Source: Clostridiales bacterium (GTDB lineage: Bacteria; Bacillota; Clostridia; Oscillospirales; Oscillospiraceae). Taken from it: a stretch of DNA of 60,880 bases. A program made the position numbers and the translations under genes. Under the pieces are notes generated by a model, which made no database searches, was not told the origin of the DNA, and saw only the letters and a list, made by a program, of their open reading frames with translations. The stretch is taken from the NCBI GenBank assembly GCA_014799565.1, contig JAAVHT010000011.1:56424-117303 (forward strand), written 5' to 3'. Positions 1 to 60,880 of this stretch are shown piece after piece. How positions within the stretch are numbered: the first letter of the stretch is position 1; each line of letters starts with the position of its first letter.

Positions 1-309
1 GTCATCGCCGTGTCGGTGTGCGACAACGAGGAACTGTTTTCCTGCGTGGGCTTTGAGGGCGGCTCCTTCCGGGACTGCACCCGGGTGGCGGCGCTGGACC
101 CGGCCATGTGGACGCAGCTCTTTACCCTCAACGCCCCTGCCCTGTCCAAAATGGTGGCTGAGCTGGAGGATCGGATCCATCAGTACCGGGTGGCCATCGA
201 ACACAACGACCGGGACACGCTGCACGCCATGCTGGCGTCCGCGTCAAACCGGAAAAAGCAGATCAACCTGGAGCGGGCCCGCGGCGACGACGTGCGCCCC
301 GGCTTCTAA
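1..309 (+). CDS. tyrA: Prephenate dehydrogenase, C-terminal part (cut by window start)
   Basis: The reading frame is open from base 1 and ends at the TAA at 307-309, so only about the last 102 residues are present. The residues SFRDCTRVAALDPAMW and the following TQLFTLN match the C-terminal helical (dimerisation) domain of prephenate dehydrogenases, which oxidatively decarboxylate prephenate to 4-hydroxyphenylpyruvate in tyrosine synthesis. The NAD-binding Rossmann domain would lie upstream, outside the window. A GTG at 10 is internal and should not be taken as the start. The gene stands just before yabP on the same strand but is functionally unrelated to it. Family assignment is by motif recognition and is fairly sure. 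Confidence 0.85.
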   Translation, partial: VIAVSVCDNEELFSCVGFEGGSFRDCTRVAALDPAMWTQLFTLNAPALSKMVAELEDRIHQYRVAIEHNDRDTLHAMLASASNRKKQINLERARGDDVRPGF

Positions 310-323
310 AGCGTCCATTTCTA

Positions 324-353
324 CACATAATCCTGGGACAAACCCCATATGTA
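324..353 (+). promoter_or_regulatory. Candidate sporulation (sigma-E-like) promoter for yabP
   Basis: A CACATAAT box at 324-331 and a CATATGTA box at 346-353 are separated by 14 bases, which resembles the mother-cell sigma-E pattern (-35 xATATT, -10 CATACAxT). It lies 30 bases before the yabP start, which has a strong AAGGAGA ribosome site. yabP is sigma-E controlled in spore formers studied so far. The match is imperfect and is inferred by eye. Confidence 0.3.
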
Positions 354-383
354 TGGACTATCAAAATTCAAGGAGATGGTTCC

Positions 384-662
384 ATGACATATGAAAGCGG
401 GCTGCCTGCCCCCCACCATGTGGTGATTGAAAACCGGCAGAGCCTCACCGTGTCCGGCGTGGAGGACGTGGGGCGCTTTGACGAAACTACCATCGAGCTG
501 ACCACCTCCCAGGGCACCATGGTGGTGACCGGGGAGGATCTGCATATCGAAAAGCTGTCTCTGGATGGCGGCGACCTGAAGGTGGAAGGGCACGTGGACG
601 CCATTTCCTACGAGGACGATGGCACTGAGCGGGGCGGATTCCTCTCCCGCCTGTTCCGCTGA
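384..662 (+). CDS. yabP: Sporulation protein YabP
   Basis: A 92-residue protein with the YabP/YqfC-type fold signature: HHVVIENRQSLTVSGVEDVGRFDE, then a TTSQGTMVVTGEDLHIEKLSLD block and VEGHVDAISY. YabP is a small mother-cell protein required for spore coat or cortex assembly. The ATG at 384 follows AAGGAGA at the right distance. The gene is followed two bases later by yabQ, then divIC and an S1-domain gene, the same order as yabP-yabQ-divIC-yabR in Bacillus subtilis, which strongly supports the call. The tail GGFLSRLFR is typical of clostridial members. Confidence 0.93.
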   Translation: MTYESGLPAPHHVVIENRQSLTVSGVEDVGRFDETTIELTTSQGTMVVTGEDLHIEKLSLDGGDLKVEGHVDAISYEDDGTERGGFLSRLFR

Positions 663-664
663 CC

Positions 665-1336
665 ATGCACGTAGACATCGCGGGCCAGGCGGCGGTCTTT
701 GGCCTGAGCCTCCTGCTGGGGGCGGCGCTGGGCCTTGTCTACGATGGAATGCGCGCCCTGCGCCGGAGCCTGAAGCTGGCCTGGCTGGCCTTCCTGCTGG
801 ATCTGCTGTTCTGGCTGGGGGCGACAGCGGCCCTGTTCGCCCTCACCCTCCTGTGGGACGACGGACAGGTTCGCATCTACCACATGGCCGCGGCGGCTTT
901 GGGCGGCGGACTGTACTTTCTCACACTCAGCCATCTGGTGCTGCCCGCGCTGCTGTGGCTGGCGGGCCGGATCCGGGCGCTGTGGCGGCTGCTCACCGCT
1001 CCCGCCCGCCGGGCGGCCAGGGCCGGAAAAAAATTTTTAAAAAATCAAAAAAACCTCTTCCAAAATTGGCTGAGCTGGTATAGAATAAATGTGTTATACC
1101 GTTTCGCCAGAAACGGGGAGGAGGGAGCGAGACGCCATGAAGCTGAAGCGAGCCGGTTTGCCCACAAAACTGCTGGTGCTGGTGCTGCTGGCCGCCGTGG
1201 CCATCGCTCTGCTGTCCACCCACGCCCAGCTCAACGCCGCCCAGGCAGACCGGGACGCGCTGAGCCGCCAGGTGCAGGAGCAGCGGGAGGCAAACGCCGC
1301 GCTGCAGGACAGCATCGACCACAGCGACGATCCTGA
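665..1336 (+). CDS. yabQ: Spore cortex biosynthesis protein YabQ (3' end uncertain, overlaps divIC)
   Basis: The N-terminal ~125 residues form a polytopic membrane protein (hydrophobic segments near residues 5-20, 38-62 and 74-105) with GLVYDGMRALRR, typical of YabQ, which is needed for the spore cortex. Position between yabP and divIC agrees with Bacillus. The frame runs on to 1336, overlapping divIC by 200 bases, but residues after about 160 (rich in R, G, A, P) look like out-of-frame translation of divIC. At 1027-1053 there are A7, T5, A6 and A7 runs. A shift there into another frame would end the protein at 1081-1083 (IFKKSKKPLPKLAELV) or at 1038-1040, before divIC. The true C-terminus cannot be decided here: natural read-through, slippage or sequencing error are all possible. 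Confidence 0.75.
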   Translation: MHVDIAGQAAVFGLSLLLGAALGLVYDGMRALRRSLKLAWLAFLLDLLFWLGATAALFALTLLWDDGQVRIYHMAAAALGGGLYFLTLSHLVLPALLWLAGRIRALWRLLTAPARRAARAGKKFLKNQKNLFQNWLSWYRINVLYRFARNGEEGARRHEAEASRFAHKTAGAGAAGRRGHRSAVHPRPAQRRPGRPGRAEPPGAGAAGGKRRAAGQHRPQRRS

Positions 1337-1415
1337 GTACCTGGCCGACATCGCCCGGAGCCGTCTGGGCCTGGTGGAGCCGGGAGAGATCGAGTTCGTG
1401 GACTCTTCCAAGTAA
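1137..1415 (+). CDS. divIC: Septum formation initiator (DivIC/FtsB family)
   Basis: A 92-residue single-pass membrane protein: short basic N-terminus, a hydrophobic helix at residues 10-28 (LLVLVLLAAVAIALL), then a heptad-rich coiled coil (NAAQADRDALSRQVQEQREA) and the C-terminal block DPEYLADIARSRLGLVEPGEIEF, the FtsB/DivIC hallmark ending. It takes part in the FtsL/DivIB complex of the divisome. An upstream in-frame ATG at 1089 exists, but the ATG at 1137 has a GGAGGAGGGA ribosome site and fits family length. The gene lies between yabQ and the S1-domain gene as in Bacillus. Confidence 0.9.
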   Translation: MKLKRAGLPTKLLVLVLLAAVAIALLSTHAQLNAAQADRDALSRQVQEQREANAALQDSIDHSDDPEYLADIARSRLGLVEPGEIEFVDSSK

Positions 1416-1451
1416 AAAATCCTACATGATGGAGAGGGAAAAAAGAGATTT

Positions 1452-1940
1452 ATGGGGATTGAAGTTGGTTCTATCTTGGATGGAAAGGTGACGGGGATCA
1501 CCAAATTCGGCGCGTTCGTCGCGCTGCCCGGAAATCGCTCCGGGCTGGTACATATCTCGGAGATCGCCTACTCCTACGTCAGTGACGTGCACGATCTGCT
1601 CTCTGAGGGACAAGAGGTGAAGGTGAAGGTCATCGGCATTGATGACAGCAACCGCATCAACCTGTCCATCAAGCAGGCTCTGCCTCCGCCGCCTCGGCCG
1701 GAGCGCCGATCCGGCCCCCGTCCCGGCGGGCCCAATGACCGCCCCCGTCCCGAGGGAGACCACCGTCCGCAGAGCCGCCGTCCCGCCCCCAGCCGCGGCT
1801 ATGTTCCTGAGCCCTCCCAGCCCAAGGGCCCGGCCAGCTTTGAGGATCAGCTCAAGCAGTTCATGGCCAGTTCCGACAGCAAGCTCTCTGAGCTTCACAT
1901 GAACGAGAAACGGGGCAGCCGCCGGGGCGGAAGAAAATAA
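1452..1940 (+). CDS. yabR: S1 domain RNA-binding protein (YabR-like)
   Basis: Residues 1-75 form a single S1 RNA-binding domain: VGSILDGKVTGITKFGAFVAL, GLVHISEIA, then GQEVKVKVIGID and RINLSIKQ. The remainder to residue 162 is a low-complexity tail rich in Pro, Arg and Gly (about 80-130), followed by a short conserved end containing FEDQLKQFMASSDSKLSEL and a basic terminus. YabR/general stress protein 13-type S1 proteins associate with ribosomes or RNA; the exact role is unknown. The position directly after divIC matches the Bacillus yabQ-divIC-yabR order. The Pro/Arg-rich tail is longer than in Bacillus YabR, as seen in many clostridia. Confidence 0.85.
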   Translation: MGIEVGSILDGKVTGITKFGAFVALPGNRSGLVHISEIAYSYVSDVHDLLSEGQEVKVKVIGIDDSNRINLSIKQALPPPPRPERRSGPRPGGPNDRPRPEGDHRPQSRRPAPSRGYVPEPSQPKGPASFEDQLKQFMASSDSKLSELHMNEKRGSRRGGRK

Positions 1941-1999
1941 GATCAACACGAGGGGGACGCGGCCGCGCGTCTCCCTCTTTGTTTAAGGAGGAAATCCCT

Positions 2000-3151
2000 A
2001 TGCTTATCGTCAACGGCGTCATCCACACCATGGAGATGGGAACCATCCCCGACGGCTTCGTGCTGGTCAAGGGCAGCCGCATCGCCCAGGTGGGCCCCAT
2101 GTCCGACCTGCCCGACGACCCCGGCCCCACCGGCCTGATCGACGCCCAGGGGGGGCACGTCCTCCCCGGCTTTATCGACGCCCACTGCCACATGGGATTA
2201 TATGGCTCCAGCAGCCCCCAGGAGGATGACCTCAATGAGGGCTCCTCCCCCTGCACCCCGCACATCCGGGCGCTGGACGGCGTGGATCCTATGAACCTCT
2301 ATTTTGAGGACGCCCGCCGGGCTGGGGTGACCTGCGTCCTCACCGGCCCCGGCTCCGCCAACCCCATCGCGGGGCAGTCGGTGCTGCTGAAAACCGCCGG
2401 CACGGTCATCGACCAGATGGTGGTGCGCTCCCCCGCCGCCATGAAATTCGCCCTGGGGGAAAATCCCAAGCGCTGCCACAAAGAGCATGGCCCCGCCACC
2501 CGCATGGCCACCGCCGCCCTCATCCGGGACAAGCTGACCCAGGCGCTGAACTATGATCTGAAGTGCGCCCAGGCCCAGGCTGACAGCGAGGCGCACGCCC
2601 CGGAGTTCGACGCCCAGCTGGAGGCCCTGCGCCCGGTGGTCACCGGGCGTCTGCCCGCCCACTTCCACGCCCACCGGGCGGACGACATCGCCACCGCTTT
2701 GCGCATCAGCCGCGAATTTGGGCTGGACTGCGTCATCGTCCACGGCACCGAGGGGCATCTCATCGCCGACTACTTGGCCGAGGCGGGGGTTCCGGTGATT
2801 ACCGGCCCCATCCTCAATGACCGGGGCAAGCCGGAGCTGGCCAACCGCTCCATGGAGAGCACCGCCATCCTGGCAAAGGCCGGGGTGCAGGTGGCCGTCT
2901 GCACCGACCACCCGGAGAACCCCATCCAGCTTCTCCCCTTCTGCGCGGCCATGGCCGCCCGGTACGGGATGGACGACGAGGACGCCTTGGCCGCCATCAC
3001 CATCAACGCCGCCTGCATCTGCGGCGTGGGCGACCGCCTGGGCTCCCTCGCCCCCGGCAAGGATGCGGACATCGTGGTCATGGACGGCCACCCCTTCCAC
3101 TGGAAGTCCCGCGCCGTCCATGTACTCATCGACGGACAGGAGGTCATCTGA
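2000..3151 (+). CDS. Amidohydrolase family protein (imidazolonepropionase-like)
   Basis: A 383-residue metal-dependent hydrolase of the amidohydrolase superfamily. It begins with the usual beta-sandwich strand (MLIVNGVIHTM), has the metal-binding HxH at residues 62-64 (PGFIDAHCHMG), a later HFHAHRADD histidine cluster, VHGTEGH, and the conserved aspartate in VAVCTDHPENP. It closes with the typical LGSLAPGKDADIVVMDGHPF. The family includes imidazolonepropionase, dihydroorotase-like and prolidase-like enzymes; the substrate cannot be told from sequence. The ATG at 2000 follows AAGGAGG; an upstream in-frame ATG at 1979 overlaps that site and is unlikely. The stop abuts the start of the fumarase-like gene, suggesting co-translation. 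Confidence 0.85.
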   Translation: MLIVNGVIHTMEMGTIPDGFVLVKGSRIAQVGPMSDLPDDPGPTGLIDAQGGHVLPGFIDAHCHMGLYGSSSPQEDDLNEGSSPCTPHIRALDGVDPMNLYFEDARRAGVTCVLTGPGSANPIAGQSVLLKTAGTVIDQMVVRSPAAMKFALGENPKRCHKEHGPATRMATAALIRDKLTQALNYDLKCAQAQADSEAHAPEFDAQLEALRPVVTGRLPAHFHAHRADDIATALRISREFGLDCVIVHGTEGHLIADYLAEAGVPVITGPILNDRGKPELANRSMESTAILAKAGVQVAVCTDHPENPIQLLPFCAAMAARYGMDDEDALAAITINAACICGVGDRLGSLAPGKDADIVVMDGHPFHWKSRAVHVLIDGQEVI

Positions 3152-3997
3152 ATGGTGCGGGAAATTGAGGCTGCGGCCCTGTCCGACGCGGTGCGGGCGC
3201 TGTGCATTGAGGCAAACACCATCCTGCCCCAGGATCTGCGCCGCGCGATCTGTACCGCCCGCCAAAATGAACCCTCTCCGGTGGGGCAGGCCATTCTGGG
3301 CGACCTGGTGGAGAACTACGAATTTGCCGAATCCAAGGGGCTCCCCATCTGCCAGGACACCGGCATGGCCGTGGTGTTCATGGACTGGGGCCAGGACTGC
3401 CACCTGGTGGGCGGCTTCCTGGAGGAGGCCGTCAATGACGGCGTGCGCCGGGGCTACCTGGACGGACATCTGCGGCTTTCCGTGGTGGGCGACCCCCTCA
3501 GGCGGGTGAACACCAATGACAACACCCCCGCCATCCTCCATCTGCGCATGGTGCCGGGGGATCAGGTGGATATCACCGTGGCCCCCAAGGGCTTCGGCAG
3601 CGAGAACATGACCAAACTGCGTATGTTCAACCCCTCCGTCACCGTGGAGCAGGTGGAGGACTTCATCGTGGACTGCGTCTCCCAGGCCGGCTCCAACCCC
3701 TGCCCGCCGGTGGTGGTCGGAATTGGGCTGGGGGGCACCTCGGAGGTTGCCGCGGAGCTGGCCAAGCGGGCCCTCCTCCGACCCGCCGGGGAGCGCCACC
3801 CCGACCCCTTCTACGCGGCCATGGAGGAGCGCATCCTGGAGCGGGTCAACCGCCTGGGCATCGGCCCCCAGGGGCTGGGCGGCGTCACCACTGCGCTAAG
3901 CGCCTCCATCCTCACCCAGGGCACCCACATCGCCGGACTGCCCTGCGCGGTCAATTTGGGGTGCCATGTCACCCGGCACGCCCATGTCACGCTGTAA
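3152..3997 (+). CDS. fumA: Fumarate hydratase/tartrate dehydratase alpha subunit (class I, Fe-S)
   Basis: A 281-residue protein matching the alpha subunit of two-subunit class I hydro-lyases, which use a [4Fe-4S] cluster to interconvert fumarate and malate (or dehydrate L-tartrate). The three expected cluster cysteines are visible: C67 in ICQDTG, one in NPCPPVVVGIG and one in NLGCHVTRHAHV. GSENMTKLRMFNPS is also characteristic. The start ATG directly follows the TGA of the amidohydrolase gene. No beta subunit gene follows: the next gene is prfC behind its own promoter, and no beta-like sequence was seen elsewhere in the window. The partner is either encoded elsewhere or this alpha subunit has another role. 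Confidence 0.88.
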   Translation: MVREIEAAALSDAVRALCIEANTILPQDLRRAICTARQNEPSPVGQAILGDLVENYEFAESKGLPICQDTGMAVVFMDWGQDCHLVGGFLEEAVNDGVRRGYLDGHLRLSVVGDPLRRVNTNDNTPAILHLRMVPGDQVDITVAPKGFGSENMTKLRMFNPSVTVEQVEDFIVDCVSQAGSNPCPPVVVGIGLGGTSEVAAELAKRALLRPAGERHPDPFYAAMEERILERVNRLGIGPQGLGGVTTALSASILTQGTHIAGLPCAVNLGCHVTRHAHVTL

Positions 3998-4032
3998 ACG
4001 ATAAAAAAGTTCTGGCCTTTCTCCCGCTCCTG

Positions 4033-4041
4033 TGGTATACT
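4033..4041 (+). promoter_or_regulatory. Extended -10 promoter before prfC
   Basis: TGGTATACT is an extended -10 element (TGn plus TATACT at 4036-4041). No good -35 is seen, as is common with extended -10 promoters. Transcription would begin near 4048 and include the small AUG-UAA leader. Inferred from the consensus match. Confidence 0.5.
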
Positions 4042-4061
4042 GTGGAAACCGCGATTTTATT

Positions 4062-4099
4062 AGGAGGTTCTTCCCATGTAAATGTCTGTTTTCTTCTAA
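4062..4099 (+). promoter_or_regulatory. prfC leader with start-stop codon pair and 5-codon uORF
   Basis: A strong ribosome site AGGAGG (4062-4067) is followed after 8 bases by ATG (4076) and immediately TAA (4079-4081), a minimal one-codon frame. A second ATG begins at the next base (4082) and encodes M-S-V-F-F before TAA at 4097-4099. The true prfC ribosome site and ATG follow 28 bases later. As the downstream gene encodes release factor 3, this looks like a translational sensor of termination or recycling, but the function is inference. Confidence 0.55.
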
Positions 4100-4126
4100 A
4101 ATCAAACTGAAGCAGGAGGAACTCTC

Positions 4127-5728
4127 ATGCCCCAATACGAATCTGAAATCAAGCGGCGAAGGACCTTCGCCATCATCTCCCACCCCGACGCCGGTAAAAC
4201 CACGCTGACGGAAAAATTCCTGCTGTACGGCGGGGCCATCGCCCAGGCTGGCGTGGTTAAGGGCAAGAAGAATGCCCGGGCCGCCACCTCCGATTGGATG
4301 GAGATCGAAAAGCAGCGCGGCATTTCCGTCACGTCCTCCGTCATGCAGTTCCAGTACGAGGGGTTCTGCATCAACATCCTGGACACCCCCGGCCACCAGG
4401 ACTTCTCCGAGGACACCTACCGCACCCTGATGGCGGCGGACAGCGCCGTCATGGTCATCGACGCCGCCAAGGGCGTGGAGGCCCAGACCCGGAAGCTGTT
4501 CAAGGTGTGCCGCCTGCGGGACATCCCCATCTTCACCTTCATCAACAAGATGGATCGGGAGGCCCGTGACCCCTTCGAGCTGTGCCAGGAGCTGGAGCAT
4601 GAGCTGGGCATCGACACCTATGCCGTCAACTGGCCCATCGGCTGCGGCAAGGCATTCCAGGGCGTCTACGACCGGGAGCGTCAGCGCATCATCCACTTCA
4701 CCTCCAACGGCGGCTCCAAGGCCGCCACCGCCACCGAGGTGGCCCTGGACGACCCGGCGCTGGCGGGCCTCATCGGCCAGTCCTACCGGGACCAGCTGGC
4801 CGACGAGATCGAGCTGCTGGATGGGGCCTCCTGCGAGTTCGACATGGATCGGGTGCGCCATGGGCAGCTGTCCCCGGTGTTCTTCGGTTCGGCGCTGACC
4901 AACTTCGGCGTGGAGCCCTTCCTGGAGGACTTTCTGCGCATGACCACCGCCCCCCTGCCCCGCACCGCCGGGGAGGAGCTCATCGACTCCTTTGACGACG
5001 GCTTCTCCGCCTTCGTGTTCAAGATCCAGGCCAATATGAACAAGGCCCACCGGGACCGCATCGCCTTCATGCGGGTGGTGTCCGGGCGGTTCGACGCGGA
5101 CAAGGAAGTCTACCACGTCCAGGGCGGCAAAAAGCTGAAGCTGTCCCGGCCCCAGCAGCTCATGGCGGCGGAGCGGGAGATCATCGAGGAAGCCTACGCC
5201 GGGGATATCATCGGCGTGTTCGACCCCGGCATCTTCTCCATCGGGGACACCCTTTGTATGCCGGGACACAAGTTCCAGTTCGACCCCATCCCCACCTTTG
5301 CTCCGGAACACTTCCGCCGGGTGCGGCCGCTGGACACCATGAAGCGCAAGCAGTTCCTCAAGGGCATGGAGCAGATCGCCCAGGAGGGCGCAATTCAGAT
5401 CTTCAAAACTCCCTATTCTGGTATGGAAGAGGTCATTGTGGGCGTGGTGGGCACCCTGCAGTTTGACGTGCTGGAATACCGCCTCAAGAACGAATACGGC
5501 GTGGATCTCTACGCCGAGGGCCTGCCCTACGAGTGCCTGCGCTGGATGGACCACGACGGCGACGAGCCCCTGCGGGCAGACGACCTGACCCTTCCCGGCG
5601 ACGCCATGCTGGTGGAGGATTACCGGCAGAATCAGCTGCTGCTTTTCGCCTCCCAGTGGTCCATCAACTGGACGGCGGAGCGGAACAAGAATATTACCCT
5701 GTCCGAGTTCGGCGGGGCGAAGTTCTAA
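4127..5728 (+). CDS. prfC: Peptide chain release factor 3 (RF3 GTPase)
   Basis: A 533-residue translational GTPase, close to the 529 residues of Escherichia coli RF3. The P-loop HPDAGKTT is at 19-26, the RGIS switch at 64-67, DTPGHQDF at 86-93 and NKMD at 140-143. The C-terminal domains contain LSRPQQLMAAEREIIEEAYAGDIIGV and GTLQFDVLEYRLKNEYGVD, typical of RF3 and absent from EF-G. RF3 removes RF1/RF2 from the ribosome after peptide release. The ATG at 4127 is preceded by AGGAGGA. The gene is transcribed alone, with an unusual leader upstream and a strong terminator downstream. Confidence 0.96.
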   Translation: MPQYESEIKRRRTFAIISHPDAGKTTLTEKFLLYGGAIAQAGVVKGKKNARAATSDWMEIEKQRGISVTSSVMQFQYEGFCINILDTPGHQDFSEDTYRTLMAADSAVMVIDAAKGVEAQTRKLFKVCRLRDIPIFTFINKMDREARDPFELCQELEHELGIDTYAVNWPIGCGKAFQGVYDRERQRIIHFTSNGGSKAATATEVALDDPALAGLIGQSYRDQLADEIELLDGASCEFDMDRVRHGQLSPVFFGSALTNFGVEPFLEDFLRMTTAPLPRTAGEELIDSFDDGFSAFVFKIQANMNKAHRDRIAFMRVVSGRFDADKEVYHVQGGKKLKLSRPQQLMAAEREIIEEAYAGDIIGVFDPGIFSIGDTLCMPGHKFQFDPIPTFAPEHFRRVRPLDTMKRKQFLKGMEQIAQEGAIQIFKTPYSGMEEVIVGVVGTLQFDVLEYRLKNEYGVDLYAEGLPYECLRWMDHDGDEPLRADDLTLPGDAMLVEDYRQNQLLLFASQWSINWTAERNKNITLSEFGGAKF

Positions 5729-5743
5729 GCACAAGAAAAGAAG

Positions 5744-5774
5744 CGGCCCTCCCCGGCTGGGGAGGGCCGTTTTC
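5744..5774 (+). terminator. Intrinsic terminator after prfC
   Basis: An 11-bp perfect GC stem (CGGCCCTCCCC / GGGGAGGGCCG) with a GGCT loop is followed by TTTT. It ends prfC transcription. Confidence 0.9.
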
Positions 5775-5806
5775 TCGCGTTTGTTTACTTTTTTCTTGAA
5801 GAAAGC

Positions 5807-6256
5807 TTAGGCTAAATACAATCTCATAAAAACATATCCATCTTCCACATCGTCCGAAAAGCTGAATCCCAGCTTCCTCCAAAATGTTTGGGCGACCATG
5901 TTCTCCAGCTCCACCGGAACCGAAATCCTGCTCGCGTGATATTCTTTTTGTAAATAGCTGATGCAGACCTTTGCGGCCTCTGCTCCCAGCCCTTTTCTCT
6001 GAAACGCATCGTCAATCAAAAAATTGACAATTTGATGGTTTTCCTCTCCTATATACATTGAGACAAACCCTATCATGTTATCATCATTATAAATTGCAAA
6101 TGGCCTGGTATCTTGATAAAAGACCCATGCCTCCGCCAGAGAATAGGCAACGGAATCCACAAAGCTTTCCTTTTCAACGCTTGCCCTCAAGTTTAAGCAC
6201 TGTTGATAGTTATCCTCACCAATGGTTCGCAATTTGATCAATTGTATCATCCCCAC
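5807..6256 (-). CDS. GNAT family N-acetyltransferase
   Basis: A 149-residue protein with the GNAT layout: FAIYNDDNMIGFVSMYIGEEN strands, the acetyl-CoA loop region IDDAFQRKGLGAEAAKVCISYLQ (Q/RxxGxG/A) and the C-terminal NMVAQTFWRKLGFSFSDDV. It resembles BltD/SpeG-type polyamine acetyltransferases, but the substrate is not determined. The start is the ATG at 6256 or the in-frame ATG at 6250; neither has a clear ribosome site. The gene is visibly richer in A and T than its neighbours and stands alone, convergent with prfC, which suggests recent acquisition. Confidence 0.8.
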   Translation of the reverse strand: MGMIQLIKLRTIGEDNYQQCLNLRASVEKESFVDSVAYSLAEAWVFYQDTRPFAIYNDDNMIGFVSMYIGEENHQIVNFLIDDAFQRKGLGAEAAKVCISYLQKEYHASRISVPVELENMVAQTFWRKLGFSFSDDVEDGYVFMRLYLA

Positions 6257-6303
6257 AAACTCTTAGCTTACCATTTTTATCTTATCACAGCCAATCTCAA
6301 GAT

Positions 6304-7011
6304 TCAAGGCGCACTGTCAGCAAGACAGACGCGCAGCGCATCCCGTTTGACCTCCCCCCGCTCCCACAGCAGGGCCAGCACCTGGCCGGCGCAGTCGGTT
6401 GGCAGGTCAAGCCCCTCCGCCGCCAGGGCCAGACCGTTCAGCGTCCCACCGTCATACAGCTCCACGCAGCGGCCCCAGCGGCCTCCTCCCGGGCCGAACG
6501 CCGCTGTCACGTCCGCCCCCGCCATGACGGGGCTCACCGGCAGGCCAAACTTCGCCTGCAGATACCGGGCGTAGTCCTCCCCTCCGGGGGCGTCGATGAC
6601 CAGCCCCCGCACCAGAGGACACAGCCGCTCCGCCGCCCCCTCCAGCTCCGGACACAGGCGGGGGGCGGACAGGGCCACCCTTCCACGATGGGGAGACACC
6701 CCTTCCGCCGCCAATGCTCCCAGGGCCAGCACGTCCGCGCAGGCTCGGAGCATGGGCAGGGGATCCACCGGGCGCAGCAGCGTCAGCCGGTCAGCCCAGG
6801 GGAAATCAGGCCCCAGGATCACCCGGCCCGCCCCCGCCCGAATCAGGGCGCGCTCCGCTTTTCGGAGCCGCCGCCTCAGCCGCCAAGGGGCCAGGCCCTT
6901 CGGGGCGTACACCGTCCAGCGCAGCGCCGCCAGCGGGCCCAGCTCCACCGGCTCCCCCCGTCCCCGGCCCTTCTCCCGGACGCATACCAACTGGCCCACC
7001 ATGTCCATCAC
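6304..7011 (-). CDS. Conserved hypothetical protein
   Basis: I do not recognise this protein. It is up to 235 residues long, very rich in Arg, Leu, Ala and Gly, with no signal peptide or membrane segment. A basic stretch at about 45-60 (RRRLRKAERALIRAG) is followed by VILGPDFP, and the rest suggests an alpha/beta fold (LVIDAPGGEDYARYLQAKFGLPV, CVELYDGG). The codon use matches the surrounding genes, supporting real coding. Start choice is open: GTG at 7011, ATG at 7008 or ATG at 7002; only 7002 is well spaced from the GAGG ribosome site. It is divergent from the DegV gene. Confidence 0.55.
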   Translation of the reverse strand: MMDMVGQLVCVREKGRGRGEPVELGPLAALRWTVYAPKGLAPWRLRRRLRKAERALIRAGAGRVILGPDFPWADRLTLLRPVDPLPMLRACADVLALGALAAEGVSPHRGRVALSAPRLCPELEGAAERLCPLVRGLVIDAPGGEDYARYLQAKFGLPVSPVMAGADVTAAFGPGGGRWGRCVELYDGGTLNGLALAAEGLDLPTDCAGQVLALLWERGEVKRDALRVCLADSAP

Positions 7012-7134
7012 CTCGGCAACCCATATGCGCCCCCGTCGCCAAACATGACGGCAGTTTTTTACACTTTCGGGGATATTGTAAAAAGTTTGAATACCGCCCT
7101 AAAAACCGGCAGAGGAGCTTGTACATTTCCCCGG

Positions 7135-7163
7135 TTGTATTTCCCTGCTTGAAATGATATAAT
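7135..7163 (+). promoter_or_regulatory. Vegetative promoter of the degV gene
   Basis: TTGTAT (7135-7140), a 17-base spacer, and TATAAT (7158-7163) preceded by TG make a near-ideal sigma-A promoter with extended -10. It lies 35 bases before the DegV start. Confidence 0.8.
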
Positions 7164-7197
7164 CAGGCAACTAAAAGACGAAACGGAGGCTTCTCCC

Positions 7198-8034
7198 ATG
7201 TCGATAAAAATCACCGCCACCAGCACCTGCGACCTGCCCCCCGAGCTGCTGGAGCGCTATCAGATCACCATGGTTCCCCTGTACGTCTCCTTTGGCGGGA
7301 ACACCTACAAGGACGGCCTGGAGGCCGGCCCCGAGGACATCTTCCGCCACGTGGAGGGGGGCGGCCAGCTGCCCTCCACCGCCGCGGTGAACATCGCCGA
7401 CTATCAGGAGCTGTTTGAGGAGCTTTCGCCCAAGTACGACGCGGTGCTCCACATCACCATTGGCAGCGAGTTCTCCTCCTGCTATCAAAACGCCCTGGTG
7501 GCCGCAGAGGACTATTCCAACGTGTACGTAGTGGATTCCCGCAATCTCACCGCCGGCCAGGGCCTGCTGGCCGTTGAGGCCGCCATCGCCGCCGAGCGCG
7601 GGGACAACATCCAGGACATTCTGAAGCTGCTGGACGGCCTCGTCGACAAGGTGGACACCACCTTCGTGGTGGACAAGCTGGACTATCTGGCCAAGGGCGG
7701 CCGCTGCTCGTCGGTGGTGGCTCTGGGGGCCAATCTGCTGAAGCTGAAGCCCTGCATCAACCTGGTGGACGGCAAGATGTCCGTGGGCAAGAAGTACCGG
7801 GGGGCCTTTGACAAGGTGCTGCCCGACTATGTGCGCGACCAGCTTAACGGCAAGGACGTGCGGACGGATCGCATCATCATCGTCCACACCCGCTGCAACC
7901 CCGCCATCCCCGCAGCCGTGGAACAGATCGTCAAAGAGTACGGCTTCCAGGAGATCATCCACACAGTGGCCGGCTCCACCATCTCCTGCCACTGCGGGCC
8001 CAATACCCTGGGCATCCTGTTCCTTCGGAAATAA
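7198..8034 (+). CDS. degV: DegV family fatty-acid-binding protein
   Basis: A 278-residue protein starting KITATSTCDLPPELLERYQITMVPLYVSFG, the signature N-terminus of DegV proteins. LPSTAAVNIADYQELFEEL and ITIGSEFSSCYQNALVA (fatty-acid head-group contacts lie in such Ser/Thr-rich loops) follow, with DTTFVVDKLDYLAKGGRCSS further on. DegV/FakB proteins bind long-chain fatty acids for the fatty acid kinase FakA; no fakA is in the window. It has its own promoter and a strong shared terminator. The ATG at 7198 follows GGAGG. Confidence 0.92.
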   Translation: MSIKITATSTCDLPPELLERYQITMVPLYVSFGGNTYKDGLEAGPEDIFRHVEGGGQLPSTAAVNIADYQELFEELSPKYDAVLHITIGSEFSSCYQNALVAAEDYSNVYVVDSRNLTAGQGLLAVEAAIAAERGDNIQDILKLLDGLVDKVDTTFVVDKLDYLAKGGRCSSVVALGANLLKLKPCINLVDGKMSVGKKYRGAFDKVLPDYVRDQLNGKDVRTDRIIIVHTRCNPAIPAAVEQIVKEYGFQEIIHTVAGSTISCHCGPNTLGILFLRK

Positions 8035-8070
8035 ATAGAAGCCCCCGCCTAGCGGCGGGGGCTTCTATTT
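8033..8070. terminator. Bidirectional terminator between degV and S41 protease genes
   Basis: A perfect 17-bp stem, AAATAGAAGCCCCCGCC pairing with its complement around a TAGC loop, overlaps the degV stop codon region. A-rich and T-rich flanks on either side serve both convergent genes. Confidence 0.9.
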
Positions 8071-8076
8071 ATTTCC

Positions 8077-9255
8077 TCATCCAGCGCCCGAGGTCAGCAG
8101 ATCAATGGCCGCCTGGAGCTGGACGTCGTCCTCACTGCCCAGGGTCACGCCCTCTTCCAGAGACAGCTCCACGTCCGGGACGATGCCCTCGCCGATCAGG
8201 GAGTGGCCGCTGCCGGTGCAGTAGGTGGCGGTGGACAGCCCCACCCCGCCGCCGTTCACCAGCGGGAAGGTCACCTGCGAGTAGCCCTTGCCGGAGGTCA
8301 GCTCCCCCACGATGGGCGCGCCCGCGCTCTCCCGGAGCTGGGCGGCCAGCAGCTCCGCCGCCGAGTAGCTGGACTTGTTTACCAGCACCACCATGGGCAG
8401 GTCAATGCAGTCGGCGTCAGACTTATAAACCGACTGGAACCACCACCGGGGCTTTTGGGTGAACACCGGCCCCTCGGGCAGCAGATAGTCCAGGATCTTT
8501 TCCAGCTCCGCCACATAGCCGCCGGGGTCGCTGCGCACGTCCACGATGAGGCTCTTCGCCCCCTGCTCCACCAGGGCATCCACCGCCTGCCGGAAGCTGT
8601 CCGCCGAGCCGGAATAGAAGTTGCTCAGCCGCACATAGCCGATGTCCCCCTCCAGCATTTTCCCGCTGGCAGAGGGATTATGGAGGGTGGCTCGGGTGCA
8701 GGTTACGTCCCGGATCGCCCCGTCCTCTCCCAGCAGGGTGAGGATGACCTGCGTACCCGCCTCCCCGGCGATCTTGTCCGCCCCTTCCTCCCGGGCCTCT
8801 CCGGCGATGGACTGGCCGTCCACCGCAATAATGATATCCCCTGGGAGCACACCGGCCTTGTCCGCAGGGCCGCCCTCGGTCACAGACTGCACCAGCAGCC
8901 CTTCCTCCCGGGTGTAGTCGACGGTGACACCCACGCCCACGTAGCTGTTGGCCCGGCGCTCTGTGGTCGCCTGATAGTACTCCGCGTTCAGGTAATAAGA
9001 CCAGCGATCTCCCAAACCGTCCACAAAGGCGTTCAGCCCCGCGTCCACCGCCGTGCCCAGATCGGCCTCGGTGTCCACAAAGGCGAACCGGGCCAGCAGA
9101 TAGGTCTGCACCATGGCCATGCCGCTGCGGCCCAAAAGCAGACACCACGCCCCGGTGGACAAGACCAAGGTAAGCACCACGGATATCAGGATTTTGGCCC
9201 AGCCGGGCAGCCGCCTCTTTTGTTTTTGAGCCATGGGCGCTCTATACTCTTCCAT
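8077..9255 (-). CDS. ctpA: S41 family C-terminal processing protease (CtpA-like)
   Basis: A 392-residue protease. A membrane anchor lies at residues 20-42. The PDZ domain (about 105-185) contains VTEGGPADKAGVLPGDIIIAVDG. The S41 core (about 195-390) contains DVRSDPGGYV, the catalytic serine S298 in NKSSYSAAELLA and the lysine K323 in SGKGYSQ, 25 residues apart as in Prc/CtpA. Such periplasmic or extracytoplasmic proteases process envelope or spore proteins. The gene lies downstream of ftsE-ftsX-M23 hydrolase on the same strand, separated by a tandem terminator, so a role in controlling the hydrolase is plausible but inferred. Confidence 0.93.
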   Translation of the reverse strand: MEEYRAPMAQKQKRRLPGWAKILISVVLTLVLSTGAWCLLLGRSGMAMVQTYLLARFAFVDTEADLGTAVDAGLNAFVDGLGDRWSYYLNAEYYQATTERRANSYVGVGVTVDYTREEGLLVQSVTEGGPADKAGVLPGDIIIAVDGQSIAGEAREEGADKIAGEAGTQVILTLLGEDGAIRDVTCTRATLHNPSASGKMLEGDIGYVRLSNFYSGSADSFRQAVDALVEQGAKSLIVDVRSDPGGYVAELEKILDYLLPEGPVFTQKPRWWFQSVYKSDADCIDLPMVVLVNKSSYSAAELLAAQLRESAGAPIVGELTSGKGYSQVTFPLVNGGGVGLSTATYCTGSGHSLIGEGIVPDVELSLEEGVTLGSEDDVQLQAAIDLLTSGAG

Positions 9256-9301
9256 CGTGGGGCCTCCTTCTGAAATTCAATGCCTGGGGGAATGAAAACA
9301 T

Positions 9302-9359
9302 CGGGGCGCGGGTTTTCCCCGCGTGATGAGCAAAGGGGCGCGGGTTTTCCCCGCGCCCC
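9302..9359 (-). terminator. Tandem duplicated terminator after the M23 hydrolase gene
   Basis: The 21-base unit GGGGCGCGGGTTTTCCCCGCG occurs at 9302-9322 and again at 9335-9355, each able to form a GC hairpin with T-rich sequence after it in the minus direction. The duplicated hairpins separate the M23 hydrolase gene from the S41 protease gene. Confidence 0.7.
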
Positions 9360-9372
9360 TGGGATTAATCTG

Positions 9373-10638
9373 TCAGCCGCCGTTGATTGTTCCGCCGCCG
9401 GGAGAGGTGAAGGTCATGCCGGGATAGAGCTTCAGGACATCGTTGCGCACGCCGTTCACCCGCAGCTCAAAGTGGAGGTGGTTGCCGGTGGATCGGCCTG
9501 TGGTGCCCACGTAGCCGATGACCTGGCCCTTGCTCACCGTGTCCCCCTCGTTGACGATGGGCACCTGACACTGGTGGGCGTACAGGGTAACATAGCCGCC
9601 GCCGTGGTTGATGATGCAGTAATATCCATAGGACGAAGAGTTCTTATTCCGGTTCACCGTGGTCACGATCCCGTCCTGAGCGGCGTAGATGGGGGTGCCG
9701 GAGGGGGCGGGGATGTCGGTGCCGGTATGGTTATCCCGCTTGCCATTGATGGGGTCGATGCGTCCGCCGAACAGAGAGGAGATCTTATACCGCCCCGGCA
9801 GAGGCCAGTACCAGTTTCCACTGGTCATGTTCACGCTGGCGTTTCGCTGAGCCTCAAGGGCGGCAATCTGGGCGGCATATTTCGCCTGGGCGTCTTTCAG
9901 CTCCTTGTTGATCCGAGCCTCGCTCTCCGCCAGCTCCTTGGCCTCCTTGGCGTACTCGCTCTCCGAGGCGGCAATCTGGTTGAGAAGCGTCTGGGCATCG
10001 GCCCGCTTCTGCTCCAGCTCCGCGCGGCGGGCCTCCAGCTCCTGCTGCACCAAGGCCTGATCCGCCCGGTCGGACTCCAGACCGTCCCGGGCCAGGGCCA
10101 GCTCCGTCTGGGTGGCCTTCAGCCTGTTGATGATGCCATTGGAGTAGTCCATGATGTCGCCGATGAGCATGGCGTAGTCCAGCATATCCGCAAAGCTGTT
10201 GGCCTCAAAGAGGATGGACAGATAATTCACGCCACCTGTCTCCTCCATCCAGCGCACCTGCCGGTAGAATTCCTGGTACTGCTCTTCCTCCTGCTGCTCC
10301 AGCGCCTGGATCTCCAGCTCTTTCTCGGCGATCTGCCGGTCATACTCCTCCAGTATGGCCTGGCTGACGTTGATCTCCTGTTCGCACAAAAGCACCTGCT
10401 CCTGGATCAGCGCCACCTGCTCCTTGGCTTTGGACAGGTCGTTGCGGATGGACTTCAGCTTTTCCTCCGCCTCTTTCTTTTGTGCCTGGATGTCGCCCAG
10501 CTCATTTTTGATGTTCTGAATGTCGCTCTGGGTCACGCTGGCCTGGGCGAACACGCTCAGCACAGGGATCATCACCGACAGCAGCAGCGCCGCCGCCACA
10601 ATGATGACGATGATCCGCTGGGTCTTTTTCTTCATCAT
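9373..10638 (-). CDS. M23 family murein hydrolase with coiled coil (EnvC/PcsB-like role)
   Basis: A 421-residue exported protein: signal peptide at 1-32 ending PVLSVFAQA, a long coiled coil at about 35-265 (NELGDIQAQKKEAEEKLKSI and following heptads), then an M23 LytM domain at about 285-415 with HTGTDIPAPSG and the C-terminal HLHFELRVNG zinc motif. The frame extends further upstream, but that part overlaps ftsX and is not protein-like; the ATG at 10638 has GGAGGAGAGG before it. Coiled-coil M23 enzymes next to ftsEX (EnvC, PcsB partners) are activated by FtsEX for septal peptidoglycan cleavage. The catalytic residues look intact, so it is probably an active endopeptidase. Confidence 0.92.
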   Translation of the reverse strand: MMKKKTQRIIVIIVAAALLLSVMIPVLSVFAQASVTQSDIQNIKNELGDIQAQKKEAEEKLKSIRNDLSKAKEQVALIQEQVLLCEQEINVSQAILEEYDRQIAEKELEIQALEQQEEEQYQEFYRQVRWMEETGGVNYLSILFEANSFADMLDYAMLIGDIMDYSNGIINRLKATQTELALARDGLESDRADQALVQQELEARRAELEQKRADAQTLLNQIAASESEYAKEAKELAESEARINKELKDAQAKYAAQIAALEAQRNASVNMTSGNWYWPLPGRYKISSLFGGRIDPINGKRDNHTGTDIPAPSGTPIYAAQDGIVTTVNRNKNSSSYGYYCIINHGGGYVTLYAHQCQVPIVNEGDTVSKGQVIGYVGTTGRSTGNHLHFELRVNGVRNDVLKLYPGMTFTSPGGGTINGG

Positions 10639-10670
10639 AATACCTCTCCTCCCGTCCGGGTCAGGTGTTG

Positions 10671-11558
10671 TCAAACCTGGAGGAACTTGCGGATGGCGAG
10701 CCCGGAACCCAGCGCGCCGATGGCCGCGCCGGACGCCAGGAAAATAGCCAGCACCCGCTTCCATAGAAGCTTGAAGTCCATCAGAGTAAACAGATTGGAG
10801 CCGCCGTCTTTCAAAAGAGCCCCGCTCACTGCGGTATACACCGCCCACTGGAGGAAAAAGGCCACGATGGCCCCCATGAGGCCCAGGATCAGTCCCTCTA
10901 CGATGAACGGCCAGCGGACAAAGCCGTCGGTGGCTCCGCACATCTTCATGATGGCGATCTCCTCCCGGCGGGAAAAGGCGGCCAGCCGGGTGGTGTTGGA
11001 GATGATGAACAGGGATACCGCCGCCAGAATACCGATCAGCACATAAGCCAGGGCGGTGACCGCGTTGCGCACCGCCACAAAGCCCTCCGCCACCTCGCCG
11101 GCGGCCCGGTAGTTCACCACACCGGGCAGGGCGTACACCGCCTCCACCGTCTCGGTGAACCGCTCCAGGTCGACGACGTGGATGGACAGCCGATCCCGCA
11201 GCACCTCGTCAGGCAGATTGACATACAGCCCTTCGGTCTCGTGGCCCTTCAGGTAATCGGCCTTGGCCTGCGCCCTGGTGATATACTTCACCTCGCCCAC
11301 ATTGTCCAGCCGCCGCACCTGCTCCATGAGGGCGCTGATCTGCGACTCGGTGTAGTCCTCGTCGATGAAGGCCAGGAACTCGTTTTCCTCCTCCAGCTGG
11401 CTGAGCATACCGTCCACATTGACTGCCAGCAGAGAGAACGAACCCATGATGATGAGGCAGGCCACGATCATGCACACCGCCGCGAAGGACATCAGTCCAT
11501 GGGAGAATATGCTGGTGAACCCCTCTTTGATGAAATAGCCTAAGTTGAATCGTCTCAT
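10671..11558 (-). CDS. ftsX: Cell division permease-like protein FtsX
   Basis: A 295-residue membrane protein with the FtsX layout: N-terminal basic segment (YFIKEGFTSIFSHGLM), first membrane helix at about 22-45, an extracellular domain (about 48-165) with FLAFIDEDYTESQISALMEQV, and three C-terminal membrane helices around 172-193, 220-243 and 265-290. IFIISNT-like LFIISNTTRLAAFSRREEIAIMKMCGATDGFVRWPF is the family signature before helix 3. It forms a complex with FtsE and transmits ATP hydrolysis to an extracellular wall hydrolase, here most likely the M23 protein encoded next. It overlaps ftsE by 4 bases (ATGA). Confidence 0.95.
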   Translation of the reverse strand: MRRFNLGYFIKEGFTSIFSHGLMSFAAVCMIVACLIIMGSFSLLAVNVDGMLSQLEEENEFLAFIDEDYTESQISALMEQVRRLDNVGEVKYITRAQAKADYLKGHETEGLYVNLPDEVLRDRLSIHVVDLERFTETVEAVYALPGVVNYRAAGEVAEGFVAVRNAVTALAYVLIGILAAVSLFIISNTTRLAAFSRREEIAIMKMCGATDGFVRWPFIVEGLILGLMGAIVAFFLQWAVYTAVSGALLKDGGSNLFTLMDFKLLWKRVLAIFLASGAAIGALGSGLAIRKFLQV

Positions 11559-12235
11559 GCTCTGTAGTAGCCTCCCTGACCGTCCCGTATCAGCTCTCCG
11601 TCCTTGATGGCCACCACCCGCTTGGAGAAACGGTTGACCAGATCCCGCTCGTGGGTGACCACCAGCATGGTGGTGCCCATGGCGTTGATGCGCTCCAGCA
11701 GCGTCATGATCTCCAACGAGCGCCGGGGATCCAGATTGCCGGTGGGCTCGTCGGCGATGATCATCTTGGGGTTGTTCACCAGCGCCCGGGCGATGGCCAC
11801 CCGCTGCTGCTCGCCGCCGCTCATCTCGTTGGGATAGGCGTCTCCCTTGCTGTCCAGCCCCACCAAATCCAGCACATAGGGGATGCGCTTGCGCATTTCC
11901 CGGCCGCTGGCCCCCACGGTGCGCATGGCGAACTCCAGGTTGCCCTGCACCGTCTTTTTCTCAATGAGCCGGAAATCCTGGAAGATGATCCCCAGGGTGC
12001 GGCGCATATGGGGGATCTGCCAACGGCGGATGTTGTTCAAATTATAACCGTTGACGATGACCCGCCCCTGGCTGGCGGCGATCTCCCCAGTGAGCAGCTT
12101 CACAATGGTGGATTTGCCCGAGCCCGACGGCCCCACCAAAAAGGCGAACTCCCCATCGTCGATCCGCAGATTGATCCCCTTCAGGGCCTTGGTTCCGTTG
12201 TCGTATTCTTTATGTACGTCGATCAATCGTATCAT
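11555..12235 (-). CDS. ftsE: Cell division ATP-binding protein FtsE
   Basis: A 226-residue ABC ATPase. Walker A GPSGSGKST is at 35-43, the signature MSGGEQQRVAIARAL begins at 138, Walker B MIIADEP is at 158-164, and VVTHERDLV supplies the H-loop. MIRLIDVHKEYDNGTKALKGINLRI and IFQDFRLIEKKTVQGNL are typical of FtsE rather than other ABC proteins. First gene of a minus-strand cluster ftsE-ftsX-M23 hydrolase(-S41 protease), the arrangement used to switch on septal or sporulation wall remodelling. Confidence 0.96.
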   Translation of the reverse strand: MIRLIDVHKEYDNGTKALKGINLRIDDGEFAFLVGPSGSGKSTIVKLLTGEIAASQGRVIVNGYNLNNIRRWQIPHMRRTLGIIFQDFRLIEKKTVQGNLEFAMRTVGASGREMRKRIPYVLDLVGLDSKGDAYPNEMSGGEQQRVAIARALVNNPKMIIADEPTGNLDPRRSLEIMTLLERINAMGTTMLVVTHERDLVNRFSKRVVAIKDGELIRDGQGGYYRA

Positions 12236-12433
12236 GAACCCGCATCTCCAAATTTGTCTGAGTCTATATTGATGTTACCAATTTGTAACCAGTTTGTAAT
12301 CTTTTGAGCAGACGGAATCGATTATCATTATATCCGCTGAATGCCGCTCTGTCAACCGGGACGGGCGGATTCCCAGCATTCTCCTTGCCACAATTATGTA
12401 AACTTTCTGGAAACAAAGGTTACAGCCGAAAAG

Positions 12434-12457
12434 AAAGCCGCCCGGACGGGCGGCTTT
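12434..12457 (-). terminator. Terminator after the PucR regulator gene
   Basis: A perfect 10-bp stem AAAGCCGCCC / GGGCGGCTTT with a GGAC loop lies directly after the regulator stop codon; the minus strand continues with CTTTTC. Confidence 0.85.
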
Positions 12458-12463
12458 CAAAGC

Positions 12464-13555
12464 TTAGGATTCGATACCCCGGGAGACCAGATATTTCTTG
12501 ACCATCAGCGCCACCTTGAAGGTGATGGCGTCGTCGAATTCCCGCAGATCCAGGCCGGTGAGCTTCTTGATCTTCTCCAGCCGGTACACCAGGGTATTGC
12601 GGTGGACGAACAGCTTCCGGGCGGTCTCGGATACGTTCAGGTTGTTCTCAAAGAACTTGTTGATGGTGAACAGGGTCTCCTGATCCAGCGCGTCGATGGG
12701 GTTCTTTTTGAACACCTCGCGCAGGAACATCTCACACAGGGTGGTGGGCAGCTGGTAAATGAGCCGCCCAATGCCCAGGTTCTCATAGTTGATGATGGAG
12801 CGCTCCGTCTCAAACACCTTGCCCACATCAATGGCCACCTGGGCCTCCTTATAGGTACGGGCCAGATCCCGGATATGGCCCACGATGGTGCCGATGCCCA
12901 CCACGGTCTTGATGCCCAGGTCACGGGACAGGGCCTCCTGGACGTTCTGGGCGATTTTTTGCAGATCCCGGGCGTCGGCATTCTCACCCAGCAGCTTCAC
13001 CAGAGCCACGTCCGTCTCGCTGACGGACAGCACAAAGTCGCTCTGCTTGTCGGGGTACAGCCCGCTGATGACATCCACCGCGAACGCGTCCGGTGTGCCC
13101 TGCTGACGCACCAGGATCACCGCCCGGGGCGCCTCGGACACAAAGTGCAGCTCCTTGGCCCGGACATAGATATCCCCCAGGAGAATATTGTCGCACAGGA
13201 TATTCTTCACAAAGGTGGCCTTGTCGTTCTTTTCCTCATAATAGGTCTTGGCGCCGTTGAGGGCGATCACCGCCATGGAGCAGATGAGCGCGGCCTGGTC
13301 GTCCTCCCCCTTGACAAACGCGGCATAGTCAAACTGGCCGCTCCATCCGGGCAGCGCCTTGAAGGTGTAGCCGCCGCTGACCACCTGGCCCTCCTGCTCC
13401 GCGGCCAGCAGCGCCGCGCAGCTGCTCCACTTCTCTCCGATGCACGTCAATTCATTGCAGGCCACCACAGTGCCCTGCCCATCGATTACTCCCACAGCTC
13501 GATCGGAACAATCCTTCATCTGAAGAACGACGCTTTGAAATACCCTGCTGGACAT
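12464..13555 (-). CDS. PucR/CdaR family transcriptional regulator
   Basis: A 363-residue regulator. The N-terminal part (about 1-110) starts with a PAS-like segment (SDRAVGVIDGQGTVVACNE). The middle (about 120-270) holds a GGDEF-like domain common to CdaR-type proteins. The C-terminal helix-turn-helix of the PucR family is clear: FFENNLNVSETARKLFVHRNTLVYRLEKIKKLTGLDLREFDDAITF. Members sense purine catabolites, sugar diacids or amino acids; the ligand here is not known. It is monocistronic with its own terminator and lies upstream of the ftsE cluster on the same strand. Confidence 0.85.
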   Translation of the reverse strand: MSSRVFQSVVLQMKDCSDRAVGVIDGQGTVVACNELTCIGEKWSSCAALLAAEQEGQVVSGGYTFKALPGWSGQFDYAAFVKGEDDQAALICSMAVIALNGAKTYYEEKNDKATFVKNILCDNILLGDIYVRAKELHFVSEAPRAVILVRQQGTPDAFAVDVISGLYPDKQSDFVLSVSETDVALVKLLGENADARDLQKIAQNVQEALSRDLGIKTVVGIGTIVGHIRDLARTYKEAQVAIDVGKVFETERSIINYENLGIGRLIYQLPTTLCEMFLREVFKKNPIDALDQETLFTINKFFENNLNVSETARKLFVHRNTLVYRLEKIKKLTGLDLREFDDAITFKVALMVKKYLVSRGIES

Positions 13556-13722
13556 TGCGCTTTCTCCTTTCTATGCGGCCGGGAGTTGAGACAACACCAC
13601 ACCACTGCGTCTCCGGCGCTTCGTTTTATGTGATTTCACGCATATTTTCATTATATAGAATTCCGTTGCCGATTTCAATAGTTTTTTTAAATTTTTTTGT
13701 GTAAACTGCCAAAAATTTCGTG

Positions 13723-14427
13723 TCATTGACAGAAAATTGATTCCAGCTCTCTCTCATTCAGCGGCCGCCACGCCCCTTTTGGCAGGCTCTCATCCAAAGT
13801 CAGCGGGCCGAATTTTACCCGCTTCAAATAGGTCACCGGCTTGCCCCGGGAGGCCAGCATTCGCTTCACTTGGTGATACTTTCCTTCCCTTAACGTCATA
13901 TATGCCGTCCTTTTCCCGGGCAAAGGCTCCAACTCCGCAGGCAGGCACACCGTGCCGTCCCCCAGGGTCAGCCCTGCCCGGACGGCCTCCACATCATCTC
14001 CGTCCAGCTCACCGTCCACCTCCACGTAGTACACCTTGTCCACATGGCTCCTGGGGGACAGCAGCTGGTGGGCCAGGGGGCCGTCGTTGGTGAGCAGCAG
14101 CAGGCCCTCGGTGTCCTTGTCCAGCCGCCCAGCGGGGAACAGACCGATGTTTTGATACTCCTCCCCCAGCAGATCCAGCACTGTCCGCTCCCCCGGCTCG
14201 TCGGTGGACGACACCACCCCCGCCGGCTTGTGGAGCATGAGGTACACCGGCCTGTCCGCACCGACGGGAACCCCATCCACGGATACGGGAGCGGCTTCAT
14301 CCACTTTGGCCTCCGGCGCGCGGCATGGGACGCCGTCCAACTGCACCCGGCCCGCCCGGATCAGCTCCCTGGCCTCCTTCCGGCTCCACTTCCCCGTGGC
14401 CGCCAGCCGCTTATCCAGCCGCTCCAT
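13723..14427 (-). CDS. rsuA: 16S rRNA pseudouridine synthase (RsuA/RluB/E/F family)
   Basis: A 234-residue protein with an S4 RNA-binding domain at 1-60 (ERLDKRLAATGKWSRKEARELIRAGRVQLDG) and a pseudouridine synthase domain. The catalytic loop FPAGRLDKDTEGLLLLTNDG carries the essential aspartate in RLDxDTEG; LREGKYHQVKRMLASRGKPV is the family's second block. It isomerises a uridine in rRNA, probably 16S U516 by family, but RluB/E/F subtypes cannot be excluded. The ATG at 14427 has a GAGGTGG ribosome site. It is a single gene, divergent from the DUF4830 gene. Confidence 0.9.
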   Translation of the reverse strand: MERLDKRLAATGKWSRKEARELIRAGRVQLDGVPCRAPEAKVDEAAPVSVDGVPVGADRPVYLMLHKPAGVVSSTDEPGERTVLDLLGEEYQNIGLFPAGRLDKDTEGLLLLTNDGPLAHQLLSPRSHVDKVYYVEVDGELDGDDVEAVRAGLTLGDGTVCLPAELEPLPGKRTAYMTLREGKYHQVKRMLASRGKPVTYLKRVKFGPLTLDESLPKGAWRPLNERELESIFCQ

Positions 14428-14514
14428 ATTTGCCCACCTCGCCTCAATCTATCATATTGAACGGAAAAGACACATATTCTTTCTTGTCACCATCATCAGG
14501 AAGGTTGTGGTACC

Positions 14515-15051
14515 ATGATTATCGTCACGGCACGCATACCAAAGAAACGGCTGCTGACCGGGGCGGCCGCCGCTCTGTGCTGCTGCGGGCTGGCAGTCAT
14601 CGCCTTGGCGTTCACTCTGGGGGGACGGGCGGTGGCCGTCTCAGCGGAGGTGAAGAATATCAAGAGTAACGATGACCGGCTTGCCTACCTGAACGGCCTT
14701 GGCTGGCAGGTATCCCCCCAGCCCATCGCCACCGAGGAGCTGCTCATCCCCGAGGAGTTTGACGACAGCTACGCGGGCTACCTGAAGCTCCAGTCCGACC
14801 AGGGCTTCGACCTCACCCAGTACCGGGGCAAGCGGGTCAAGCGGTACACCTACCAGATCACCAACTACCCCACCCAGACCGAGCCGGTGCAGATCGCCCT
14901 GCTCATCTACAAAAACCGGGTGATCGGGGGACAGATCCAGTCCTCCTCCGGCAGCTTCCTCCACGGGCTGACTTTGCCGGAAGCGGCGGAAGGGGAAACC
15001 TCCGCTCCATCCCCTACGCCGTCCGCGGCGGCAAGCGGGCTGATGATTTGA
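14515..15051 (+). CDS. DUF4830 domain-containing membrane-anchored protein
   Basis: A 178-residue protein with one N-terminal membrane helix (about 12-33, LTGAAAALCCCGLAVIALAFTL) and an extracytoplasmic DUF4830 domain: DRLAYLNGLGWQVSPQPIATEE, IPEEFDDSYAGYLKLQSDQGFDLTQYRGKRVKRYTYQITNYP, then LLIYKNRVIGGQIQS. The family is common in Oscillospiraceae and has no assigned function. The last 25 residues are a Ser/Pro/Thr-rich tail. The gene stands alone between divergent rsuA and convergent nagA and has its own terminator. Confidence 0.8.
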   Translation: MIIVTARIPKKRLLTGAAAALCCCGLAVIALAFTLGGRAVAVSAEVKNIKSNDDRLAYLNGLGWQVSPQPIATEELLIPEEFDDSYAGYLKLQSDQGFDLTQYRGKRVKRYTYQITNYPTQTEPVQIALLIYKNRVIGGQIQSSSGSFLHGLTLPEAAEGETSAPSPTPSAAASGLMI

Positions 15052-15054
15052 CAA

Positions 15055-15094
15055 AACAAGGGAGGCGCGCCGGGGCGTGTCTCCCTTGTTGTTT
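15055..15094. terminator. Terminator between DUF4830 gene and nagA
   Basis: AACAAGGGAG pairs with CTCCCTTGTT around a GC-rich inner part, followed by GTTTC. It lies between two convergent stop codons and may serve both. Confidence 0.7.
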
Positions 15095-15102
15095 CTGATT
15101 GA

Positions 15103-16218
15103 TCAGACCTTCCGGCCTTTGAAGAATACGTCCTTCACGTTCAAGTCCGCATCCAGCACCACCACGTTGGCCCGCTTGCCCGGCTCCAGGCTGCCCACCC
15201 GGTCGAAAATGCCGATAGCCTGGGCGGGGTTCACCGCTGCGGCCCGCACCGCGTCCGCCAGGGGGATGCCGAAGGAGACGGCGGTCTTCATGCACGCCAT
15301 CAGGTCGGTGGCCGACCCGGCGATGGTGCCGTCGGCCAGGGTGGCCAGGGGGCCCTTGACGATGACGTTCTGGCCGCCCAGGTCGTACTCGCCATCAGAC
15401 ATTCCGGCGGCCCGCATGGTATCGGAGATGAGCACCACCCGATCCGCGCCGAACATCTTGAAGGTGGCCCGCACCACAGCGGGATGGACGTGGATGCCAT
15501 CGGAGATCAGCTCCACCCGGCTCCAGGGGCTGTCCAGCGCCGCGCCTACCACGCCGGGGGCGCGGTGGGTAAAGCCGGGCATGGCGTTGTACAGGTGGGT
15601 GACCTGGCGTGCCCCGCACCGGAACGCCTCCATCGCCGTGTCATAGTCAGCGGTGGTGTGGGCCACGGAGACGGCCACGTCCTCAGAGACTGCTTTGATG
15701 AACTCCATAGCTCCCGGCTCCTCCGGGGCCACGGACACCAGCTTCACAAGACCCTCGGCGGCGTCCATCAGGCGGCGCAGCATGGCCGCGTCGGGAGCGT
15801 GGAGCCAGTCGCCGTTCTGGGCGCCCTTTTTCGCCAGGGACAGGAAGGGGCCTTCCAGGTTGAGGCCAACCAGCTCCGCACCGGGGCGGTTCTCCCGGCG
15901 GTGGGCGGCGGCGTTCCTGCACACCTTCAGCAACCGATCCTCCAGCAGGGTCATCCCCGCCGGACAGATCTGGGTCACGCCCCGGGACAGCTCGTACTCC
16001 GCCATGGTCTGGAGGCCGTCCGGATCGCCATCGGAGAAGTCCGCGCCCTTGCAGCCGTGGAAGTGTACGTCGGTCAAACCGGGGATGACATAACAGCCTG
16101 AAGCGTCGTAGGTCTGGCTGTCCCTGCTGTCCTGGGTGAGCAGGGCGTCGTCAAAACACACATCCCGCTCCACAAAGCCCTTTTTCAGATCGAATACTTT
16201 GCCGCCGGTGATCCTCAT
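15103..16218 (-). CDS. nagA: N-acetylglucosamine-6-phosphate deacetylase
   Basis: A 371-residue amidohydrolase with the NagA features: [16 protein letters not shown] carrying the Hx[21 protein letters not shown] with the metal-binding glutamate, [13 protein letters not shown] and [20 protein letters not shown] with the two conserved histidines, and [20 protein letters not shown] with the catalytic aspartate. It removes acetate from GlcNAc-6-P, giving GlcN-6-P for NagB. nagA overlaps the stop of nagB by 4 bases (ATGA), and a MurR/RpiR regulator lies just upstream; together they form an amino-sugar use and wall-recycling cluster. Confidence 0.95.
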
Positions 16219-16955
16219 GCGTTGGCCTCCTTCAGCTTGGACAGCGCCGCCTCGTCAGCCACCAGGGTGACGTCGGGGTGGAGCTGGAGGATGGAGGCGG
16301 GCATCTCCGGCGTGATGGGGCCGGCGAAAGCCCGCTGCACCGCGTCGGCCTTGTCCGCGCCGCTGGCCACGATCAGGATCTTCCGGGCCTTCATAATGGT
16401 GCCGATGCCCATGGTCAGGGCCTGCTTGGGCACATCGTCCGCGCTGGCGAAGAACCGGGCGTTGGCGTCGATGGTGCTCTCGGTGAGGTCCACCAGATGG
16501 GTGGCCACCGGGAAGTGGTCGCAGGGCTCGTTGAAGCCGATATGGCCGTTGCGGCCCAGGCCCAGCAGCTGCAGATCGGCGTAGCCCAGGTCGGCCACCA
16601 CCTGCTCGTACCGGGCGCACTCCGCCACCGGGTCATCGGCCAGACCGCTGGGCACGTTGGTGTTCTCAGCCGCGATATCCACATGGTCGAACAGGTTGGT
16701 CTGCATGAAGTAGCGGTAGCTCTGGTCGTGCTCGGGAGCCAGGCCGTAATACTCGTCCAGATTCACGGAGTGAACCTCGGCAAAGCTCACGTCCCCCTGC
16801 TTGTTCCACTCGATGAGCTGCTTGTAGGCGCCCACGGGGGTGGAGCCGGTGGCCAGGCCCAGCACGCAGTCCGGCTTGGCCACCACCTGGGCGGCGATGA
16901 TGGCGGCGGCCCGACGGCTCATGGCGTTGTAATCCTTCTCACAGTAAATACGCAT
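16215..16955 (-). CDS. nagB: Glucosamine-6-phosphate deaminase
   Basis: A 246-residue protein, the usual length of NagB. The phosphate-binding loop [15 protein letters not shown], the general base D67 in NLDEYYGL and the ring-opening histidine H138 in [12 protein letters not shown] are all present. It converts GlcN-6-P to fructose-6-P and ammonia. The frame extends upstream to 17042, but the ATG at 16955 has the ribosome site AAGAGGTG and begins with [17 protein letters not shown], matching the family start. The stop overlaps the nagA start. Confidence 0.95.
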
Positions 16956-17150
16956 GACAAACACCTCTTGATTAAAAATTTGAACTGGCGGCCACATCTT
17001 ACGACAGGGGCCCGGGGAACCTTCCATAAGCTGCGCCCCCATTTAAAGGCAGTCCATTGGATAGATTGTACAATTCCCGTCCTCGTTTGTCAATATGAAC
17101 GAAAAATGATTTTTTGTCAATTTTTCTGGTTGAAAAAATTTTCTGCGCTG

Positions 17151-18008
17151 TCACAGATGCTTATCCACCAGAGCGTCGGCCACCTGCTTGCGCCGCTCCC
17201 GGCAGTCCTCCATGTTCCGGCGGCACACCTCGTTGAACAGCACGTCGGTGAGGAAGAGCTGGCCCATACGGGCGGCCACGGAGCCCATCTGGAGCGGGCC
17301 CTCCTTGGCGCCGCACTCCAGCACGATGTCCGCCAGCGCCGCGCCGGGGGACTTGGGAAAACGGGTGATGAGAATGATGCCCACCCCCCGCTCCCGGGCC
17401 ATTTTCAGCAGATCCACCATGTCCCGGGTGGAGCCGGAGTAGGAGAAATATAGAATGGCGTCCCGGTGGGTGAGCAGGGCGGTTCGAATGGCCTGGTTAT
17501 GGGAATCGTCCACAGAATGGAAATTGGGCAGGGCGGTGGAAAACAGATGAGCCGCCTCGCGGGCCAAAATGGCGGAACCGCCCAGACCCATGCACAGCAC
17601 CCGTTCCGCCGCCAGCAGCATATCCGCCGAGGCGGTGATGGCGGCGGGGTCAATCATGGCCAAGGTTTGGGTGATGGCGTCCACGTCTGCCGCGCAAAGC
17701 TTCCGGCACATCTCGCTCACGCTGTCCTCGGCGACAATCTCGCCGTACAGCGGGTTCATGGGGCTTTGCCCCGCGCCGGCTCCCGCCACCGCCAGCTTAA
17801 AGGCGCTGTAGCCCTTATACCCCAGCCTGCGGCAGAAGCGGGATACGGTGGCCTCCGCAACCTCCGCAACCTCCGCCATCTCGGAGATGGACATGAACTG
17901 GCACTCCTGCCGCTGGAGAAGAATGTAGTCCGCGATCTTCTTCTCCGCACTGGTCAATTGATAGTATTCCCGATTAATCTTCGTAAAAACATCTCCGTAT
18001 GTCGCCAT
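17151..18008 (-). CDS. MurR/RpiR family transcriptional regulator (SIS domain)
   Basis: A 285-residue regulator: an N-terminal RpiR helix-turn-helix (about 1-80) with MSISEMAEVAEVAEATVSRFCRRLGYKGYSAFKLAV, and a C-terminal SIS sugar-phosphate-binding domain (about 110-250) with VLCMGLGGSAILAREAAHLFS and LYFSYSGSTRDMVDLLKMARERGVGIILIT. Such proteins sense phosphorylated sugars, often MurNAc-6-P or GlcN-6-P. The position right before nagB-nagA on the same strand suggests it controls them. The ATG at 18008 follows GAGAGGAGG; the frame continues a little upstream without a better start. Confidence 0.9.
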   Translation of the reverse strand: MATYGDVFTKINREYYQLTSAEKKIADYILLQRQECQFMSISEMAEVAEVAEATVSRFCRRLGYKGYSAFKLAVAGAGAGQSPMNPLYGEIVAEDSVSEMCRKLCAADVDAITQTLAMIDPAAITASADMLLAAERVLCMGLGGSAILAREAAHLFSTALPNFHSVDDSHNQAIRTALLTHRDAILYFSYSGSTRDMVDLLKMARERGVGIILITRFPKSPGAALADIVLECGAKEGPLQMGSVAARMGQLFLTDVLFNEVCRRNMEDCRERRKQVADALVDKHL

Positions 18009-18144
18009 GGCGCCTCCTCTCCCCCCGTTTCCGGAACGGGGCGGCACGTATTTCTGTGTCTGCGCTATACTTCAACATAATTATCATACCTTGTCCCTTT
18101 GGATTCCGTCAAGAGCCAAAGGGAGAATTTATTTCAATTGCCGT

Positions 18145-20712
18145 TCATCCCCCGATGACCCGGCGTATCTCCGCCTCCACCTGCTTCACCTCGAACTCCA
18201 GCTCGGCGGCGGGCATACGCACCGCGCCGTGGCCCAAAATAATCATCTGCTCCAGCCCGTCCGAGGTGGCCACCCGCACCCGGTGCTCCCGGCGCTCCTT
18301 CGCCAGGGCGTAGGTGGTCTTTTCAATATACATATCCGCTGTCTCCGCCTCTTTGGTGTATACCACGTAGACCTCCCCCGCCCGCTCAATGGAGCCGGGG
18401 TTCCCCTTCACCTTGTAGGCGTCGAACACCACAATGACCTTGCATTTTTTCCAGCCCTGGTAGTTGCGCAGGCGGTCAATGAGCCGCTGGCGGGCGCCGT
18501 CCAGATCCTCCCGGGCCAGCTTTCTCAGATCGTCCCAGGCGTGGATGATGTTGTAGCCGTCCACCAGCAGGTAGTCCTCCCCGTCCCGGGTCTTGAGCCC
18601 CTTCCAGGGCTTGAGTTTAGGGGCGGAGGCCGTCTTGGGGGCAGGCCGGAAAGCGTGGGGTTTCAGCGGGCCGTAGGCCCGCTCGAAGATGGCCTCCAAC
18701 TCCTTGTCCAGCGCCGCCCGGGATTCATAGCTCATGGCCTCCCGGCGGACAGGAACCTCCTCCACAGCGGAGCGCTCCCCGGCGGGCTTCCAGCCGCTGT
18801 CCAGGTGCATATGGGAGCGCACCTCGTCCCAGGGGACGTTAAACCCCGCCCCATGGGCGCAGAACACCGAACCGGCGGGGTTAGCGATATCCCGTTCCGG
18901 GTCGTAGCCTATGGCCCCAATAACCTCGTCCGCGTTGTGGCAGGGCCGGTAACCCTCCACCGCACAGGAAAACCGGCCTCGCCCCCCGGTGTACGCCGCC
19001 ACCTCTGTCCAGTAGCCCCCCACCTCGGACACGGGAACGCTGCCGGTCAAGGTGGATACCTCCCCCACAGTCTCCGGGGGCTGGAACTCCGCGCCCATGC
19101 GCTGGAGGTCGGTCATGGCCCGGCCCACGCTGACCGTGGGCACCTCCAGCCGGAAGGAATACCAGGGCTCCAGCAGCACACTTTTGGCGCACATCAGCCC
19201 CTGGCGCACCGCCCGGTAGGTGGCCTGACGGAAATCGCCGCCCTCGGTGTGCTTGAGGTGGGCACGGCCCGTCAGCAGGGTGATCTTCATATCGGTGATG
19301 GGCGAGCCCGTCAGCACCCCCAGGTGGGTTTTCTCCATCAGGTGGGTGAGCACCAGCCGCTGCCAGTTTCGATCCAGCACGTTTTCCGAGCAGGCGGTGT
19401 CCAGCACCAGCCCCGCGCCCCGCTCCAGGGGCTCCAGCAGAAGATGCACTTCGGCGTAGTGCCGCAATGGCTCAAAGTGGCCCACCCCCTCCGCCGGGGC
19501 GGCGATGGTCTCCAAATACACGATGCGCCCGGGGCCAAAGGACACCTGTGCCCCGAACCGCCGCTCCATCAGCCGGGACAGCACCTCCAACTGCACCTCG
19601 CCCATAAGGTGCAATTGGATCTCGCCCAGGGTTTCGTTCCACTCCACCCGGAGCTGGGGATCCTCCTCCTCCAAAACGCGGAGTTGGGACAGCAGGGTGT
19701 GTGTGTCCCCGCCTTCCGGCGGGAACACCTGGTAGGCCAGCACCGGCTCCAGCTGAGGGCCCTCCCAGTCCTCCTCCCCGCCCAGGCCCTGGCCCGCACA
19801 GGTCTGGCTCAGGCCGGTGACGGCGCACACTGTCCCCGCCGGGGCCTCCTCCGCCGGGGCGAACTTCGCGCCCGAGTACAGCCGAAGCTGGGTGGCCTTT
19901 TCCTCCCAGTCCGGGCCCTTCACCGTGTCCCGAACCTTCAAAGCGCCGCCAGTCACCTTCAGCCAGGTCAGCCGCTCCCCCTTGTCGTCCCGGGAGATCT
20001 TGAACACCCGGGCGGCAAATTCGGCTGACCAGTCCGGCTCCAGGGTGAAGCGATCCAGACCGTCCAGCAGAGCGTCCACACCCTCCACCTTCAGCGCTGA
20101 GCCGAAAAAGCAGGGGAACAGCTTGCGCTCCACGATGAGGGCGGACAGGTCGGCATCCTCCAGCTCCCCCGTCTCCAAATACCGCTCCATCAGCCCCTCA
20201 TCGCACAGGGCGGCCTGCTCCAGCACCTCCTCCCAGGAGCCTGAGAAATCGGCGCAGCCGTCGCTCAGCCGAGCCCTTAGCTGGGCCAAAAGCTTGTCCC
20301 GGTGGGTGTCCGGCTGATCCATCTTGTTGATGAACAGAAAGGTGGGCACCCGGTGGCGCTCCAGCAGCTTCCACAGCGTCTCGGTGTGACCCTGCACCCC
20401 GTCCGCGCCGCTGACGAGCAGCACGGCGTAATCCAGCACCTGAAGGGTGCGCTCCATCTCGGCGGAGAAGTCCACATGGCCGGGGGTGTCCAGCAGGGTG
20501 AACTCACAGTCCCTCCAATCCAGCCGCGCCTGCTTGGAGAAGATGGTGATGCCCCGCTCCCGCTCCTGCTGGTCGGTGTCCAGGAAGGCGTCGCCGTGAT
20601 CCACCCGCCCCAGCCGCCGCACCGCGCCGGACAGGTACAGCATGGCCTCAGACAGGGTGGTCTTGCCCGAGTCCACATGGGCCAGCATCCCGATGGTCAG
20701 CCGCTTCATCAT
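18145..20712 (-). CDS. TetM/EF-G-like translational GTPase fused to an NYN (YacP) nuclease domain
   Basis: An 855-residue fusion. Residues 1 to about 650 match the ribosomal protection/EF-G family: P-loop AHVDSGKTT near 11-19, RERGITIFSKQARLDW, LLDTPGHVDF, FINKMDQPD, then domains III-V (LEVLSRLMERRFG, EPWYSFRLEVPTVSVGRAMTDLQRMGAEF). Residues from about 690 form a YacP-like NYN domain with YLLVDGYNIIHAWDDL, VIVVFDAYKV and YTKEAETADMYIEK, whose conserved acidic residues bind metal in PIN-like RNases. The combination suggests ribosome rescue or mRNA cleavage on the ribosome; this is inference. The family is chromosomal in many clostridia and should not be read as proven tetracycline resistance. 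recG lies upstream on the same strand. Confidence 0.88.
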   Translation of the reverse strand: MMKRLTIGMLAHVDSGKTTLSEAMLYLSGAVRRLGRVDHGDAFLDTDQQERERGITIFSKQARLDWRDCEFTLLDTPGHVDFSAEMERTLQVLDYAVLLVSGADGVQGHTETLWKLLERHRVPTFLFINKMDQPDTHRDKLLAQLRARLSDGCADFSGSWEEVLEQAALCDEGLMERYLETGELEDADLSALIVERKLFPCFFGSALKVEGVDALLDGLDRFTLEPDWSAEFAARVFKISRDDKGERLTWLKVTGGALKVRDTVKGPDWEEKATQLRLYSGAKFAPAEEAPAGTVCAVTGLSQTCAGQGLGGEEDWEGPQLEPVLAYQVFPPEGGDTHTLLSQLRVLEEEDPQLRVEWNETLGEIQLHLMGEVQLEVLSRLMERRFGAQVSFGPGRIVYLETIAAPAEGVGHFEPLRHYAEVHLLLEPLERGAGLVLDTACSENVLDRNWQRLVLTHLMEKTHLGVLTGSPITDMKITLLTGRAHLKHTEGGDFRQATYRAVRQGLMCAKSVLLEPWYSFRLEVPTVSVGRAMTDLQRMGAEFQPPETVGEVSTLTGSVPVSEVGGYWTEVAAYTGGRGRFSCAVEGYRPCHNADEVIGAIGYDPERDIANPAGSVFCAHGAGFNVPWDEVRSHMHLDSGWKPAGERSAVEEVPVRREAMSYESRAALDKELEAIFERAYGPLKPHAFRPAPKTASAPKLKPWKGLKTRDGEDYLLVDGYNIIHAWDDLRKLAREDLDGARQRLIDRLRNYQGWKKCKVIVVFDAYKVKGNPGSIERAGEVYVVYTKEAETADMYIEKTTYALAKERREHRVRVATSDGLEQMIILGHGAVRMPAAELEFEVKQVEAEIRRVIGG

Positions 20713-20757
20713 CCACTCTCCTTGCGGCGGTCTTTCCGCCTTTTTCTGTCATATCGG

Positions 20758-22845
20758 TCAGTTAAATAACTCCGCGTTTTCCTCAAACAGCTCCCGCACC
20801 TTCCGCTTGAGAAGCCGGTGGCTGGATTTTTTCAGCTCGGGGTCGTCGGCGATCAGCTCCTCCGCCGCTTCCCGGGCCTCCTTCAGCAGCTCCATGTCGG
20901 CGGCGAAGTCCGCCACCTTCAACTGGGGCAGACCGTGCTGGCGTTTGCCGAAGAAGTCGCCGGGACCCCGGAGCCGCAGATCCTCCTCGGCGATCTGGAA
21001 GCCGTCGTTGGTGGCGCACAGCGCACGCAGGCGCTCCCGGGCCGTCTCGCTGCGGCTGGAGGTCACCAGCACGCAGAAGCTCTCGTGCTTCCCACGGCCC
21101 ACCCGGCCCCGGAGCTGGTGGAGCTGGCTCAGCCCAAACCGCTCCGCGTTTTCGATGACCATCAGAGACGCGTTGGGCACGTCCACCCCCACCTCGATGA
21201 CGGTGGTGGATACCAGCACGTCCAGCTCACCCCCGGCAAAGGCGGACATCACCGCCTCTTTTTCTTTCGACTTCAGCTTGCCGTGGACAAAGCCCACCCG
21301 CAGGTCGGGAAACACCCGCTCCCGCAGTTCCTTGGCGTAGGTGGTCACCGCTTTCAGATCCATGGGGGCCGTTCCCGGCTCCCCCCACTGGGGCAGATCA
21401 GCCGACTCCTCCACCGAGGGGCACACGATATATACCTGCCGCCCCTCGCCCACCTGCTTGCGGACAAAGCCGTACATCCGCTGCCGCTTGTCCTCGCCCA
21501 CCACGAAGGTGGACACCGGCGTCCGCCCCGGCGGCAGCTCGTCCATGACGGACACGTCCAGGTCGCCATAGATGATGAGGGCCAGCGTCCGGGGGATGGG
21601 GGTGGCGGACATGACCAGCACGTGGCGGGGAACAGCTCCCCCCTTTTCCGCCAGCGCCCCCCGCTGGGCCACGCCGAAGCGGTGCTGCTCGTCGGCGATG
21701 ACCAGGCCCAGGTCGCGGTACGCCACCCCTTCGGAGAACAGGGCGTGGGTGCCCACAATAAGATCAATTTCCCCCTGGGCCAGCGCGTCCAGCAGCGCCT
21801 TTTTCTCCTTGCCCTTCACCGATCCAGTGAGCAGCGCCACCCGCACCCCGGCGGGCGAGAGCAGCGCGTCCAGCGTTCGGGCGTGCTGCTCGGCCAGCAG
21901 CTCGGTGGGGGCCATGAGGGCGCACTGCACCCCGTTTTTCGCTGCCGTCCAGGCCCCGAGGGCGGCCACCGCCGTCTTGCCCGAGCCCACGTCGCCCTGC
22001 ACCAGCCGGTTCATGGCCTTGCCCGACCTCAAGTCGGCGGCGATATCGTCCATGGCGCGGCGCTGGGCGCCTGTGGGGGCAAAGGGCAGCAGAGCGGCAA
22101 ATTCCTCCGGCTCCCCCTCCAGCACCCGGCCTGAGCCCTGGCCGCGCCGGTCTTTCAGCTGGGCCAGACCGCAGGTGAGCACAAACAGCTCCTCAAACAC
22201 CAGCCGCCGCCGGGCGATGGCCAGCTCCTCAAAAGACGCGGGGTAATGGATGTTTTTCCGGGCAAACTGGGTCTGGCATAATTGATGGGCCTTCCGCACC
22301 CGGGCGGGCAGCACCTCGGGCAGGCCGTCCAGGCACTCGTCCACCGCCCGCTGGGTCAGCCCGGCCAGCAGATTGTTGGAGATGCCCGCCGTCAGAGGAT
22401 ACACCGGCATGATGCGCCCGGTGAACCGCGCCGCACCCTCCCGCTCGAACACGGGGTTGGCCATGGAGAACAGATTTCCCTGGCGCTCCACCGTGCCGTA
22501 GAACACGTAGGTCTGTCCGGCGCACATGACCTCCCGGATATAGTCCTGGTTGAAAAAGGTGATATTCACCGTCCCGGTGTCGTCCACCGCCCGCACCTTC
22601 ACCAGGGACAGCCCCCGGCGGACATAGCTCACCCTGGGCTGGGCCGCCACCATGGCCGTGATGCAGCAGGGCCGATCCACCGGCGCGTCTTGGAGGTCGC
22701 AGCACTCCCGCCGATCCTCGTATCGCTGGGGAAGATGATCCAGCGTGTCCCCCAGGGTGCGCAGGCCCAGCTTTTCCAGCTTTTTGCCCCGGGCGGGGCC
22801 CACCCCCGGCAGATCGGTCAGGGGGGTATCGCGTGTCAGCGGCAT
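20758..22845 (-). CDS. recG: ATP-dependent DNA helicase RecG
   Basis: About 695 residues, the normal RecG length. The N-terminal wedge/OB domain contains LTDLPGVGPARGKKLEKLGL; the helicase core has RLVQGDVGSGKTAVAA (Walker A), IADEQHRFGVAQR (DEQH box), VMSATPIPRTLALIIYGDLDVSVMDELPPGR and the motif VI LRGRVGRGKHESFCVL. It reverses stalled forks and processes recombination intermediates. Starts at 22854 (GTG) and 22851 (ATG) are also in frame, but the AAGAAGG ribosome site is best spaced for the ATG at 22845. Confidence 0.96.
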   Translation of the reverse strand: MPLTRDTPLTDLPGVGPARGKKLEKLGLRTLGDTLDHLPQRYEDRRECCDLQDAPVDRPCCITAMVAAQPRVSYVRRGLSLVKVRAVDDTGTVNITFFNQDYIREVMCAGQTYVFYGTVERQGNLFSMANPVFEREGAARFTGRIMPVYPLTAGISNNLLAGLTQRAVDECLDGLPEVLPARVRKAHQLCQTQFARKNIHYPASFEELAIARRRLVFEELFVLTCGLAQLKDRRGQGSGRVLEGEPEEFAALLPFAPTGAQRRAMDDIAADLRSGKAMNRLVQGDVGSGKTAVAALGAWTAAKNGVQCALMAPTELLAEQHARTLDALLSPAGVRVALLTGSVKGKEKKALLDALAQGEIDLIVGTHALFSEGVAYRDLGLVIADEQHRFGVAQRGALAEKGGAVPRHVLVMSATPIPRTLALIIYGDLDVSVMDELPPGRTPVSTFVVGEDKRQRMYGFVRKQVGEGRQVYIVCPSVEESADLPQWGEPGTAPMDLKAVTTYAKELRERVFPDLRVGFVHGKLKSKEKEAVMSAFAGGELDVLVSTTVIEVGVDVPNASLMVIENAERFGLSQLHQLRGRVGRGKHESFCVLVTSSRSETARERLRALCATNDGFQIAEEDLRLRGPGDFFGKRQHGLPQLKVADFAADMELLKEAREAAEELIADDPELKKSSHRLLKRKVRELFEENAELFN

Positions 22846-23018
22846 GGTCATCACCTTCTTTTCATCACGGCTTTGCGGGGATCCCGCGTTACTTTGCCCC
22901 TAGTTTACCACACTTTCCCGGTCGAAAACAATCCCCCTGGCATTTTCCCCCGACTCTTGCGCTTCAAAATCAGCCATGGTATAATCAGGGCTAAAATTTT
23001 ATATGGAACGGAGGATAT

Positions 23019-23645
23019 ATGAGCATGGATCAACCGGCGATCCCATTTTGGGAGGAAACCTACCAAAATGATAACATTATGACCTTTTCCATTGAGCCAA
23101 ATCAGACGGTCAAGGAATTTGAACATCTGCTTGACAAGCAGTCCTACATCTTGGAAGCGGGCTGTGGAGAGGGTCAGAATGTTTTGTATCTGGCCAAGCA
23201 GGGTTATCGCAACATTGACGCATTCGATCTGTCAGAAGCGGGCATTGCAAAGCTAAACCGGCTCTGCGCGGCCAATCATGTAGAGATCAACGCGTCTGTT
23301 CAGGATTTGACTACATACGACTTCCGCCGGAACTATGACCTGATCATGTCCTTCGCAACCCTGTGCTTTGTGGAAAAACGCCACTGGAAACGGTTTATCC
23401 AGCAAGCAAAGGCCTATACAAATGTCAACGGCATCCATATCATGCACATATTCACCGACGCAGTGCCAGCCTCCGCCGATATCGCGCCTTTTGCGGTCGG
23501 CCTGGCACGGGACGGAGAAATCAGGGAGCTATACCAGGACTGGGATATTTTGCAGTTCCAATCCTACGTTTTTGAAGATGAGCATCCAAATGTGCCAAAA
23601 CATCTGCACGCCGTCAATAAGCTCGTAGCCCGCAAATTAAAGTGA
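23019..23645 (+). CDS. Class I SAM-dependent methyltransferase (TehB-like)
   Basis: A 208-residue protein. The SAM-binding motif I is ILEAGCGEGQNVLYLAKQGY at about 45-65, motif II is IDAFDLSEAGIAKLN, and YDLIMSFATLCFVEKRHWKRFI is motif IV. The N-terminus PAIPFWEETYQNDN resembles TehB-type methyltransferases, which act on tellurite or unknown small molecules. The substrate is not known. The ATG at 23019 follows CGGAGGATAT. The base composition is more A+T-rich than the flanking recG and M23 genes, hinting at separate ancestry. Confidence 0.82.
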   Translation: MSMDQPAIPFWEETYQNDNIMTFSIEPNQTVKEFEHLLDKQSYILEAGCGEGQNVLYLAKQGYRNIDAFDLSEAGIAKLNRLCAANHVEINASVQDLTTYDFRRNYDLIMSFATLCFVEKRHWKRFIQQAKAYTNVNGIHIMHIFTDAVPASADIAPFAVGLARDGEIRELYQDWDILQFQSYVFEDEHPNVPKHLHAVNKLVARKLK

Positions 23646-23715
23646 CAAAAAGAGATTTCCCTTCCCTGGTATAAATTGTAACCCCCCTGTCCACAATAGG
23701 GCCGGAGGTGTTACT

Positions 23716-24477
23716 ATGAATCACAAACGAACATGGATCGAAAAATTCAGCGATTTTGTCTCAGGAAAGGGTTTCTATCTTGTGGTCCTCATCTGCGTGG
23801 CCGCCATCGCGCTGTCCGGCTACTACCTGGTGCAGGGCGTGCGCAGCGGCGTGGAGGACACCCTCGATCAGCCGGTGTCCGGCTCCGCCGCCATCGTAAA
23901 TCAGCCTAACCCGGCTCCGACGGTGACGCCCACCGTCAAGCCCACCGACCCCCCCGCCGTGAGCACCGCCCGGATCACCACGCCCCCGTCGGCAGCTCCC
24001 ACGCCCACCGCGAATCCCACTCCCTCCGCCGAGCCCTCTGCGGCCCCCAGCCTCGCCCCGGCCCCCCTGGTCTTTACATGGCCGGTGAAGGGCACCATCA
24101 TCGCCGACTTCTCGGTGGAGGCGCTGGCCTATGACGAGACCATGGGGGACTGGCGCACCCACAGCGGCCTGGACATCGCCGCCCCTCTGGGCACCCAGGT
24201 GCTGGCCGCCGCCAACGGCACGGTGTCCGCCATTGAGCAGGACGATATGCTGGGCACCGTGGTCAAGATCGACCACGGGCAGGGGCTGGTGAGCAAGTAC
24301 GCCAACCTGGCCGCCGTGCCCACCGTGTCCGTGGGGGATGAGGTCACCACCGGAGCCGTCATCGGCTCGGTGGGCGAGACCGCCGCCGGCGAAAGCGGCA
24401 GGCAGGCCCATCTCCACTACGCCCTGCTGAAGGACGATCAGGCCGTGAACCCACTGGACTATCTGCCCAAACAGTAA
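23716..24477 (+). CDS. spoIIQ: M23 family metallopeptidase, SpoIIQ-like
   Basis: A 253-residue membrane-anchored protein. The basic N-terminus (NHKRTWIEKFSDFVSGKG) precedes a membrane helix at about 20-42. A Pro/Thr/Ala-rich linker covers about 65-115, and a LytM/M23 domain covers about 120-245, with HSGLDIAAPLGTQVLAAANGTVSAIEQDDMLG and QAHLHYALLKDDQAVNPLDYL. Both zinc motifs (HxxxD and HxH) are intact, unlike Bacillus SpoIIQ, consistent with clostridial SpoIIQ. SpoIIQ is a forespore protein that pairs with SpoIIIAH during engulfment. The role is inferred from length, anchor and fold; another M23 envelope protein is possible. Confidence 0.75.
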   Translation: MNHKRTWIEKFSDFVSGKGFYLVVLICVAAIALSGYYLVQGVRSGVEDTLDQPVSGSAAIVNQPNPAPTVTPTVKPTDPPAVSTARITTPPSAAPTPTANPTPSAEPSAAPSLAPAPLVFTWPVKGTIIADFSVEALAYDETMGDWRTHSGLDIAAPLGTQVLAAANGTVSAIEQDDMLGTVVKIDHGQGLVSKYANLAAVPTVSVGDEVTTGAVIGSVGETAAGESGRQAHLHYALLKDDQAVNPLDYLPKQ

Positions 24478-24488
24478 GCTTCGCGCAA

Positions 24489-24519
24489 AAGAGCCCGGCC
24501 CCCACGGGGCCGGGCTCTT
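24489..24519. terminator. Terminator between spoIIQ-like and ferritin genes
   Basis: A 14-bp stem AAGAGCCCGGCCCC / GGGGCCGGGCTCTT with a CAC loop lies between two convergent genes. Confidence 0.85.
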
Positions 24520-24533
24520 GGCGGTTGTCACGC

Positions 24534-25046
24534 TCAGATCTGAAGCGAGGGGGCGGAATACACTCGGCCGCCCAGCTCACTGTTGAGCATATACAGGCCC
24601 TTGGGGTCGCTGCCGAACAGCTCCAGCTTGGTGATCAGGTCGGAGGAATTTTTCTCCTCCTCGCCCTGCTCTTTCACGAACCAGTCCAGGAACTGCACCG
24701 TGCGATAGTCGTTGGCGGCCTGGGCGGCGGCGTAGATGGCGTTGATCAGGCTGGTGACGTACTGCTCGTGCTCATAGGCGGCATTGAGGGGATCGGCCAG
24801 CGTCTTGAACTCCTTGTCCGGCTTGGCGATGGCGCCCAGAGTGACGGTCTGGCTGTTGTTGTGCAGGTACTTGTAGATGAGCATGGCATGATCCTGCTCC
24901 TCCTTGGCCTGGATCTCGTACCAGTTGGCGAAGCCGTCCAGGCCCTTGGCGGCATAGAAGTTGGCCATGTCTAAGTACAGATAGGCGGAATACAGCTCCT
25001 TGTTGATCTGGTCGTTCAGCAGCTCGGAAACCTTTTGATCCATCAT
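24534..25046 (-). CDS. ftnA: Non-haem ferritin
   Basis: A 170-residue four-helix ferritin. The ferroxidase residues are visible in NKELYSAYLYLDMANFY, WYEIQAKEEQDHAMLIYKYL (E, E and H ligands), AAYEHEQYVTSLIN and FLDWFVKEQGEEEKNSSDL. Ferritins store iron and remove iron with oxygen or peroxide, which protects anaerobes. The ATG at 25046 is correctly spaced from AAGGAG; a GTG at 25055 is in frame but too close. It is a single gene near the oxygen-related acyl-CoA dehydrogenase/FprA operon, though separated from it by a GH2 gene. Confidence 0.95.
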   Translation of the reverse strand: MMDQKVSELLNDQINKELYSAYLYLDMANFYAAKGLDGFANWYEIQAKEEQDHAMLIYKYLHNNSQTVTLGAIAKPDKEFKTLADPLNAAYEHEQYVTSLINAIYAAAQAANDYRTVQFLDWFVKEQGEEEKNSSDLITKLELFGSDPKGLYMLNSELGGRVYSAPSLQI

Positions 25047-25122
25047 GGAAAACACTCCTTATTTTTAAATATTCGCGTCGCGCGGCTTTTCAAGGGAGAG
25101 TATATCACGTTTTTTCCGGCTG

Positions 25123-26799
25123 TCAACCGTTTCCCACCGCTTTTGACAGCGCCTCCTCCACCCGCTGGGCGATGTCCTTCAGCGCCCCGGTGGATACCTT
25201 GCGCACCGCCCGGTCGTAGGTGTACAGGCCGTTGGTCTCCCCCTCCACGTCACTGAGCTGGGTGTAGACGCACCCGCACAATCCGTTTGGGATGGAGGGC
25301 AGCACCATGTCGTCGTACAGGGCCTGGATGCGCCCGGTGAGCTCCCCCTCGGTCTCGGCCCACTCGCCGTAGCCGTAGTTTTTCCGCTCCTGGGTGACGT
25401 GACCCTCCACCCGGCGGGGGAAGCCGCCGCACTCGCTGAGAAAGAGGAACTTCCCCGGCTGGTTCCCATCCAGCACCCGGCTGTTGAAGTAGACGTGCTC
25501 GCTCTGCACGTCACTCTCATTCTGGGCGAACCAGCCGGAGGTGCTCATGAAGAACCGGGTGGGATCGGCGGGCTTCAGCAGACGGTAAATGCGGTCGGAG
25601 TCGTACTGGCCCCAGCCCTCGTTGAAGATCGTCCAGCCCACAATGCAGGGGTGGTTTTGCAGGTGGGCGATGGTGTCCAGGCAGTGGCGCTCAAAAAACA
25701 CCTTGCGCTGCTCACTGCCGCCCCGGCCCAGGTCATTGCGCTTTTTGTGGCCCAGGGTGGGCAGGACGGTGTCACGGACATAGCGGTACTCCCCGGAGTT
25801 CACCATGTCCTGCACCACCAGCATCCCCAGTTTATCGCAGGCGTAGTAGAACGCCTCCGGCTCCACCTTGATGTGCTTGCGCAGGGTGTTGAAGCCCAGC
25901 TCCTTCATCCGCAGCACGTCCCGCTCGTACTCCTCCGGCTCGTGGGGCAGGAACAGGCCGTCCCGGAAGTACCCCTGATCCAGCACGCCGTGGAGGAAGA
26001 TGGGCTGGCCATTGAGGCACAGACGGGTGTGGCCGCCGATCTCCTTTGTGGTCACGGTGCGCAGGGCAAAATAGCTCTCCACCCGATCCGTTTCGGTGGT
26101 GATGGTCATGGAGTACAGGTACGGGTCGTCGGGCGTCCACAGATGGGGCTGCGGCACACCGATGCGGCGCGGTACTCCCGACCTGCCCCTGGCGGTGACA
26201 GAACGGCCCTCCCCCAGGGCAACGCTGACGGTATACTCCGCCTCGCCCGCGTCCACCTCCACCGTCACCCCGGTGAGGTCGGGGGTGACGCGCACAGAGC
26301 GCACCGCCCCCCTGTCCGGGACGGCCTCCAGCCACACGCTCTGCCAGATGCCGGACACCGGGGTGTACCACATCCCATGGGGCCGCCTGTGCTGCTTGCC
26401 GTAGGGGTAGTCGTGGGACAGGGTGTCCACCGCCTTGACCTCCAGGTGGTTCTCCCCCGGGCGCAGCGCGTCCGTGATGTCGGCGGAAAAGGGCAGATAG
26501 CCCCCCTCGTGCCGGGTGACGTTCTCGCCATTCACCCACACCTCCGCCACCTGATCCACCGCCCCGAAATGGAGCAGCACACGGTAGTTCGGGGGCGCGA
26601 AGCTGTCCGGCAGGGTGAACGCCGTTTCGTACCGCAGCACATCTCCCACGTCCCCCTCCCAGCCGGACAGGGGAGCCTGGGGCGGCCAGGGCGTTCGGAT
26701 GGGCCTGCCGTTCAGCGTCCAGCCCTCGTTCAAAGGCAAAAAGCTGTCCCGCCGGAGCTGGGGGCGGGGATAGTACCGGTTCCAGCCGCTGTGTTCCAT
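25123..26799 (-). CDS. Glycoside hydrolase family 2 protein
   Basis: A 558-residue cytoplasmic enzyme (no signal peptide) with the GH2 domain order: sugar-binding jelly roll (about 20-165; AEVWVNGENVTRHEGGYLPFSADITD), immunoglobulin-like domain (about 166-255) and TIM barrel. The acid/base is E394 in TIFNEGWGQYD and the nucleophile is E456 in LFLSECGGF. LRKHIKVEPEAFYYACDKLGMLVVQDM is typical of family members acting on beta-galactosides, beta-glucuronides or related sugars; the true substrate is open. It is transcribed alone, divergently from the acyl-CoA dehydrogenase operon. Confidence 0.9.
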   Translation of the reverse strand: MEHSGWNRYYPRPQLRRDSFLPLNEGWTLNGRPIRTPWPPQAPLSGWEGDVGDVLRYETAFTLPDSFAPPNYRVLLHFGAVDQVAEVWVNGENVTRHEGGYLPFSADITDALRPGENHLEVKAVDTLSHDYPYGKQHRRPHGMWYTPVSGIWQSVWLEAVPDRGAVRSVRVTPDLTGVTVEVDAGEAEYTVSVALGEGRSVTARGRSGVPRRIGVPQPHLWTPDDPYLYSMTITTETDRVESYFALRTVTTKEIGGHTRLCLNGQPIFLHGVLDQGYFRDGLFLPHEPEEYERDVLRMKELGFNTLRKHIKVEPEAFYYACDKLGMLVVQDMVNSGEYRYVRDTVLPTLGHKKRNDLGRGGSEQRKVFFERHCLDTIAHLQNHPCIVGWTIFNEGWGQYDSDRIYRLLKPADPTRFFMSTSGWFAQNESDVQSEHVYFNSRVLDGNQPGKFLFLSECGGFPRRVEGHVTQERKNYGYGEWAETEGELTGRIQALYDDMVLPSIPNGLCGCVYTQLSDVEGETNGLYTYDRAVRKVSTGALKDIAQRVEEALSKAVGNG

Positions 26800-26939
26800 C
26801 GCTATCGCTTCCTTTTCATCAAAATGCCGTTTTTCTAATCATATCACGGCCTTCCTGGAAACGCAACCGATTCTTTGGAAGTTTCGTCGGTACTGCGAAA
26901 GTATCCCGCTTATTTTTTGTGCAAACAGAATAATTCACG

Positions 26940-26968
26940 TTGACAAACCCGCCCTGCCATGATACATT
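26940..26968 (+). promoter_or_regulatory. Consensus sigma-A promoter of the acyl-CoA dehydrogenase operon
   Basis: A perfect TTGACA (26940-26945), a 17-base spacer and TACATT (26963-26968) lie 58 bases before the start codon. This is the best vegetative promoter in the region and predicts strong expression when not repressed. Confidence 0.85.
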
Positions 26969-26978
26969 TAAGACAGAG

Positions 26979-26997
26979 GATAATGATTCCTATTACC
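26979..26997 (+). promoter_or_regulatory. Fur/PerR-like operator at the transcription start
   Basis: GATAATGATTCCTATTACC matches the 19-base Fur-family box (GATAATGATAATCATTATC) at 14 of 19 positions by my alignment, including the whole left half. It sits just after the predicted +1, where a bound repressor would block transcription. Fur, PerR or Zur cannot be told apart by sequence. Confidence 0.5.
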
Positions 26998-27026
26998 GTC
27001 ACTAATCACTCAAAGGAGGTCACTCT

Positions 27027-28937
27027 ATGTTGTTCCAGACCACGCAGGCCCACGAGGAGCTGCGCGCCAAGATCCGCGCCTTTGCGGAGGCTGAGGTAAA
27101 GCCCAACGCCATCCTCTATGACCAGGAGAGCCGCTTCCCCGCCGAGGCCATCAAGAAGCTGGCCGAGATGGGCCTGATGGGCATCCCCTACCCCAAGGAG
27201 TACGGCGGCGCGGGGCTCGACGTGATGAGCTACGCCATCGCTGTGGAAGAGCTGTCCCGGGTGGACGGCGGCACGGGCGTCATCCTGTCCGCCCATGTGT
27301 CCCTGGGCACCTGGCCCATCTTCGCCTTCGGCACCGAGGAGCAGAAGCAGAAGTACCTGGTTCCCCTGGCAAAGGGCGAGAAGATCGGCGCATTCGGCCT
27401 GACCGAGCCCAACGCCGGCTCCGACGCGGGCGGCACTGAGACCACCGCCATTGACAAGGGCGACCACTGGCTGCTCAACGGCCAGAAGATCTTCATCACC
27501 AACGGCGGCGTGGCGGACACCTATGTGGTCTTCGCCGTCACCACCCCGGATATCGGCACCCGGGGCATCTCCGCCTTTATCGTGGAAAAGGGCTGGAAGG
27601 GCTTTACCTTTGAGCCCCACTATGATAAAATGGGCATCCGCTCCTCCGAGACCTGCCAGCTCAACTTTGACGACGTGAAGGTGCCCAAGGAGAATCTGCT
27701 GGGCAAGGAGGGCCAGGGCTTCAAGATCGCCATGGCCACCCTGGACGGCGGCCGCATCGGCATCGCCTCCCAGGCCCTGGGCATCGCCCAGGGGGCCTAT
27801 GAGTCCGCCGTGGAATACGCCAAGGAGCGCGTCCAGTTCGGCAAGCCCATCGGCTTCAACCAGGCCCTCACCTTCAAGCTGGCCGACATGGCCACCAAGC
27901 TGAAGTGCGCCCGGATGCTGGTGTACTCCGCCGCCGAGAAGAAGGAGGCCCACGAGCCCTACAGCGTGGACGCCGCTATGGCCAAGCTGTACGCCTCCGA
28001 GACCGCCCTGGAAATCGTCAACGACGCGGTGCAGATCTACGGCGGCACCGGCTTCCTCAAGGGCATGGACGTGGAGCGGATGTACCGCGACGCCAAGATC
28101 ACCACCATCTACGAGGGCACCAGCGAGGTGCAGCGGATGGTCATTGGCGCGTCCATCATGGGCAAGCCTCCCAAGAGCGCCGGCGGCTCCTCCAGCGTGG
28201 CCAAGAAGCCCGCCCCCATCACCGGCGTGCGCAAGGGCATGATCCTTAAAGAGGGCGGCGCCAAGGAGCGGGTGGACGCCCTGGTGGCCGCGCTGAAAAA
28301 GGACGGCTATGACTTCTCTGTGGGCATCCCCATCGACACCCCCATCGCCCAGGCGGAGCGGGTGGTGTCCGCCGGCCAGGGCATCGGCTCCAAGGAGAAC
28401 ATGAAGCTCATCGAGGACTTGGCCAAGGCTGCCGGCGCTGCCATTGGCTCCAGCCGTCCCGTGGCCGAGACCCACAAGTTCGTCCCGCTCAACCGCTATG
28501 TAGGTATGTCCGGCCAGAAGTTCAAGGGCAACCTGTATATCGCCTGCGGCATCTCCGGCGCGGTTCAGCACCTGAAGGGCATCAAGGACGCCTCTACCAT
28601 CGTGGCCATCAACAAGAGCTCCAACGCCCCCATTTTCAAGAACTGCGACTACGGCATCGTGGGCGACGTGAACGAGATCCTGCCCCTGCTGGCCGAGGCC
28701 CTGGGCATGGAGGAAAAGCAGCCCGCGCCCCCCATGGTGAAGATGAAGCGGCCCCCCGCCCCCAAGCCTGAGCCCATCGGCAAGCGCTACGTGTGCATGG
28801 GCTGCGGCTACGAGTATGTCCCCGAGCTGGGCGACCCGGACGGCGACGTGGCCCCCGGCACCCTGTTTGAGAAGCTGCCCGAGGGCTGGGCCTGCCCCGA
28901 GTGCGCCGAGAGCAAGGACAAATTCATCGAAGCTTGA
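27027..28937 (+). CDS. Acyl-CoA dehydrogenase / ETF-alpha FAD domain / rubredoxin fusion
   Basis: A 636-residue three-part flavoprotein. Residues 1-380 are an acyl-CoA dehydrogenase of the short-chain/butyryl type: [12 protein letters not shown] (125-136), [15 protein letters not shown], and the catalytic base E363 in [10 protein letters not shown]. Residues about 400-560 match the C-terminal FAD domain of ETF-alpha: [50 protein letters not shown] and [19 protein letters not shown]. Residues about 585-636 are a rubredoxin with C590-x2-C593 and C623-x2-C626. The order gives a covalent path acyl-CoA to FAD to FAD to Fe(Cys)4. FprA follows 35 bases downstream. The ETF-beta part is missing. The ATG at 27027 has AAAGGAGG. 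Confidence 0.93.
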
Positions 28938-28972
28938 CCAAGGATCATTGACCAATAAGGAGGAAACGACCT

Positions 28973-30196
28973 ATGTATTGTGTCCGCACCGTCACCGACA
29001 ACCTTTACTGGGTGGGCGCCAACGACCACCGCACCCATCTGTTTGAGAACATCCACCCCATCTCCCGGGGCGTAAGCTACAACTCCTATCTGCTGATGGA
29101 CGAGAGCACCGTCCTGTTCGACACCGTGGACTGGTCCGTCTGCCGCCAGCTGATGGAGAACCTGGACTACCTGCTGGGCGACCGGCCTCTGGACTACCTG
29201 GTCATCAACCACATGGAGCCCGACCACGGCGCGTCCATCGAGGAGATTTTGATCCGCTGGCCCAACGTGAAGATCATCTCCACCGCCAAGGCCTTCATGC
29301 TCATGCGGCAGTTCGGCTTCACCGTGGACAACCAGGAGCTGATCGAGGTCAAGGAGGGCGACACCTACTCCTTCGGCGAGCACACCGTCACCTTCATCGC
29401 CGCCCCCATGGTCCACTGGCCCGAGGCCATGGTCACCTTCGACCTGACCAACGGCGTGCTCTTCTCCGCCGACGCCTTCGGCTCCTTCATCGCCCTGGAC
29501 GGCAAGCTGTTTGCCGACGAGGTCAACTTCGACCGGGACTGGATCGATGAGGCCCGCCGCTACCTCACCAACATCGTGGGCAAGTACGGCCCCCAGGTGC
29601 AGGCGCTGCTGAAAAAGGCCGCGGGCATCCTGGACAAGATCAAGTTCATCTGCCCCCTCCACGGCCCCGTGTGGCGTGAGAACCTGCTGTACTTCGTGGA
29701 TAAGTACGACAAGTGGAGCAAGTACCAGCCCGAGGAGCAGGGCGTCATGATCGCCTACGCCTCCATGTACGGCAACACCGAGTCCGCCGCCCAGGCCCTG
29801 GCCGCCAAGCTGTGTGAGAAGGGCATGACCAACGTGTGGGTGTACGACGTGTCCAACACCCACGTCTCCCAGCTGGTCAGCGAGGCCTTCCGGCTCAGCC
29901 ACCTGGTGTTCGCCTCCGTCACCTACAACCTGGGCATCTACCCCGTGATGCACGACTTCCTCATGCACCTCAAGGCCCTCAACTTCCAGAACCGCACCTG
30001 CGCCATCATTGAGAACGGCTCCTGGGCCGTCAAGTCCGGCGACTTGATGCAGAAGTTCCTGGAGGATGAGATGAAGAACATGACCGTGCTGGGCGACCGG
30101 CTCAGCCTGGCCTCCGCCCTCCACCCGGACAAGGCATCCGAGCTGGACGCCCTGGCCGACTCCATCATCGAGTCCATGGCGCAGGAGAAGGCGTAA
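28973..30196 (+). CDS. fprA: FprA-type flavodiiron protein (rubredoxin:oxygen/NO oxidoreductase)
   Basis: A 407-residue A-type flavoprotein. The metallo-beta-lactamase-like domain (about 1-250) has the diiron ligands in NHMEPDHG (H80, E82, D84, H85) and later histidines such as in LHGPVWR. The flavodoxin domain (about 255-400) starts MIAYASMYGNTESAAQALAAKL, with the FMN phosphate loop. Such proteins reduce oxygen to water (or NO to N2O) with electrons from rubredoxin. The preceding gene ends with a rubredoxin domain, so the two very likely act as donor and acceptor. A terminator follows. The ATG at 28973 has AAGGAGG. Confidence 0.95.
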   Translation: MYCVRTVTDNLYWVGANDHRTHLFENIHPISRGVSYNSYLLMDESTVLFDTVDWSVCRQLMENLDYLLGDRPLDYLVINHMEPDHGASIEEILIRWPNVKIISTAKAFMLMRQFGFTVDNQELIEVKEGDTYSFGEHTVTFIAAPMVHWPEAMVTFDLTNGVLFSADAFGSFIALDGKLFADEVNFDRDWIDEARRYLTNIVGKYGPQVQALLKKAAGILDKIKFICPLHGPVWRENLLYFVDKYDKWSKYQPEEQGVMIAYASMYGNTESAAQALAAKLCEKGMTNVWVYDVSNTHVSQLVSEAFRLSHLVFASVTYNLGIYPVMHDFLMHLKALNFQNRTCAIIENGSWAVKSGDLMQKFLEDEMKNMTVLGDRLSLASALHPDKASELDALADSIIESMAQEKA

Positions 30197-30208
30197 ACCA
30201 CACACAAG

Positions 30209-30243
30209 GAAAGGCCCCGGGACAATGTCCCGGGGCCTTTTTA
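30209..30243. terminator. Terminator after fprA
   Basis: A 15-bp stem AAAGGCCCCGGGACA / TGTCCCGGGGCCTTT with a 2-base loop, followed by TTT. It lies between two convergent genes. Confidence 0.92.
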
Positions 30244-30271
30244 GCAGGCTTTTACTGATTGGGGGCCAGCT

Positions 30272-32128
30272 TTATTCCGCCAGCTCCTCACCGAAGAACT
30301 CAGCCAGCACCTCGCCGCAGTTGAGCACCGCCTCGTCCTCGTCACCCACCAGGGTGGTGAGTTCGGGCATGACTATGTCGTTGTACAGCGCGAAATTGGT
30401 CAGGAAGTCCCGCGCCGCGGCCACGGTCACCAGCTCATCCGGCTCAAACGTGTCGCCGGAGATGATGCCGATGGACTGGGCCCAGCCAATGGCCAGGGCG
30501 TACTGGTGATCTGCGGGCACGTCGGCGAAGGTGGCGGGCTCGCTCTCAGGCTCGCCCTCATGCCGCCACAGGTAGTCGATGAACTGGGCACGGGTGATCG
30601 GGCCGGAGGCCAGAGGCACCGCGGGGGCGTCGATCTCGACGTCGGAAGCGCCGGAATGATCGGGCTCATCGGGGGTAACGATGGGCTCGTCGGGAGTGGT
30701 GGGCTGCTCGACCTCCTCCCACTGAGCCACCAGAGTGATGGCCTTGTCTACCGTCACGGTGGTGACGGGCTCACCGTTCTCGTCGATCCAGCCGAGGAAC
30801 TTGTAGCCCTCACGCTCGTCAGGGGTCGGGAGGGTGATCTCAGTGCCCTTTTCCACCTCGGCCAGCACGTTGCCGTCCTTATCGGTCACCGTGAAATACT
30901 CGTCATGGGCGGCCTTGATGAGCAGCTGGCCGGTATAGCCCTGGATGCTGCCCATTTTGTCGTAAGTATCGCCCCAGCGCCCGCTGTAGTCGTTATACCA
31001 GCCGGTGATGTCTTTGCCGTTCAGGTCGGCGCCCATGCTGCCGGCGTTGGACAGGGTAATGGTGGCGCCCGTCACATTCCAGATGTCGTCTCCGCCCTTA
31101 TTCGCTTCATTTCCATAAAGCTTGCCGCTTTCCATGGTGAACGTACCTTTATTGTACACACCGCCGGCATAGGAACTCGAGGTATTTCCAGAAATGCTGC
31201 CGCCGCTCACGGTAGTTTTCGAATTGCTCGCGTTGTAGATGCCGCCGCCATAGGCCGCGTCGTTCCCGGTGATCTCGCCGCCGGTCACGGCGAGGCCGCC
31301 GCTTACCACATACACGCCGCCGCCATTGGTCGCGCTGTTCCCGGAGATCTCGCCGCCAGTCACGGTGGCGCTGCCGCCCTTATTGACAAGCACGCCGCCG
31401 CCATAGGTCGCCTCGTTGTCGGAGATCGTGCCGTTCTTCACGGTGATCTTGCTACCATCGTAGACGTACATACCGCCGCCCTGATTGGCCTTGTTCCCGG
31501 TAATCTCGCCGCCGTTTACCTCGGTCTCCGTGTTGATCCGGTTATAAACGCCACCGCCATCGTTGGTCGCTTCGTTGTCGGAGATCGTGCCGCCGTTCAT
31601 GATAAAGGTGCCGCCCGTAGTGACAAACACGCCACCGCCATAGGTCGCCTCGTTGTCGGAGATCGTGCCGCCCTTCATGGTGAAGGTGCCATCCTGGACG
31701 AGTACACCGCCGCCGCCATAGGCGGCGCTGTTCCCGGAGATCGTGCCGCCGTTCATGGTGAGGTCGCCGCCATTGAGCGACACGCCGCCCCCGCCCCCGG
31801 TACCGCCGGTGATCAGTCCGCTGCCCTTGGAGCTGTCCTCCAGGGTCAAAGACCCATCAATTACCCTGATGACAGAGCTTCTTTCATCCCCCTTCAGCGT
31901 ATGGCCGTTCAGATCCAGCGTAATACTCTTCTTATAAATTTGTATCCAGCTGACGTCATCGTCTTGGGTCGATGAGTAGTCCTCCTCAAGCTTGACCGTA
32001 CCGCCGTCTTCCGTTTCCCCGATGATATCGCGGAGCTCGGCAAACGTCCCGGCAAAGGACGGCGCGACCAGGCTTGCGCACAACACCAGCGACAACGCCA
32101 CAGTCATGATCCTTTTCAATTGTTTCAC
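30272..32128 (-). CDS. Secreted beta-helix surface protein with InlB-type repeat and SLH-like domain
   Basis: A 618-residue exported protein. The GTG at 32128 follows AAAGGAAG and gives a signal peptide (VKQLKRIMTVALSLVLCASLVAPSFA). Residues about 85-390 consist of ten or so repeats of about 25 residues of the kind GGTISDNEATYGGGV, predicted to form a right-handed beta-helix. Around 430-480 is an InlB/Flg_new-type repeat (GYKFLGWIDENGEPVTTVTVDKAITLVAQWE). After a Pro/Asp/Glu linker comes one SLH-like domain (ITRAQFIDYLWRHEGEPES to AWAQSIG-type FADVPADHQYALAIGWAQSIGIISGD). It is probably wall-attached, for adhesion or glycan contact. It lies just outside the mobile element. Confidence 0.85.
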   Translation of the reverse strand: MKQLKRIMTVALSLVLCASLVAPSFAGTFAELRDIIGETEDGGTVKLEEDYSSTQDDDVSWIQIYKKSITLDLNGHTLKGDERSSVIRVIDGSLTLEDSSKGSGLITGGTGGGGGVSLNGGDLTMNGGTISGNSAAYGGGGVLVQDGTFTMKGGTISDNEATYGGGVFVTTGGTFIMNGGTISDNEATNDGGGVYNRINTETEVNGGEITGNKANQGGGMYVYDGSKITVKNGTISDNEATYGGGVLVNKGGSATVTGGEISGNSATNGGGVYVVSGGLAVTGGEITGNDAAYGGGIYNASNSKTTVSGGSISGNTSSSYAGGVYNKGTFTMESGKLYGNEANKGGDDIWNVTGATITLSNAGSMGADLNGKDITGWYNDYSGRWGDTYDKMGSIQGYTGQLLIKAAHDEYFTVTDKDGNVLAEVEKGTEITLPTPDEREGYKFLGWIDENGEPVTTVTVDKAITLVAQWEEVEQPTTPDEPIVTPDEPDHSGASDVEIDAPAVPLASGPITRAQFIDYLWRHEGEPESEPATFADVPADHQYALAIGWAQSIGIISGDTFEPDELVTVAAARDFLTNFALYNDIVMPELTTLVGDEDEAVLNCGEVLAEFFGEELAE

Positions 32129-32311
32129 TTCACATACTTCCTTTCTGATAAAAAGACTGGCTTGGATGTCTATTCGTTCACGCCATTCTGGCATGAACGA
32201 AAGACCCCGGGGTCTTTCCTGAATTTGATTATAGTATACTTTCAGCGGAAATCAACGGGTTACAAAATACCCCCACCGCTATGAAAAAATCACACCCGTG
32301 AGGCGGCAGAA

Positions 32312-32343
32312 AAAGAAGCGCGGCCTCCTGGCCGCGCTTCTTT
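32312..32343 (-). terminator. Terminator downstream of spoVT
   Basis: An 11-bp stem GAAGCGCGGCC / GGCCGCGCTTC with a TCCT loop, with TTTTTCT following on the minus strand. It lies 29 bases after the spoVT stop codon and belongs to the chromosomal spoVT gene. Confidence 0.88.
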
Positions 32344-32371
32344 CATGGCTTCTTAAATTCCCCGGAGCAGC

Positions 32372-32810
32372 TCAACTCTCCATATGGCGGCCCAGAAAAC
32401 CGGCCACCGTCTGAGCCAGCTTCAGCTCTACGTCGCCCAGGGCGGGAGCATCCCCGCCGTCACTGACAAAGGCCACACAGCCCAACACATCCCCCTCGGA
32501 CAGGATGGGTACAGCGATGAGCACCCGGTACTTGTCACTGCCGTCACACAGTGACAGGGCCTGCTCGGCCTGGACGCTGCGGCGCTCCTCCATCAGCTGC
32601 TCCACCTGTGGGGATACCCGCTTGTCCACCACCTCCCGACGGGGTACGCCCCCGGCGGCAATGACGCTATCCCGATCGGTGATGACGGCGGGCAGCCCCG
32701 CCACCCGGCTGATGGTGTCGCAGAGCTGGGCGGCGAAGTCAGAGACATCGCCCAATTGAGAGTATTTTTTGAAAATAACGCCGCCCTCGCGGTCGGTGTA
32801 AATCTCCAAG
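32372..32810 (-). pseudogene. spoVT: spoVT 3' part (codons for the GAF-like domain), separated from its 5' part
   Basis: This stretch encodes the last 145 residues of SpoVT: LEIYTDREGGVIFKKYSQLGD, a GAF domain with GLPAVITDRDSVIAAGG and VLIAVPILSEGDVLGCVAFVS, and the ending AQTVAGFLGRHMES. These correspond to Bacillus SpoVT from about residue 34 to the end. The AbrB-type DNA-binding N-terminus is missing here; it lies at 57015-57112. In the present arrangement the piece is read as the C-terminal part of the serine recombinase. Joining 57112-57015 to 32810-32372 gives 537 bases, that is 178 codons plus stop, all in frame. Its separation is best explained by insertion of the 32811-57022 element. 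Confidence 0.93.
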
Positions 32811-34534
32811 GGGTCGCCGTTGCTGATAACACGGACACCGAAAACCTTATTGCTATGCTTGTCGCTCTCCTGGACGATTTCGATTTCATAGGGGCGGGCG
32901 CCGACGGGGGCCATGGCGGCCACCGCCTCGGGCTTCTCCTCTGGAAGCGTACCGCTTTGCAGGATGCTGTCCACGTCCGCCTGGAGCTGGATATCTAAGT
33001 GATCCTCATACACCACGATTTTCTGGATGATGAGCTCCAGGTCGGCCCGCTCCAGCTTTTCCTTGTTCAGGATGTCGTCAAATACCTCCATGGCGGTTTT
33101 TGCCGCCCGGTTCACCCGGATGATGGTGTTGCGCTTGTCCGCCATCATTGCAATCTGGTTTTGCAGGCCCTCCATCCGGCGCAGAAGATCGCTCTCCAGC
33201 TCGTCGTAGGTCTCCTCCAGCGTCTCCTCCTGGTCGGGGTGCTTCATAATGTCCCGGATGCGCTGGCGCTTGGTGGCTTTCAGTTCCTCCTGGAGGTCGG
33301 CCAGCACCGTTTCCAGGTTGGCGGCACTCTGCTCTGTCTCGGCCACGTCCTGCTCCTCGCGGGCCAGGTCAGCGTTGAGCCGTTCCAGCATGGCGGCGGA
33401 GTTATCCTTCACCTTTTGGACGTAGAGCTTCAGCAGCTCGTCCAGCTTGTCCACCCGGATGTGGTGGCTGGTGCAGCCCTTCAGCCCCCGGCGGTGGTAG
33501 GTGCCGCAGCGGTAGGCGTCCTTTAAATCGGAACGGCTCATGGCGAACATGGGGGCGCCGCAGTCGCCGCACTCCAGGAAGCCGGAATACACGTTGTCGT
33601 TTTTCTTCACGCCCCGGTAGTGGGCGGTGGAGCGGCTCTGCCGCAAGGCCCGGGCCGTGGCGAAGGTGCGGTAGTCGATGATCTCCTGGTGGTGGTGCTC
33701 GATGACGATGTGGTCGGATTCGGCCTGGCGGACTTCCTTGCCGTTGATCTTCTTGCGGGTGTACTTGCCCTGCCGCAGGGTGCCGATGTAGAAGTCGTTG
33801 TCCAGAATGCCCTGCACGGTGACAATGGCCCAAGTGGGTTTGACGGCGCGGCGGCACTCCTCCCCGGCGGCCTCCTTGCGCTCCCGCTCAGCCATGCGGG
33901 GTGTGGGGATGCCCTCGTCGGTGAGGTGGTTGGCGATCTTCTTGTAGCCCCAGCCGTCGAGGTACAGCCGGAAAATCTCTCGGACGATTTCCGCCTCGGT
34001 GGGGACGACCTCAAATTCCTGCTTCTTGTTCACGACGTACCCATAGGGGGCGGCGCAGATCCACTGGCCGTCCTGCTGGCGGCGCTTGATGACGGACTTC
34101 ACCTTTTTGCTGGTGTCGGTGACGGGCATCTCGTTGAGCATGAAGTAAATCTGGATTTTCACCCAGTCGTCGTCATTGGGGAAGTCCACGTTTTCCCCGA
34201 TGGAGATGATGCGGACGCCCGCGTCCCGCAGATCTTCCAGCTCCACCAGGCCCCGGCCGTTGCGGCGGGAGAAGCGGGAGAAATCCTTGATGATGAGGAT
34301 GTCTTTTTTGTGGGACACCAGCTCCCGGCGCATGGTCTGGTAGCCGGGGCGCTGGTCGAAGGTATAACCGGAGCGGTCGCGATCCTCGTAGAAGGTCAGG
34401 GCGGAGTCGGGGAACCTGTGCTTCACAAAGTCCGCGATGATGGCTTTCTGGTTCTCGATGGAGGTGTTGTCGCGGTTCAGCTCTTCGTCCACCGAGATGC
34501 GGCAGTAGCCGGCGATATCGAAGCGTTCGATCAT
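32372..34534 (-). CDS. Large serine recombinase, fused in frame to the SpoVT C-terminal part
   Basis: A 720-residue reading frame in two parts. Residues 1-575 are a large serine recombinase: resolvase domain with the nucleophile S14 in GYCRISVDE, FYEDRDRSGYTFDQRPGY and KDFSRFSRRNGRGL; a recombinase domain (about 160-300) with PYGYVVNKKQEFEVVPTEAEIVREIFRLYLDGWGYKKIANHL; a zinc ribbon with CGDCGAPMF and YRCGTYHRRGLKGC; and a coiled coil (about 385-480). Residues 576-720 are the SpoVT GAF portion across the att site. In the excised circle the frame would instead continue into SQITLDRWERFCFGMLDLAK and stop at 56930, giving 602 residues. The start overlaps the cat-like gene stop (ATGA). Catalytic residues look intact. 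Confidence 0.93.
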   Translation of the reverse strand: MIERFDIAGYCRISVDEELNRDNTSIENQKAIIADFVKHRFPDSALTFYEDRDRSGYTFDQRPGYQTMRRELVSHKKDILIIKDFSRFSRRNGRGLVELEDLRDAGVRIISIGENVDFPNDDDWVKIQIYFMLNEMPVTDTSKKVKSVIKRRQQDGQWICAAPYGYVVNKKQEFEVVPTEAEIVREIFRLYLDGWGYKKIANHLTDEGIPTPRMAERERKEAAGEECRRAVKPTWAIVTVQGILDNDFYIGTLRQGKYTRKKINGKEVRQAESDHIVIEHHHQEIIDYRTFATARALRQSRSTAHYRGVKKNDNVYSGFLECGDCGAPMFAMSRSDLKDAYRCGTYHRRGLKGCTSHHIRVDKLDELLKLYVQKVKDNSAAMLERLNADLAREEQDVAETEQSAANLETVLADLQEELKATKRQRIRDIMKHPDQEETLEETYDELESDLLRRMEGLQNQIAMMADKRNTIIRVNRAAKTAMEVFDDILNKEKLERADLELIIQKIVVYEDHLDIQLQADVDSILQSGTLPEEKPEAVAAMAPVGARPYEIEIVQESDKHSNKVFGVRVISNGDPLEIYTDREGGVIFKKYSQLGDVSDFAAQLCDTISRVAGLPAVITDRDSVIAAGGVPRREVVDKRVSPQVEQLMEERRSVQAEQALSLCDGSDKYRVLIAVPILSEGDVLGCVAFVSDGGDAPALGDVELKLAQTVAGFLGRHMES
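32811..32830. repeat. attR: att site at the recombinase end (core GGGTCGCC plus inner arm)
   Basis: The 8-base core GGGTCGCC (32811-32818) is followed on the element side by six bases and then GATAAC (32825-32830). GATAAC is the exact inverse complement of the arm at the other end, with the same spacing. On the outer side lies the spoVT codon LEIYTD region. Designation attR versus attL is arbitrary. Confidence 0.85.
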
Positions 34535-35172
34535 GGTCTCCCCTCCACAAAGCGGTTCAGTTCCTCCCGGAGCCTGTCGTAAAACGCACCGATGTGGATG
34601 CCGTCCACCAGGGCATGGTTTGCCAGCAGCGTCACCGGCATGGTGGTGCGCCCGTGCTCCGTCATGTACTTTCCCCAGGTAATGCGCGGGTTGCTGTCTG
34701 CCGGTGTGGGCACCGGCTGGCGCAGCCCGGTGTAGTGCAGCCAGGGCACGCAGGAGAGGAACAGCAGACCGATGCTGTCCTCGCCGTCATCCAGGTTGAC
34801 CTGGGCCTTGGCCGCCTCATGCCGCCACTTCGCCTCGGGCAGGAACTGGTCGAAGGGCTTCATGCAGTCCAGGCGGCAGTAGCTGTATGTCCCGTCGTCC
34901 CGCAGCACAGTATGGGAGGTGTCGCAGGCGTCGAACTCGATGATGCTGCCCTCCTGGATTCTCTGCCGGAGTTCGGACACGGCATTTGCCGCCCGTCCGG
35001 CGCAGTACAGGAAGCTCAGGAAAAAGGGCCAGCGCTCTTTCCTGCACACTTCCAGCATGAGGCCGACCTCCACATCCACCGTCACGCCCACATATGGATC
35101 GGGCATGGCGTTGAAGTAGGCAAAGTGAGCCTGGCGGGGATACGTGCTCATGTCGATTATGTAGTATTCCAT
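34531..35172 (-). CDS. Chloramphenicol acetyltransferase-like protein (CatA family)
   Basis: A 213-residue trimeric-CAT-type acetyltransferase. The catalytic histidine motif is ANHALVDGIHIGAFY (HxxxDG), and VDVEVGLMLEVCRKERWPFFLSFLYCAG and SCVPWLHYTG match the family fold. The family acetylates chloramphenicol, but many members found next to recombinases have unknown acceptors, so resistance is not shown. The ATG at 35172 follows AGGGGA. Its stop overlaps the recombinase start, so the two are translationally coupled, which is unusual and links cat expression to element excision. Confidence 0.88.
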   Translation of the reverse strand: MEYYIIDMSTYPRQAHFAYFNAMPDPYVGVTVDVEVGLMLEVCRKERWPFFLSFLYCAGRAANAVSELRQRIQEGSIIEFDACDTSHTVLRDDGTYSYCRLDCMKPFDQFLPEAKWRHEAAKAQVNLDDGEDSIGLLFLSCVPWLHYTGLRQPVPTPADSNPRITWGKYMTEHGRTTMPVTLLANHALVDGIHIGAFYDRLREELNRFVEGRP

Positions 35173-35217
35173 AGCTGCTTCCCCTTTCAATTTTGATTCC
35201 ACATTTTCTTCATATTT

Positions 35218-35255
35218 ACAGATAACATTGTATCACAGTTCAGCCGGGAAAGCAA
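35218..35255 (-). promoter_or_regulatory. Promoter of the cat-recombinase operon with an att-arm-like site
   Basis: On the minus strand, TTGCTT (35255-35250), 17 bases and TACAAT (35232-35227) make a fair sigma-A promoter. Immediately after the -10 comes GTTATCTGT (35226-35218), identical to nine bases at the arm of the att site at 57003-57011. GATAC-AATG-TTATC around the -10 is a partial palindrome. Recombinase self-regulation is an inference. Confidence 0.5.
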
Positions 35256-35301
35256 CGGTCAAAACGGGGCGGCAGGGAGAAATACCCTGCCGCCCCAAAG
35301 C

Positions 35302-35631
35302 TTACCGCGCCATATTTTTGCGCCGCTTTCGCTCCCGCTGTACTTCCAGCTCCGCAATCCGCCTTTTGTTGCGGAGCAGCAGAACAACCGTCTCCTCCGC
35401 CAGATCCCGGCTGCCGGACAGGAATACGGCTACGGTATATTTTTTTGCCTTGTATTGCTGATATAGGGGTTTCAAACTTTCCTTAATCGCTTGATCCTGT
35501 TGTTCTTCGTTGGTTAGCCATACTTCTACGATCTTCCTGTCATCTCTGACATTGATCTCCAACGCAATATCATAGCTCCTTTCTTTGGTATATTGGAAAT
35601 ATTTTCTGCCTATTTTGCGGTTCTTATGCAC
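35302..35631 (-). CDS. Hypothetical protein of integrated elements
   Basis: A 109-residue charged protein with a GTG start at 35631 and no strong ribosome site. It begins HKNRKIGRKYFQYTKERSYDIALEINVRDDRKIVEVWLTNEEQ and continues with a predicted beta strand/helix core (YTVAVFLSGSRDLAEETVVLLLRNKRRIAELE), ending in a strongly basic tail (RERKRRKNMAR). It seems similar to small proteins I associate with mobile elements of Firmicutes, but no function is known and this was not checked. It is A+T-richer than flanking chromosomal genes. Confidence 0.6.
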   Translation of the reverse strand: MHKNRKIGRKYFQYTKERSYDIALEINVRDDRKIVEVWLTNEEQQDQAIKESLKPLYQQYKAKKYTVAVFLSGSRDLAEETVVLLLRNKRRIAELEVQRERKRRKNMAR

Positions 35632-35786
35632 AAGAAAAGCATAATTTTTGCCGAATTACTTTTGACTCGCAAAGACGGCTGCTAACCGCTATTGCAATCT
35701 ATTCCACCACAATCGGCTTCCCTACCAATCGGTTCATACACCGAAAACCCCGGATACTGCCGTATCCGGGGTTTGCTATACTTCCC

Positions 35787-36377
35787 TTATGATGCCACTG
35801 AATCGATCAGCTCCAGCACATTTTTGATTGCCGCCCTGCGCTCCTGCTTTTTCTGGCGCTTTTGGGCTTTCTTGTACCGCTTTGACCCCTTCGGAGGCGG
35901 CGCTTTTTTCTTCGGAGCCGGATAAATGGGGTGCATCATTCGATAGTAGTCATGCTCTACGATGTATTCCAAATAGTGGCGCAAATCAGTATAGCACACA
36001 TTTTGGGCATGGTAACCTGGATATGGCCCCTCCGCATTCCCTTTTGGATTCAAATCATTCCGATGGTAAAGCGCAGTTCCAGCCTTGTTGTCTGCATAGA
36101 CAATCATCCACCGGCTCCGCGGCGTGGCAACACCAACACCGCGCCCATGCCGGTAGACAGACAAACCGTGCTGTTGCGAATAGTCCAGCATCTCTTGCCG
36201 CTCGACCTGGAACTTCCGCCCCAACGGGTCGCAGCATTTGCAAAAGCGGTATCCAGCTGTAACCGCCCCTCTCACATCTGTGGCAGTGTCAAGGCGATCT
36301 GTCCGAATCATTGCTTTGTAGCGGCAGGTCTTTGTATGAAGAATCTTTTTTCTTCCATCTTTTCTGAAATAATACAT
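35787..36377 (-). CDS. Hypothetical protein with putative zinc-binding cysteines
   Basis: A 196-residue protein that I do not recognise. The N-terminal 55 residues hold a possible metal site: ILHTKTCRYKAMIR, then GYRFCKCCDPLG (HxxxC and CxxC), similar in spacing to Ada-type metal-binding modules. A middle part (VYRHGRGVGVATPRSRWMIVYAD) looks like a beta domain. The C-terminus is lysine-rich with heptad-like basic repeats (PAPKKKAPPPKGSKRYKKAQKRQKKQERR), which suggests nucleic acid binding. Unknown cargo of the element. Confidence 0.6.
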   Translation of the reverse strand: MYYFRKDGRKKILHTKTCRYKAMIRTDRLDTATDVRGAVTAGYRFCKCCDPLGRKFQVERQEMLDYSQQHGLSVYRHGRGVGVATPRSRWMIVYADNKAGTALYHRNDLNPKGNAEGPYPGYHAQNVCYTDLRHYLEYIVEHDYYRMMHPIYPAPKKKAPPPKGSKRYKKAQKRQKKQERRAAIKNVLELIDSVAS

Positions 36378-36471
36378 GGGTACACCTTCCTTCTTTCTAA
36401 TGATAAAAGCATATCACAGGAAGTGTCCCATAAACCGGGCCTTATTAGTGTTTTTAAGAAAGCTGTCTCCG

Positions 36472-36615
36472 CTACATCAAAAAAGTTATGTGCAGACAAG
36501 CGGCTTGTGTTTCCCGTCTGTCGGACAAAATTTCTGTTGTGCAGGTATTTCTGTCTGCTTCAATGATCTCAGGGATACGATCCCGAACCAGCTTATTGTA
36601 AACCTTAACACCCAT
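36472..36615 (-). pseudogene. Fragment of a MazG-like nucleoside/PRA-PP pyrophosphohydrolase
   Basis: The 47-residue frame begins MGVKVYNKLVRDRIPEIIEADRNTCTTEIL, matching the N-terminus of small MazG-like/phosphoribosyl-ATP pyrophosphohydrolase proteins, which are normally about 100 residues. After TEILSD the match stops and an unrelated tail ends at a TAG, so the gene seems truncated by a deletion. The short frame upstream overlaps its start. Confidence 0.5.
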
Positions 36616-36754
36616 GCCACAGTCTCCTTAAAATCGTCTCATCCACCGGGTAAAACTTATGCCGCGGAATCTCCCCCTGGCATTCCCGAATCAGCACCTG
36701 TTCCATCAGTTTTTGAAAAAGTCGGCCATAACACTCTCCCCGTACAGCATTCAT
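36605..36754 (-). CDS. Short open frame upstream of the MazG-like fragment
   Basis: A 49-codon frame containing GRLFQKLMEQVLIRECQGEIPRHKFYPVDETILRRLWHG. It overlaps the MazG-like fragment by 11 bases, as in co-translated genes. I do not recognise it; it may be the tail of a larger lost gene. The ribosome site is weak. Confidence 0.3.
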   Translation of the reverse strand: MNAVRGECYGRLFQKLMEQVLIRECQGEIPRHKFYPVDETILRRLWHGC

Positions 36755-36816
36755 TTGCTTTTCTTCTCTGACTATGGTATCTTAATGAGTATATAGCAAA
36801 AATGAGGGGGATCGCT

Positions 36817-37683
36817 ATGGACTTTTGGACAAACTTGGCCCTTGCTTTCTCGTTTACGTCCCATCGCCAGAAAAAAGAACAGCAGAAACGGGCAGAGGAG
36901 ATCAAGTCTCATTGGAATGAAATCGCAAACTCGGTTTTTTATCTGGGACTGCTGCTCAATGAACTGTGCTTTTCTCAATGGCACGCCATAGATGAGGAAA
37001 AATCGGACGCTTTGAAGGAATTAGCGCCCATGTTTCCCATGGCCGAGATTTTGTCATTGCAGGGCTGCGTTGGCCCAACCCAGGAGGAGTATCTGCGCGA
37101 CTATATCAATATCCGCCAGCCGCGGTACAACCTGAAGCAATTCCTGACGGCGGCAATTGAGCGTGAAAGCATATACCCCGAATGGAACGCCCTATGCGGC
37201 TTGAATGAGACCCACTGCGGCCAGATCTGGCACACGCTGATTGAGATCATCTGCCGCCTGCGCGATCCTGGAAAATTCCAGCAGGTTTGCGATCATCTGG
37301 GTTCCATTTTGTATCATTTTTGGTTGCTGGAACACTCTGATATAGATCCGGCACGAATCCGTCTTCAAAATATTGCTTCAAATCTAAATACATATGCTGC
37401 CAGCGATCAGCAACAGCCATATCTTCACGCTGTCATGTTCCTTCAGCGGGTACTCTCCGAAAAATACGGCGGTGAACTGACTGACTACTACCCAAAGCTC
37501 AGTTCGGACGAGCCTTACCTCATGGATGGGACAGAGGGGTTCCTGTTTAGCGCTCAACGAAAGGATGATTTTGATTTCACCGGCTCCTATGCTGTACGAA
37601 AAACAGAGGAACCTCATAATTGTGACTTGGTTTGGGAGCTTCCTCCAAAAGGCGGAGCACCCATCGTACTCTTCTCCGAATAG
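36817..37683 (+). CDS. Hypothetical protein
   Basis: A 288-residue protein without signal peptide and the only plus-strand gene in the element. The N-terminus has a hydrophobic/aromatic stretch (DFWTNLALAFSFTSHRQKKEQQKRAEEIKSHWNEIANSVFYLGLLLNELCF) and the rest looks all-helical (LIEIICRLRDPGKFQQVCDHLGSILYHFWLLEHS). No catalytic motif is recognised. An ATG at 36802 is in frame, but the GAGGGGG ribosome site favours 36817. Two decayed gene pieces lie just upstream on the other strand. Confidence 0.55.
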   Translation: MDFWTNLALAFSFTSHRQKKEQQKRAEEIKSHWNEIANSVFYLGLLLNELCFSQWHAIDEEKSDALKELAPMFPMAEILSLQGCVGPTQEEYLRDYINIRQPRYNLKQFLTAAIERESIYPEWNALCGLNETHCGQIWHTLIEIICRLRDPGKFQQVCDHLGSILYHFWLLEHSDIDPARIRLQNIASNLNTYAASDQQQPYLHAVMFLQRVLSEKYGGELTDYYPKLSSDEPYLMDGTEGFLFSAQRKDDFDFTGSYAVRKTEEPHNCDLVWELPPKGGAPIVLFSE

Positions 37684-37754
37684 CAGTACTTCAGCAAGTA
37701 TATCACAGATTTCCTGCCGCGAAAAGCACGCCAGAAAATCATCAGGCCCGCCCC

Positions 37755-38564
37755 TCAACTCAGACTCAGCACCGCCTTGGGATTGGCATCCACAGCAAAG
37801 GCATAAAACATGGGCTTGGACACGATGGCAAAGTAACTGCCCCACTGGCCCGCGTAGTCCTTCTCAATGATCTCCAACGTCTCCCGAAGCTGGAGCAATA
37901 CCGCCACCTCATGCTTGCAGGTGTAGCCGCAGGGGCAGTCGCAGAACAGACTGCTGATCCGCCCGTCCCGGTACTGGAACTCCACCTCGTAAGGCCTTGT
38001 CCCCTCCACAATGGCCCGTCCCTGCACTCCGTTCAGGCACAGATACCGCACCCGGTTCTCCCTGTAGTAGTCCAGCCCCCGCTCAAATACCGCGCCGGAC
38101 ACGTCCAGCCCGCTGAGACTATCCAGCGGAAAGCCGTCTTCGTCATAGCTGATGTAATATTCCGTCTCATCCTCTTGGAGTGGCTTCACCCAAGAGCAAA
38201 ACTGCTTCCAAGGCAGCACCAGCAGGTCAAAGGTGATGAGATGGGCGTTGGCCTGGTAAAGCTGTCCGACCACGTGGGTGTCTGCCAGACCGATTACCCG
38301 TTTGTAATCCTCCACTTTCACCTTGAAATGGGTGCTCACCGCCGTCACCCGGCCCCGCAGGCCCTCCAGCTTGCCGTCCACAAACACGATGTCGCCCACA
38401 TGGAGGTCAAAGCGGTCATTGTAATACGACAGAGTGCGGTTCCGGTCAGGGAAGAATATCTGCACGATGGTTGGCTTTATTTCAGCTTTTATCTTGATTT
38501 CCGGCTTTTTCTCACCGTCTTTGTCTGCGCGTCTACTAAAGGGATTGAAACCGATGGGATTCAT
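37755..38564 (-). CDS. SWIM zinc-finger domain protein
   Basis: A 269-residue protein. Its key feature is a C-terminal SWIM-type zinc motif, LFCDCPCGYTCKHEVAVLLQL (CxC then CxH), a module that binds DNA or proteins. Before it come PTIVQIFFPDRNRTLSYYNDRFDLHVGDIVFVDGKLEGLRGRVTAV, a small beta-barrel-like domain, and a region with SLSGLDVSGAVFERGLDYYRENRVRYLCLNG leading into the finger. The start at 38564 is preceded by AAGGAGG; an upstream in-frame ATG at 38591 is unlikely. Function unknown; SWIM proteins often accompany Swi2/Snf2 helicases, none of which is here. Confidence 0.75.
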   Translation of the reverse strand: MNPIGFNPFSRRADKDGEKKPEIKIKAEIKPTIVQIFFPDRNRTLSYYNDRFDLHVGDIVFVDGKLEGLRGRVTAVSTHFKVKVEDYKRVIGLADTHVVGQLYQANAHLITFDLLVLPWKQFCSWVKPLQEDETEYYISYDEDGFPLDSLSGLDVSGAVFERGLDYYRENRVRYLCLNGVQGRAIVEGTRPYEVEFQYRDGRISSLFCDCPCGYTCKHEVAVLLQLRETLEIIEKDYAGQWGSYFAIVSKPMFYAFAVDANPKAVLSLS

Positions 38565-38641
38565 GGAATGGCCTCCTTTTCTGGTTATCATTTCTCCATG
38601 GTTTCATGATAGCATAGACAAAGTCCTATAAACCGGCATAT

Positions 38642-39034
38642 TTATAAGTCAAGTTCGGTATCACTGACCTTCATCAGATAGCGGTAGTGCGTCCAGCTCA
38701 ATTCGGGACGCAGTGCGTCCTGAATTGGGAACGCAAGATAGAATCGCCTCATGTTGCGCAGATTGCTTTCATCAAACCCTTTCCCGAACTCTGCTGTCAT
38801 TCTATCAGAAATATATTGAAGCACCTGTTTGCCGTAAGCCGCCCTGTCATTTTCCCCGCAGGCCTCAAAAATCGACTTGCCGATCTTCTAGCAGGCGGTC
38901 ACCATCGCGGCGTTGACCGCCGTATAGATCTGCCGCTGCGCCTCAATCACATAGCCCCGGATGGACCGGTAAGCGTCCTCCGGCTGCGAATTGCTCAACG
39001 AATTAGAATTATTTTGTTTCATCAGTTCATCCAT
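38642..39034 (-). pseudogene. Decayed DUF1016 (YhcG-type PDDEXK nuclease) gene
   Basis: From the ATG at 39034 (ribosome site AAAGGACG) the frame encodes the DUF1016 N-terminal domain: YVIEAQRQIYTAVNAAMVTA, then KIGKSIFEACGENDRAAYGKQ and FGKGFDESNLRNMRRFYLAFPIQDALRPELSWTHYR. Between MVTA and KIG the family has Tyr-Trp; here the codons are TGC TAG (TAG at 38888-38890), so a tryptophan codon has become a stop. The frame also ends after 130 codons, while intact proteins are about 350 residues with a C-terminal nuclease domain, which is missing. Clearly a remnant. Confidence 0.8.
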
Positions 39035-39095
39035 AAACTTCGTCCTTTCAGACTCTGCAAAATTCTCTCCATTATTCTAACTGGTTCCGGCCCAA

Positions 39096-40145
39096 TCAAC
39101 AACACGCTTTGGTATAAAAGGTCGCCCGGCCCTTCCCGTGTTTCACGAGGATGCCCTCATCCACCAGCTGTTTGATGGAACACTCCACCGAGGTCTTGCA
39201 CAGCGTAGGACAGAGTTCCATGATGTCAGTTTTCGTAAACTTGCCAATCCTGCTCTCCACGGCCCTGCGTACAACCTCAATGGCCGAAAGCTTGTCCCCT
39301 ATCAGCTCCAACCGCTCATCCAACTCCCGGTAAGCGGCCAGGATAACCGAAAGCAGATATTTAATGAACGGCGTTGGGTCATCCGCGTTCTCATGCCAAC
39401 CGGCTTGACTGGCCTCTAAGGCGTCATAGTACAGGTCTTTGTTTTTCGCGATCTTGCTCTCCAGCGAAATATACTTTCCCACGTGATACCCGGAGCGATA
39501 GAGCAGCAGCGTCGTCAGCAGGCGGCTCATTCTGCCGTTTCCGTCATTGAACGGGTGGGCACACAGGAAGTCATGGATCACAACTGGAATCAGGATCAGC
39601 GGATCAACCTCCTGGGTGTCGATCACCCGGTTGCAGCTGTCACAGATCATGTCAATGGCCTCCGGCGTCTCATAGGGCGGCAGAGGAGTAAACAGCACAA
39701 AGGTATTCCCCGCTGTATCAGTCGCACTGATATAGTTTTGCGTATTTTTGAAACAGCCGCCGATGCCCTTTTCAGAGTAGCGGTACAGGTCTCGATGGAA
39801 CTGTAAAATATAGCTGGGGCGCAGAGGGATGTACTCGTAGCTCTCATGGATGGTATTCAGCACATCCCGATAGCCCATGATCTCACGCTCATCCCGCGTC
39901 CGCGGGGCAGTCTTGTCCGCACAGAGCTGCTTCAGGCGGGTATTCGTTGTGCGGATACCCTCAATCTCGTTGGAAGCCTCCGTACTCTGTACCTTAGCGA
40001 TCTCCACCAGCCGCTCAAGCTCTATGGGCATCTGCTTTAGAAGCACCTGCTGTTTTCCCTTGTACTCATGGATTTGGGCGACATAACCTAGTATCTCACT
40101 GTCCCAGGTTCGGTTCTTCAGCTTTCTATAGTCAAATTTCCGCAT
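39096..40145 (-). CDS. fic: Fic family protein with winged-helix C-terminus
   Basis: A 349-residue Fic protein. The AMP-transfer motif is complete: HPFNDGNGRMSR at 197-208, with catalytic H197. An N-terminal inhibitory helix motif is seen in STEASNEIEG (S58-x3-E62-G63), so this is a class II self-inhibited Fic. The N-terminus is a Fic/DUF4172-like cap, and the last 70 residues (AIEVVRRAVESRIGKFTKTDIMELCPTLCKTSVECSIKQLVDEGILVKHG) form a winged helix. Such proteins AMPylate target proteins and may bind their own promoter. Two palindromes sit directly upstream of its start. Confidence 0.92.
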   Translation of the reverse strand: MRKFDYRKLKNRTWDSEILGYVAQIHEYKGKQQVLLKQMPIELERLVEIAKVQSTEASNEIEGIRTTNTRLKQLCADKTAPRTRDEREIMGYRDVLNTIHESYEYIPLRPSYILQFHRDLYRYSEKGIGGCFKNTQNYISATDTAGNTFVLFTPLPPYETPEAIDMICDSCNRVIDTQEVDPLILIPVVIHDFLCAHPFNDGNGRMSRLLTTLLLYRSGYHVGKYISLESKIAKNKDLYYDALEASQAGWHENADDPTPFIKYLLSVILAAYRELDERLELIGDKLSAIEVVRRAVESRIGKFTKTDIMELCPTLCKTSVECSIKQLVDEGILVKHGKGRATFYTKACC

Positions 40146-40166
40146 CCCGTCACCTTCTGCTCAATC

Positions 40167-40261
40167 AATTATCTCCCGAATTATAGCACAAACCGGGAGA
40201 TAATTCAACCGCATACAAAAATATTCTCCCGAATAGTTATTATATTCGGGAGAATATTTTT
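40167..40261. promoter_or_regulatory. Two palindromes with a shared TCTCCCG motif upstream of fic
   Basis: The first has 12-base arms, AATTATCTCCCG at 40167-40178 and its complement at 40194-40205. The second has perfect 18-base arms (40217-40234 and 40244-40261) around nine bases, with TATTCTCCCGAAT in each arm, and is followed by T residues. The four copies of (A/T)TNTCTCCCG suggest a cooperative operator; the second could alternatively act as a hairpin terminator. The 304-base gap 40146-40449 holds only this and the next terminator. Confidence 0.55.
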
Positions 40262-40402
40262 TGATACCTATTTTCAAGCGGGCAACCTCTCCTATACAGC
40301 AGTTTATTGGGCCGCAGTGTTGCAAACGCGGCGGAGAATTGGGACAAAGTTAAGCAATATCCAATAATCTGCGGACAGGCCTTTAATCACCGCAAACAAA
40401 TC

Positions 40403-40438
40403 AACCGCCCTGTACCGGTTTCGGTACAGGGCGGTTTT
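40403..40438. terminator. Terminator after the giant surface protein gene
   Basis: A 15-bp stem AACCGCCCTGTACCG / CGGTACAGGGCGGTT with a GTTT loop. It lies 12 bases beyond the stop codon of the 40450-56535 gene. Confidence 0.85.
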
Positions 40439-40449
40439 GACATCTCCTG

Positions 40450-43400
40450 TCAGGTGTTCTCCATGAAGTTTTTCAACAGTTGCGCCGCCTGGGCTCGGGT
40501 GGCTGTCCCCCTTGGGTCAAGCACACCGTTGCCCTTACCGCGCAGAATACCATTCTCTACGGCCCAGCACAGCGCTTCCTGAGCGTAGCTGCTGACCTGG
40601 TCTGCATCAGCGAAGTCAAGAATCTGGCTGCTGGCCTCGGGACTTCCCGCATACCGCCACAGCATGACAACAAACTGTTCCCGTGTGACACTGTCGTTGG
40701 GGCCAAACTGGCCGCCGCCGTAGCCGTTCGCGATGCCGTTCTCTAAGGCCCAGGCGACCCCCTCCGCGTACCATGCGTCGATGCTGACGTCGTCGAACAA
40801 ATCGGTCAGATCCAGCTCCGGGCTGCCCTCCAGCCTGTACAGCACGGTGGCCAGCATACCACGGCTCATAGCCAGGTTCGGGCTGAACGTCGTCGCGCTG
40901 GTACCGCTGAACAGCTCATGGGAACTGGCAAAATCCACAGCGTCGGCCGCCCAGCTCTCTGGCGGGACATCGGCGAAGTCTTTGCTGTTGTCCACGATCT
41001 CCACGGTGGCGGAGCCGCTCAGGGGAATGCTCATCATGCCGTCCTCCACAATGGATTTCCGGACGGTTTCCCGGGTGCCGTCATCATGAACCAGGACGGC
41101 CACCGTGCCGGGACCGGCGTCCTCCACCGGAACGGTGAGGGTCAGGCCGCCGGGGACCTGTTCCACGGTCTCGCCGCCCGCGGCCAGGGTCAGCACCACC
41201 GACTGTTCCACCCGCTCGGTCACGACGCTGACCGTGCCGCCCGCCTGGGACAATGTATCCAGTGCCCCGTTGGGGATGGTCACGTCGGCGACAGGAGAGG
41301 AGACGGTGAGGGCCGCGTCCGTTTTGCTGCCCAGCTGACTTACCGTCGAGGACGGGATGGAGACCTCCGCTTTGGTCACATCACCGGTGATCTCCGGCTT
41401 GACCACAACATTTTTGCTCTGATTCGCGGTTGCCTCCTGCACCAGCCTGCTGCCATCTGCGGCGCTCACAACGGTGCTCGCCGTGCCGTTCTGGACGGTA
41501 GTGGTAGTTTGGGTCTGGGTGCTGGACGTACTCGATGTGTCCGGACTGCTGGCCGGAGTGCTGCTCGTACTGCCGCTGCTTTCGGGCGGCTGCGCGGTTA
41601 ACGTGACCTTGACCTGGAAGGTGCGCGTGTTGTAGTTGGCCTCGTCTTTCGGCGTGAAGATCACATCATACTCAGTCCCATTGACAGCTGGGATACTGCC
41701 GTCCACCCAAGCAAACGTGCCGCCCGAAGTGTTGGTTGCGCCGCCCTCCAAACGAATTTCACTCAGCTTCTGCCCTTCCCTGCCGGTTGCCGTGGGCTTG
41801 CTGGTAATCTCCGGATCCGCTTTTGCGATCTCCACCTTCACCTCCGCGGCGGGGATGCCGGTGTAGTTCACGCTGTCCGCCACCTTGTACCAGACGGTGT
41901 AGGTTCCGGCTTTGGTGCCTGTGGGAATGCTCGCCGAATACGTGCCGTTCTGGCTCGTGCTGTAGACGATCGTGCCGATATTGCCGACTGTCGTGCCGCC
42001 GGTGACAAGAGCCTGCGCGCTTCCGGTGTAGGTCAGACCCTTAGAGTCGGAGCCAGGATCAGGCTGCGGGGCGTTTTCAATCTGCGCGTCCACCTTGTAG
42101 ATCGACGCCGTCGTGCTGTCGGGCCAGGTGATCTGATAATTGGGATTTGTGACCTTTGTACCCTCACCGTATACGATCGTGACTGTTTTGTTGGTTCCGG
42201 CATTCTCGTCGTCAAAGGTACCCGTTACCGGGATCGTGATGTTGAGTTCAGGCACGGTAACCGTTACATTAGCAGTCTTTTCGGTGTTATACCCTCTGCT
42301 CACAGCCGTCGCAACAGCGGTGATCGGCTTCGGGTTCGCATAGAACGGTACGCTGGCCGTGTTGGACGCGCTGTAGCCGTCCGAAGCCGCCCGGTACGCT
42401 TTGACGGTGAATCCGCCCGTGCCCTTTACAGTCACGACGCCATTACTGTCAATTGTCGCAATACTGGTTTCTTGCTCAATACTCCAATTGATCGCACCGC
42501 TGCCGGAGCCGCCCATGGCGCTCAGGCGGAAGGTGTCGCCGTAATAGATGTCGGAGGGCTTGTCGGTGACGATGGACAGGGGGTTCTGGCTGGCCGACAC
42601 GATCTCAAAGGTTCCGGTCAACGATCCACTGAACTCATAGTTGCCCCCCGGGTTGTCTGTGACGGTCACCGTGTAAGTGTTCACCGCGATAGCAGATGGA
42701 ATTGTCACGGTATACTCGCTCTCCGGGATGATGCGGTTGGCAGAGTCCAGGACCACGACCGTAGGCGTCTTTACCGTGCCGTCAAACTGGAAGGTGTCCT
42801 GTGTGCACAGAACGGTCGGCTTATCTGTGTTCACGCCGATCGCCGCATTGTTCACCTGGGCCGGTGCGCTGTCCTTGTGATTCTCATCGGTGGCAGCGGC
42901 CTTGTACCAGACGGTATAGGTTTTCGCGTCCGTACCCGTGGGGACGGTGTAGCCGTAGTTGATGCCGTCCAGAGAATAGGCCATGTTCCCGTTTGCCGCT
43001 GTGCCAGCGGTGACCAGGGTCTGGGGCTGGCCGGTGTACTTCAAGCCGTCGATCTTCTCCGGTGCTTCCTTCACCTCTGCGGGCGCCGGGGTAATGGACG
43101 CCGTTGTGGTGTCGGGGCAGCTGATGTCATATTTCGCGCGGATGGCCTCCGAGACGGTCAGGCCGCTGATGATGACGGTCTTGTCTGTCCCGGCGTTCGC
43201 GTCCTTGAAGTAGCCCGACGCGGTAACATCACCGCTGCTGATAGTATCACCAGAGATCAGGCCTCTGACGGTGACGGTAAAGGTGGCAGTCGTATTGCTG
43301 TCATAGGGCTTATCCGCCGCCGTCACCACCGCGGTGACCGGCTTCGGGTCAGCGTAGAACGACCATGTATCAGTGCCGCCGCCGGCCTTGGTTGCCGTGA

Positions 43401-46400
43401 TCGAGACGCTGCCGCTGCTTGTGATCTTGAACTGGCCGTCGCCGAGCTTGTCAACAGGCCCGGACGCCTCCCATGTCACCGCGCCGCTGCCGGAACCGCC
43501 GGTGGTGCTGAGCCGGAGGGTGTCGCCGTAGCAGACAGTATCCTGCTTGCCGGTGATGGTCAGCGCGGGGGCATCGCCCTCCCTGATGGTGAAGTGGACG
43601 GTCTTGCTGAAGCTGTAGTTCTTGGTTGTGCTCTTGACCGTGACGTCGGCGGTGCCCACCGCAATATTATTGGCGTAAGTCACCTCGTACTCACTGGCCG
43701 AGATGGTGACGTTGTTCTCCACATCCCGAACCGTGACTGTGGGCTTCAGCTCATAGCCGGTAAACGTGACGCTGTCGGCGGACAGGGTGACGTCCAGGTC
43801 GGCCTCTGCTATTGTGTTCCTGCCGATGGTCACCCGGTACGATTTGACATCGCTGTCCGCATAGAAATCGTTGCCCTGTACCTTGGCCGAAACTACATAG
43901 CTGCCTACCTCAGTCGCTGTGGGGACGAAGGGATAAAACGCCCCGCCGTTCAGCGAGTAGACCACAGCCGCGCCGTCCTGTCCCATACCCCAGTCAACAA
44001 GATCCTGGGCTTCGCCGGTGTAGACCAAGCCGGTCTTAGCCTCCGGCTCCATCAAAAATCCTGCCTTGGTCTTTGTGATCTCAAAGGTCGCCACCGCGGT
44101 GAACTGATAATTGCTGCCCAGGCTTATGACTGTGGCCGTTGCGGTGCCGGGATTGATGCTGTTGCTGATGACGAGATAGTCAACCCCATTGGTAAGCAAT
44201 TTGCCGTCCACGATAACAATCACACTAGGCGTCACTGCACTGCCGGTATATGGATAACTGCCACTCACCACGACAGTGGGCGTTACCTGTTTCGGCTGAA
44301 TTGTCACCGTCTTGGAACGCGGTGTGGCGTCGGCCTCGCTGACTTCGGCGCCGTTTTCGCCCTCCACCTTGTACCAAACCTGGTAGGTGCCCGCGTTGGT
44401 TTCCTCGGGAATCGATGTGGTGTAGCTGCCGGTTTTCGATGTGGAATACACCACACGGCCGTTGACCGCCGTGCCGGGGGTCAAAAGCTCTTGGGCAAAG
44501 CCATTGTAGGTCAGGTTGTTTGCCTTCGGCTCATCCTTCAGAGAGGCCACGCCCGCCCTGATCGTAAAGGTGGTGCTGCCGCTGACGTTGTAGTTCCCGC
44601 CGGGGACATCGCTGATCGTGACCTTGGCGTTGGTGCCCGCGTTCACGTTGTTGCTGTAGCCCACCGTATACTCGCCGGCGGGGATCACGACGCTGCTGTC
44701 CTTGACCGCAACGACGTCAGGTTTCTTCGGGTTGCCGTCGTAGTCGAAGGTCTCAGAGGATAGCTCGATCGTGGGGCTGCTCACCGTCTTCGGGTCAATG
44801 GTCACAGGTATCACAGCCGGGGCAACATCCTTGTAATTTTCGTCGCCAGTGACCTTGTACCAGACCGTATACGTGTCCGCGTTTTTCCCCGTAGGAACAT
44901 TCGGGCCGTAGATGATGCCGTCCAGAGAATACAGGATGATCCCGTTTGTCGCAGAGCCAGCGTTGACCAAAGGTTGCGCGCTGCCTGTGTAGACCAGGCC
45001 GCCATCGATTTGCGTCGGAGCGGTCACCTTCGCGGCCTTCGGGGTAATGGATGCGGTCGTTGTGGTGTTGTAGCTGATCTCGTACTTGGTGCTGTCGGGA
45101 ATCTCGCCGGTGATCGTGACCGTCTTGTTGTCCCCGACGTTGGCGTTGTTGAACGTGCCGGTCAGGTTCAGTGTGACAGTATCGCCCTTCAGCAGATCCC
45201 CGGTCTTCCAGGTGATGACCAGTTCGGCATCGTCAGTGGTATCAAACTCCTTGTCCTTGGCAGTCACGACCGCCTCGGCGGGCCTCTTTTCCGCGCTGAA
45301 CGTCCAGGTGGCAGTACTCTCGCCGTAGTTACCGTCGGCCAATTTGGTGGCCGTAATGGTGACAGAACCAGATTTCACGATTTTCACAAAGCCGTTCTGG
45401 TTGATCTCGGCAACATCTGTTCCAGCCGTAACATCCCACTTGATGGTTCCCGTACCGGAACCGCCCACTGCGCTAAGAGTAAAGCTGTCGCCGTAGTGGA
45501 CTGTGCCAGGTTTGTCTGTGATCGACAGCGGGCTCTGACCTGTCGCAAGGATCTCAAACTCGGCCTCTGCCCCGGTAATCTTGTAATTGCCGCCGTCCAC
45601 ATCCGTGATCGTGACCTTGTACGTCCCGACGTCCTTCCAGTTCCCGTCGCCGTAAGCGAACGTGTACTCGCTGTCCGGGATCACGCGGCCATTGCTGTCC
45701 TTCACCGTGACCTCCGGCTTATGCACCGCGCCGTCGTAGGACACGCCGGTGGGCTTGAGCTCGATGGTGGGAGAGGCCACTTCCTGCGGGGCAATGGTCA
45801 CGCTTTCTTCCAGCTTTGTGCCCAACCTGTCATTGTGGTTGCCGTCGCCCTTCACCCGGTACCAGACGTCATAGCTGTCCGCGTCGGTGTCGGTGGGCAG
45901 GCTGGCGGAATAGGCAAGGCCGTCCGTCGAGTATTCCAGGGTGCCTTGCGTGGAGGAACCGGCTGTGACCAGGGCCTGCGCGATGCCGGTGTACTTCAGA
46001 TCGGTCTTAACCGCCGGAGGAGTCACGTCTGTTACGTCCGCCTTGAGGATCGACGCGGTGGTCGTGGCGGGATAGGTGATGCTGTAGTTCTCATAATTAC
46101 CCGTGCTGCCGTCAAAATCCGGGCTTGTGCTGTCAACTTTCACCTTCTTGTCCGTTCCGGCGTTGGGGTCTTCAAAGCTGCCGGACAGCGTGATCTTGAC
46201 CGTATCGCCGTTTACCAGGTCGCTGCTCTGGAGCACGGCGGTCACAGTGGCGTCCGTATCGCCGTCGTAGGTCTTGGCCTCTGCGGTCACAACAGCTGTG
46301 ACCGGCTTCTTCTCCGCGAAGAACGACCAAGTGGCCGTCTGATCGGTGTAGCCGGGGGCGGTGCTGGTGGCTGTGACCTTGACGGAGCCCACGCCCGTGA

Positions 46401-49400
46401 TGGTGAGCAGTCCGTCATTGCCAATGCTGGCAGGCGCGCCGTCGTCGACCTTCCAAGTGACTGTGCCGCTGCTGCCGGTTGTGCCCAGCAGGATCTTGTC
46501 GCCGTAGTAGACGCGCTCCCGCGTGTTGGTGATGGTCAGCGGGGTCTGATCCGCCGGGAGGATCTCAAATGTGGCGGTCTTGGTATTACCGGTAAAGTCG
46601 TAGTTGGCGCCCGTTGCGGTGATGGTCAGGGTGTAGGTACCAACGTCAGTCGGGTCGGTCGTGACATTGCCATCGGTGTCCGTATAGGTCACCGTGTACT
46701 CACTGCCGTTGATCTCAAGGCCGTTGTCGTCCTTGATCGTGACTGTCGGCTCCTGCTTCTTTCCGTTGTATGTCGCCGCTTCAGGCGTTACCTGGATGGT
46801 GGGATTGGTCACGGTGTTCACGATGATGGAAGCATCTACCGAGGCAGGATCAGTGCCGTCGTGGTTGCCGTCGCCCTGAACCTTGTACCAGACAGTGTAA
46901 GTGTCCACAGCAGTTTGTGTGGGGATCACCGGGGAATATTCGCCGTCCTTGCTCAGGGAGTACACCATCGTACCGCCGGACGCTTTGCCCGCCTCGGCCA
47001 GCGCCTGGGCGGCGCCGTTGTAGGGCAGGTTTTCCTTGCCGGTGGGGGGTGTCTCGACCGACGCGTCGGCCTTCCCGATGATAAAGGTGCCCGTACCGTT
47101 GACGATGTAGTTGCCGCCGTTGGCGTTGGTGATGACCGCCGTCGCCTTACCGGCCTCGACGTTGTCGCGGAAGGACACGGTGTACTCGCTGGCCGGAATG
47201 ACTGTAGTGCCGTCTTCCACCGTGACAGCAGCGGCAGCCGGTTCCTGCGGGTTGCCGTCATAGGTATAGGTGCCGGTCACGGTGACCTTCGGGCTGACGA
47301 CCTCCTTCTGCTTGATGGTCACGGAGACCGTCCAGGTCTCAGTGCCGCTTGTGTAGTTGCCGTCGCCCACCACCTTATACGCCACGGTGTAGGTGCCCGC
47401 GGTCTCCCCTTTGGGGATGCTCTCGCTGTAGGTGATGCCGTCCAGAGAATACTCGATGTGTCCGCCGGTGGCGGCGCCCACGGTTACCAACTCCTGAAGC
47501 TGATTCGGCCCAATGTAGGTCAGGTTCCTCGCCTCTGGAGACTTCGTCAGCTGCGCGCCGGCGCTGGTGATCTCAAATGTCACGGTCTGCTCGTCAAAGG
47601 TGTAGTTGCCGCCCGCGTTGCTGGTGATGGTCACAGTGGCGGTGCCCGCGTTCTTATTGCCACTGTAGGTAACCATGTACTCGCTGGCCGGAACCACCGC
47701 CTCGCCGTCCTTGATGGTGACGGTGGGCTTCTTGTCGGTGCCGTCGTACACGTAGAAGTAGTGTCCATCTGTGTCATCCGTCTGCAAATCGTTGCCGGTC
47801 AAAGTGATATTCACAGTGGTCAGCTTCTTCGGGCTGATCGTAACCGTCTTGGCCTGGGGCGCGGAATCGTTGTGGTTGGCGTCACCCAGCTCCTTGTACC
47901 AGACGGTGTAAGTCCCCGCGTTGGTTCCAGTGGGGACGTTCGCGGAATACACGCCGTCTCTGGCATCGGAGTAGACCGTAGTATTGGTATTGCCGCCAGT
48001 CACAAGGGGCTGCGCGGTTCTGTCGTACTCACGGTCATTCGCCGTCAAATCGGGCGCAGCCGTGTCCGCCTTGAGGATAGACGCGGTGGTGCTGCCCGGG
48101 ATGGTAATGACGTACTTGTCGCTGTCGATCGGGCCGCCGGTGATCGTCACCGTCTTGTTCTGCCCCACATAGGGATCGTCAAACGTTCCCTCCAGAGCCG
48201 CGGTGTTGATGGTGTCGTCCCCCACCAGGCCGCCGTCCTTCCAGGTGACGTGAATCGTGGCCTTGGCGGGAGTTTCGCCGTCATACACCTTGTCGTCCGC
48301 GGTCACGATGGCCGTGAGGGGCTTCTTCAGCGCGTTGAGGGGATAGGTCGCCGTCGCCGTGTCGTAATTGTCGCCGCCGGGCTTTGTCGCTTTGATGGTA
48401 GCAGACCCTGTGCCGATGATCTTCACGAAGCCGTTGGCGTCGATATCAACAACAGCCTTGCCAGCGTCATCCACGCTCCATGTGACAGCGGCGTTTCCGG
48501 AGCCGCCCACCGCGCTCAGAGTAAAGGTGTCACCATAGTAGACGAGGCCGGGCTTGTTGGTGATCTCCAGCGGGTTCTGCGCTGTGGTGCTGATGGTGAA
48601 CGTCTTTGTGGCCGTTTTAACAACATAGTTGCCACGGTCGATGTCCTCGATCTTGACGGTGTAATCGCCCTTGTCCGTCCAGTTCTCATTGTTGTCGGTA
48701 ACATAGGTGACCTTATACTCACTCGTCGGGATCACATTGTTATCGTCGTCCCAGAGGGTAACTGTGGGCTTATGCTCTTTGCCGTCATACTGTGCGCTGG
48801 AAGGAAACAGCTCGACCTGAGGCGTCACAGACTGCTTGGCGATGGTCACCTGCGTGGACTTGACCGCGCTGTCGGTATGGTTGCCGTCGCCCTGGGCCTT
48901 GAAATAGACCGTGTACGTGCCGGCGTCCTTGCCCGTGGGGATGGACGCGGTGAAATTGGCGCCGTCCAGGGAGTAGACCATGATGCCGCCTGTCGCAGTC
49001 CCCGCCGTGACCAGGGTCTGGGCCTGGCTGGCATCGTAGGTCAGGCTGTTCGGCGTCGGATCAGTGTCCACCGTCGCGGCCTCCGCCAGGATGGAGGCGG
49101 TAGTCGTGGCGGGATAGGTGATCTCATAGTTTTCCCAATTGGTGCCGGTGACAGTCGGATTTGAGCTGTCCACCGTCACCTTCTTGTTGGTTCCGACATT
49201 GGAATCGTCAAAGGTTCCGGTCACGCCGTTAATGGTGATGGAATCGCCGGACACCAGATCGCTGTTGGGTACAGAGGCATGTACTGTGGCCGTCTTGTCG
49301 TCGGCATCATAGGCTCGGTCATCAGCAGTCACGACCGCCGTCACCTGTTTTTTGGCCGCGCTGAACTCCCATGTGGCGGATACGTCGCTGTAATTGCCGC

Positions 49401-52400
49401 CTGCGGAGCGCTTCACCGTTACCTTGAGGGGCCCGCCCACGTCCTCCACCGTGAGCAGTCCGGTGCTGCTGATCGTGCTGTTGCCTGTGACCTCCCAAGT
49501 GATCGTCCCGGTGCCGGTGCCGCCTGTGATACCCAGCTGAATGACGTCGCCGTAGCGGACCTGAGCCTGGGTGCCGGTGATGGAGATGGTCTCCTGGTTC
49601 GCCGGTACGATCTTAAAGGTCCGGGTGTTGTTAGCCGCAATGACGTAGTTGGAATTCTCCGATGGGGTGATCTTGACAGTGTAGGTGTCCACATCCACCA
49701 TACCATTGTTGCCATTGGTTCCGGTGATCTCCACGGTGTACTCATGCTCCGGGATCAGGAGGCTGTTGTCATCGTAGACGGTGATCGTCGGTTTCTGCTG
49801 GCCGCCGTTGAACGTGAACTGATCCGAGGACAGCGTGATCGTGGGGTTGTTCACGGTGTTTTTGTCGATGGTCACCGTACCCAGTGTTTGGGGAGTGGTA
49901 TCACTATGGTTCGAGTCGCCCAGCACCTTGTACTTGATTTCGTAGTCGCCAACTGCTGTGGCAGTGGGGATGGCCGCAGACCAGTTCCCGCCGTTCACCG
50001 AGTACATCACTGTGCCGTCGTCGGACACACCGGCCTTGACCAGCTCCTGGGACGCGCCGCTGTACTGTAGGCCGGTTTTCTCCTCCGGGGCCGTAAACGC
50101 CGGAGCCTTCTTTGTGATCTCAAAGGTAGCCGTGCCGTTGACGATGTAGTTGCCGCCGTTGTTGTCGCTGACGATGACCGTCGCAGTACCCGCGTTGGTG
50201 TTATCGCGGTAAGATACGGTGTACTCCGACGCCGCGACCGTGACGCTGCCGTCCTCAACGGTGACGGTGGTGGGGATTTTTGCCGTACCGTCATACTCAC
50301 AGGAAGCCGGGGCCACTGTGATCTTCGGCGTGATCGTCTTGGGCTTGATGGTCACGGACACCTGGCCGGGCGCGGTATCGTCGTGATTGGTATCGCCCTT
50401 AACCATATAATAGACGGTGTAAGTGCCCGCATTGGTTTCCTGGGGGATGGTCTCCGAATAGGAGCCAGCCGCGCCGGTGGAGGAATAGACCACCGTACCG
50501 CCGGTGGCGGTGCCCACGGTCACCAGATCCTGCGCGGTGCCGTCATAGGTCAGATCCTTGGCCTTGGGAGTTTCGGTCAGCACCGCGGCGCCGTTCCTGA
50601 TCTCGAAGCTCACCGTCACGTCGTCAAACTTGTAGTTGCCGTCGGCATTGGCCGTGACGGTCACGGTAGCGGCGGTGCCGGCATTCTTGTTGCTGGCGTA
50701 GCTCACGGAGTAGTCGCTGGTTGTGAGCGCGGCGCTGTAATCGCCGTCTACACCTGTGACTGTAACGGCAGGTCTTTTCTCGGTACCGTCGTAGGTGTAG
50801 TAGTATTTGCCATCGTTGTCCGTTTTCAGGTCGTGGTCGGACAGCTTGACGGTCACGGTGACATCTCTGGGCGTGATATTCGCCTGGGCCGTGTCGGGGA
50901 TGGTGACCGCATACTTGGTGGTATCGGCGGTGATGGAGAAACCGGGATCGGAGCGATCCAGCGTGACAGTCTTCTTGTTGCCGGCGTTGACATCGTCAAA
51001 CGTACCCTTCAAACCGGTGATGGTGATGGTGTCATTGTCGGGGTCTACCAGATCGTTCACGACAGCGTTTGTTACCGCAGCCGCATTGTTTCCGTCATAG
51101 ACCTTATTCGCGACAGTCACCACCGCCGTGACCGGCTTGGGCTCCACGGTGAATGTCCAGGTGTCGCTCACCGTCCCGTAGTTGGGGACGGTCCGCTCCG
51201 CTGTGACGGTGATGGAGCCGGTGTCCTTGACAGTGAGTTCACCCGTGGCCGGGTCAATGGCGGAATTGGCTCCGCCCGCGGTCATGCTCCACGTCACCGT
51301 CCCGTTTCCGGAGCCGCCGGTGGTATCCAGCGTGGTGACTTTGTCGCCGTAATAGACGTGGTCGGGCTTGCCGGTGATGTTCAGGGCGGCCTGCTCCGCC
51401 GCGACGATCTCCACCGTAGCGGTCTCGGAGAACGTGTAGTTCCCGTTGGCCACATTTTTGATGGTTGCCTCATATGTCCCGGCATCTGTTAATATGCCGG
51501 TAACCGTTGTGCCGTCAGTATTTGCCCATGTGACCGTATACTGCTCCTCGTCAATGACGGTTTTGCCGTCTTTAACCGTAATCTTCGGATCCTTCTTCGT
51601 ACCGTCGTACAGATAGGAGGACTCCGACAGCTCGATCACAGGGGTGATGGATTTGGGGGCGATGGTTACGGTCACAGGTACCGCGTTCACCACCACGCCG
51701 GTATGATCGGCGGTTTCGTCTACCTTATAGTAGACGGTGTAATCGCCCGCATCGGTTCCAGTGGGGATCTCCGGGAAGAAATTGATCCCATCCAGAGAAT
51801 ACACGATAAAGCCCACATTGGTCTCGCCCGCTGTGACCAGCGCCTGGGGTTGACCGTTGTAGGTCAGCGGCGCGATGCCTTCGGGGTCAGTGGTGATCTC
51901 TGCGGCCGCCAGTGTGATATCGGCGGTCACCGTGTCGGGGTAGCTGATAGCGTATTTGGCCGTGTCCCCGGTCACCTTGACTTTGGAGGTATCCAGCGTG
52001 ACGGTTTTCCCCGTTCCAACTGCGGGGGTATCAAAGGCGGCGGTGATGCTGGCCGGGTCGATGGTGACCACATCGCCATTTATTGTGGTGATCTCTGCGG
52101 AGGTCACAGTGGCGTTTGTATTGCCGTCATAGAGCTTATCCGCAACCTCAACAGAGGCCGTCACGGGCCTCGGCGCGGCGGTGAAGATCCACTGGGTCTC
52201 GGCGGCAAGGTAGTTGGTATCCGCGGCTTTCTCCACCGTAATTGTCACTTCGCCCACGCCGGTAATGGTTACCTTGCCGTCTGTGTCTACAGAGGCGGGG
52301 CCGGTCGCATTCCAGGTCACATCACCGTTTCCGCTGCCGCCGCTGACGGTCAGCGGGAAGCTGTCCCCGTAGTTGGTGGCGGCGGGCTTCCCGCCAATAA

Positions 52401-55400
52401 CCAGCGTTTCCTGCGGGATCTGGCCGATGGTGAAGGTCGCCGTATTGGCGGTAACACCGGTCAGATCGTAGTTGCCGCCTGTGGCGTCGCTGACCGTAAT
52501 GGTATAAGTCTCTACGTCTGTCGGAGCGTCAACGTTACACGACCAGGTGTACTCCTCCTCCGGCAGTACGGTCTTTCCGTCTTTGACCGTGACTGCGGGC
52601 ATTTTGGGCGTGCCGTCGTACGCAAAGCCCTCAGGCGACAGCTCGATGGTGATGGCGGTCAGCGGCTTGCGCTGGATGGTCACAGGCACGGACTTCACTG
52701 CCAAATCGTTGTGGTTCTTATCGCCGGTGACCTTATAGTAGACGGTGTAATCCCTCGCCTCGGTGCCGGTGGGGATGGCTGCGGTAAAGGTGCCCGTCGG
52801 ACTGTTCAGGGCGTACAGCACTTCGCCGCCGGAGGTCGTGCCCGGAAGCAGCAGCTCATGGGACTTGCCGTCGTAGGTGATAGCAGACGCGCTCGGGGCC
52901 GGATCAAACACGATATCCGCCTTGACGATCACGAACACCGCCGAACCCGTCACAGTGTAATTGCCGCCCGGCTTATCAGTGATGCTGACAGTCCCCTTCC
53001 CGGCGTCAATGTTGTCGCTGCAGACCACATTGTATTCATCCGCGTCAATCACCGTGCTGCCGTCTTTGACGATGACTGTGGGTTTTTTCGCGGCGCCGTC
53101 ATAGGTATAGCTGACCAGGGGATCCCCGTCGTCATCCAACAGCTCGATGGTGGGGCCATTCACCGGCTTGGGGGCGATGGTGACGGTCACCGAGCCCACA
53201 TCGGAATCACTGTGGTTGCCGTCGCCCTCTACCTTATAATATACTGTGTAATCGGCGGCGTCAGTTTCGGTGGGGATCTGATCTGTAAAGTTTGTATTGT
53301 CCGTGGAGTAGACCATCTTGCCGCCGGATCCTGTGCCCGCGGTCACCAGTTTCTGGGCGCGGTTATTAAAGGTCAACGGGTCGCCCGCCGCCTCCGGCGC
53401 GGTGAGGACTTTGGCCTGCTCTTTTTTGATCGTAAAAGTTTCTGTAACGTCGGTAAACTTGTAGTTGCCGTCGGCCTTGGCCGTGACGGTCACGGTGGCG
53501 GTGGTGCCCACGTTGACGTTATTGCTGTACGACACCGTGTACTGGTCAGCCGGGATCGTCCCATCGGCCTCTGTCAGCGTGACAACCGGTTCCTTTGCGT
53601 TCCCGTCGTAGATGTAGGAGCACGTGCCGTCGTCCTCTTCCTTCAAGCCGTCGCCGCTCAGCGTGATCGTGGGCGTCACCGGCTTGGGCGCAATCGTCAC
53701 GTCCACACTGGCCGGAGCCAGGCCGGTGTAATTGCTGGTCTCCTGAACGCGATACCAGACGGTGTAGGTGCCCGCATTGATCCCTTCCGGGATCGCTGTA
53801 GCATAGGGGCCGTCTTTACTCAGGGCGTATTCCACCTGCACACCCTCGGTGTCAACAACCAGCACAGAATCGTCGATCAGTTCCTGGGCCGTTCCGTCGT
53901 AGGTCAGATTGGCGGCGTCCGGCGCGGTCGTGATATGCACGACCGCTTTGTTGATCGCCGCCTTGACGGAGAGGCTGGAATAGGTAACGGCGTAGTGCTC
54001 AGAATTTTTGCCGTTGATCGACGCGCCGCTTGTATCCACAGTCACCGTCTTATTTGCGCCCGCGTTTTCGTCGCTGAACGTGCCGGTCAGGCCGGTGATC
54101 GTGATCTCATCTCCGGGCAGAACGCCCTGCTCCACCACGGCGTGGATGACAGCGGTAGTATCGCCGTTGTAGGATTTATCCTCCGCCGTCACCGTCGCAG
54201 TGACCGGCCTTAACCCTGCGTTGAACGTCCAGGACGCGGTGGCGTCGTCGTAATTGACCACGCCGGTGGCGGGGTCTTTGCCGGATTTTGTGGCCTGAAC
54301 GGTAACGGAACCGTGGCCGGTCACGGTGACCTGCCCGCTGTGTTCATCCACCTCGGCAACATCCGAACCGGCCGTGATCTCCCAGGTGACATTGCCGTTG
54401 CCGGAACCGCCCAGGGTGCCCAGGGTGAACTGATCCCCGTAAATGACGGTATTGGGCTGGTTGGTGATGGACAGCGCGTCCTGCGTTTTGGAGGTGATTT
54501 TGAATGTAGCGGTAGCTGTTGTGAGCTTGTAGTTGCCGTTTTGCTTGTTTGTAACTGTAACAGTAGCTGTGCCCACGTTTCGATTGTCAGTATAGGTCAC
54601 TTCATACTCACTGTTTGGAATTACCGCTTCCCCGTCTTTGACGGTGACCACCGGCTCCTTATCCCCGCCGGTGTACAAAGTCGTCTTATACTCCAGTTCT
54701 ACCGTAGGCGTGATCTCTTTGTGATTGATTCGCGCGCTTGTATATTTTGTATCCGGGTTTTTGATCAATGTCTCCGAAACACCGCTGTAGTTCTCCGTGT
54801 CCGCTACCCGATAGTAGACGTTATAACTACTCACGCCAATACCGGTGGGAATATTCGTGGAGTAAGTGCCGTCTGTACCTAACTTAAACTCGATCTTCGC
54901 CCCCTCAGCGGCCGCGCCGGGCTTCAGAACGCCCGCTGTCACCAGCTCCTGGGCTTCGCGGTTGTAGGTCAGCGTTTTCGCTATGGGTGCGGTTGTGACC
55001 GCTGGTATTTTGTTGATGGTCAGGGTCAGTAGATCCGTTTCGGCCGCTTTATAGTTTTGGCTTTCCGGGATGTATGCCTTGATCTCATACTCGCCCGCGT
55101 TTGTGGGAAGGCCGGCGGTAAATTCTGTATCTCCAACCTTCCGGTAGGAGTACTGGAGATACGGATGCAGATCCTCGGAGGCTTGTATGGTAATGGTAAT
55201 ATGGGGCAGGCTGGCGCTGTCAACCGGGAGCCCCCTGCTGTCATAGTCCACAGCACAGGTGGACTCATCCCACCTGATCCCAGGCTGATCCTGCTCGACA
55301 TGGTACGTCTTGGTAAAGGTTCCGTTGAACGTAATGCCGGTGACGGTCACCGTAATTTCACCGGCGTCTTTCCGGGGCTCATAAGCTACCTGATAATCGG

Positions 55401-56535
55401 TATCCTTCACCAGCTCCCTGCCGGAGCCGTCGGTCAGGGCCACTGTGATGGAAACCTCTTCCGGTTTCACGGTGCCGTCATAGACCAGACCGGTCAGGTC
55501 GCGCTCGTCCACGCCGATGGCGACCGTATTTCCACAGGAGTTACAGATCCCGTTTCCGTTCTGATCAAAGGTGAAGGTACACGCCTCCGTCTTCTCCGTG
55601 CCGCAGTATGGACAAGTCCAGGTGTGCGTCGTGGTGCCGGGGGTGTGCGTGTAGGTTTTTCCCAAATGGCCGGGGCACTGGCCAACGACGATTATCTTGG
55701 CCCTCGCCGCGTCTGCCGGGAGCAGCAGCGCGCCATTGCCGTCAAAGTAGGCATAGCCCGGTTCCAAAAGAGCGGCAAGATTGCCGTCCGCTGCCCGGAT
55801 CGCGGCGGCTGTTCCCAAATATCTGCCAGCGGACAGACGTACTTGCGCACCGGAGGCGATATCCAGGGCATAGGACTTCCCGGTAATGGACGTGTTCGGC
55901 TCCGTGATGCTCAGAAAGCCGCCGGACAAGACTTCCACACCAGCATTATTTGGGGCGATGACCGTACCTTTGAGGTACAGCTTGCCTGTTCCGGTAACCT
56001 GTACAGCGACCGAACCCATTCCGGTGAAGGTATACTCGGCTGTATCGAAGTACAGCAAGGACGGTACCTCAAATGGGTCAAACTCACTATAATTCCCTGT
56101 TAATGTATAGAAATTCTCGGACGAGGCACTGTTGTCGGGGTCGCCGCTCGGTTCCGCAGAATCCATCTCGTCCAGCTGCTTCTGCACGGACTCACAGGGC
56201 GACAGATCCACTTGCTGCTGTTCATCAGCGGTCAGCTCATCATACAAGGCGTAAATTTCACTGAGCTGATCCTGGACCTGCTCGCGGTTGCCTTCCGAAA
56301 CGCTGTCGGGCAGCTTGTCGATCAAGTCCTCAATGGGGCAGATCTGACAGACAAACGTACATGGCGCACCCGAATTTTCCGGATCTTCTTGGGCATACCC
56401 GCACTCATCCGTGTGCGCCGGATGATGCTGGCACAGGCCGCTGTCCGTTCCCTCATCAGCAGCGAATGCCCACACGGGGCACAGGTTCAAGCACAGCGCC
56501 AACGCGATCATAAAACTCAGCACTCTGTGTTTCAT
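40450..56535 (-). CDS. Giant SLH-anchored repeat surface protein (5361 residues)
   Basis: A single uninterrupted 5361-codon gene. A signal peptide (MKHRVLSFMIALALCLNL to VWAFA) is followed by a Cys/His-rich segment (about 28-70), a helical stretch and a beta-helix-like part (about 140-270), and a zinc-ribbon-like CPYC...CNSC region (about 300-330). From about 340 to 5000 come tandem modules: MBG-like (EPVVTVKDGEAVIPNSEYEVTY), a TYDG/YTVYYKV type, Ig-like (VYYGDTFTLSAVGGSGN) and YDG (VYDGNTDATVT). I count nine Ig-like and nine YDG copies. Three SLH domains close it (about 5190-5361; FADVPPESWAADAVDFASSH onward). It is exported, wall-bound and probably adhesive; the ligand is unknown. It makes up 66% of the element. 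Ribosome site GGGAGG. Confidence 0.93.
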   Translation of the reverse strand: MKHRVLSFMIALALCLNLCPVWAFAADEGTDSGLCQHHPAHTDECGYAQEDPENSGAPCTFVCQICPIEDLIDKLPDSVSEGNREQVQDQLSEIYALYDELTADEQQQVDLSPCESVQKQLDEMDSAEPSGDPDNSASSENFYTLTGNYSEFDPFEVPSLLYFDTAEYTFTGMGSVAVQVTGTGKLYLKGTVIAPNNAGVEVLSGGFLSITEPNTSITGKSYALDIASGAQVRLSAGRYLGTAAAIRAADGNLAALLEPGYAYFDGNGALLLPADAARAKIIVVGQCPGHLGKTYTHTPGTTTHTWTCPYCGTEKTEACTFTFDQNGNGICNSCGNTVAIGVDERDLTGLVYDGTVKPEEVSITVALTDGSGRELVKDTDYQVAYEPRKDAGEITVTVTGITFNGTFTKTYHVEQDQPGIRWDESTCAVDYDSRGLPVDSASLPHITITIQASEDLHPYLQYSYRKVGDTEFTAGLPTNAGEYEIKAYIPESQNYKAAETDLLTLTINKIPAVTTAPIAKTLTYNREAQELVTAGVLKPGAAAEGAKIEFKLGTDGTYSTNIPTGIGVSSYNVYYRVADTENYSGVSETLIKNPDTKYTSARINHKEITPTVELEYKTTLYTGGDKEPVVTVKDGEAVIPNSEYEVTYTDNRNVGTATVTVTNKQNGNYKLTTATATFKITSKTQDALSITNQPNTVIYGDQFTLGTLGGSGNGNVTWEITAGSDVAEVDEHSGQVTVTGHGSVTVQATKSGKDPATGVVNYDDATASWTFNAGLRPVTATVTAEDKSYNGDTTAVIHAVVEQGVLPGDEITITGLTGTFSDENAGANKTVTVDTSGASINGKNSEHYAVTYSSLSVKAAINKAVVHITTAPDAANLTYDGTAQELIDDSVLVVDTEGVQVEYALSKDGPYATAIPEGINAGTYTVWYRVQETSNYTGLAPASVDVTIAPKPVTPTITLSGDGLKEEDDGTCSYIYDGNAKEPVVTLTEADGTIPADQYTVSYSNNVNVGTTATVTVTAKADGNYKFTDVTETFTIKKEQAKVLTAPEAAGDPLTFNNRAQKLVTAGTGSGGKMVYSTDNTNFTDQIPTETDAADYTVYYKVEGDGNHSDSDVGSVTVTIAPKPVNGPTIELLDDDGDPLVSYTYDGAAKKPTVIVKDGSTVIDADEYNVVCSDNIDAGKGTVSITDKPGGNYTVTGSAVFVIVKADIVFDPAPSASAITYDGKSHELLLPGTTSGGEVLYALNSPTGTFTAAIPTGTEARDYTVYYKVTGDKNHNDLAVKSVPVTIQRKPLTAITIELSPEGFAYDGTPKMPAVTVKDGKTVLPEEEYTWSCNVDAPTDVETYTITVSDATGGNYDLTGVTANTATFTIGQIPQETLVIGGKPAATNYGDSFPLTVSGGSGNGDVTWNATGPASVDTDGKVTITGVGEVTITVEKAADTNYLAAETQWIFTAAPRPVTASVEVADKLYDGNTNATVTSAEITTINGDVVTIDPASITAAFDTPAVGTGKTVTLDTSKVKVTGDTAKYAISYPDTVTADITLAAAEITTDPEGIAPLTYNGQPQALVTAGETNVGFIVYSLDGINFFPEIPTGTDAGDYTVYYKVDETADHTGVVVNAVPVTVTIAPKSITPVIELSESSYLYDGTKKDPKITVKDGKTVIDEEQYTVTWANTDGTTVTGILTDAGTYEATIKNVANGNYTFSETATVEIVAAEQAALNITGKPDHVYYGDKVTTLDTTGGSGNGTVTWSMTAGGANSAIDPATGELTVKDTGSITVTAERTVPNYGTVSDTWTFTVEPKPVTAVVTVANKVYDGNNAAAVTNAVVNDLVDPDNDTITITGLKGTFDDVNAGNKKTVTLDRSDPGFSITADTTKYAVTIPDTAQANITPRDVTVTVKLSDHDLKTDNDGKYYYTYDGTEKRPAVTVTGVDGDYSAALTTSDYSVSYASNKNAGTAATVTVTANADGNYKFDDVTVSFEIRNGAAVLTETPKAKDLTYDGTAQDLVTVGTATGGTVVYSSTGAAGSYSETIPQETNAGTYTVYYMVKGDTNHDDTAPGQVSVTIKPKTITPKITVAPASCEYDGTAKIPTTVTVEDGSVTVAASEYTVSYRDNTNAGTATVIVSDNNGGNYIVNGTATFEITKKAPAFTAPEEKTGLQYSGASQELVKAGVSDDGTVMYSVNGGNWSAAIPTATAVGDYEIKYKVLGDSNHSDTTPQTLGTVTIDKNTVNNPTITLSSDQFTFNGGQQKPTITVYDDNSLLIPEHEYTVEITGTNGNNGMVDVDTYTVKITPSENSNYVIAANNTRTFKIVPANQETISITGTQAQVRYGDVIQLGITGGTGTGTITWEVTGNSTISSTGLLTVEDVGGPLKVTVKRSAGGNYSDVSATWEFSAAKKQVTAVVTADDRAYDADDKTATVHASVPNSDLVSGDSITINGVTGTFDDSNVGTNKKVTVDSSNPTVTGTNWENYEITYPATTTASILAEAATVDTDPTPNSLTYDASQAQTLVTAGTATGGIMVYSLDGANFTASIPTGKDAGTYTVYFKAQGDGNHTDSAVKSTQVTIAKQSVTPQVELFPSSAQYDGKEHKPTVTLWDDDNNVIPTSEYKVTYVTDNNENWTDKGDYTVKIEDIDRGNYVVKTATKTFTISTTAQNPLEITNKPGLVYYGDTFTLSAVGGSGNAAVTWSVDDAGKAVVDIDANGFVKIIGTGSATIKATKPGGDNYDTATATYPLNALKKPLTAIVTADDKVYDGETPAKATIHVTWKDGGLVGDDTINTAALEGTFDDPYVGQNKTVTITGGPIDSDKYVITIPGSTTASILKADTAAPDLTANDREYDRTAQPLVTGGNTNTTVYSDARDGVYSANVPTGTNAGTYTVWYKELGDANHNDSAPQAKTVTISPKKLTTVNITLTGNDLQTDDTDGHYFYVYDGTDKKPTVTIKDGEAVVPASEYMVTYSGNKNAGTATVTITSNAGGNYTFDEQTVTFEITSAGAQLTKSPEARNLTYIGPNQLQELVTVGAATGGHIEYSLDGITYSESIPKGETAGTYTVAYKVVGDGNYTSGTETWTVSVTIKQKEVVSPKVTVTGTYTYDGNPQEPAAAAVTVEDGTTVIPASEYTVSFRDNVEAGKATAVITNANGGNYIVNGTGTFIIGKADASVETPPTGKENLPYNGAAQALAEAGKASGGTMVYSLSKDGEYSPVIPTQTAVDTYTVWYKVQGDGNHDGTDPASVDASIIVNTVTNPTIQVTPEAATYNGKKQEPTVTIKDDNGLEINGSEYTVTYTDTDGNVTTDPTDVGTYTLTITATGANYDFTGNTKTATFEILPADQTPLTITNTRERVYYGDKILLGTTGSSGTVTWKVDDGAPASIGNDGLLTITGVGSVKVTATSTAPGYTDQTATWSFFAEKKPVTAVVTAEAKTYDGDTDATVTAVLQSSDLVNGDTVKITLSGSFEDPNAGTDKKVKVDSTSPDFDGSTGNYENYSITYPATTTASILKADVTDVTPPAVKTDLKYTGIAQALVTAGSSTQGTLEYSTDGLAYSASLPTDTDADSYDVWYRVKGDGNHNDRLGTKLEESVTIAPQEVASPTIELKPTGVSYDGAVHKPEVTVKDSNGRVIPDSEYTFAYGDGNWKDVGTYKVTITDVDGGNYKITGAEAEFEILATGQSPLSITDKPGTVHYGDSFTLSAVGGSGTGTIKWDVTAGTDVAEINQNGFVKIVKSGSVTITATKLADGNYGESTATWTFSAEKRPAEAVVTAKDKEFDTTDDAELVITWKTGDLLKGDTVTLNLTGTFNNANVGDNKTVTITGEIPDSTKYEISYNTTTTASITPKAAKVTAPTQIDGGLVYTGSAQPLVNAGSATNGIILYSLDGIIYGPNVPTGKNADTYTVWYKVTGDENYKDVAPAVIPVTIDPKTVSSPTIELSSETFDYDGNPKKPDVVAVKDSSVVIPAGEYTVGYSNNVNAGTNAKVTISDVPGGNYNVSGSTTFTIRAGVASLKDEPKANNLTYNGFAQELLTPGTAVNGRVVYSTSKTGSYTTSIPEETNAGTYQVWYKVEGENGAEVSEADATPRSKTVTIQPKQVTPTVVVSGSYPYTGSAVTPSVIVIVDGKLLTNGVDYLVISNSINPGTATATVISLGSNYQFTAVATFEITKTKAGFLMEPEAKTGLVYTGEAQDLVDWGMGQDGAAVVYSLNGGAFYPFVPTATEVGSYVVSAKVQGNDFYADSDVKSYRVTIGRNTIAEADLDVTLSADSVTFTGYELKPTVTVRDVENNVTISASEYEVTYANNIAVGTADVTVKSTTKNYSFSKTVHFTIREGDAPALTITGKQDTVCYGDTLRLSTTGGSGSGAVTWEASGPVDKLGDGQFKITSSGSVSITATKAGGGTDTWSFYADPKPVTAVVTAADKPYDSNTTATFTVTVRGLISGDTISSGDVTASGYFKDANAGTDKTVIISGLTVSEAIRAKYDISCPDTTTASITPAPAEVKEAPEKIDGLKYTGQPQTLVTAGTAANGNMAYSLDGINYGYTVPTGTDAKTYTVWYKAAATDENHKDSAPAQVNNAAIGVNTDKPTVLCTQDTFQFDGTVKTPTVVVLDSANRIIPESEYTVTIPSAIAVNTYTVTVTDNPGGNYEFSGSLTGTFEIVSASQNPLSIVTDKPSDIYYGDTFRLSAMGGSGSGAINWSIEQETSIATIDSNGVVTVKGTGGFTVKAYRAASDGYSASNTASVPFYANPKPITAVATAVSRGYNTEKTANVTVTVPELNITIPVTGTFDDENAGTNKTVTIVYGEGTKVTNPNYQITWPDSTTASIYKVDAQIENAPQPDPGSDSKGLTYTGSAQALVTGGTTVGNIGTIVYSTSQNGTYSASIPTGTKAGTYTVWYKVADSVNYTGIPAAEVKVEIAKADPEITSKPTATGREGQKLSEIRLEGGATNTSGGTFAWVDGSIPAVNGTEYDVIFTPKDEANYNTRTFQVKVTLTAQPPESSGSTSSTPASSPDTSSTSSTQTQTTTTVQNGTASTVVSAADGSRLVQEATANQSKNVVVKPEITGDVTKAEVSIPSSTVSQLGSKTDAALTVSSPVADVTIPNGALDTLSQAGGTVSVVTERVEQSVVLTLAAGGETVEQVPGGLTLTVPVEDAGPGTVAVLVHDDGTRETVRKSIVEDGMMSIPLSGSATVEIVDNSKDFADVPPESWAADAVDFASSHELFSGTSATTFSPNLAMSRGMLATVLYRLEGSPELDLTDLFDDVSIDAWYAEGVAWALENGIANGYGGGQFGPNDSVTREQFVVMLWRYAGSPEASSQILDFADADQVSSYAQEALCWAVENGILRGKGNGVLDPRGTATRAQAAQLLKNFMENT

Positions 56536-56580
56536 GCCATAACCTCCCAGGGAGATAACTTCCCCATTTTAGTGTCTCTG

Positions 56581-56609
56581 ATTTTACCACCAGAACCGAA
56601 AATTGTCCA
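56581..56609 (-). promoter_or_regulatory. Promoter of the giant surface protein gene
   Basis: On the minus strand, TGGACA (56609-56604), exactly 17 bases, then TAAAAT (56586-56581): a good sigma-A promoter 46 bases before the ATG. Confidence 0.7.
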
Positions 56610-56831
56610 CTGGTAAAACAGCAATTTCCGTATTTGGCTTTGGAATACAACAAAAAGCATTTGTACTCTCCGTTGCTGTCTGACTGTTCCAAATGAAGGA
56701 AAAATACTTATTTATGATACAGCTTTTGCGCTGAAAGCCAGTCTTTGCCAAAGGTTTTTCAAATTGCTGTTACCAAAAACTACTATATTGACGGCTGCTT
56801 TTCTGCCCTTCCTGAAAACATTGGAACAGTC

Positions 56832-56874
56832 AAAACGCCGCAAGCGCTTGTCCCCCAAGCGTTTGCGGCGTTTT
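56832..56874. terminator. Long hairpin terminator inside the element end
   Basis: AAAACGCCGCAAGCGCTT (56832-56849) pairs with AAGCGTTTGCGGCGTTTT over 18 positions with one G-T pair, with T runs on both sides. It lies 56 bases beyond the stop at 56930, which would be the recombinase stop codon in the circular form. The rest of 56536-57014 shows no gene. Confidence 0.85.
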
Positions 56875-57002
56875 GCTTCTCAAATTGGCCCTTCCCGAAT
56901 TCACACGGTTTCTCCAAATCTTTCCGTCACTATGTACAACTCCACCCCGTCCGTTTTGCCAGATCCAGCATCCCGAAGCAGAACCGCTCCCACCGATCCA
57001 AC

Positions 57003-57022
57003 GTTATCTGTGACGGGTCGCC
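57003..57022. repeat. attL: att site at the giant-gene end (inner arm plus core GGGTCGCC)
   Basis: GTTATC (57003-57008), six bases, then the core GGGTCGCC (57015-57022); the outside continues as spoVT codons for MRIRE. Together with the other end, the circle junction would be a 32-base site with 6-base inverted arms at equal spacing around the core, typical of large serine recombinase attP sites. Confidence 0.85.
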
Positions 57023-57112
57023 CTCGCGAATACGCATAGTGCGGCGGATCTCCTTGGGGATCACCACCCGGCCCAGATCGTCGATGCGGCGCACGATCCC
57101 AGTCGCTTTCAT
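57015..57112 (-). pseudogene. spoVT: spoVT 5' part (AbrB-type DNA-binding domain), separated from its 3' part
   Basis: From the ATG at 57112 the frame reads MKATGIVRRIDDLGRVVIPK then EIRRTMRIREGDP, nearly identical to the first 33 residues of Bacillus SpoVT, the AbrB-like swapped-hairpin DNA-binding part. At 57014 the match to SpoVT stops: the frame enters element DNA and ends with TAG at 56930, so the product here would be a 60-residue truncated protein. The ribosome site CAGGAGG is intact. SpoVT is a late forespore regulator of sigma-G genes and of germination traits. The rest of the gene is at 32372-32810. Confidence 0.95.
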
Positions 57113-57148
57113 GGTTTTCCTCCTGCGTCTTGCCGTGCAAGCACGGCA

Positions 57149-57178
57149 TATTTTTGTATCGCTTCCTCTGTATTATCC
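57149..57178 (-). promoter_or_regulatory. Possible sigma-G-type promoter of spoVT
   Basis: On the minus strand GGATA (57178-57174) and AAAAATA preceded by C (57156-57149) lie about 18 bases apart, loosely fitting the sigma-G pattern (GHATR, CAWWHTA). spoVT is a sigma-G gene in Bacillus. A small hairpin (TGCCGTGC / GCACGGCA at 57131-57148) follows. Weak evidence. Nothing else is seen in 57113-57281. Confidence 0.25.
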
Positions 57179-57281
57179 GCAGGATTTGGAAGCGTATTCA
57201 ATTTCAGCCGCTGGTTTTCTCTGGAAGAATGAGACTGCCGGAATATATCTGTCTCGAAGCCGAAAACTCAGTACAAAACAG

Positions 57282-57306
57282 GGCGGGAGTACAGCTGACT
57301 CCCGCC
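57282..57306 (-). terminator. Terminator after the TraX-like gene
   Basis: GGCGGGAGT pairs with ACTCCCGCC around a seven-base loop; on the minus strand it is followed by CTGTTTTG. It lies 46 bases beyond the TraX-like stop codon and shields spoVT from upstream transcription. Confidence 0.75.
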
Positions 57307-57352
57307 CCATACGGTACATTTCAAATTTTGCGATCCTTCAATTGGGCCATGT

Positions 57353-58138
57353 TTACTGTATCTTTGTCCAAAGAGCCATCAGCAGCAGCATAACCGGATA
57401 GTAGACGTAGTAAGCATACTTGCTCACCCAGCTCTCATCCTCCCGGCGCTCGCCATTACACATAGATATGAGGATAAAGCCCATGGCCGCGGTGATGTAC
57501 ACCAGGCTGGCGCCCACTCCGGCGATAAGGCTTATGGTTCGCCATTTGCGCAGCAGGAAGAGGACGGCGGCGATAAACACAAAACCCCATCCAAATTTAC
57601 AGTTGATGAGGACAGCCCACAGGCAGCCGCCAAGGGCGGCCACAGCGCCGAGCACATAGGAGACAGTCCCCCGCCCTTCCACATACTTCATCAGCCACAG
57701 GCTGACAAGGGCGATGAACACCGCCCAAAGGGGGTTCTGTGACTCCCAACTCCACACCTTCCCGTAGACAGCCAGATCGTAGGGCACCTCGGAAATCACG
57801 GCGAAAATCAGCACGGACAGGGCATATTTCCCCATGCTGGAGGTATGCTCCACTCCCTGCACCAGCAGATAGGCGTAAATCGAAATGCCCACCATGCCGA
57901 CAATTTCCGCCACCGACGCGATGCCCGCCCAGAGCATGGCCTGAGGGTCTTCGCCCAGCAACTCGTTGAGCTGGGCAGGGGTATAGCTGTTCACATGAAG
58001 GATGCCGTTTTGGATCACCGCCGCGCTGAAAAAATACAGAGTCAGCAGAATCGCGCCCGCAATCTTCAGCGTGTTGACGGAGACGCTGGGAAACAGGGAT
58101 CTTCTCCCCCTCATGCCGCTCTCATTTTCCGCCGCCAT
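57353..58138 (-). CDS. TraX family membrane protein
   Basis: A 261-residue protein with about eight predicted membrane helices. SVNTLKIAGAILLTLYFFSAAVIQNG at the start, ISIYAYLLVQGVEHTSSMGKYALSVLIFAVISEVPYDLAVYGKVW in the middle and SKYAYYVYYPVMLLLMALW at the end are the TraX/acyltransferase-3-like pattern found in many gut Firmicutes. In the F plasmid TraX acetylates pilin; chromosomal homologues have no known role. No conjugation genes are near. The start has GGAGGAGG and overlaps the LacI gene end by 17 bases, so both are probably co-transcribed. Confidence 0.82.
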   Translation of the reverse strand: MAAENESGMRGRRSLFPSVSVNTLKIAGAILLTLYFFSAAVIQNGILHVNSYTPAQLNELLGEDPQAMLWAGIASVAEIVGMVGISIYAYLLVQGVEHTSSMGKYALSVLIFAVISEVPYDLAVYGKVWSWESQNPLWAVFIALVSLWLMKYVEGRGTVSYVLGAVAALGGCLWAVLINCKFGWGFVFIAAVLFLLRKWRTISLIAGVGASLVYITAAMGFILISMCNGERREDESWVSKYAYYVYYPVMLLLMALWTKIQ

Positions 58139-59150
58139 GGGAAGCCTCCTCCGCAGATTTTTCAGGGCGAACCGCCGCCGGCCCGGTAGAACCTCGAACC
58201 ACCAGAGGAGCCCGGAGCACGATCGAGTGAATATCCATGCCGCTCAGCAGGCATTGCAGCGCATAGTAGCCGCATTTGCCCAGAGCCGGCCTGTCCTGCC
58301 GGACGGTGGTCAGAGCCGGGTTCATATAGGCGGCGATGGGCAGGTCGTCAAAGCCCACGATGCTCACGTCCCCGGGAATGCGAAGGCTGCGGTCATGGCA
58401 CTCGGTGTAGGCCGCCACCGCCCGGCTGTCGTCGGCGCACAGGATGGCGGTGGCCCCCTTTTCGATGAGCTTGGGCAGATTCTGCCGGGTGGATTCCGCC
58501 ACGAAGTAGCCCAGGCCGATAAGATCCTCGTCCACCGGCAGGCCGCACTCCTCCAGCGCACCCAGATAGGCGTTGTAACGCTCTTTTACAATGTAGGAGT
58601 CCAGCGGGCCGGACAGCAGCCCGATGCGCCGGTGGCCCAGGCCGTAGAGGTGCTTGACCGCCGCCTTCAGCCCGCCGTCGTTGTCACACCCCACCGAGGC
58701 TATGAAGGGGTTCTCTTTAATATAGTTGTCATATAGAACGGTGGGGATCTGGGCAGTTTTGAACTCCTCCATCCAGGGATCCAGCAGGGAGAAGCCCAGC
58801 AGGAACGCTCCCTGATACCCACCCTGGGTCATAAAGTCGCTGTAGGTCATATCCTTTTGGCGCTCCTTGTCCAGGGGCACCACATCCACCGTCCAGCCCT
58901 CCAGCTTTGCCCTCTGTACAAACCCGGAGATCAGCTCATAGCCAAACTGGTTCGGCTCCTTGTATCCCATGTTCTCCACCAGGATGCACAGCCGTTTCTG
59001 CGTCCGCCTGCCGGAATATCCCATTTCCGCGGCGGTTTCTATAATTTTTTTGCGCAGCTCCTCACTGACATCCGAAGCGTTGCTCAACCCTTTGGATACG
59101 GTGCTTTTCGATATACCCAACCTGACAGCAATATCGTTAAGGGTAACCAT
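58122..59150 (-). CDS. LacI family transcriptional regulator
   Basis: A 342-residue regulator with the N-terminal LacI helix-turn-helix (TLNDIAVRLGISKSTVSKGLSNASDVSEELRKKI) and a periplasmic-binding-protein-like ligand domain (about 55-325) including GYQGAFLLGFSLLDP, NDGGLKAAVKHLYGLGHRRIGLLSGP, AILCADDSRAVAAY and IVGFDDLPIAAYMNPALTTVRQDR. It probably senses a sugar. It is divergent from the sugar-binding lipoprotein gene. Its own promoter (TTGATT at 59220-59215, 16 bases, TACAAT at 59198-59193, minus strand) is flanked by operator-like sites, suggesting self-control. Confidence 0.93.
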   Translation of the reverse strand: MVTLNDIAVRLGISKSTVSKGLSNASDVSEELRKKIIETAAEMGYSGRRTQKRLCILVENMGYKEPNQFGYELISGFVQRAKLEGWTVDVVPLDKERQKDMTYSDFMTQGGYQGAFLLGFSLLDPWMEEFKTAQIPTVLYDNYIKENPFIASVGCDNDGGLKAAVKHLYGLGHRRIGLLSGPLDSYIVKERYNAYLGALEECGLPVDEDLIGLGYFVAESTRQNLPKLIEKGATAILCADDSRAVAAYTECHDRSLRIPGDVSIVGFDDLPIAAYMNPALTTVRQDRPALGKCGYYALQCLLSGMDIHSIVLRAPLVVRGSTGPAAVRPEKSAEEASHGGGK

Positions 59151-59182
59151 GACAACCTCCTACAGAATGATACCGACACGGC

Positions 59183-59530
59183 GTTTGCGAATATTGTACC
59201 ACATTATTACAAAAAATCAAGTTCGTTTCGAAACTTTTTCACCGTCTCCCACAAAAAAATTCGCGGGCCGTTGCTGCCAGTTTTCGAGCGAAAACATCGC
59301 TCGAACAAGTTTCGCAAACCGTCCCTCTCCACACAGCACATTAGCATTTTGCACAAAAATTTAGACGAATTTTTGGCGCCGACTCTCCAGCTCAGCGGAA
59401 ATCTTCCTTGACAATCGCCGGAAGTTGTGCTAATTTAATGTTGGCAAAACTTTGCGAAACAAGGTTTTGCATGGGTTGGTTTCTTCCCTGTCTTACCGTT
59501 CAGCCCAACCTTTGCGAAACTTTGCGAAAC
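59183..59530. promoter_or_regulatory. LacI control region: sigma-A promoter and repeated TTTGCGAAAC sites
   Basis: The lipoprotein gene promoter is TTGACA (59408-59413), 17 bases, TAATTT (59431-59436). Operator-like sites: GTTTGCGAAT 59183-59192, palindrome GTTTCGAAAC 59225-59234, GTTTCGCAAAC 59309-59319, TTTGCGAAAC 59451-59460, 59511-59520 and 59521-59530 (the last two in direct tandem). The TTTGCGAAAC copies are downstream of the predicted start, a repressing position; CGCAAAC also sits after the lacI -10. The 59151-59564 gap holds no gene. Confidence 0.65.
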
Positions 59531-59564
59531 AAAGCGAACACAAAAAAGGAGGACTAAATCAAAA

Positions 59565-60860
59565 ATGAAAAGAAAAACTTTGGCCATGCTCCTGGCTGGC
59601 GCCCTGTCTCTGAGCCTTCTGGCCGGCTGCGGCAACAAGACCACCGACAACCCCGGCAGCAATGACAACCCCGGCACCACCAACACCGACAACGCCGGCG
59701 GCTCCGGCGAGGTCACCGACATCACCCTGAAGGTGTGGTGCCCCTCCAACCAGATCGACACCGGCATCATGGAAGAGCAGCAGAAGGCCTTCCAGGCTGA
59801 GCATCCCGAGTGGAACATCACCTGGGACACCACCGCCGTGGGCGAGGACACCTGCCAGGAGAACGTGCTGCGCGACGTGGAAGCTGCGGCTGACGTGTAC
59901 TTCTTCGCCAGTGACCAATTGCCCGACCTGGTGAACGCCGGCGCCATCGCTCAGCTGGGCGGCGCCACTGCTGAGATGGTGGAGAACAACATGGGCGAGG
60001 CCGTTGTCAACACCGCTAAGGTGGACGGCAAGCTCTACGCCATCCCCTTCACCCACAACACCTTCTTCATGTTCTATGACAAGACCCTGCTCAACGAGGA
60101 TCAGATCAAGTCCATCGAGGGCATCATGGCCGCCGAGACTCCTGACAACGCCTATAACTTCTACTTCGAGTCCGCTGGCGGCTGGAAGCTGGGCGCTTGG
60201 TACTACGGCGCCGGCCTGTCCGTGTTCGGCTCCGACGGCAGCGACCTGTCCGCCGGTGTGGACTGGAACAACGCCACCGGTATGGCTGTTACCAACTACC
60301 TCATCGACCTGATCAACAACCCCAAGTGTGCGTATGACGGCGAGATCGCCGTGTCCGAGCTCATCGGCGACCACCGCCTGGGCGCTTGGTGGGATGGCTC
60401 CTGGAACTACGATACCTATCATGACGTCCTGGGCGACGACATGGGCCTGGCCGTGATCCCCACCTTTAATCCCGACGGCACCGACCACCAGCTGCTGAGC
60501 TTCTACGGCTCCAAGTGCATCGGCGTCAACGCCAAGTCCAAGAACAGGGCCGCCGCCGTGGCGTTCGCCGCCTTCCTGGGCAACGAGGAGAACCAGGTTC
60601 TGCGCTATGAGAAGTCCGCTCAGATCCCCACCAACGTCAACGCCGCCGCCTCTGAGGCCGTCAAGGCTGACGTCATGGCCACCGTCATCTCCGACGAGTC
60701 CACCAACTGCAGCGTGATGCAGCCCGTCAACACCACCTTCTCCGCCCGGTACTGGACTTACGCCGGCGCTATCCCCACCGAGATCCGCAGCGGCGCGATC
60801 AACAAGGACAACGCCCAGGAGAAGATGGACGCCTTTGTCGCCGCTATGACCGCGGAGTAA
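59565..60860 (+). CDS. Carbohydrate ABC transporter substrate-binding lipoprotein
   Basis: A 431-residue family 1 extracellular solute-binding protein. The lipobox LLAGC (18-22) gives an N-acyl cysteine at C22, followed by an Asn/Gly/Thr/Asp-rich linker (about 24-50). The mature part starts DITLKVWCPSNQIDTGIMEEQQKAFQAEHPEWNI, with YFFASDQLPDLVNAGAIAQL, YAIPFTHNTFFMFYDKTLL and KGIG-type GSKCIGVNAKSKNRAAAVAFAAFLGNEENQ typical of malto-oligosaccharide/multiple sugar-binding proteins. The permease genes would follow beyond the window end. The ATG at 59565 has AAGGAGG and the upstream region carries LacI-type operators. It is very rich in C-ending codons, as highly expressed genes of this genome are. 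Confidence 0.93.
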   Translation: MKRKTLAMLLAGALSLSLLAGCGNKTTDNPGSNDNPGTTNTDNAGGSGEVTDITLKVWCPSNQIDTGIMEEQQKAFQAEHPEWNITWDTTAVGEDTCQENVLRDVEAAADVYFFASDQLPDLVNAGAIAQLGGATAEMVENNMGEAVVNTAKVDGKLYAIPFTHNTFFMFYDKTLLNEDQIKSIEGIMAAETPDNAYNFYFESAGGWKLGAWYYGAGLSVFGSDGSDLSAGVDWNNATGMAVTNYLIDLINNPKCAYDGEIAVSELIGDHRLGAWWDGSWNYDTYHDVLGDDMGLAVIPTFNPDGTDHQLLSFYGSKCIGVNAKSKNRAAAVAFAAFLGNEENQVLRYEKSAQIPTNVNAAASEAVKADVMATVISDESTNCSVMQPVNTTFSARYWTYAGAIPTEIRSGAINKDNAQEKMDAFVAAMTAE

Positions 60861-60880
60861 GGACAGGCTGAAATGAATAT

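Follow-up and report, generated by a model that had tools for sequence, protein, structure and literature searches.

A mobile serine recombinase element splits the sporulation gene spoVT and is fused to it in frame

How does a sporulation gene come to be cut in two by mobile DNA in a gut bacterium, and what becomes of the gene and the element when a spore has to be made? In the stretch of DNA analysed here (60,880 bp, hereafter the window) a 24,204-bp element interrupts spoVT on the minus strand between codons 33 and 34. Codons 1-33 lie at 57112-57014, codons 34-178 at 32809-32375 and the stop at 32374-32372, all on the minus strand. It had been predicted from these letters that precise rejoining would give a product of 178 residues; the coordinates and a scripted joining of the halves agree on a single frame of that length. 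The features of the locus are as follows.

57171-57199, minus strand: sigma-F/G-like promoter of spoVT, GAATA-N17-GATAATA, intact at the split locus (consensus match)
57014-57112, minus strand: codons 1-33 of spoVT (5′ part), covering the initial half of the AbrB DNA-binding domain (residue and codon comparison in the genus)
57015-57022, minus strand: attL core GGCGACCC, crossover dinucleotide GA at 57018-57019 (att alignment)
56933-57013, minus strand: detached 27-codon C-terminal tail of the recombinase, which continues the frame of the spoVT 5′ part up to a stop (att comparison, pN/pS)
40450-56535, minus strand: 5361-aa secreted repeat protein whose C-terminus is S-layer-like (SLH by eye; length beyond the reach of the family scan)
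39096-40145, minus strand: Fic/DOC-domain protein (PF02661, E 2.6e-14)
37755-38591, minus strand: SWIM zinc-finger protein (PF04434, E 2.7e-4)
35787-36377, minus strand: 196-aa protein (no match in family searches)
35302-35631, minus strand: small ORF of 109 aa, candidate directionality factor (no named family matched)
34531-35202, minus strand: CatA-like O-acetyltransferase (best 101.8 bits against a curated cut-off of 300 for the named families)
32810-34534, minus strand: residues 1-575 of the fused ORF, its large serine recombinase portion (resolvase, recombinase and zinc-ribbon domains)
32811-32818, minus strand: attR core GGCGACCC, crossover dinucleotide GA at 32814-32815 (att alignment)
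32372-32809, minus strand: rest of spoVT (3′ part) from codon 34 to codon 178 plus the stop, with the remaining half of AbrB and the GAF domain (PF15714, E 3.1e-35)

Two checks had been proposed alongside the original prediction and both fell in its favour. No second SpoVT_C was found in the host genome (an assembly 78.5% complete), and spoVT was unsplit in 21 of the 42 genomes of the genus and split in 16. Moreover, the sister species G060 contains the exact empty site, with flanks 94% identical and an 11-bp overlap. The same codon being split in 16 of 42 genomes and the site being empty in the sister species, the split is not due to chance. The window comes from an assembly of 92 contigs, which might suggest an artefact or a chimera, but in 15 genomes, including the one-contig genome G368, the two halves share a contig and follow the expected order, and the fusion described below is also found in a named strain, Butyricicoccus pullicaecorum DSM 23266, and in the collection strain Flintibacter muris DSM 110149. 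We regard the chance of an artefact as negligible.

The recombinase fusion and the att sites

A serine recombinase had been placed beside the 3′ half of spoVT. It does touch the 32.8-kb end of the element, but it is not merely a neighbour, as it reads through into the 3′ half: a 720-aa ORF (32372-34534) consists of a large serine recombinase and, continuous with it in frame, the 3′ part of spoVT (32372-32809, minus strand). The resolvase, recombinase and zinc-ribbon domains (PF00239, PF07508, PF13408) are found in this one protein, all above cut-off, and the nearest solved recombinase by sequence is SprA/YokA of SPbeta. Of 81 recombinase loci, one on a viral contig and the others from the best 80 of 403 relatives, 75 have the recombinase joined to SpoVT between GDP and LEI; in G226 and G163 it is joined to another gene, and spoVT is intact in both. 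A predicted structure of the fused protein had a mean pLDDT of 66.5 and a pTM of 0.33. Its GAF part was modelled well (ten-residue means of pLDDT 72-90), the arrangement of domains poorly, with residues 573-592 below 50.

One half of spoVT carries the fused recombinase and the other the recombinase tail, which places attP within the recombinase gene and means that C-termini are swapped at each integration. The mycobacteriophage BPs repressor switch is similar in that attP lies within a reading frame and integration alters the C-terminus of a regulator; there, according to the sections cited, a phage repressor is truncated (PMC4557955), whereas in the spoVT element it is the recombinase that picks up a host GAF domain, and a stub of the host regulator that picks up the recombinase tail.

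An identical core at both ends, as originally predicted, is present at this locus (8 bp, GGGTCGCC on the plus strand, at 57015-57022 and 32811-32818), but across the family only 18 of 31 elements have identical 8-bp cores at their two ends. What is invariant is the crossover dinucleotide GA, found in 31/31. The attP half-sites form a conserved imperfect palindrome about this dinucleotide (mean 13.4 of 18 positions, against 4.7 when shuffled). Among the 6 divergent elements left after thinning, the two attP halves of one element did not pair significantly better with each other than with those of other elements (992/5000). We propose that the recombinase would cross over at the GA within the glycine-aspartate-proline codons 31-33 of spoVT. 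On integration it would acquire the GAF domain of SpoVT while the N-terminal stub of SpoVT would acquire the 27-aa tail of the recombinase, and excision would undo both chimeras, giving back SpoVT and the native recombinase.

Spread, mobility and cargo

The recombinase-SpoVT fusion was found in 33 of 394 genomes of the host's order, spanning ten families by group codes; many of the hosts are metagenome assemblies. In two species, G001 and G021, the element is 95.8% identical over 14.8 kb while the 3′ part of spoVT is only 74.6% identical, and the upstream flanks scarcely align. A near-identical element in a diverged spoVT means that the element moves between species. On the SpoVT tree, in which 14 of 30 inner branches are open, the split or intact label switches 8 times, with at least 5 switches forced by the starred branches; when the labels were shuffled, 44 of 500 draws needed no more changes than this.

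The small ORF listed above lies upstream of the recombinase in 72 of 91 sources (some genomes being counted twice) and is a candidate directionality factor. There was no relaxase match in the window. A full Mob_Pre was seen only in a 4.2-kb fecal scaffold (L083), and among the 81 recombinase loci, each covered for a few kb upstream at most, one partially matches the L083 relaxase. No phage structural genes were found among the element ORFs scanned, a part of the total that does not include the overlong 5361-aa ORF, and these ORFs give no support to a phage or a conjugative element. SCC, with its recombinases CcrA/B/C, is a serine recombinase island with modular cargo. Ccr models score the recombinase of the spoVT element as a distant relative; it falls far below their cut-offs (best 119 bits against 900) and uses another target gene.

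Constraint, sporulation control and the fate of the element

Constraint appears to act on all the pieces: on either half of spoVT, on the recombinase and on the tail cut off from it. The 33 residues of the spoVT 5′ part are unchanged in 14 of 15 copies from the genus, with codons varying (median pS 0.39), and the median dN/dS of the 3′ part is 0.19 in split and 0.23 in intact genes. In the pairs compared, pN of the recombinase is far below pS, and codons 8-25 of the tail have a pN/pS of 0.37 in frame versus 1.02 and 1.44 in the other frames. Some copies of the element look decayed, the fused ORF of G398 containing two stops and G027 having an altered spoVT 5′ half. The 5′ half was not detectable in 7 of 30 genomes with the fusion outside the genus and in 2 of 13 inside it. 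SpoIVA is present in 41 of the 42 genomes of the genus; the only one without it, G025, is split.

Where it has been studied, spoVT is a gene of the forespore (PMC3789822, PMC5061766), and a C. difficile spoVT mutant formed no heat-resistant spores, according to the sections cited (PMC3789822). Since the relatives tested need SpoVT to form spores, any lineage that still sporulates would have to excise the element in its spore-making cells. As SpoVT acts in the forespore, excision there would strip the element from the spore chromosome unless it were reintegrated. The promoter at 57171-57199 was called with what we take to be the sigma-F/G consensus, and such a site precedes spoVT in 15/15 split and 12/17 intact genomes examined. 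When six complete elements were scanned for the sigma-F/G type, the strand that carries the recombinase had no site and the opposite strand had two, both in G064; upstream of the 81 recombinases there were 3 matches, no excess over the shuffle mean of 4.95. The element had been put forward as reversible or sporulation-regulated. Precise, reversible, site-specific integration is well supported, by the empty site and the attP palindrome, whereas sporulation regulation gained nothing from these scans.

As with skin, SPbeta, gin, vfbin and yin, a sporulation gene is split, joining its halves at a short core gives back the frame, and the element encodes a serine recombinase. The sporulation intervening elements named in the parts of the literature consulted split mother-cell genes. 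Gin, in gerE of Bacillus cereus ATCC10987 (GirC/GirX), is also a non-phage element in a sporulation regulator gene, with a short core repeat, a serine recombinase and no conjugation genes of its own. It differs in that gerE is a mother-cell gene, in having three recombinase genes and in its proven directionality factor, and the sections cited describe no fusion of recombinase and target (PMC5595907). Precise excision likewise restores the gene for SPbeta in spsM (SprA/SprB) and skin in sigK; those elements are prophages or prophage-like, whereas the spoVT element has no phage gene among the ORFs scanned. Excision of SPbeta is limited to the mother cell, such that the spore genome keeps the element, in the sections cited (PMC4191935). 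Mother-cell excision has no cost to the lineage; here a gene of the forespore in the species studied is split instead, and the logic of the skin and SPbeta analogy, on which the original prediction drew, does not transfer to a germline protein. That role of SpoVT had been overlooked, as had the fusion, the order-wide family and horizontal transfer. The C-terminal exchange and the germline problem of excision in a forespore gene are novel points; a literature search gave no paper joining spoVT with a serine recombinase, and the titles and abstract starts of the papers listed revealed no element in spoVT.

The element probably belongs to a large family of site-specific cargo islands in the host's order, which sporulating lineages would excise and which would persist through reintegration or entry into new hosts. 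It is unlikely, in our view, that spoVT is a mere target of a selfish insertion whose carriers lose SpoVT and sporulate poorly or not at all, with excision rare and unregulated and the lineages either surviving by vegetative spread or becoming extinct. Horizontal mobility, the alternation of split and intact states on the SpoVT tree, the decayed copies and a recombinase without a sporulation-type promoter (among sigma-F/G-like sites) are all consistent with that account, but the 3′ part is equally constrained in split and intact lineages, the residues of the 5′ part are held while its codons vary, the spoVT promoter is retained in all 15 split genomes and SpoIVA is present in all genomes of the genus but one. 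If the insertions are each very young, part of the constraint on spoVT would predate them.

The cargo-island account has a narrower form, overlapping with it in likelihood, which we hold only tentatively: a regulated directionality factor would trigger excision in the forespore and a circle carried in the spore would reintegrate. The precedents of skin, SPbeta and gin (in the sections cited of PMC5595907), the small ORF conserved next to the recombinase, which may be that factor, and the constraint on both spoVT halves and the recombinase tail point this way; the empty scan of the recombinase strand and the restriction of SPbeta excision to the mother cell, which leaves the spore genome its element (PMC4191935, sections cited), point against it. 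Rather improbable is a reading in which the C-terminal exchange is itself a switch, the chimeras excising and the native recombinase integrating, with the element cycling through the germline in each spore generation. In the integrated state the two chimeras would stand in for the two normal proteins. The intact forespore promoter would drive the stub, 60 residues long including the recombinase tail, and excision would be the work of the fused recombinase, to which either the stub or a GAF ligand would signal the forespore. Excision would remove both chimeras and restore SpoVT in the forespore, while the circle, encoding the native integrating recombinase, would travel in the spore and reinsert at outgrowth. 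The junctions themselves would set direction, and a dedicated directionality factor would be unneeded. 

A serine recombinase fused to its own target protein, with a reaction that undoes the fusion, is also a new way in which the direction of recombination could be set. Spore formation should require the departure of the element from spoVT, and either the spore genome is edited in each generation or a reversible off-switch is present in many gut spore formers for sporulation, the process that controls transmission of commensals between hosts.

Lastly, excised forms were sought. As to the circle junction, 0 of the 81 recombinase loci end in the recombinase's own tail; viral contigs gave 0 matches to one exact attP pattern, and no high-identity recombinase was found in the genus outside the fusion, except a contig-end fragment in G024. 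In 18 of 80 recombinase loci the contig ends no more than 3 kb to the right of where the match stops, and in four (L168, L208, L209, L230) it is about 130 bp or less from the core, against about 1.6 expected by density. As a sign of mixed populations these breaks are a weak lead, explained equally by tandem copies. The genomes of two of these four loci (G432 and G433) each contain two different recombinase ends.

The divided spoVT and its recombinase fusion

The original prediction, that spoVT in the window is split by an element, was borne out, and the arrangement proved larger than first noted, comprising a recombinase fusion and an order-wide family. The source assembly amounts to 2.51 Mb in 92 contigs and is 78.5% complete. 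The principal features are as follows:

57112-57014, minus strand: spoVT codons 1-33
32809-32375, minus strand: spoVT codons 34-178
32372-34534, minus strand: fused ORF, a single 720-aa protein with recombinase followed by SpoVT C-terminal domain
40450-56535, minus strand: single ORF for a 5361-aa secreted repeat protein, two thirds of the element
38642-38887, minus strand: DUF1016_N remnant (PF17761, E 9.1e-23)

From crossover point to crossover point the element measures 24,204 bp. The N-terminal part of the 720-aa ORF is a large serine recombinase with resolvase, recombinase and zinc-ribbon domains, after which the SpoVT C-terminal domain (PF15714, E 3.1e-35) follows in frame. The reading frame of the spoVT 5′ half continues for 27 codons past its end (the tail) before reaching a stop. 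From the two junctions we infer that, once the circle is rejoined, this tail would form the C-terminus of the recombinase itself, which would place the circle junction, attP, inside the recombinase gene. The AlphaFold2 prediction for the fused protein has low overall confidence (mean pLDDT 66.5, pTM 0.33); as means of ten residues, pLDDT is 72-90 in the SpoVT GAF part, and it falls below 50 at residues 573-592, which lie within the second half of the AbrB domain. This makes a folded GAF domain and an unfolded DNA-binding domain probable in the fusion.

Other cargo includes a Fic protein, a SWIM protein, an unknown 196-aa protein, a 109-aa ORF upstream of the recombinase (the small ORF) and a CatA-like acetyltransferase scoring under curated cut-offs. 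An in-frame TAG immediately upstream separates the DUF1016_N remnant, a decayed cargo gene, from its start. No phage structural genes were found among the element ORFs scanned, and no relaxase in the window's element. Across six complete elements the small ORF, recombinase and tail recur, and the remaining genes mostly differ, close pairs excepted. In one of the six (G064) the small ORF was recovered by an upstream scan though absent from the gene listing; close to its left end this element also carries another recombinase-like gene, a distant one. Of 91 sources (some genomes counted twice), 72 have the small ORF upstream of their recombinase, and several of the other 19 begin less than 300 bases upstream of it; the small ORF has no match in Pfam, NCBIfam or PHROGs. 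On one fecal phage scaffold (MT839487.1) a Mob_Pre relaxase occurs with a small-ORF relative and a recombinase of 70% identity, a combination that may show the mobilizable ancestor of the family.

Distribution in the genus and order

Within the host's genus, spoVT is split in 16 of 42 genomes and in one piece in 21; one genome (G027) has an altered 5′ part, and no spoVT was found in four. Among the split genomes, 13 contain the fused 3′ part, 14 the 5′ part with tail, and 11 both. In one of them (G033, with 7% contamination) a divergent copy in one piece is present as well. No second close recombinase copy outside the fusion was found in the 42 genomes, except for a contig-end fragment in G024.

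Judged by the span of the match, the fusion occurs in at least 33 of 394 genomes of the order, from ten families, a lower bound with at most two candidates scored per genome; G354 was assigned by reading its sequence, and the copies in G418 and G141 are incomplete, lying at contig starts. Two stops interrupt one fused copy (G398). The 5′ half was detectable in 23 of the 30 fused genomes outside the genus and not in seven. Fifteen genomes in total carry the two halves on a single contig and in the order expected, with elements of ~15 to 38 kb. In G229 the 5′ half and fused 3′ half are oppositely oriented and separated by ~22 kb, which would fit an inversion of the segment.

A scan of named genomes returned 403 relatives. 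Among 81 loci, made up of the 80 best relatives and one viral contig, 75 are fused to SpoVT; three of the other six are cut by contig ends (one, L209, showing the start of a fusion) and three are not fused. A second fecal scaffold deposited as phage (MT836658.1) carries a recombinase-SpoVT fusion 46% identical to the window's, and contig C15 of G100 has two spoVT 5′ halves, at 28-156 and 10571-10672.

Constraint, attachment sites and mobility

Median dN/dS of the SpoVT 3′ part is 0.19 in split versus 0.23 in intact lineages, and all 33 residues of the 5′ part are the same in 14 of 15 genus copies. None of the integrated copies read has the tail still attached to the recombinase. In 12 genomes (G014, G023 and G027 left out), tail codons 8-25 give a pN/pS of 0.37 in frame versus 1.02 and 1.44 in the two alternative frames, and codons 1-7, inside the att arm, give 1.19 in frame. 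The in-frame constraint therefore implies that the native circle recombinase, or the peptide of spoVT 5′ part plus tail, matters. Across 31 elements, the rebuilt attP is a palindrome about the GA crossover, matching on average at 13.4 of 18 positions versus 4.7 when shuffled and 7.7 for the empty site, attB. An element's own attP halves, tens of kilobases apart, pair better than permuted ones (1 of 5000 permutations as good), an effect no longer seen once the set is reduced to six divergent elements (992 of 5000).

Precise excision had been predicted to restore spoVT, and an uninterrupted gene was found at the same locus in a related genome: between intact G060 and split G028 both flanks align at 94% identity, with an 11-bp overlap, a 21.9-kb insert and zero amino-acid differences in the SpoVT 3′ parts. 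In a tree of 13 split and 20 intact SpoVT sequences (excluding G012 and G063 and including the divergent copy of G033), the state changes 8 times, at least five of these forced by well-supported branches. Open branches make up 14 of the 30 inner ones, and label shuffling did equally well in 44 of 500 draws; clustering of the state is therefore weak at best. This alternation is consistent with repeated loss and regain, being the pattern expected of them and proof of neither.

The elements of G001 and G021 have 14.8 kb in common at 95.8%, with recombinases at 91.4%; their spoVT 3′ parts show 74.6% identity, and the upstream flank aligns over 108 bases only, which marks horizontal transfer of the element. 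G226 and G163 both have an intact spoVT, their recombinase being joined to a different gene. The G434 recombinase is likewise joined to something other than spoVT; in this genome spoVT is unsplit at the core but has its first ten or so codons replaced by unrelated sequence. The element is a reversible, mobile island whose target is mostly spoVT.

In Flavonifractor An10 (G431), one contig breaks off ~15 bp beyond the 3′-junction att core and a further contig begins at that point, a possible sign that the DNA of an isolate is a mixture of excised and integrated forms. G432 and G433 each contain two distinct recombinase 3′ ends, perhaps marking tandem elements at spoVT.

Timing of excision

In C. 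difficile, spoVT is reported to be under sigma-F and sigma-G control and its mutant to form no heat-resistant spores (PMC3789822); in B. cereus, SpoVT loss is reported to impair sporulation severely (PMC5061766). Excision of SPbeta is reported to be restricted to the mother cell, and the spore genome thereby retains the prophage (PMC4191935). That route is closed to an element in a forespore gene: in the species studied SpoVT acts in the forespore, and restoring it there removes the element from the inherited chromosome. As far as skin, SPbeta and gin are described in the sources consulted, the forespore location of spoVT poses a different problem from theirs. Within the openly licensed literature, we found no publication on an element in spoVT.

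Scanning with the forespore-type promoter consensus gave sites upstream of spoVT in all 15 of the split genomes scanned and in 12 of the 17 intact ones. None occurred on the recombinase strand of the six complete elements; their opposite strand held two, both in G064. Upstream of 81 recombinases there was no excess, with 3 sites in 195 kb versus 4.95 expected by shuffling. Developmental timing of excision is plausible but unproven. SpoIVA is present in 41 of the 42 genus genomes, the exception being split (G025), and nearly all hosts therefore keep at least the SpoIVA part of the sporulation pathway.
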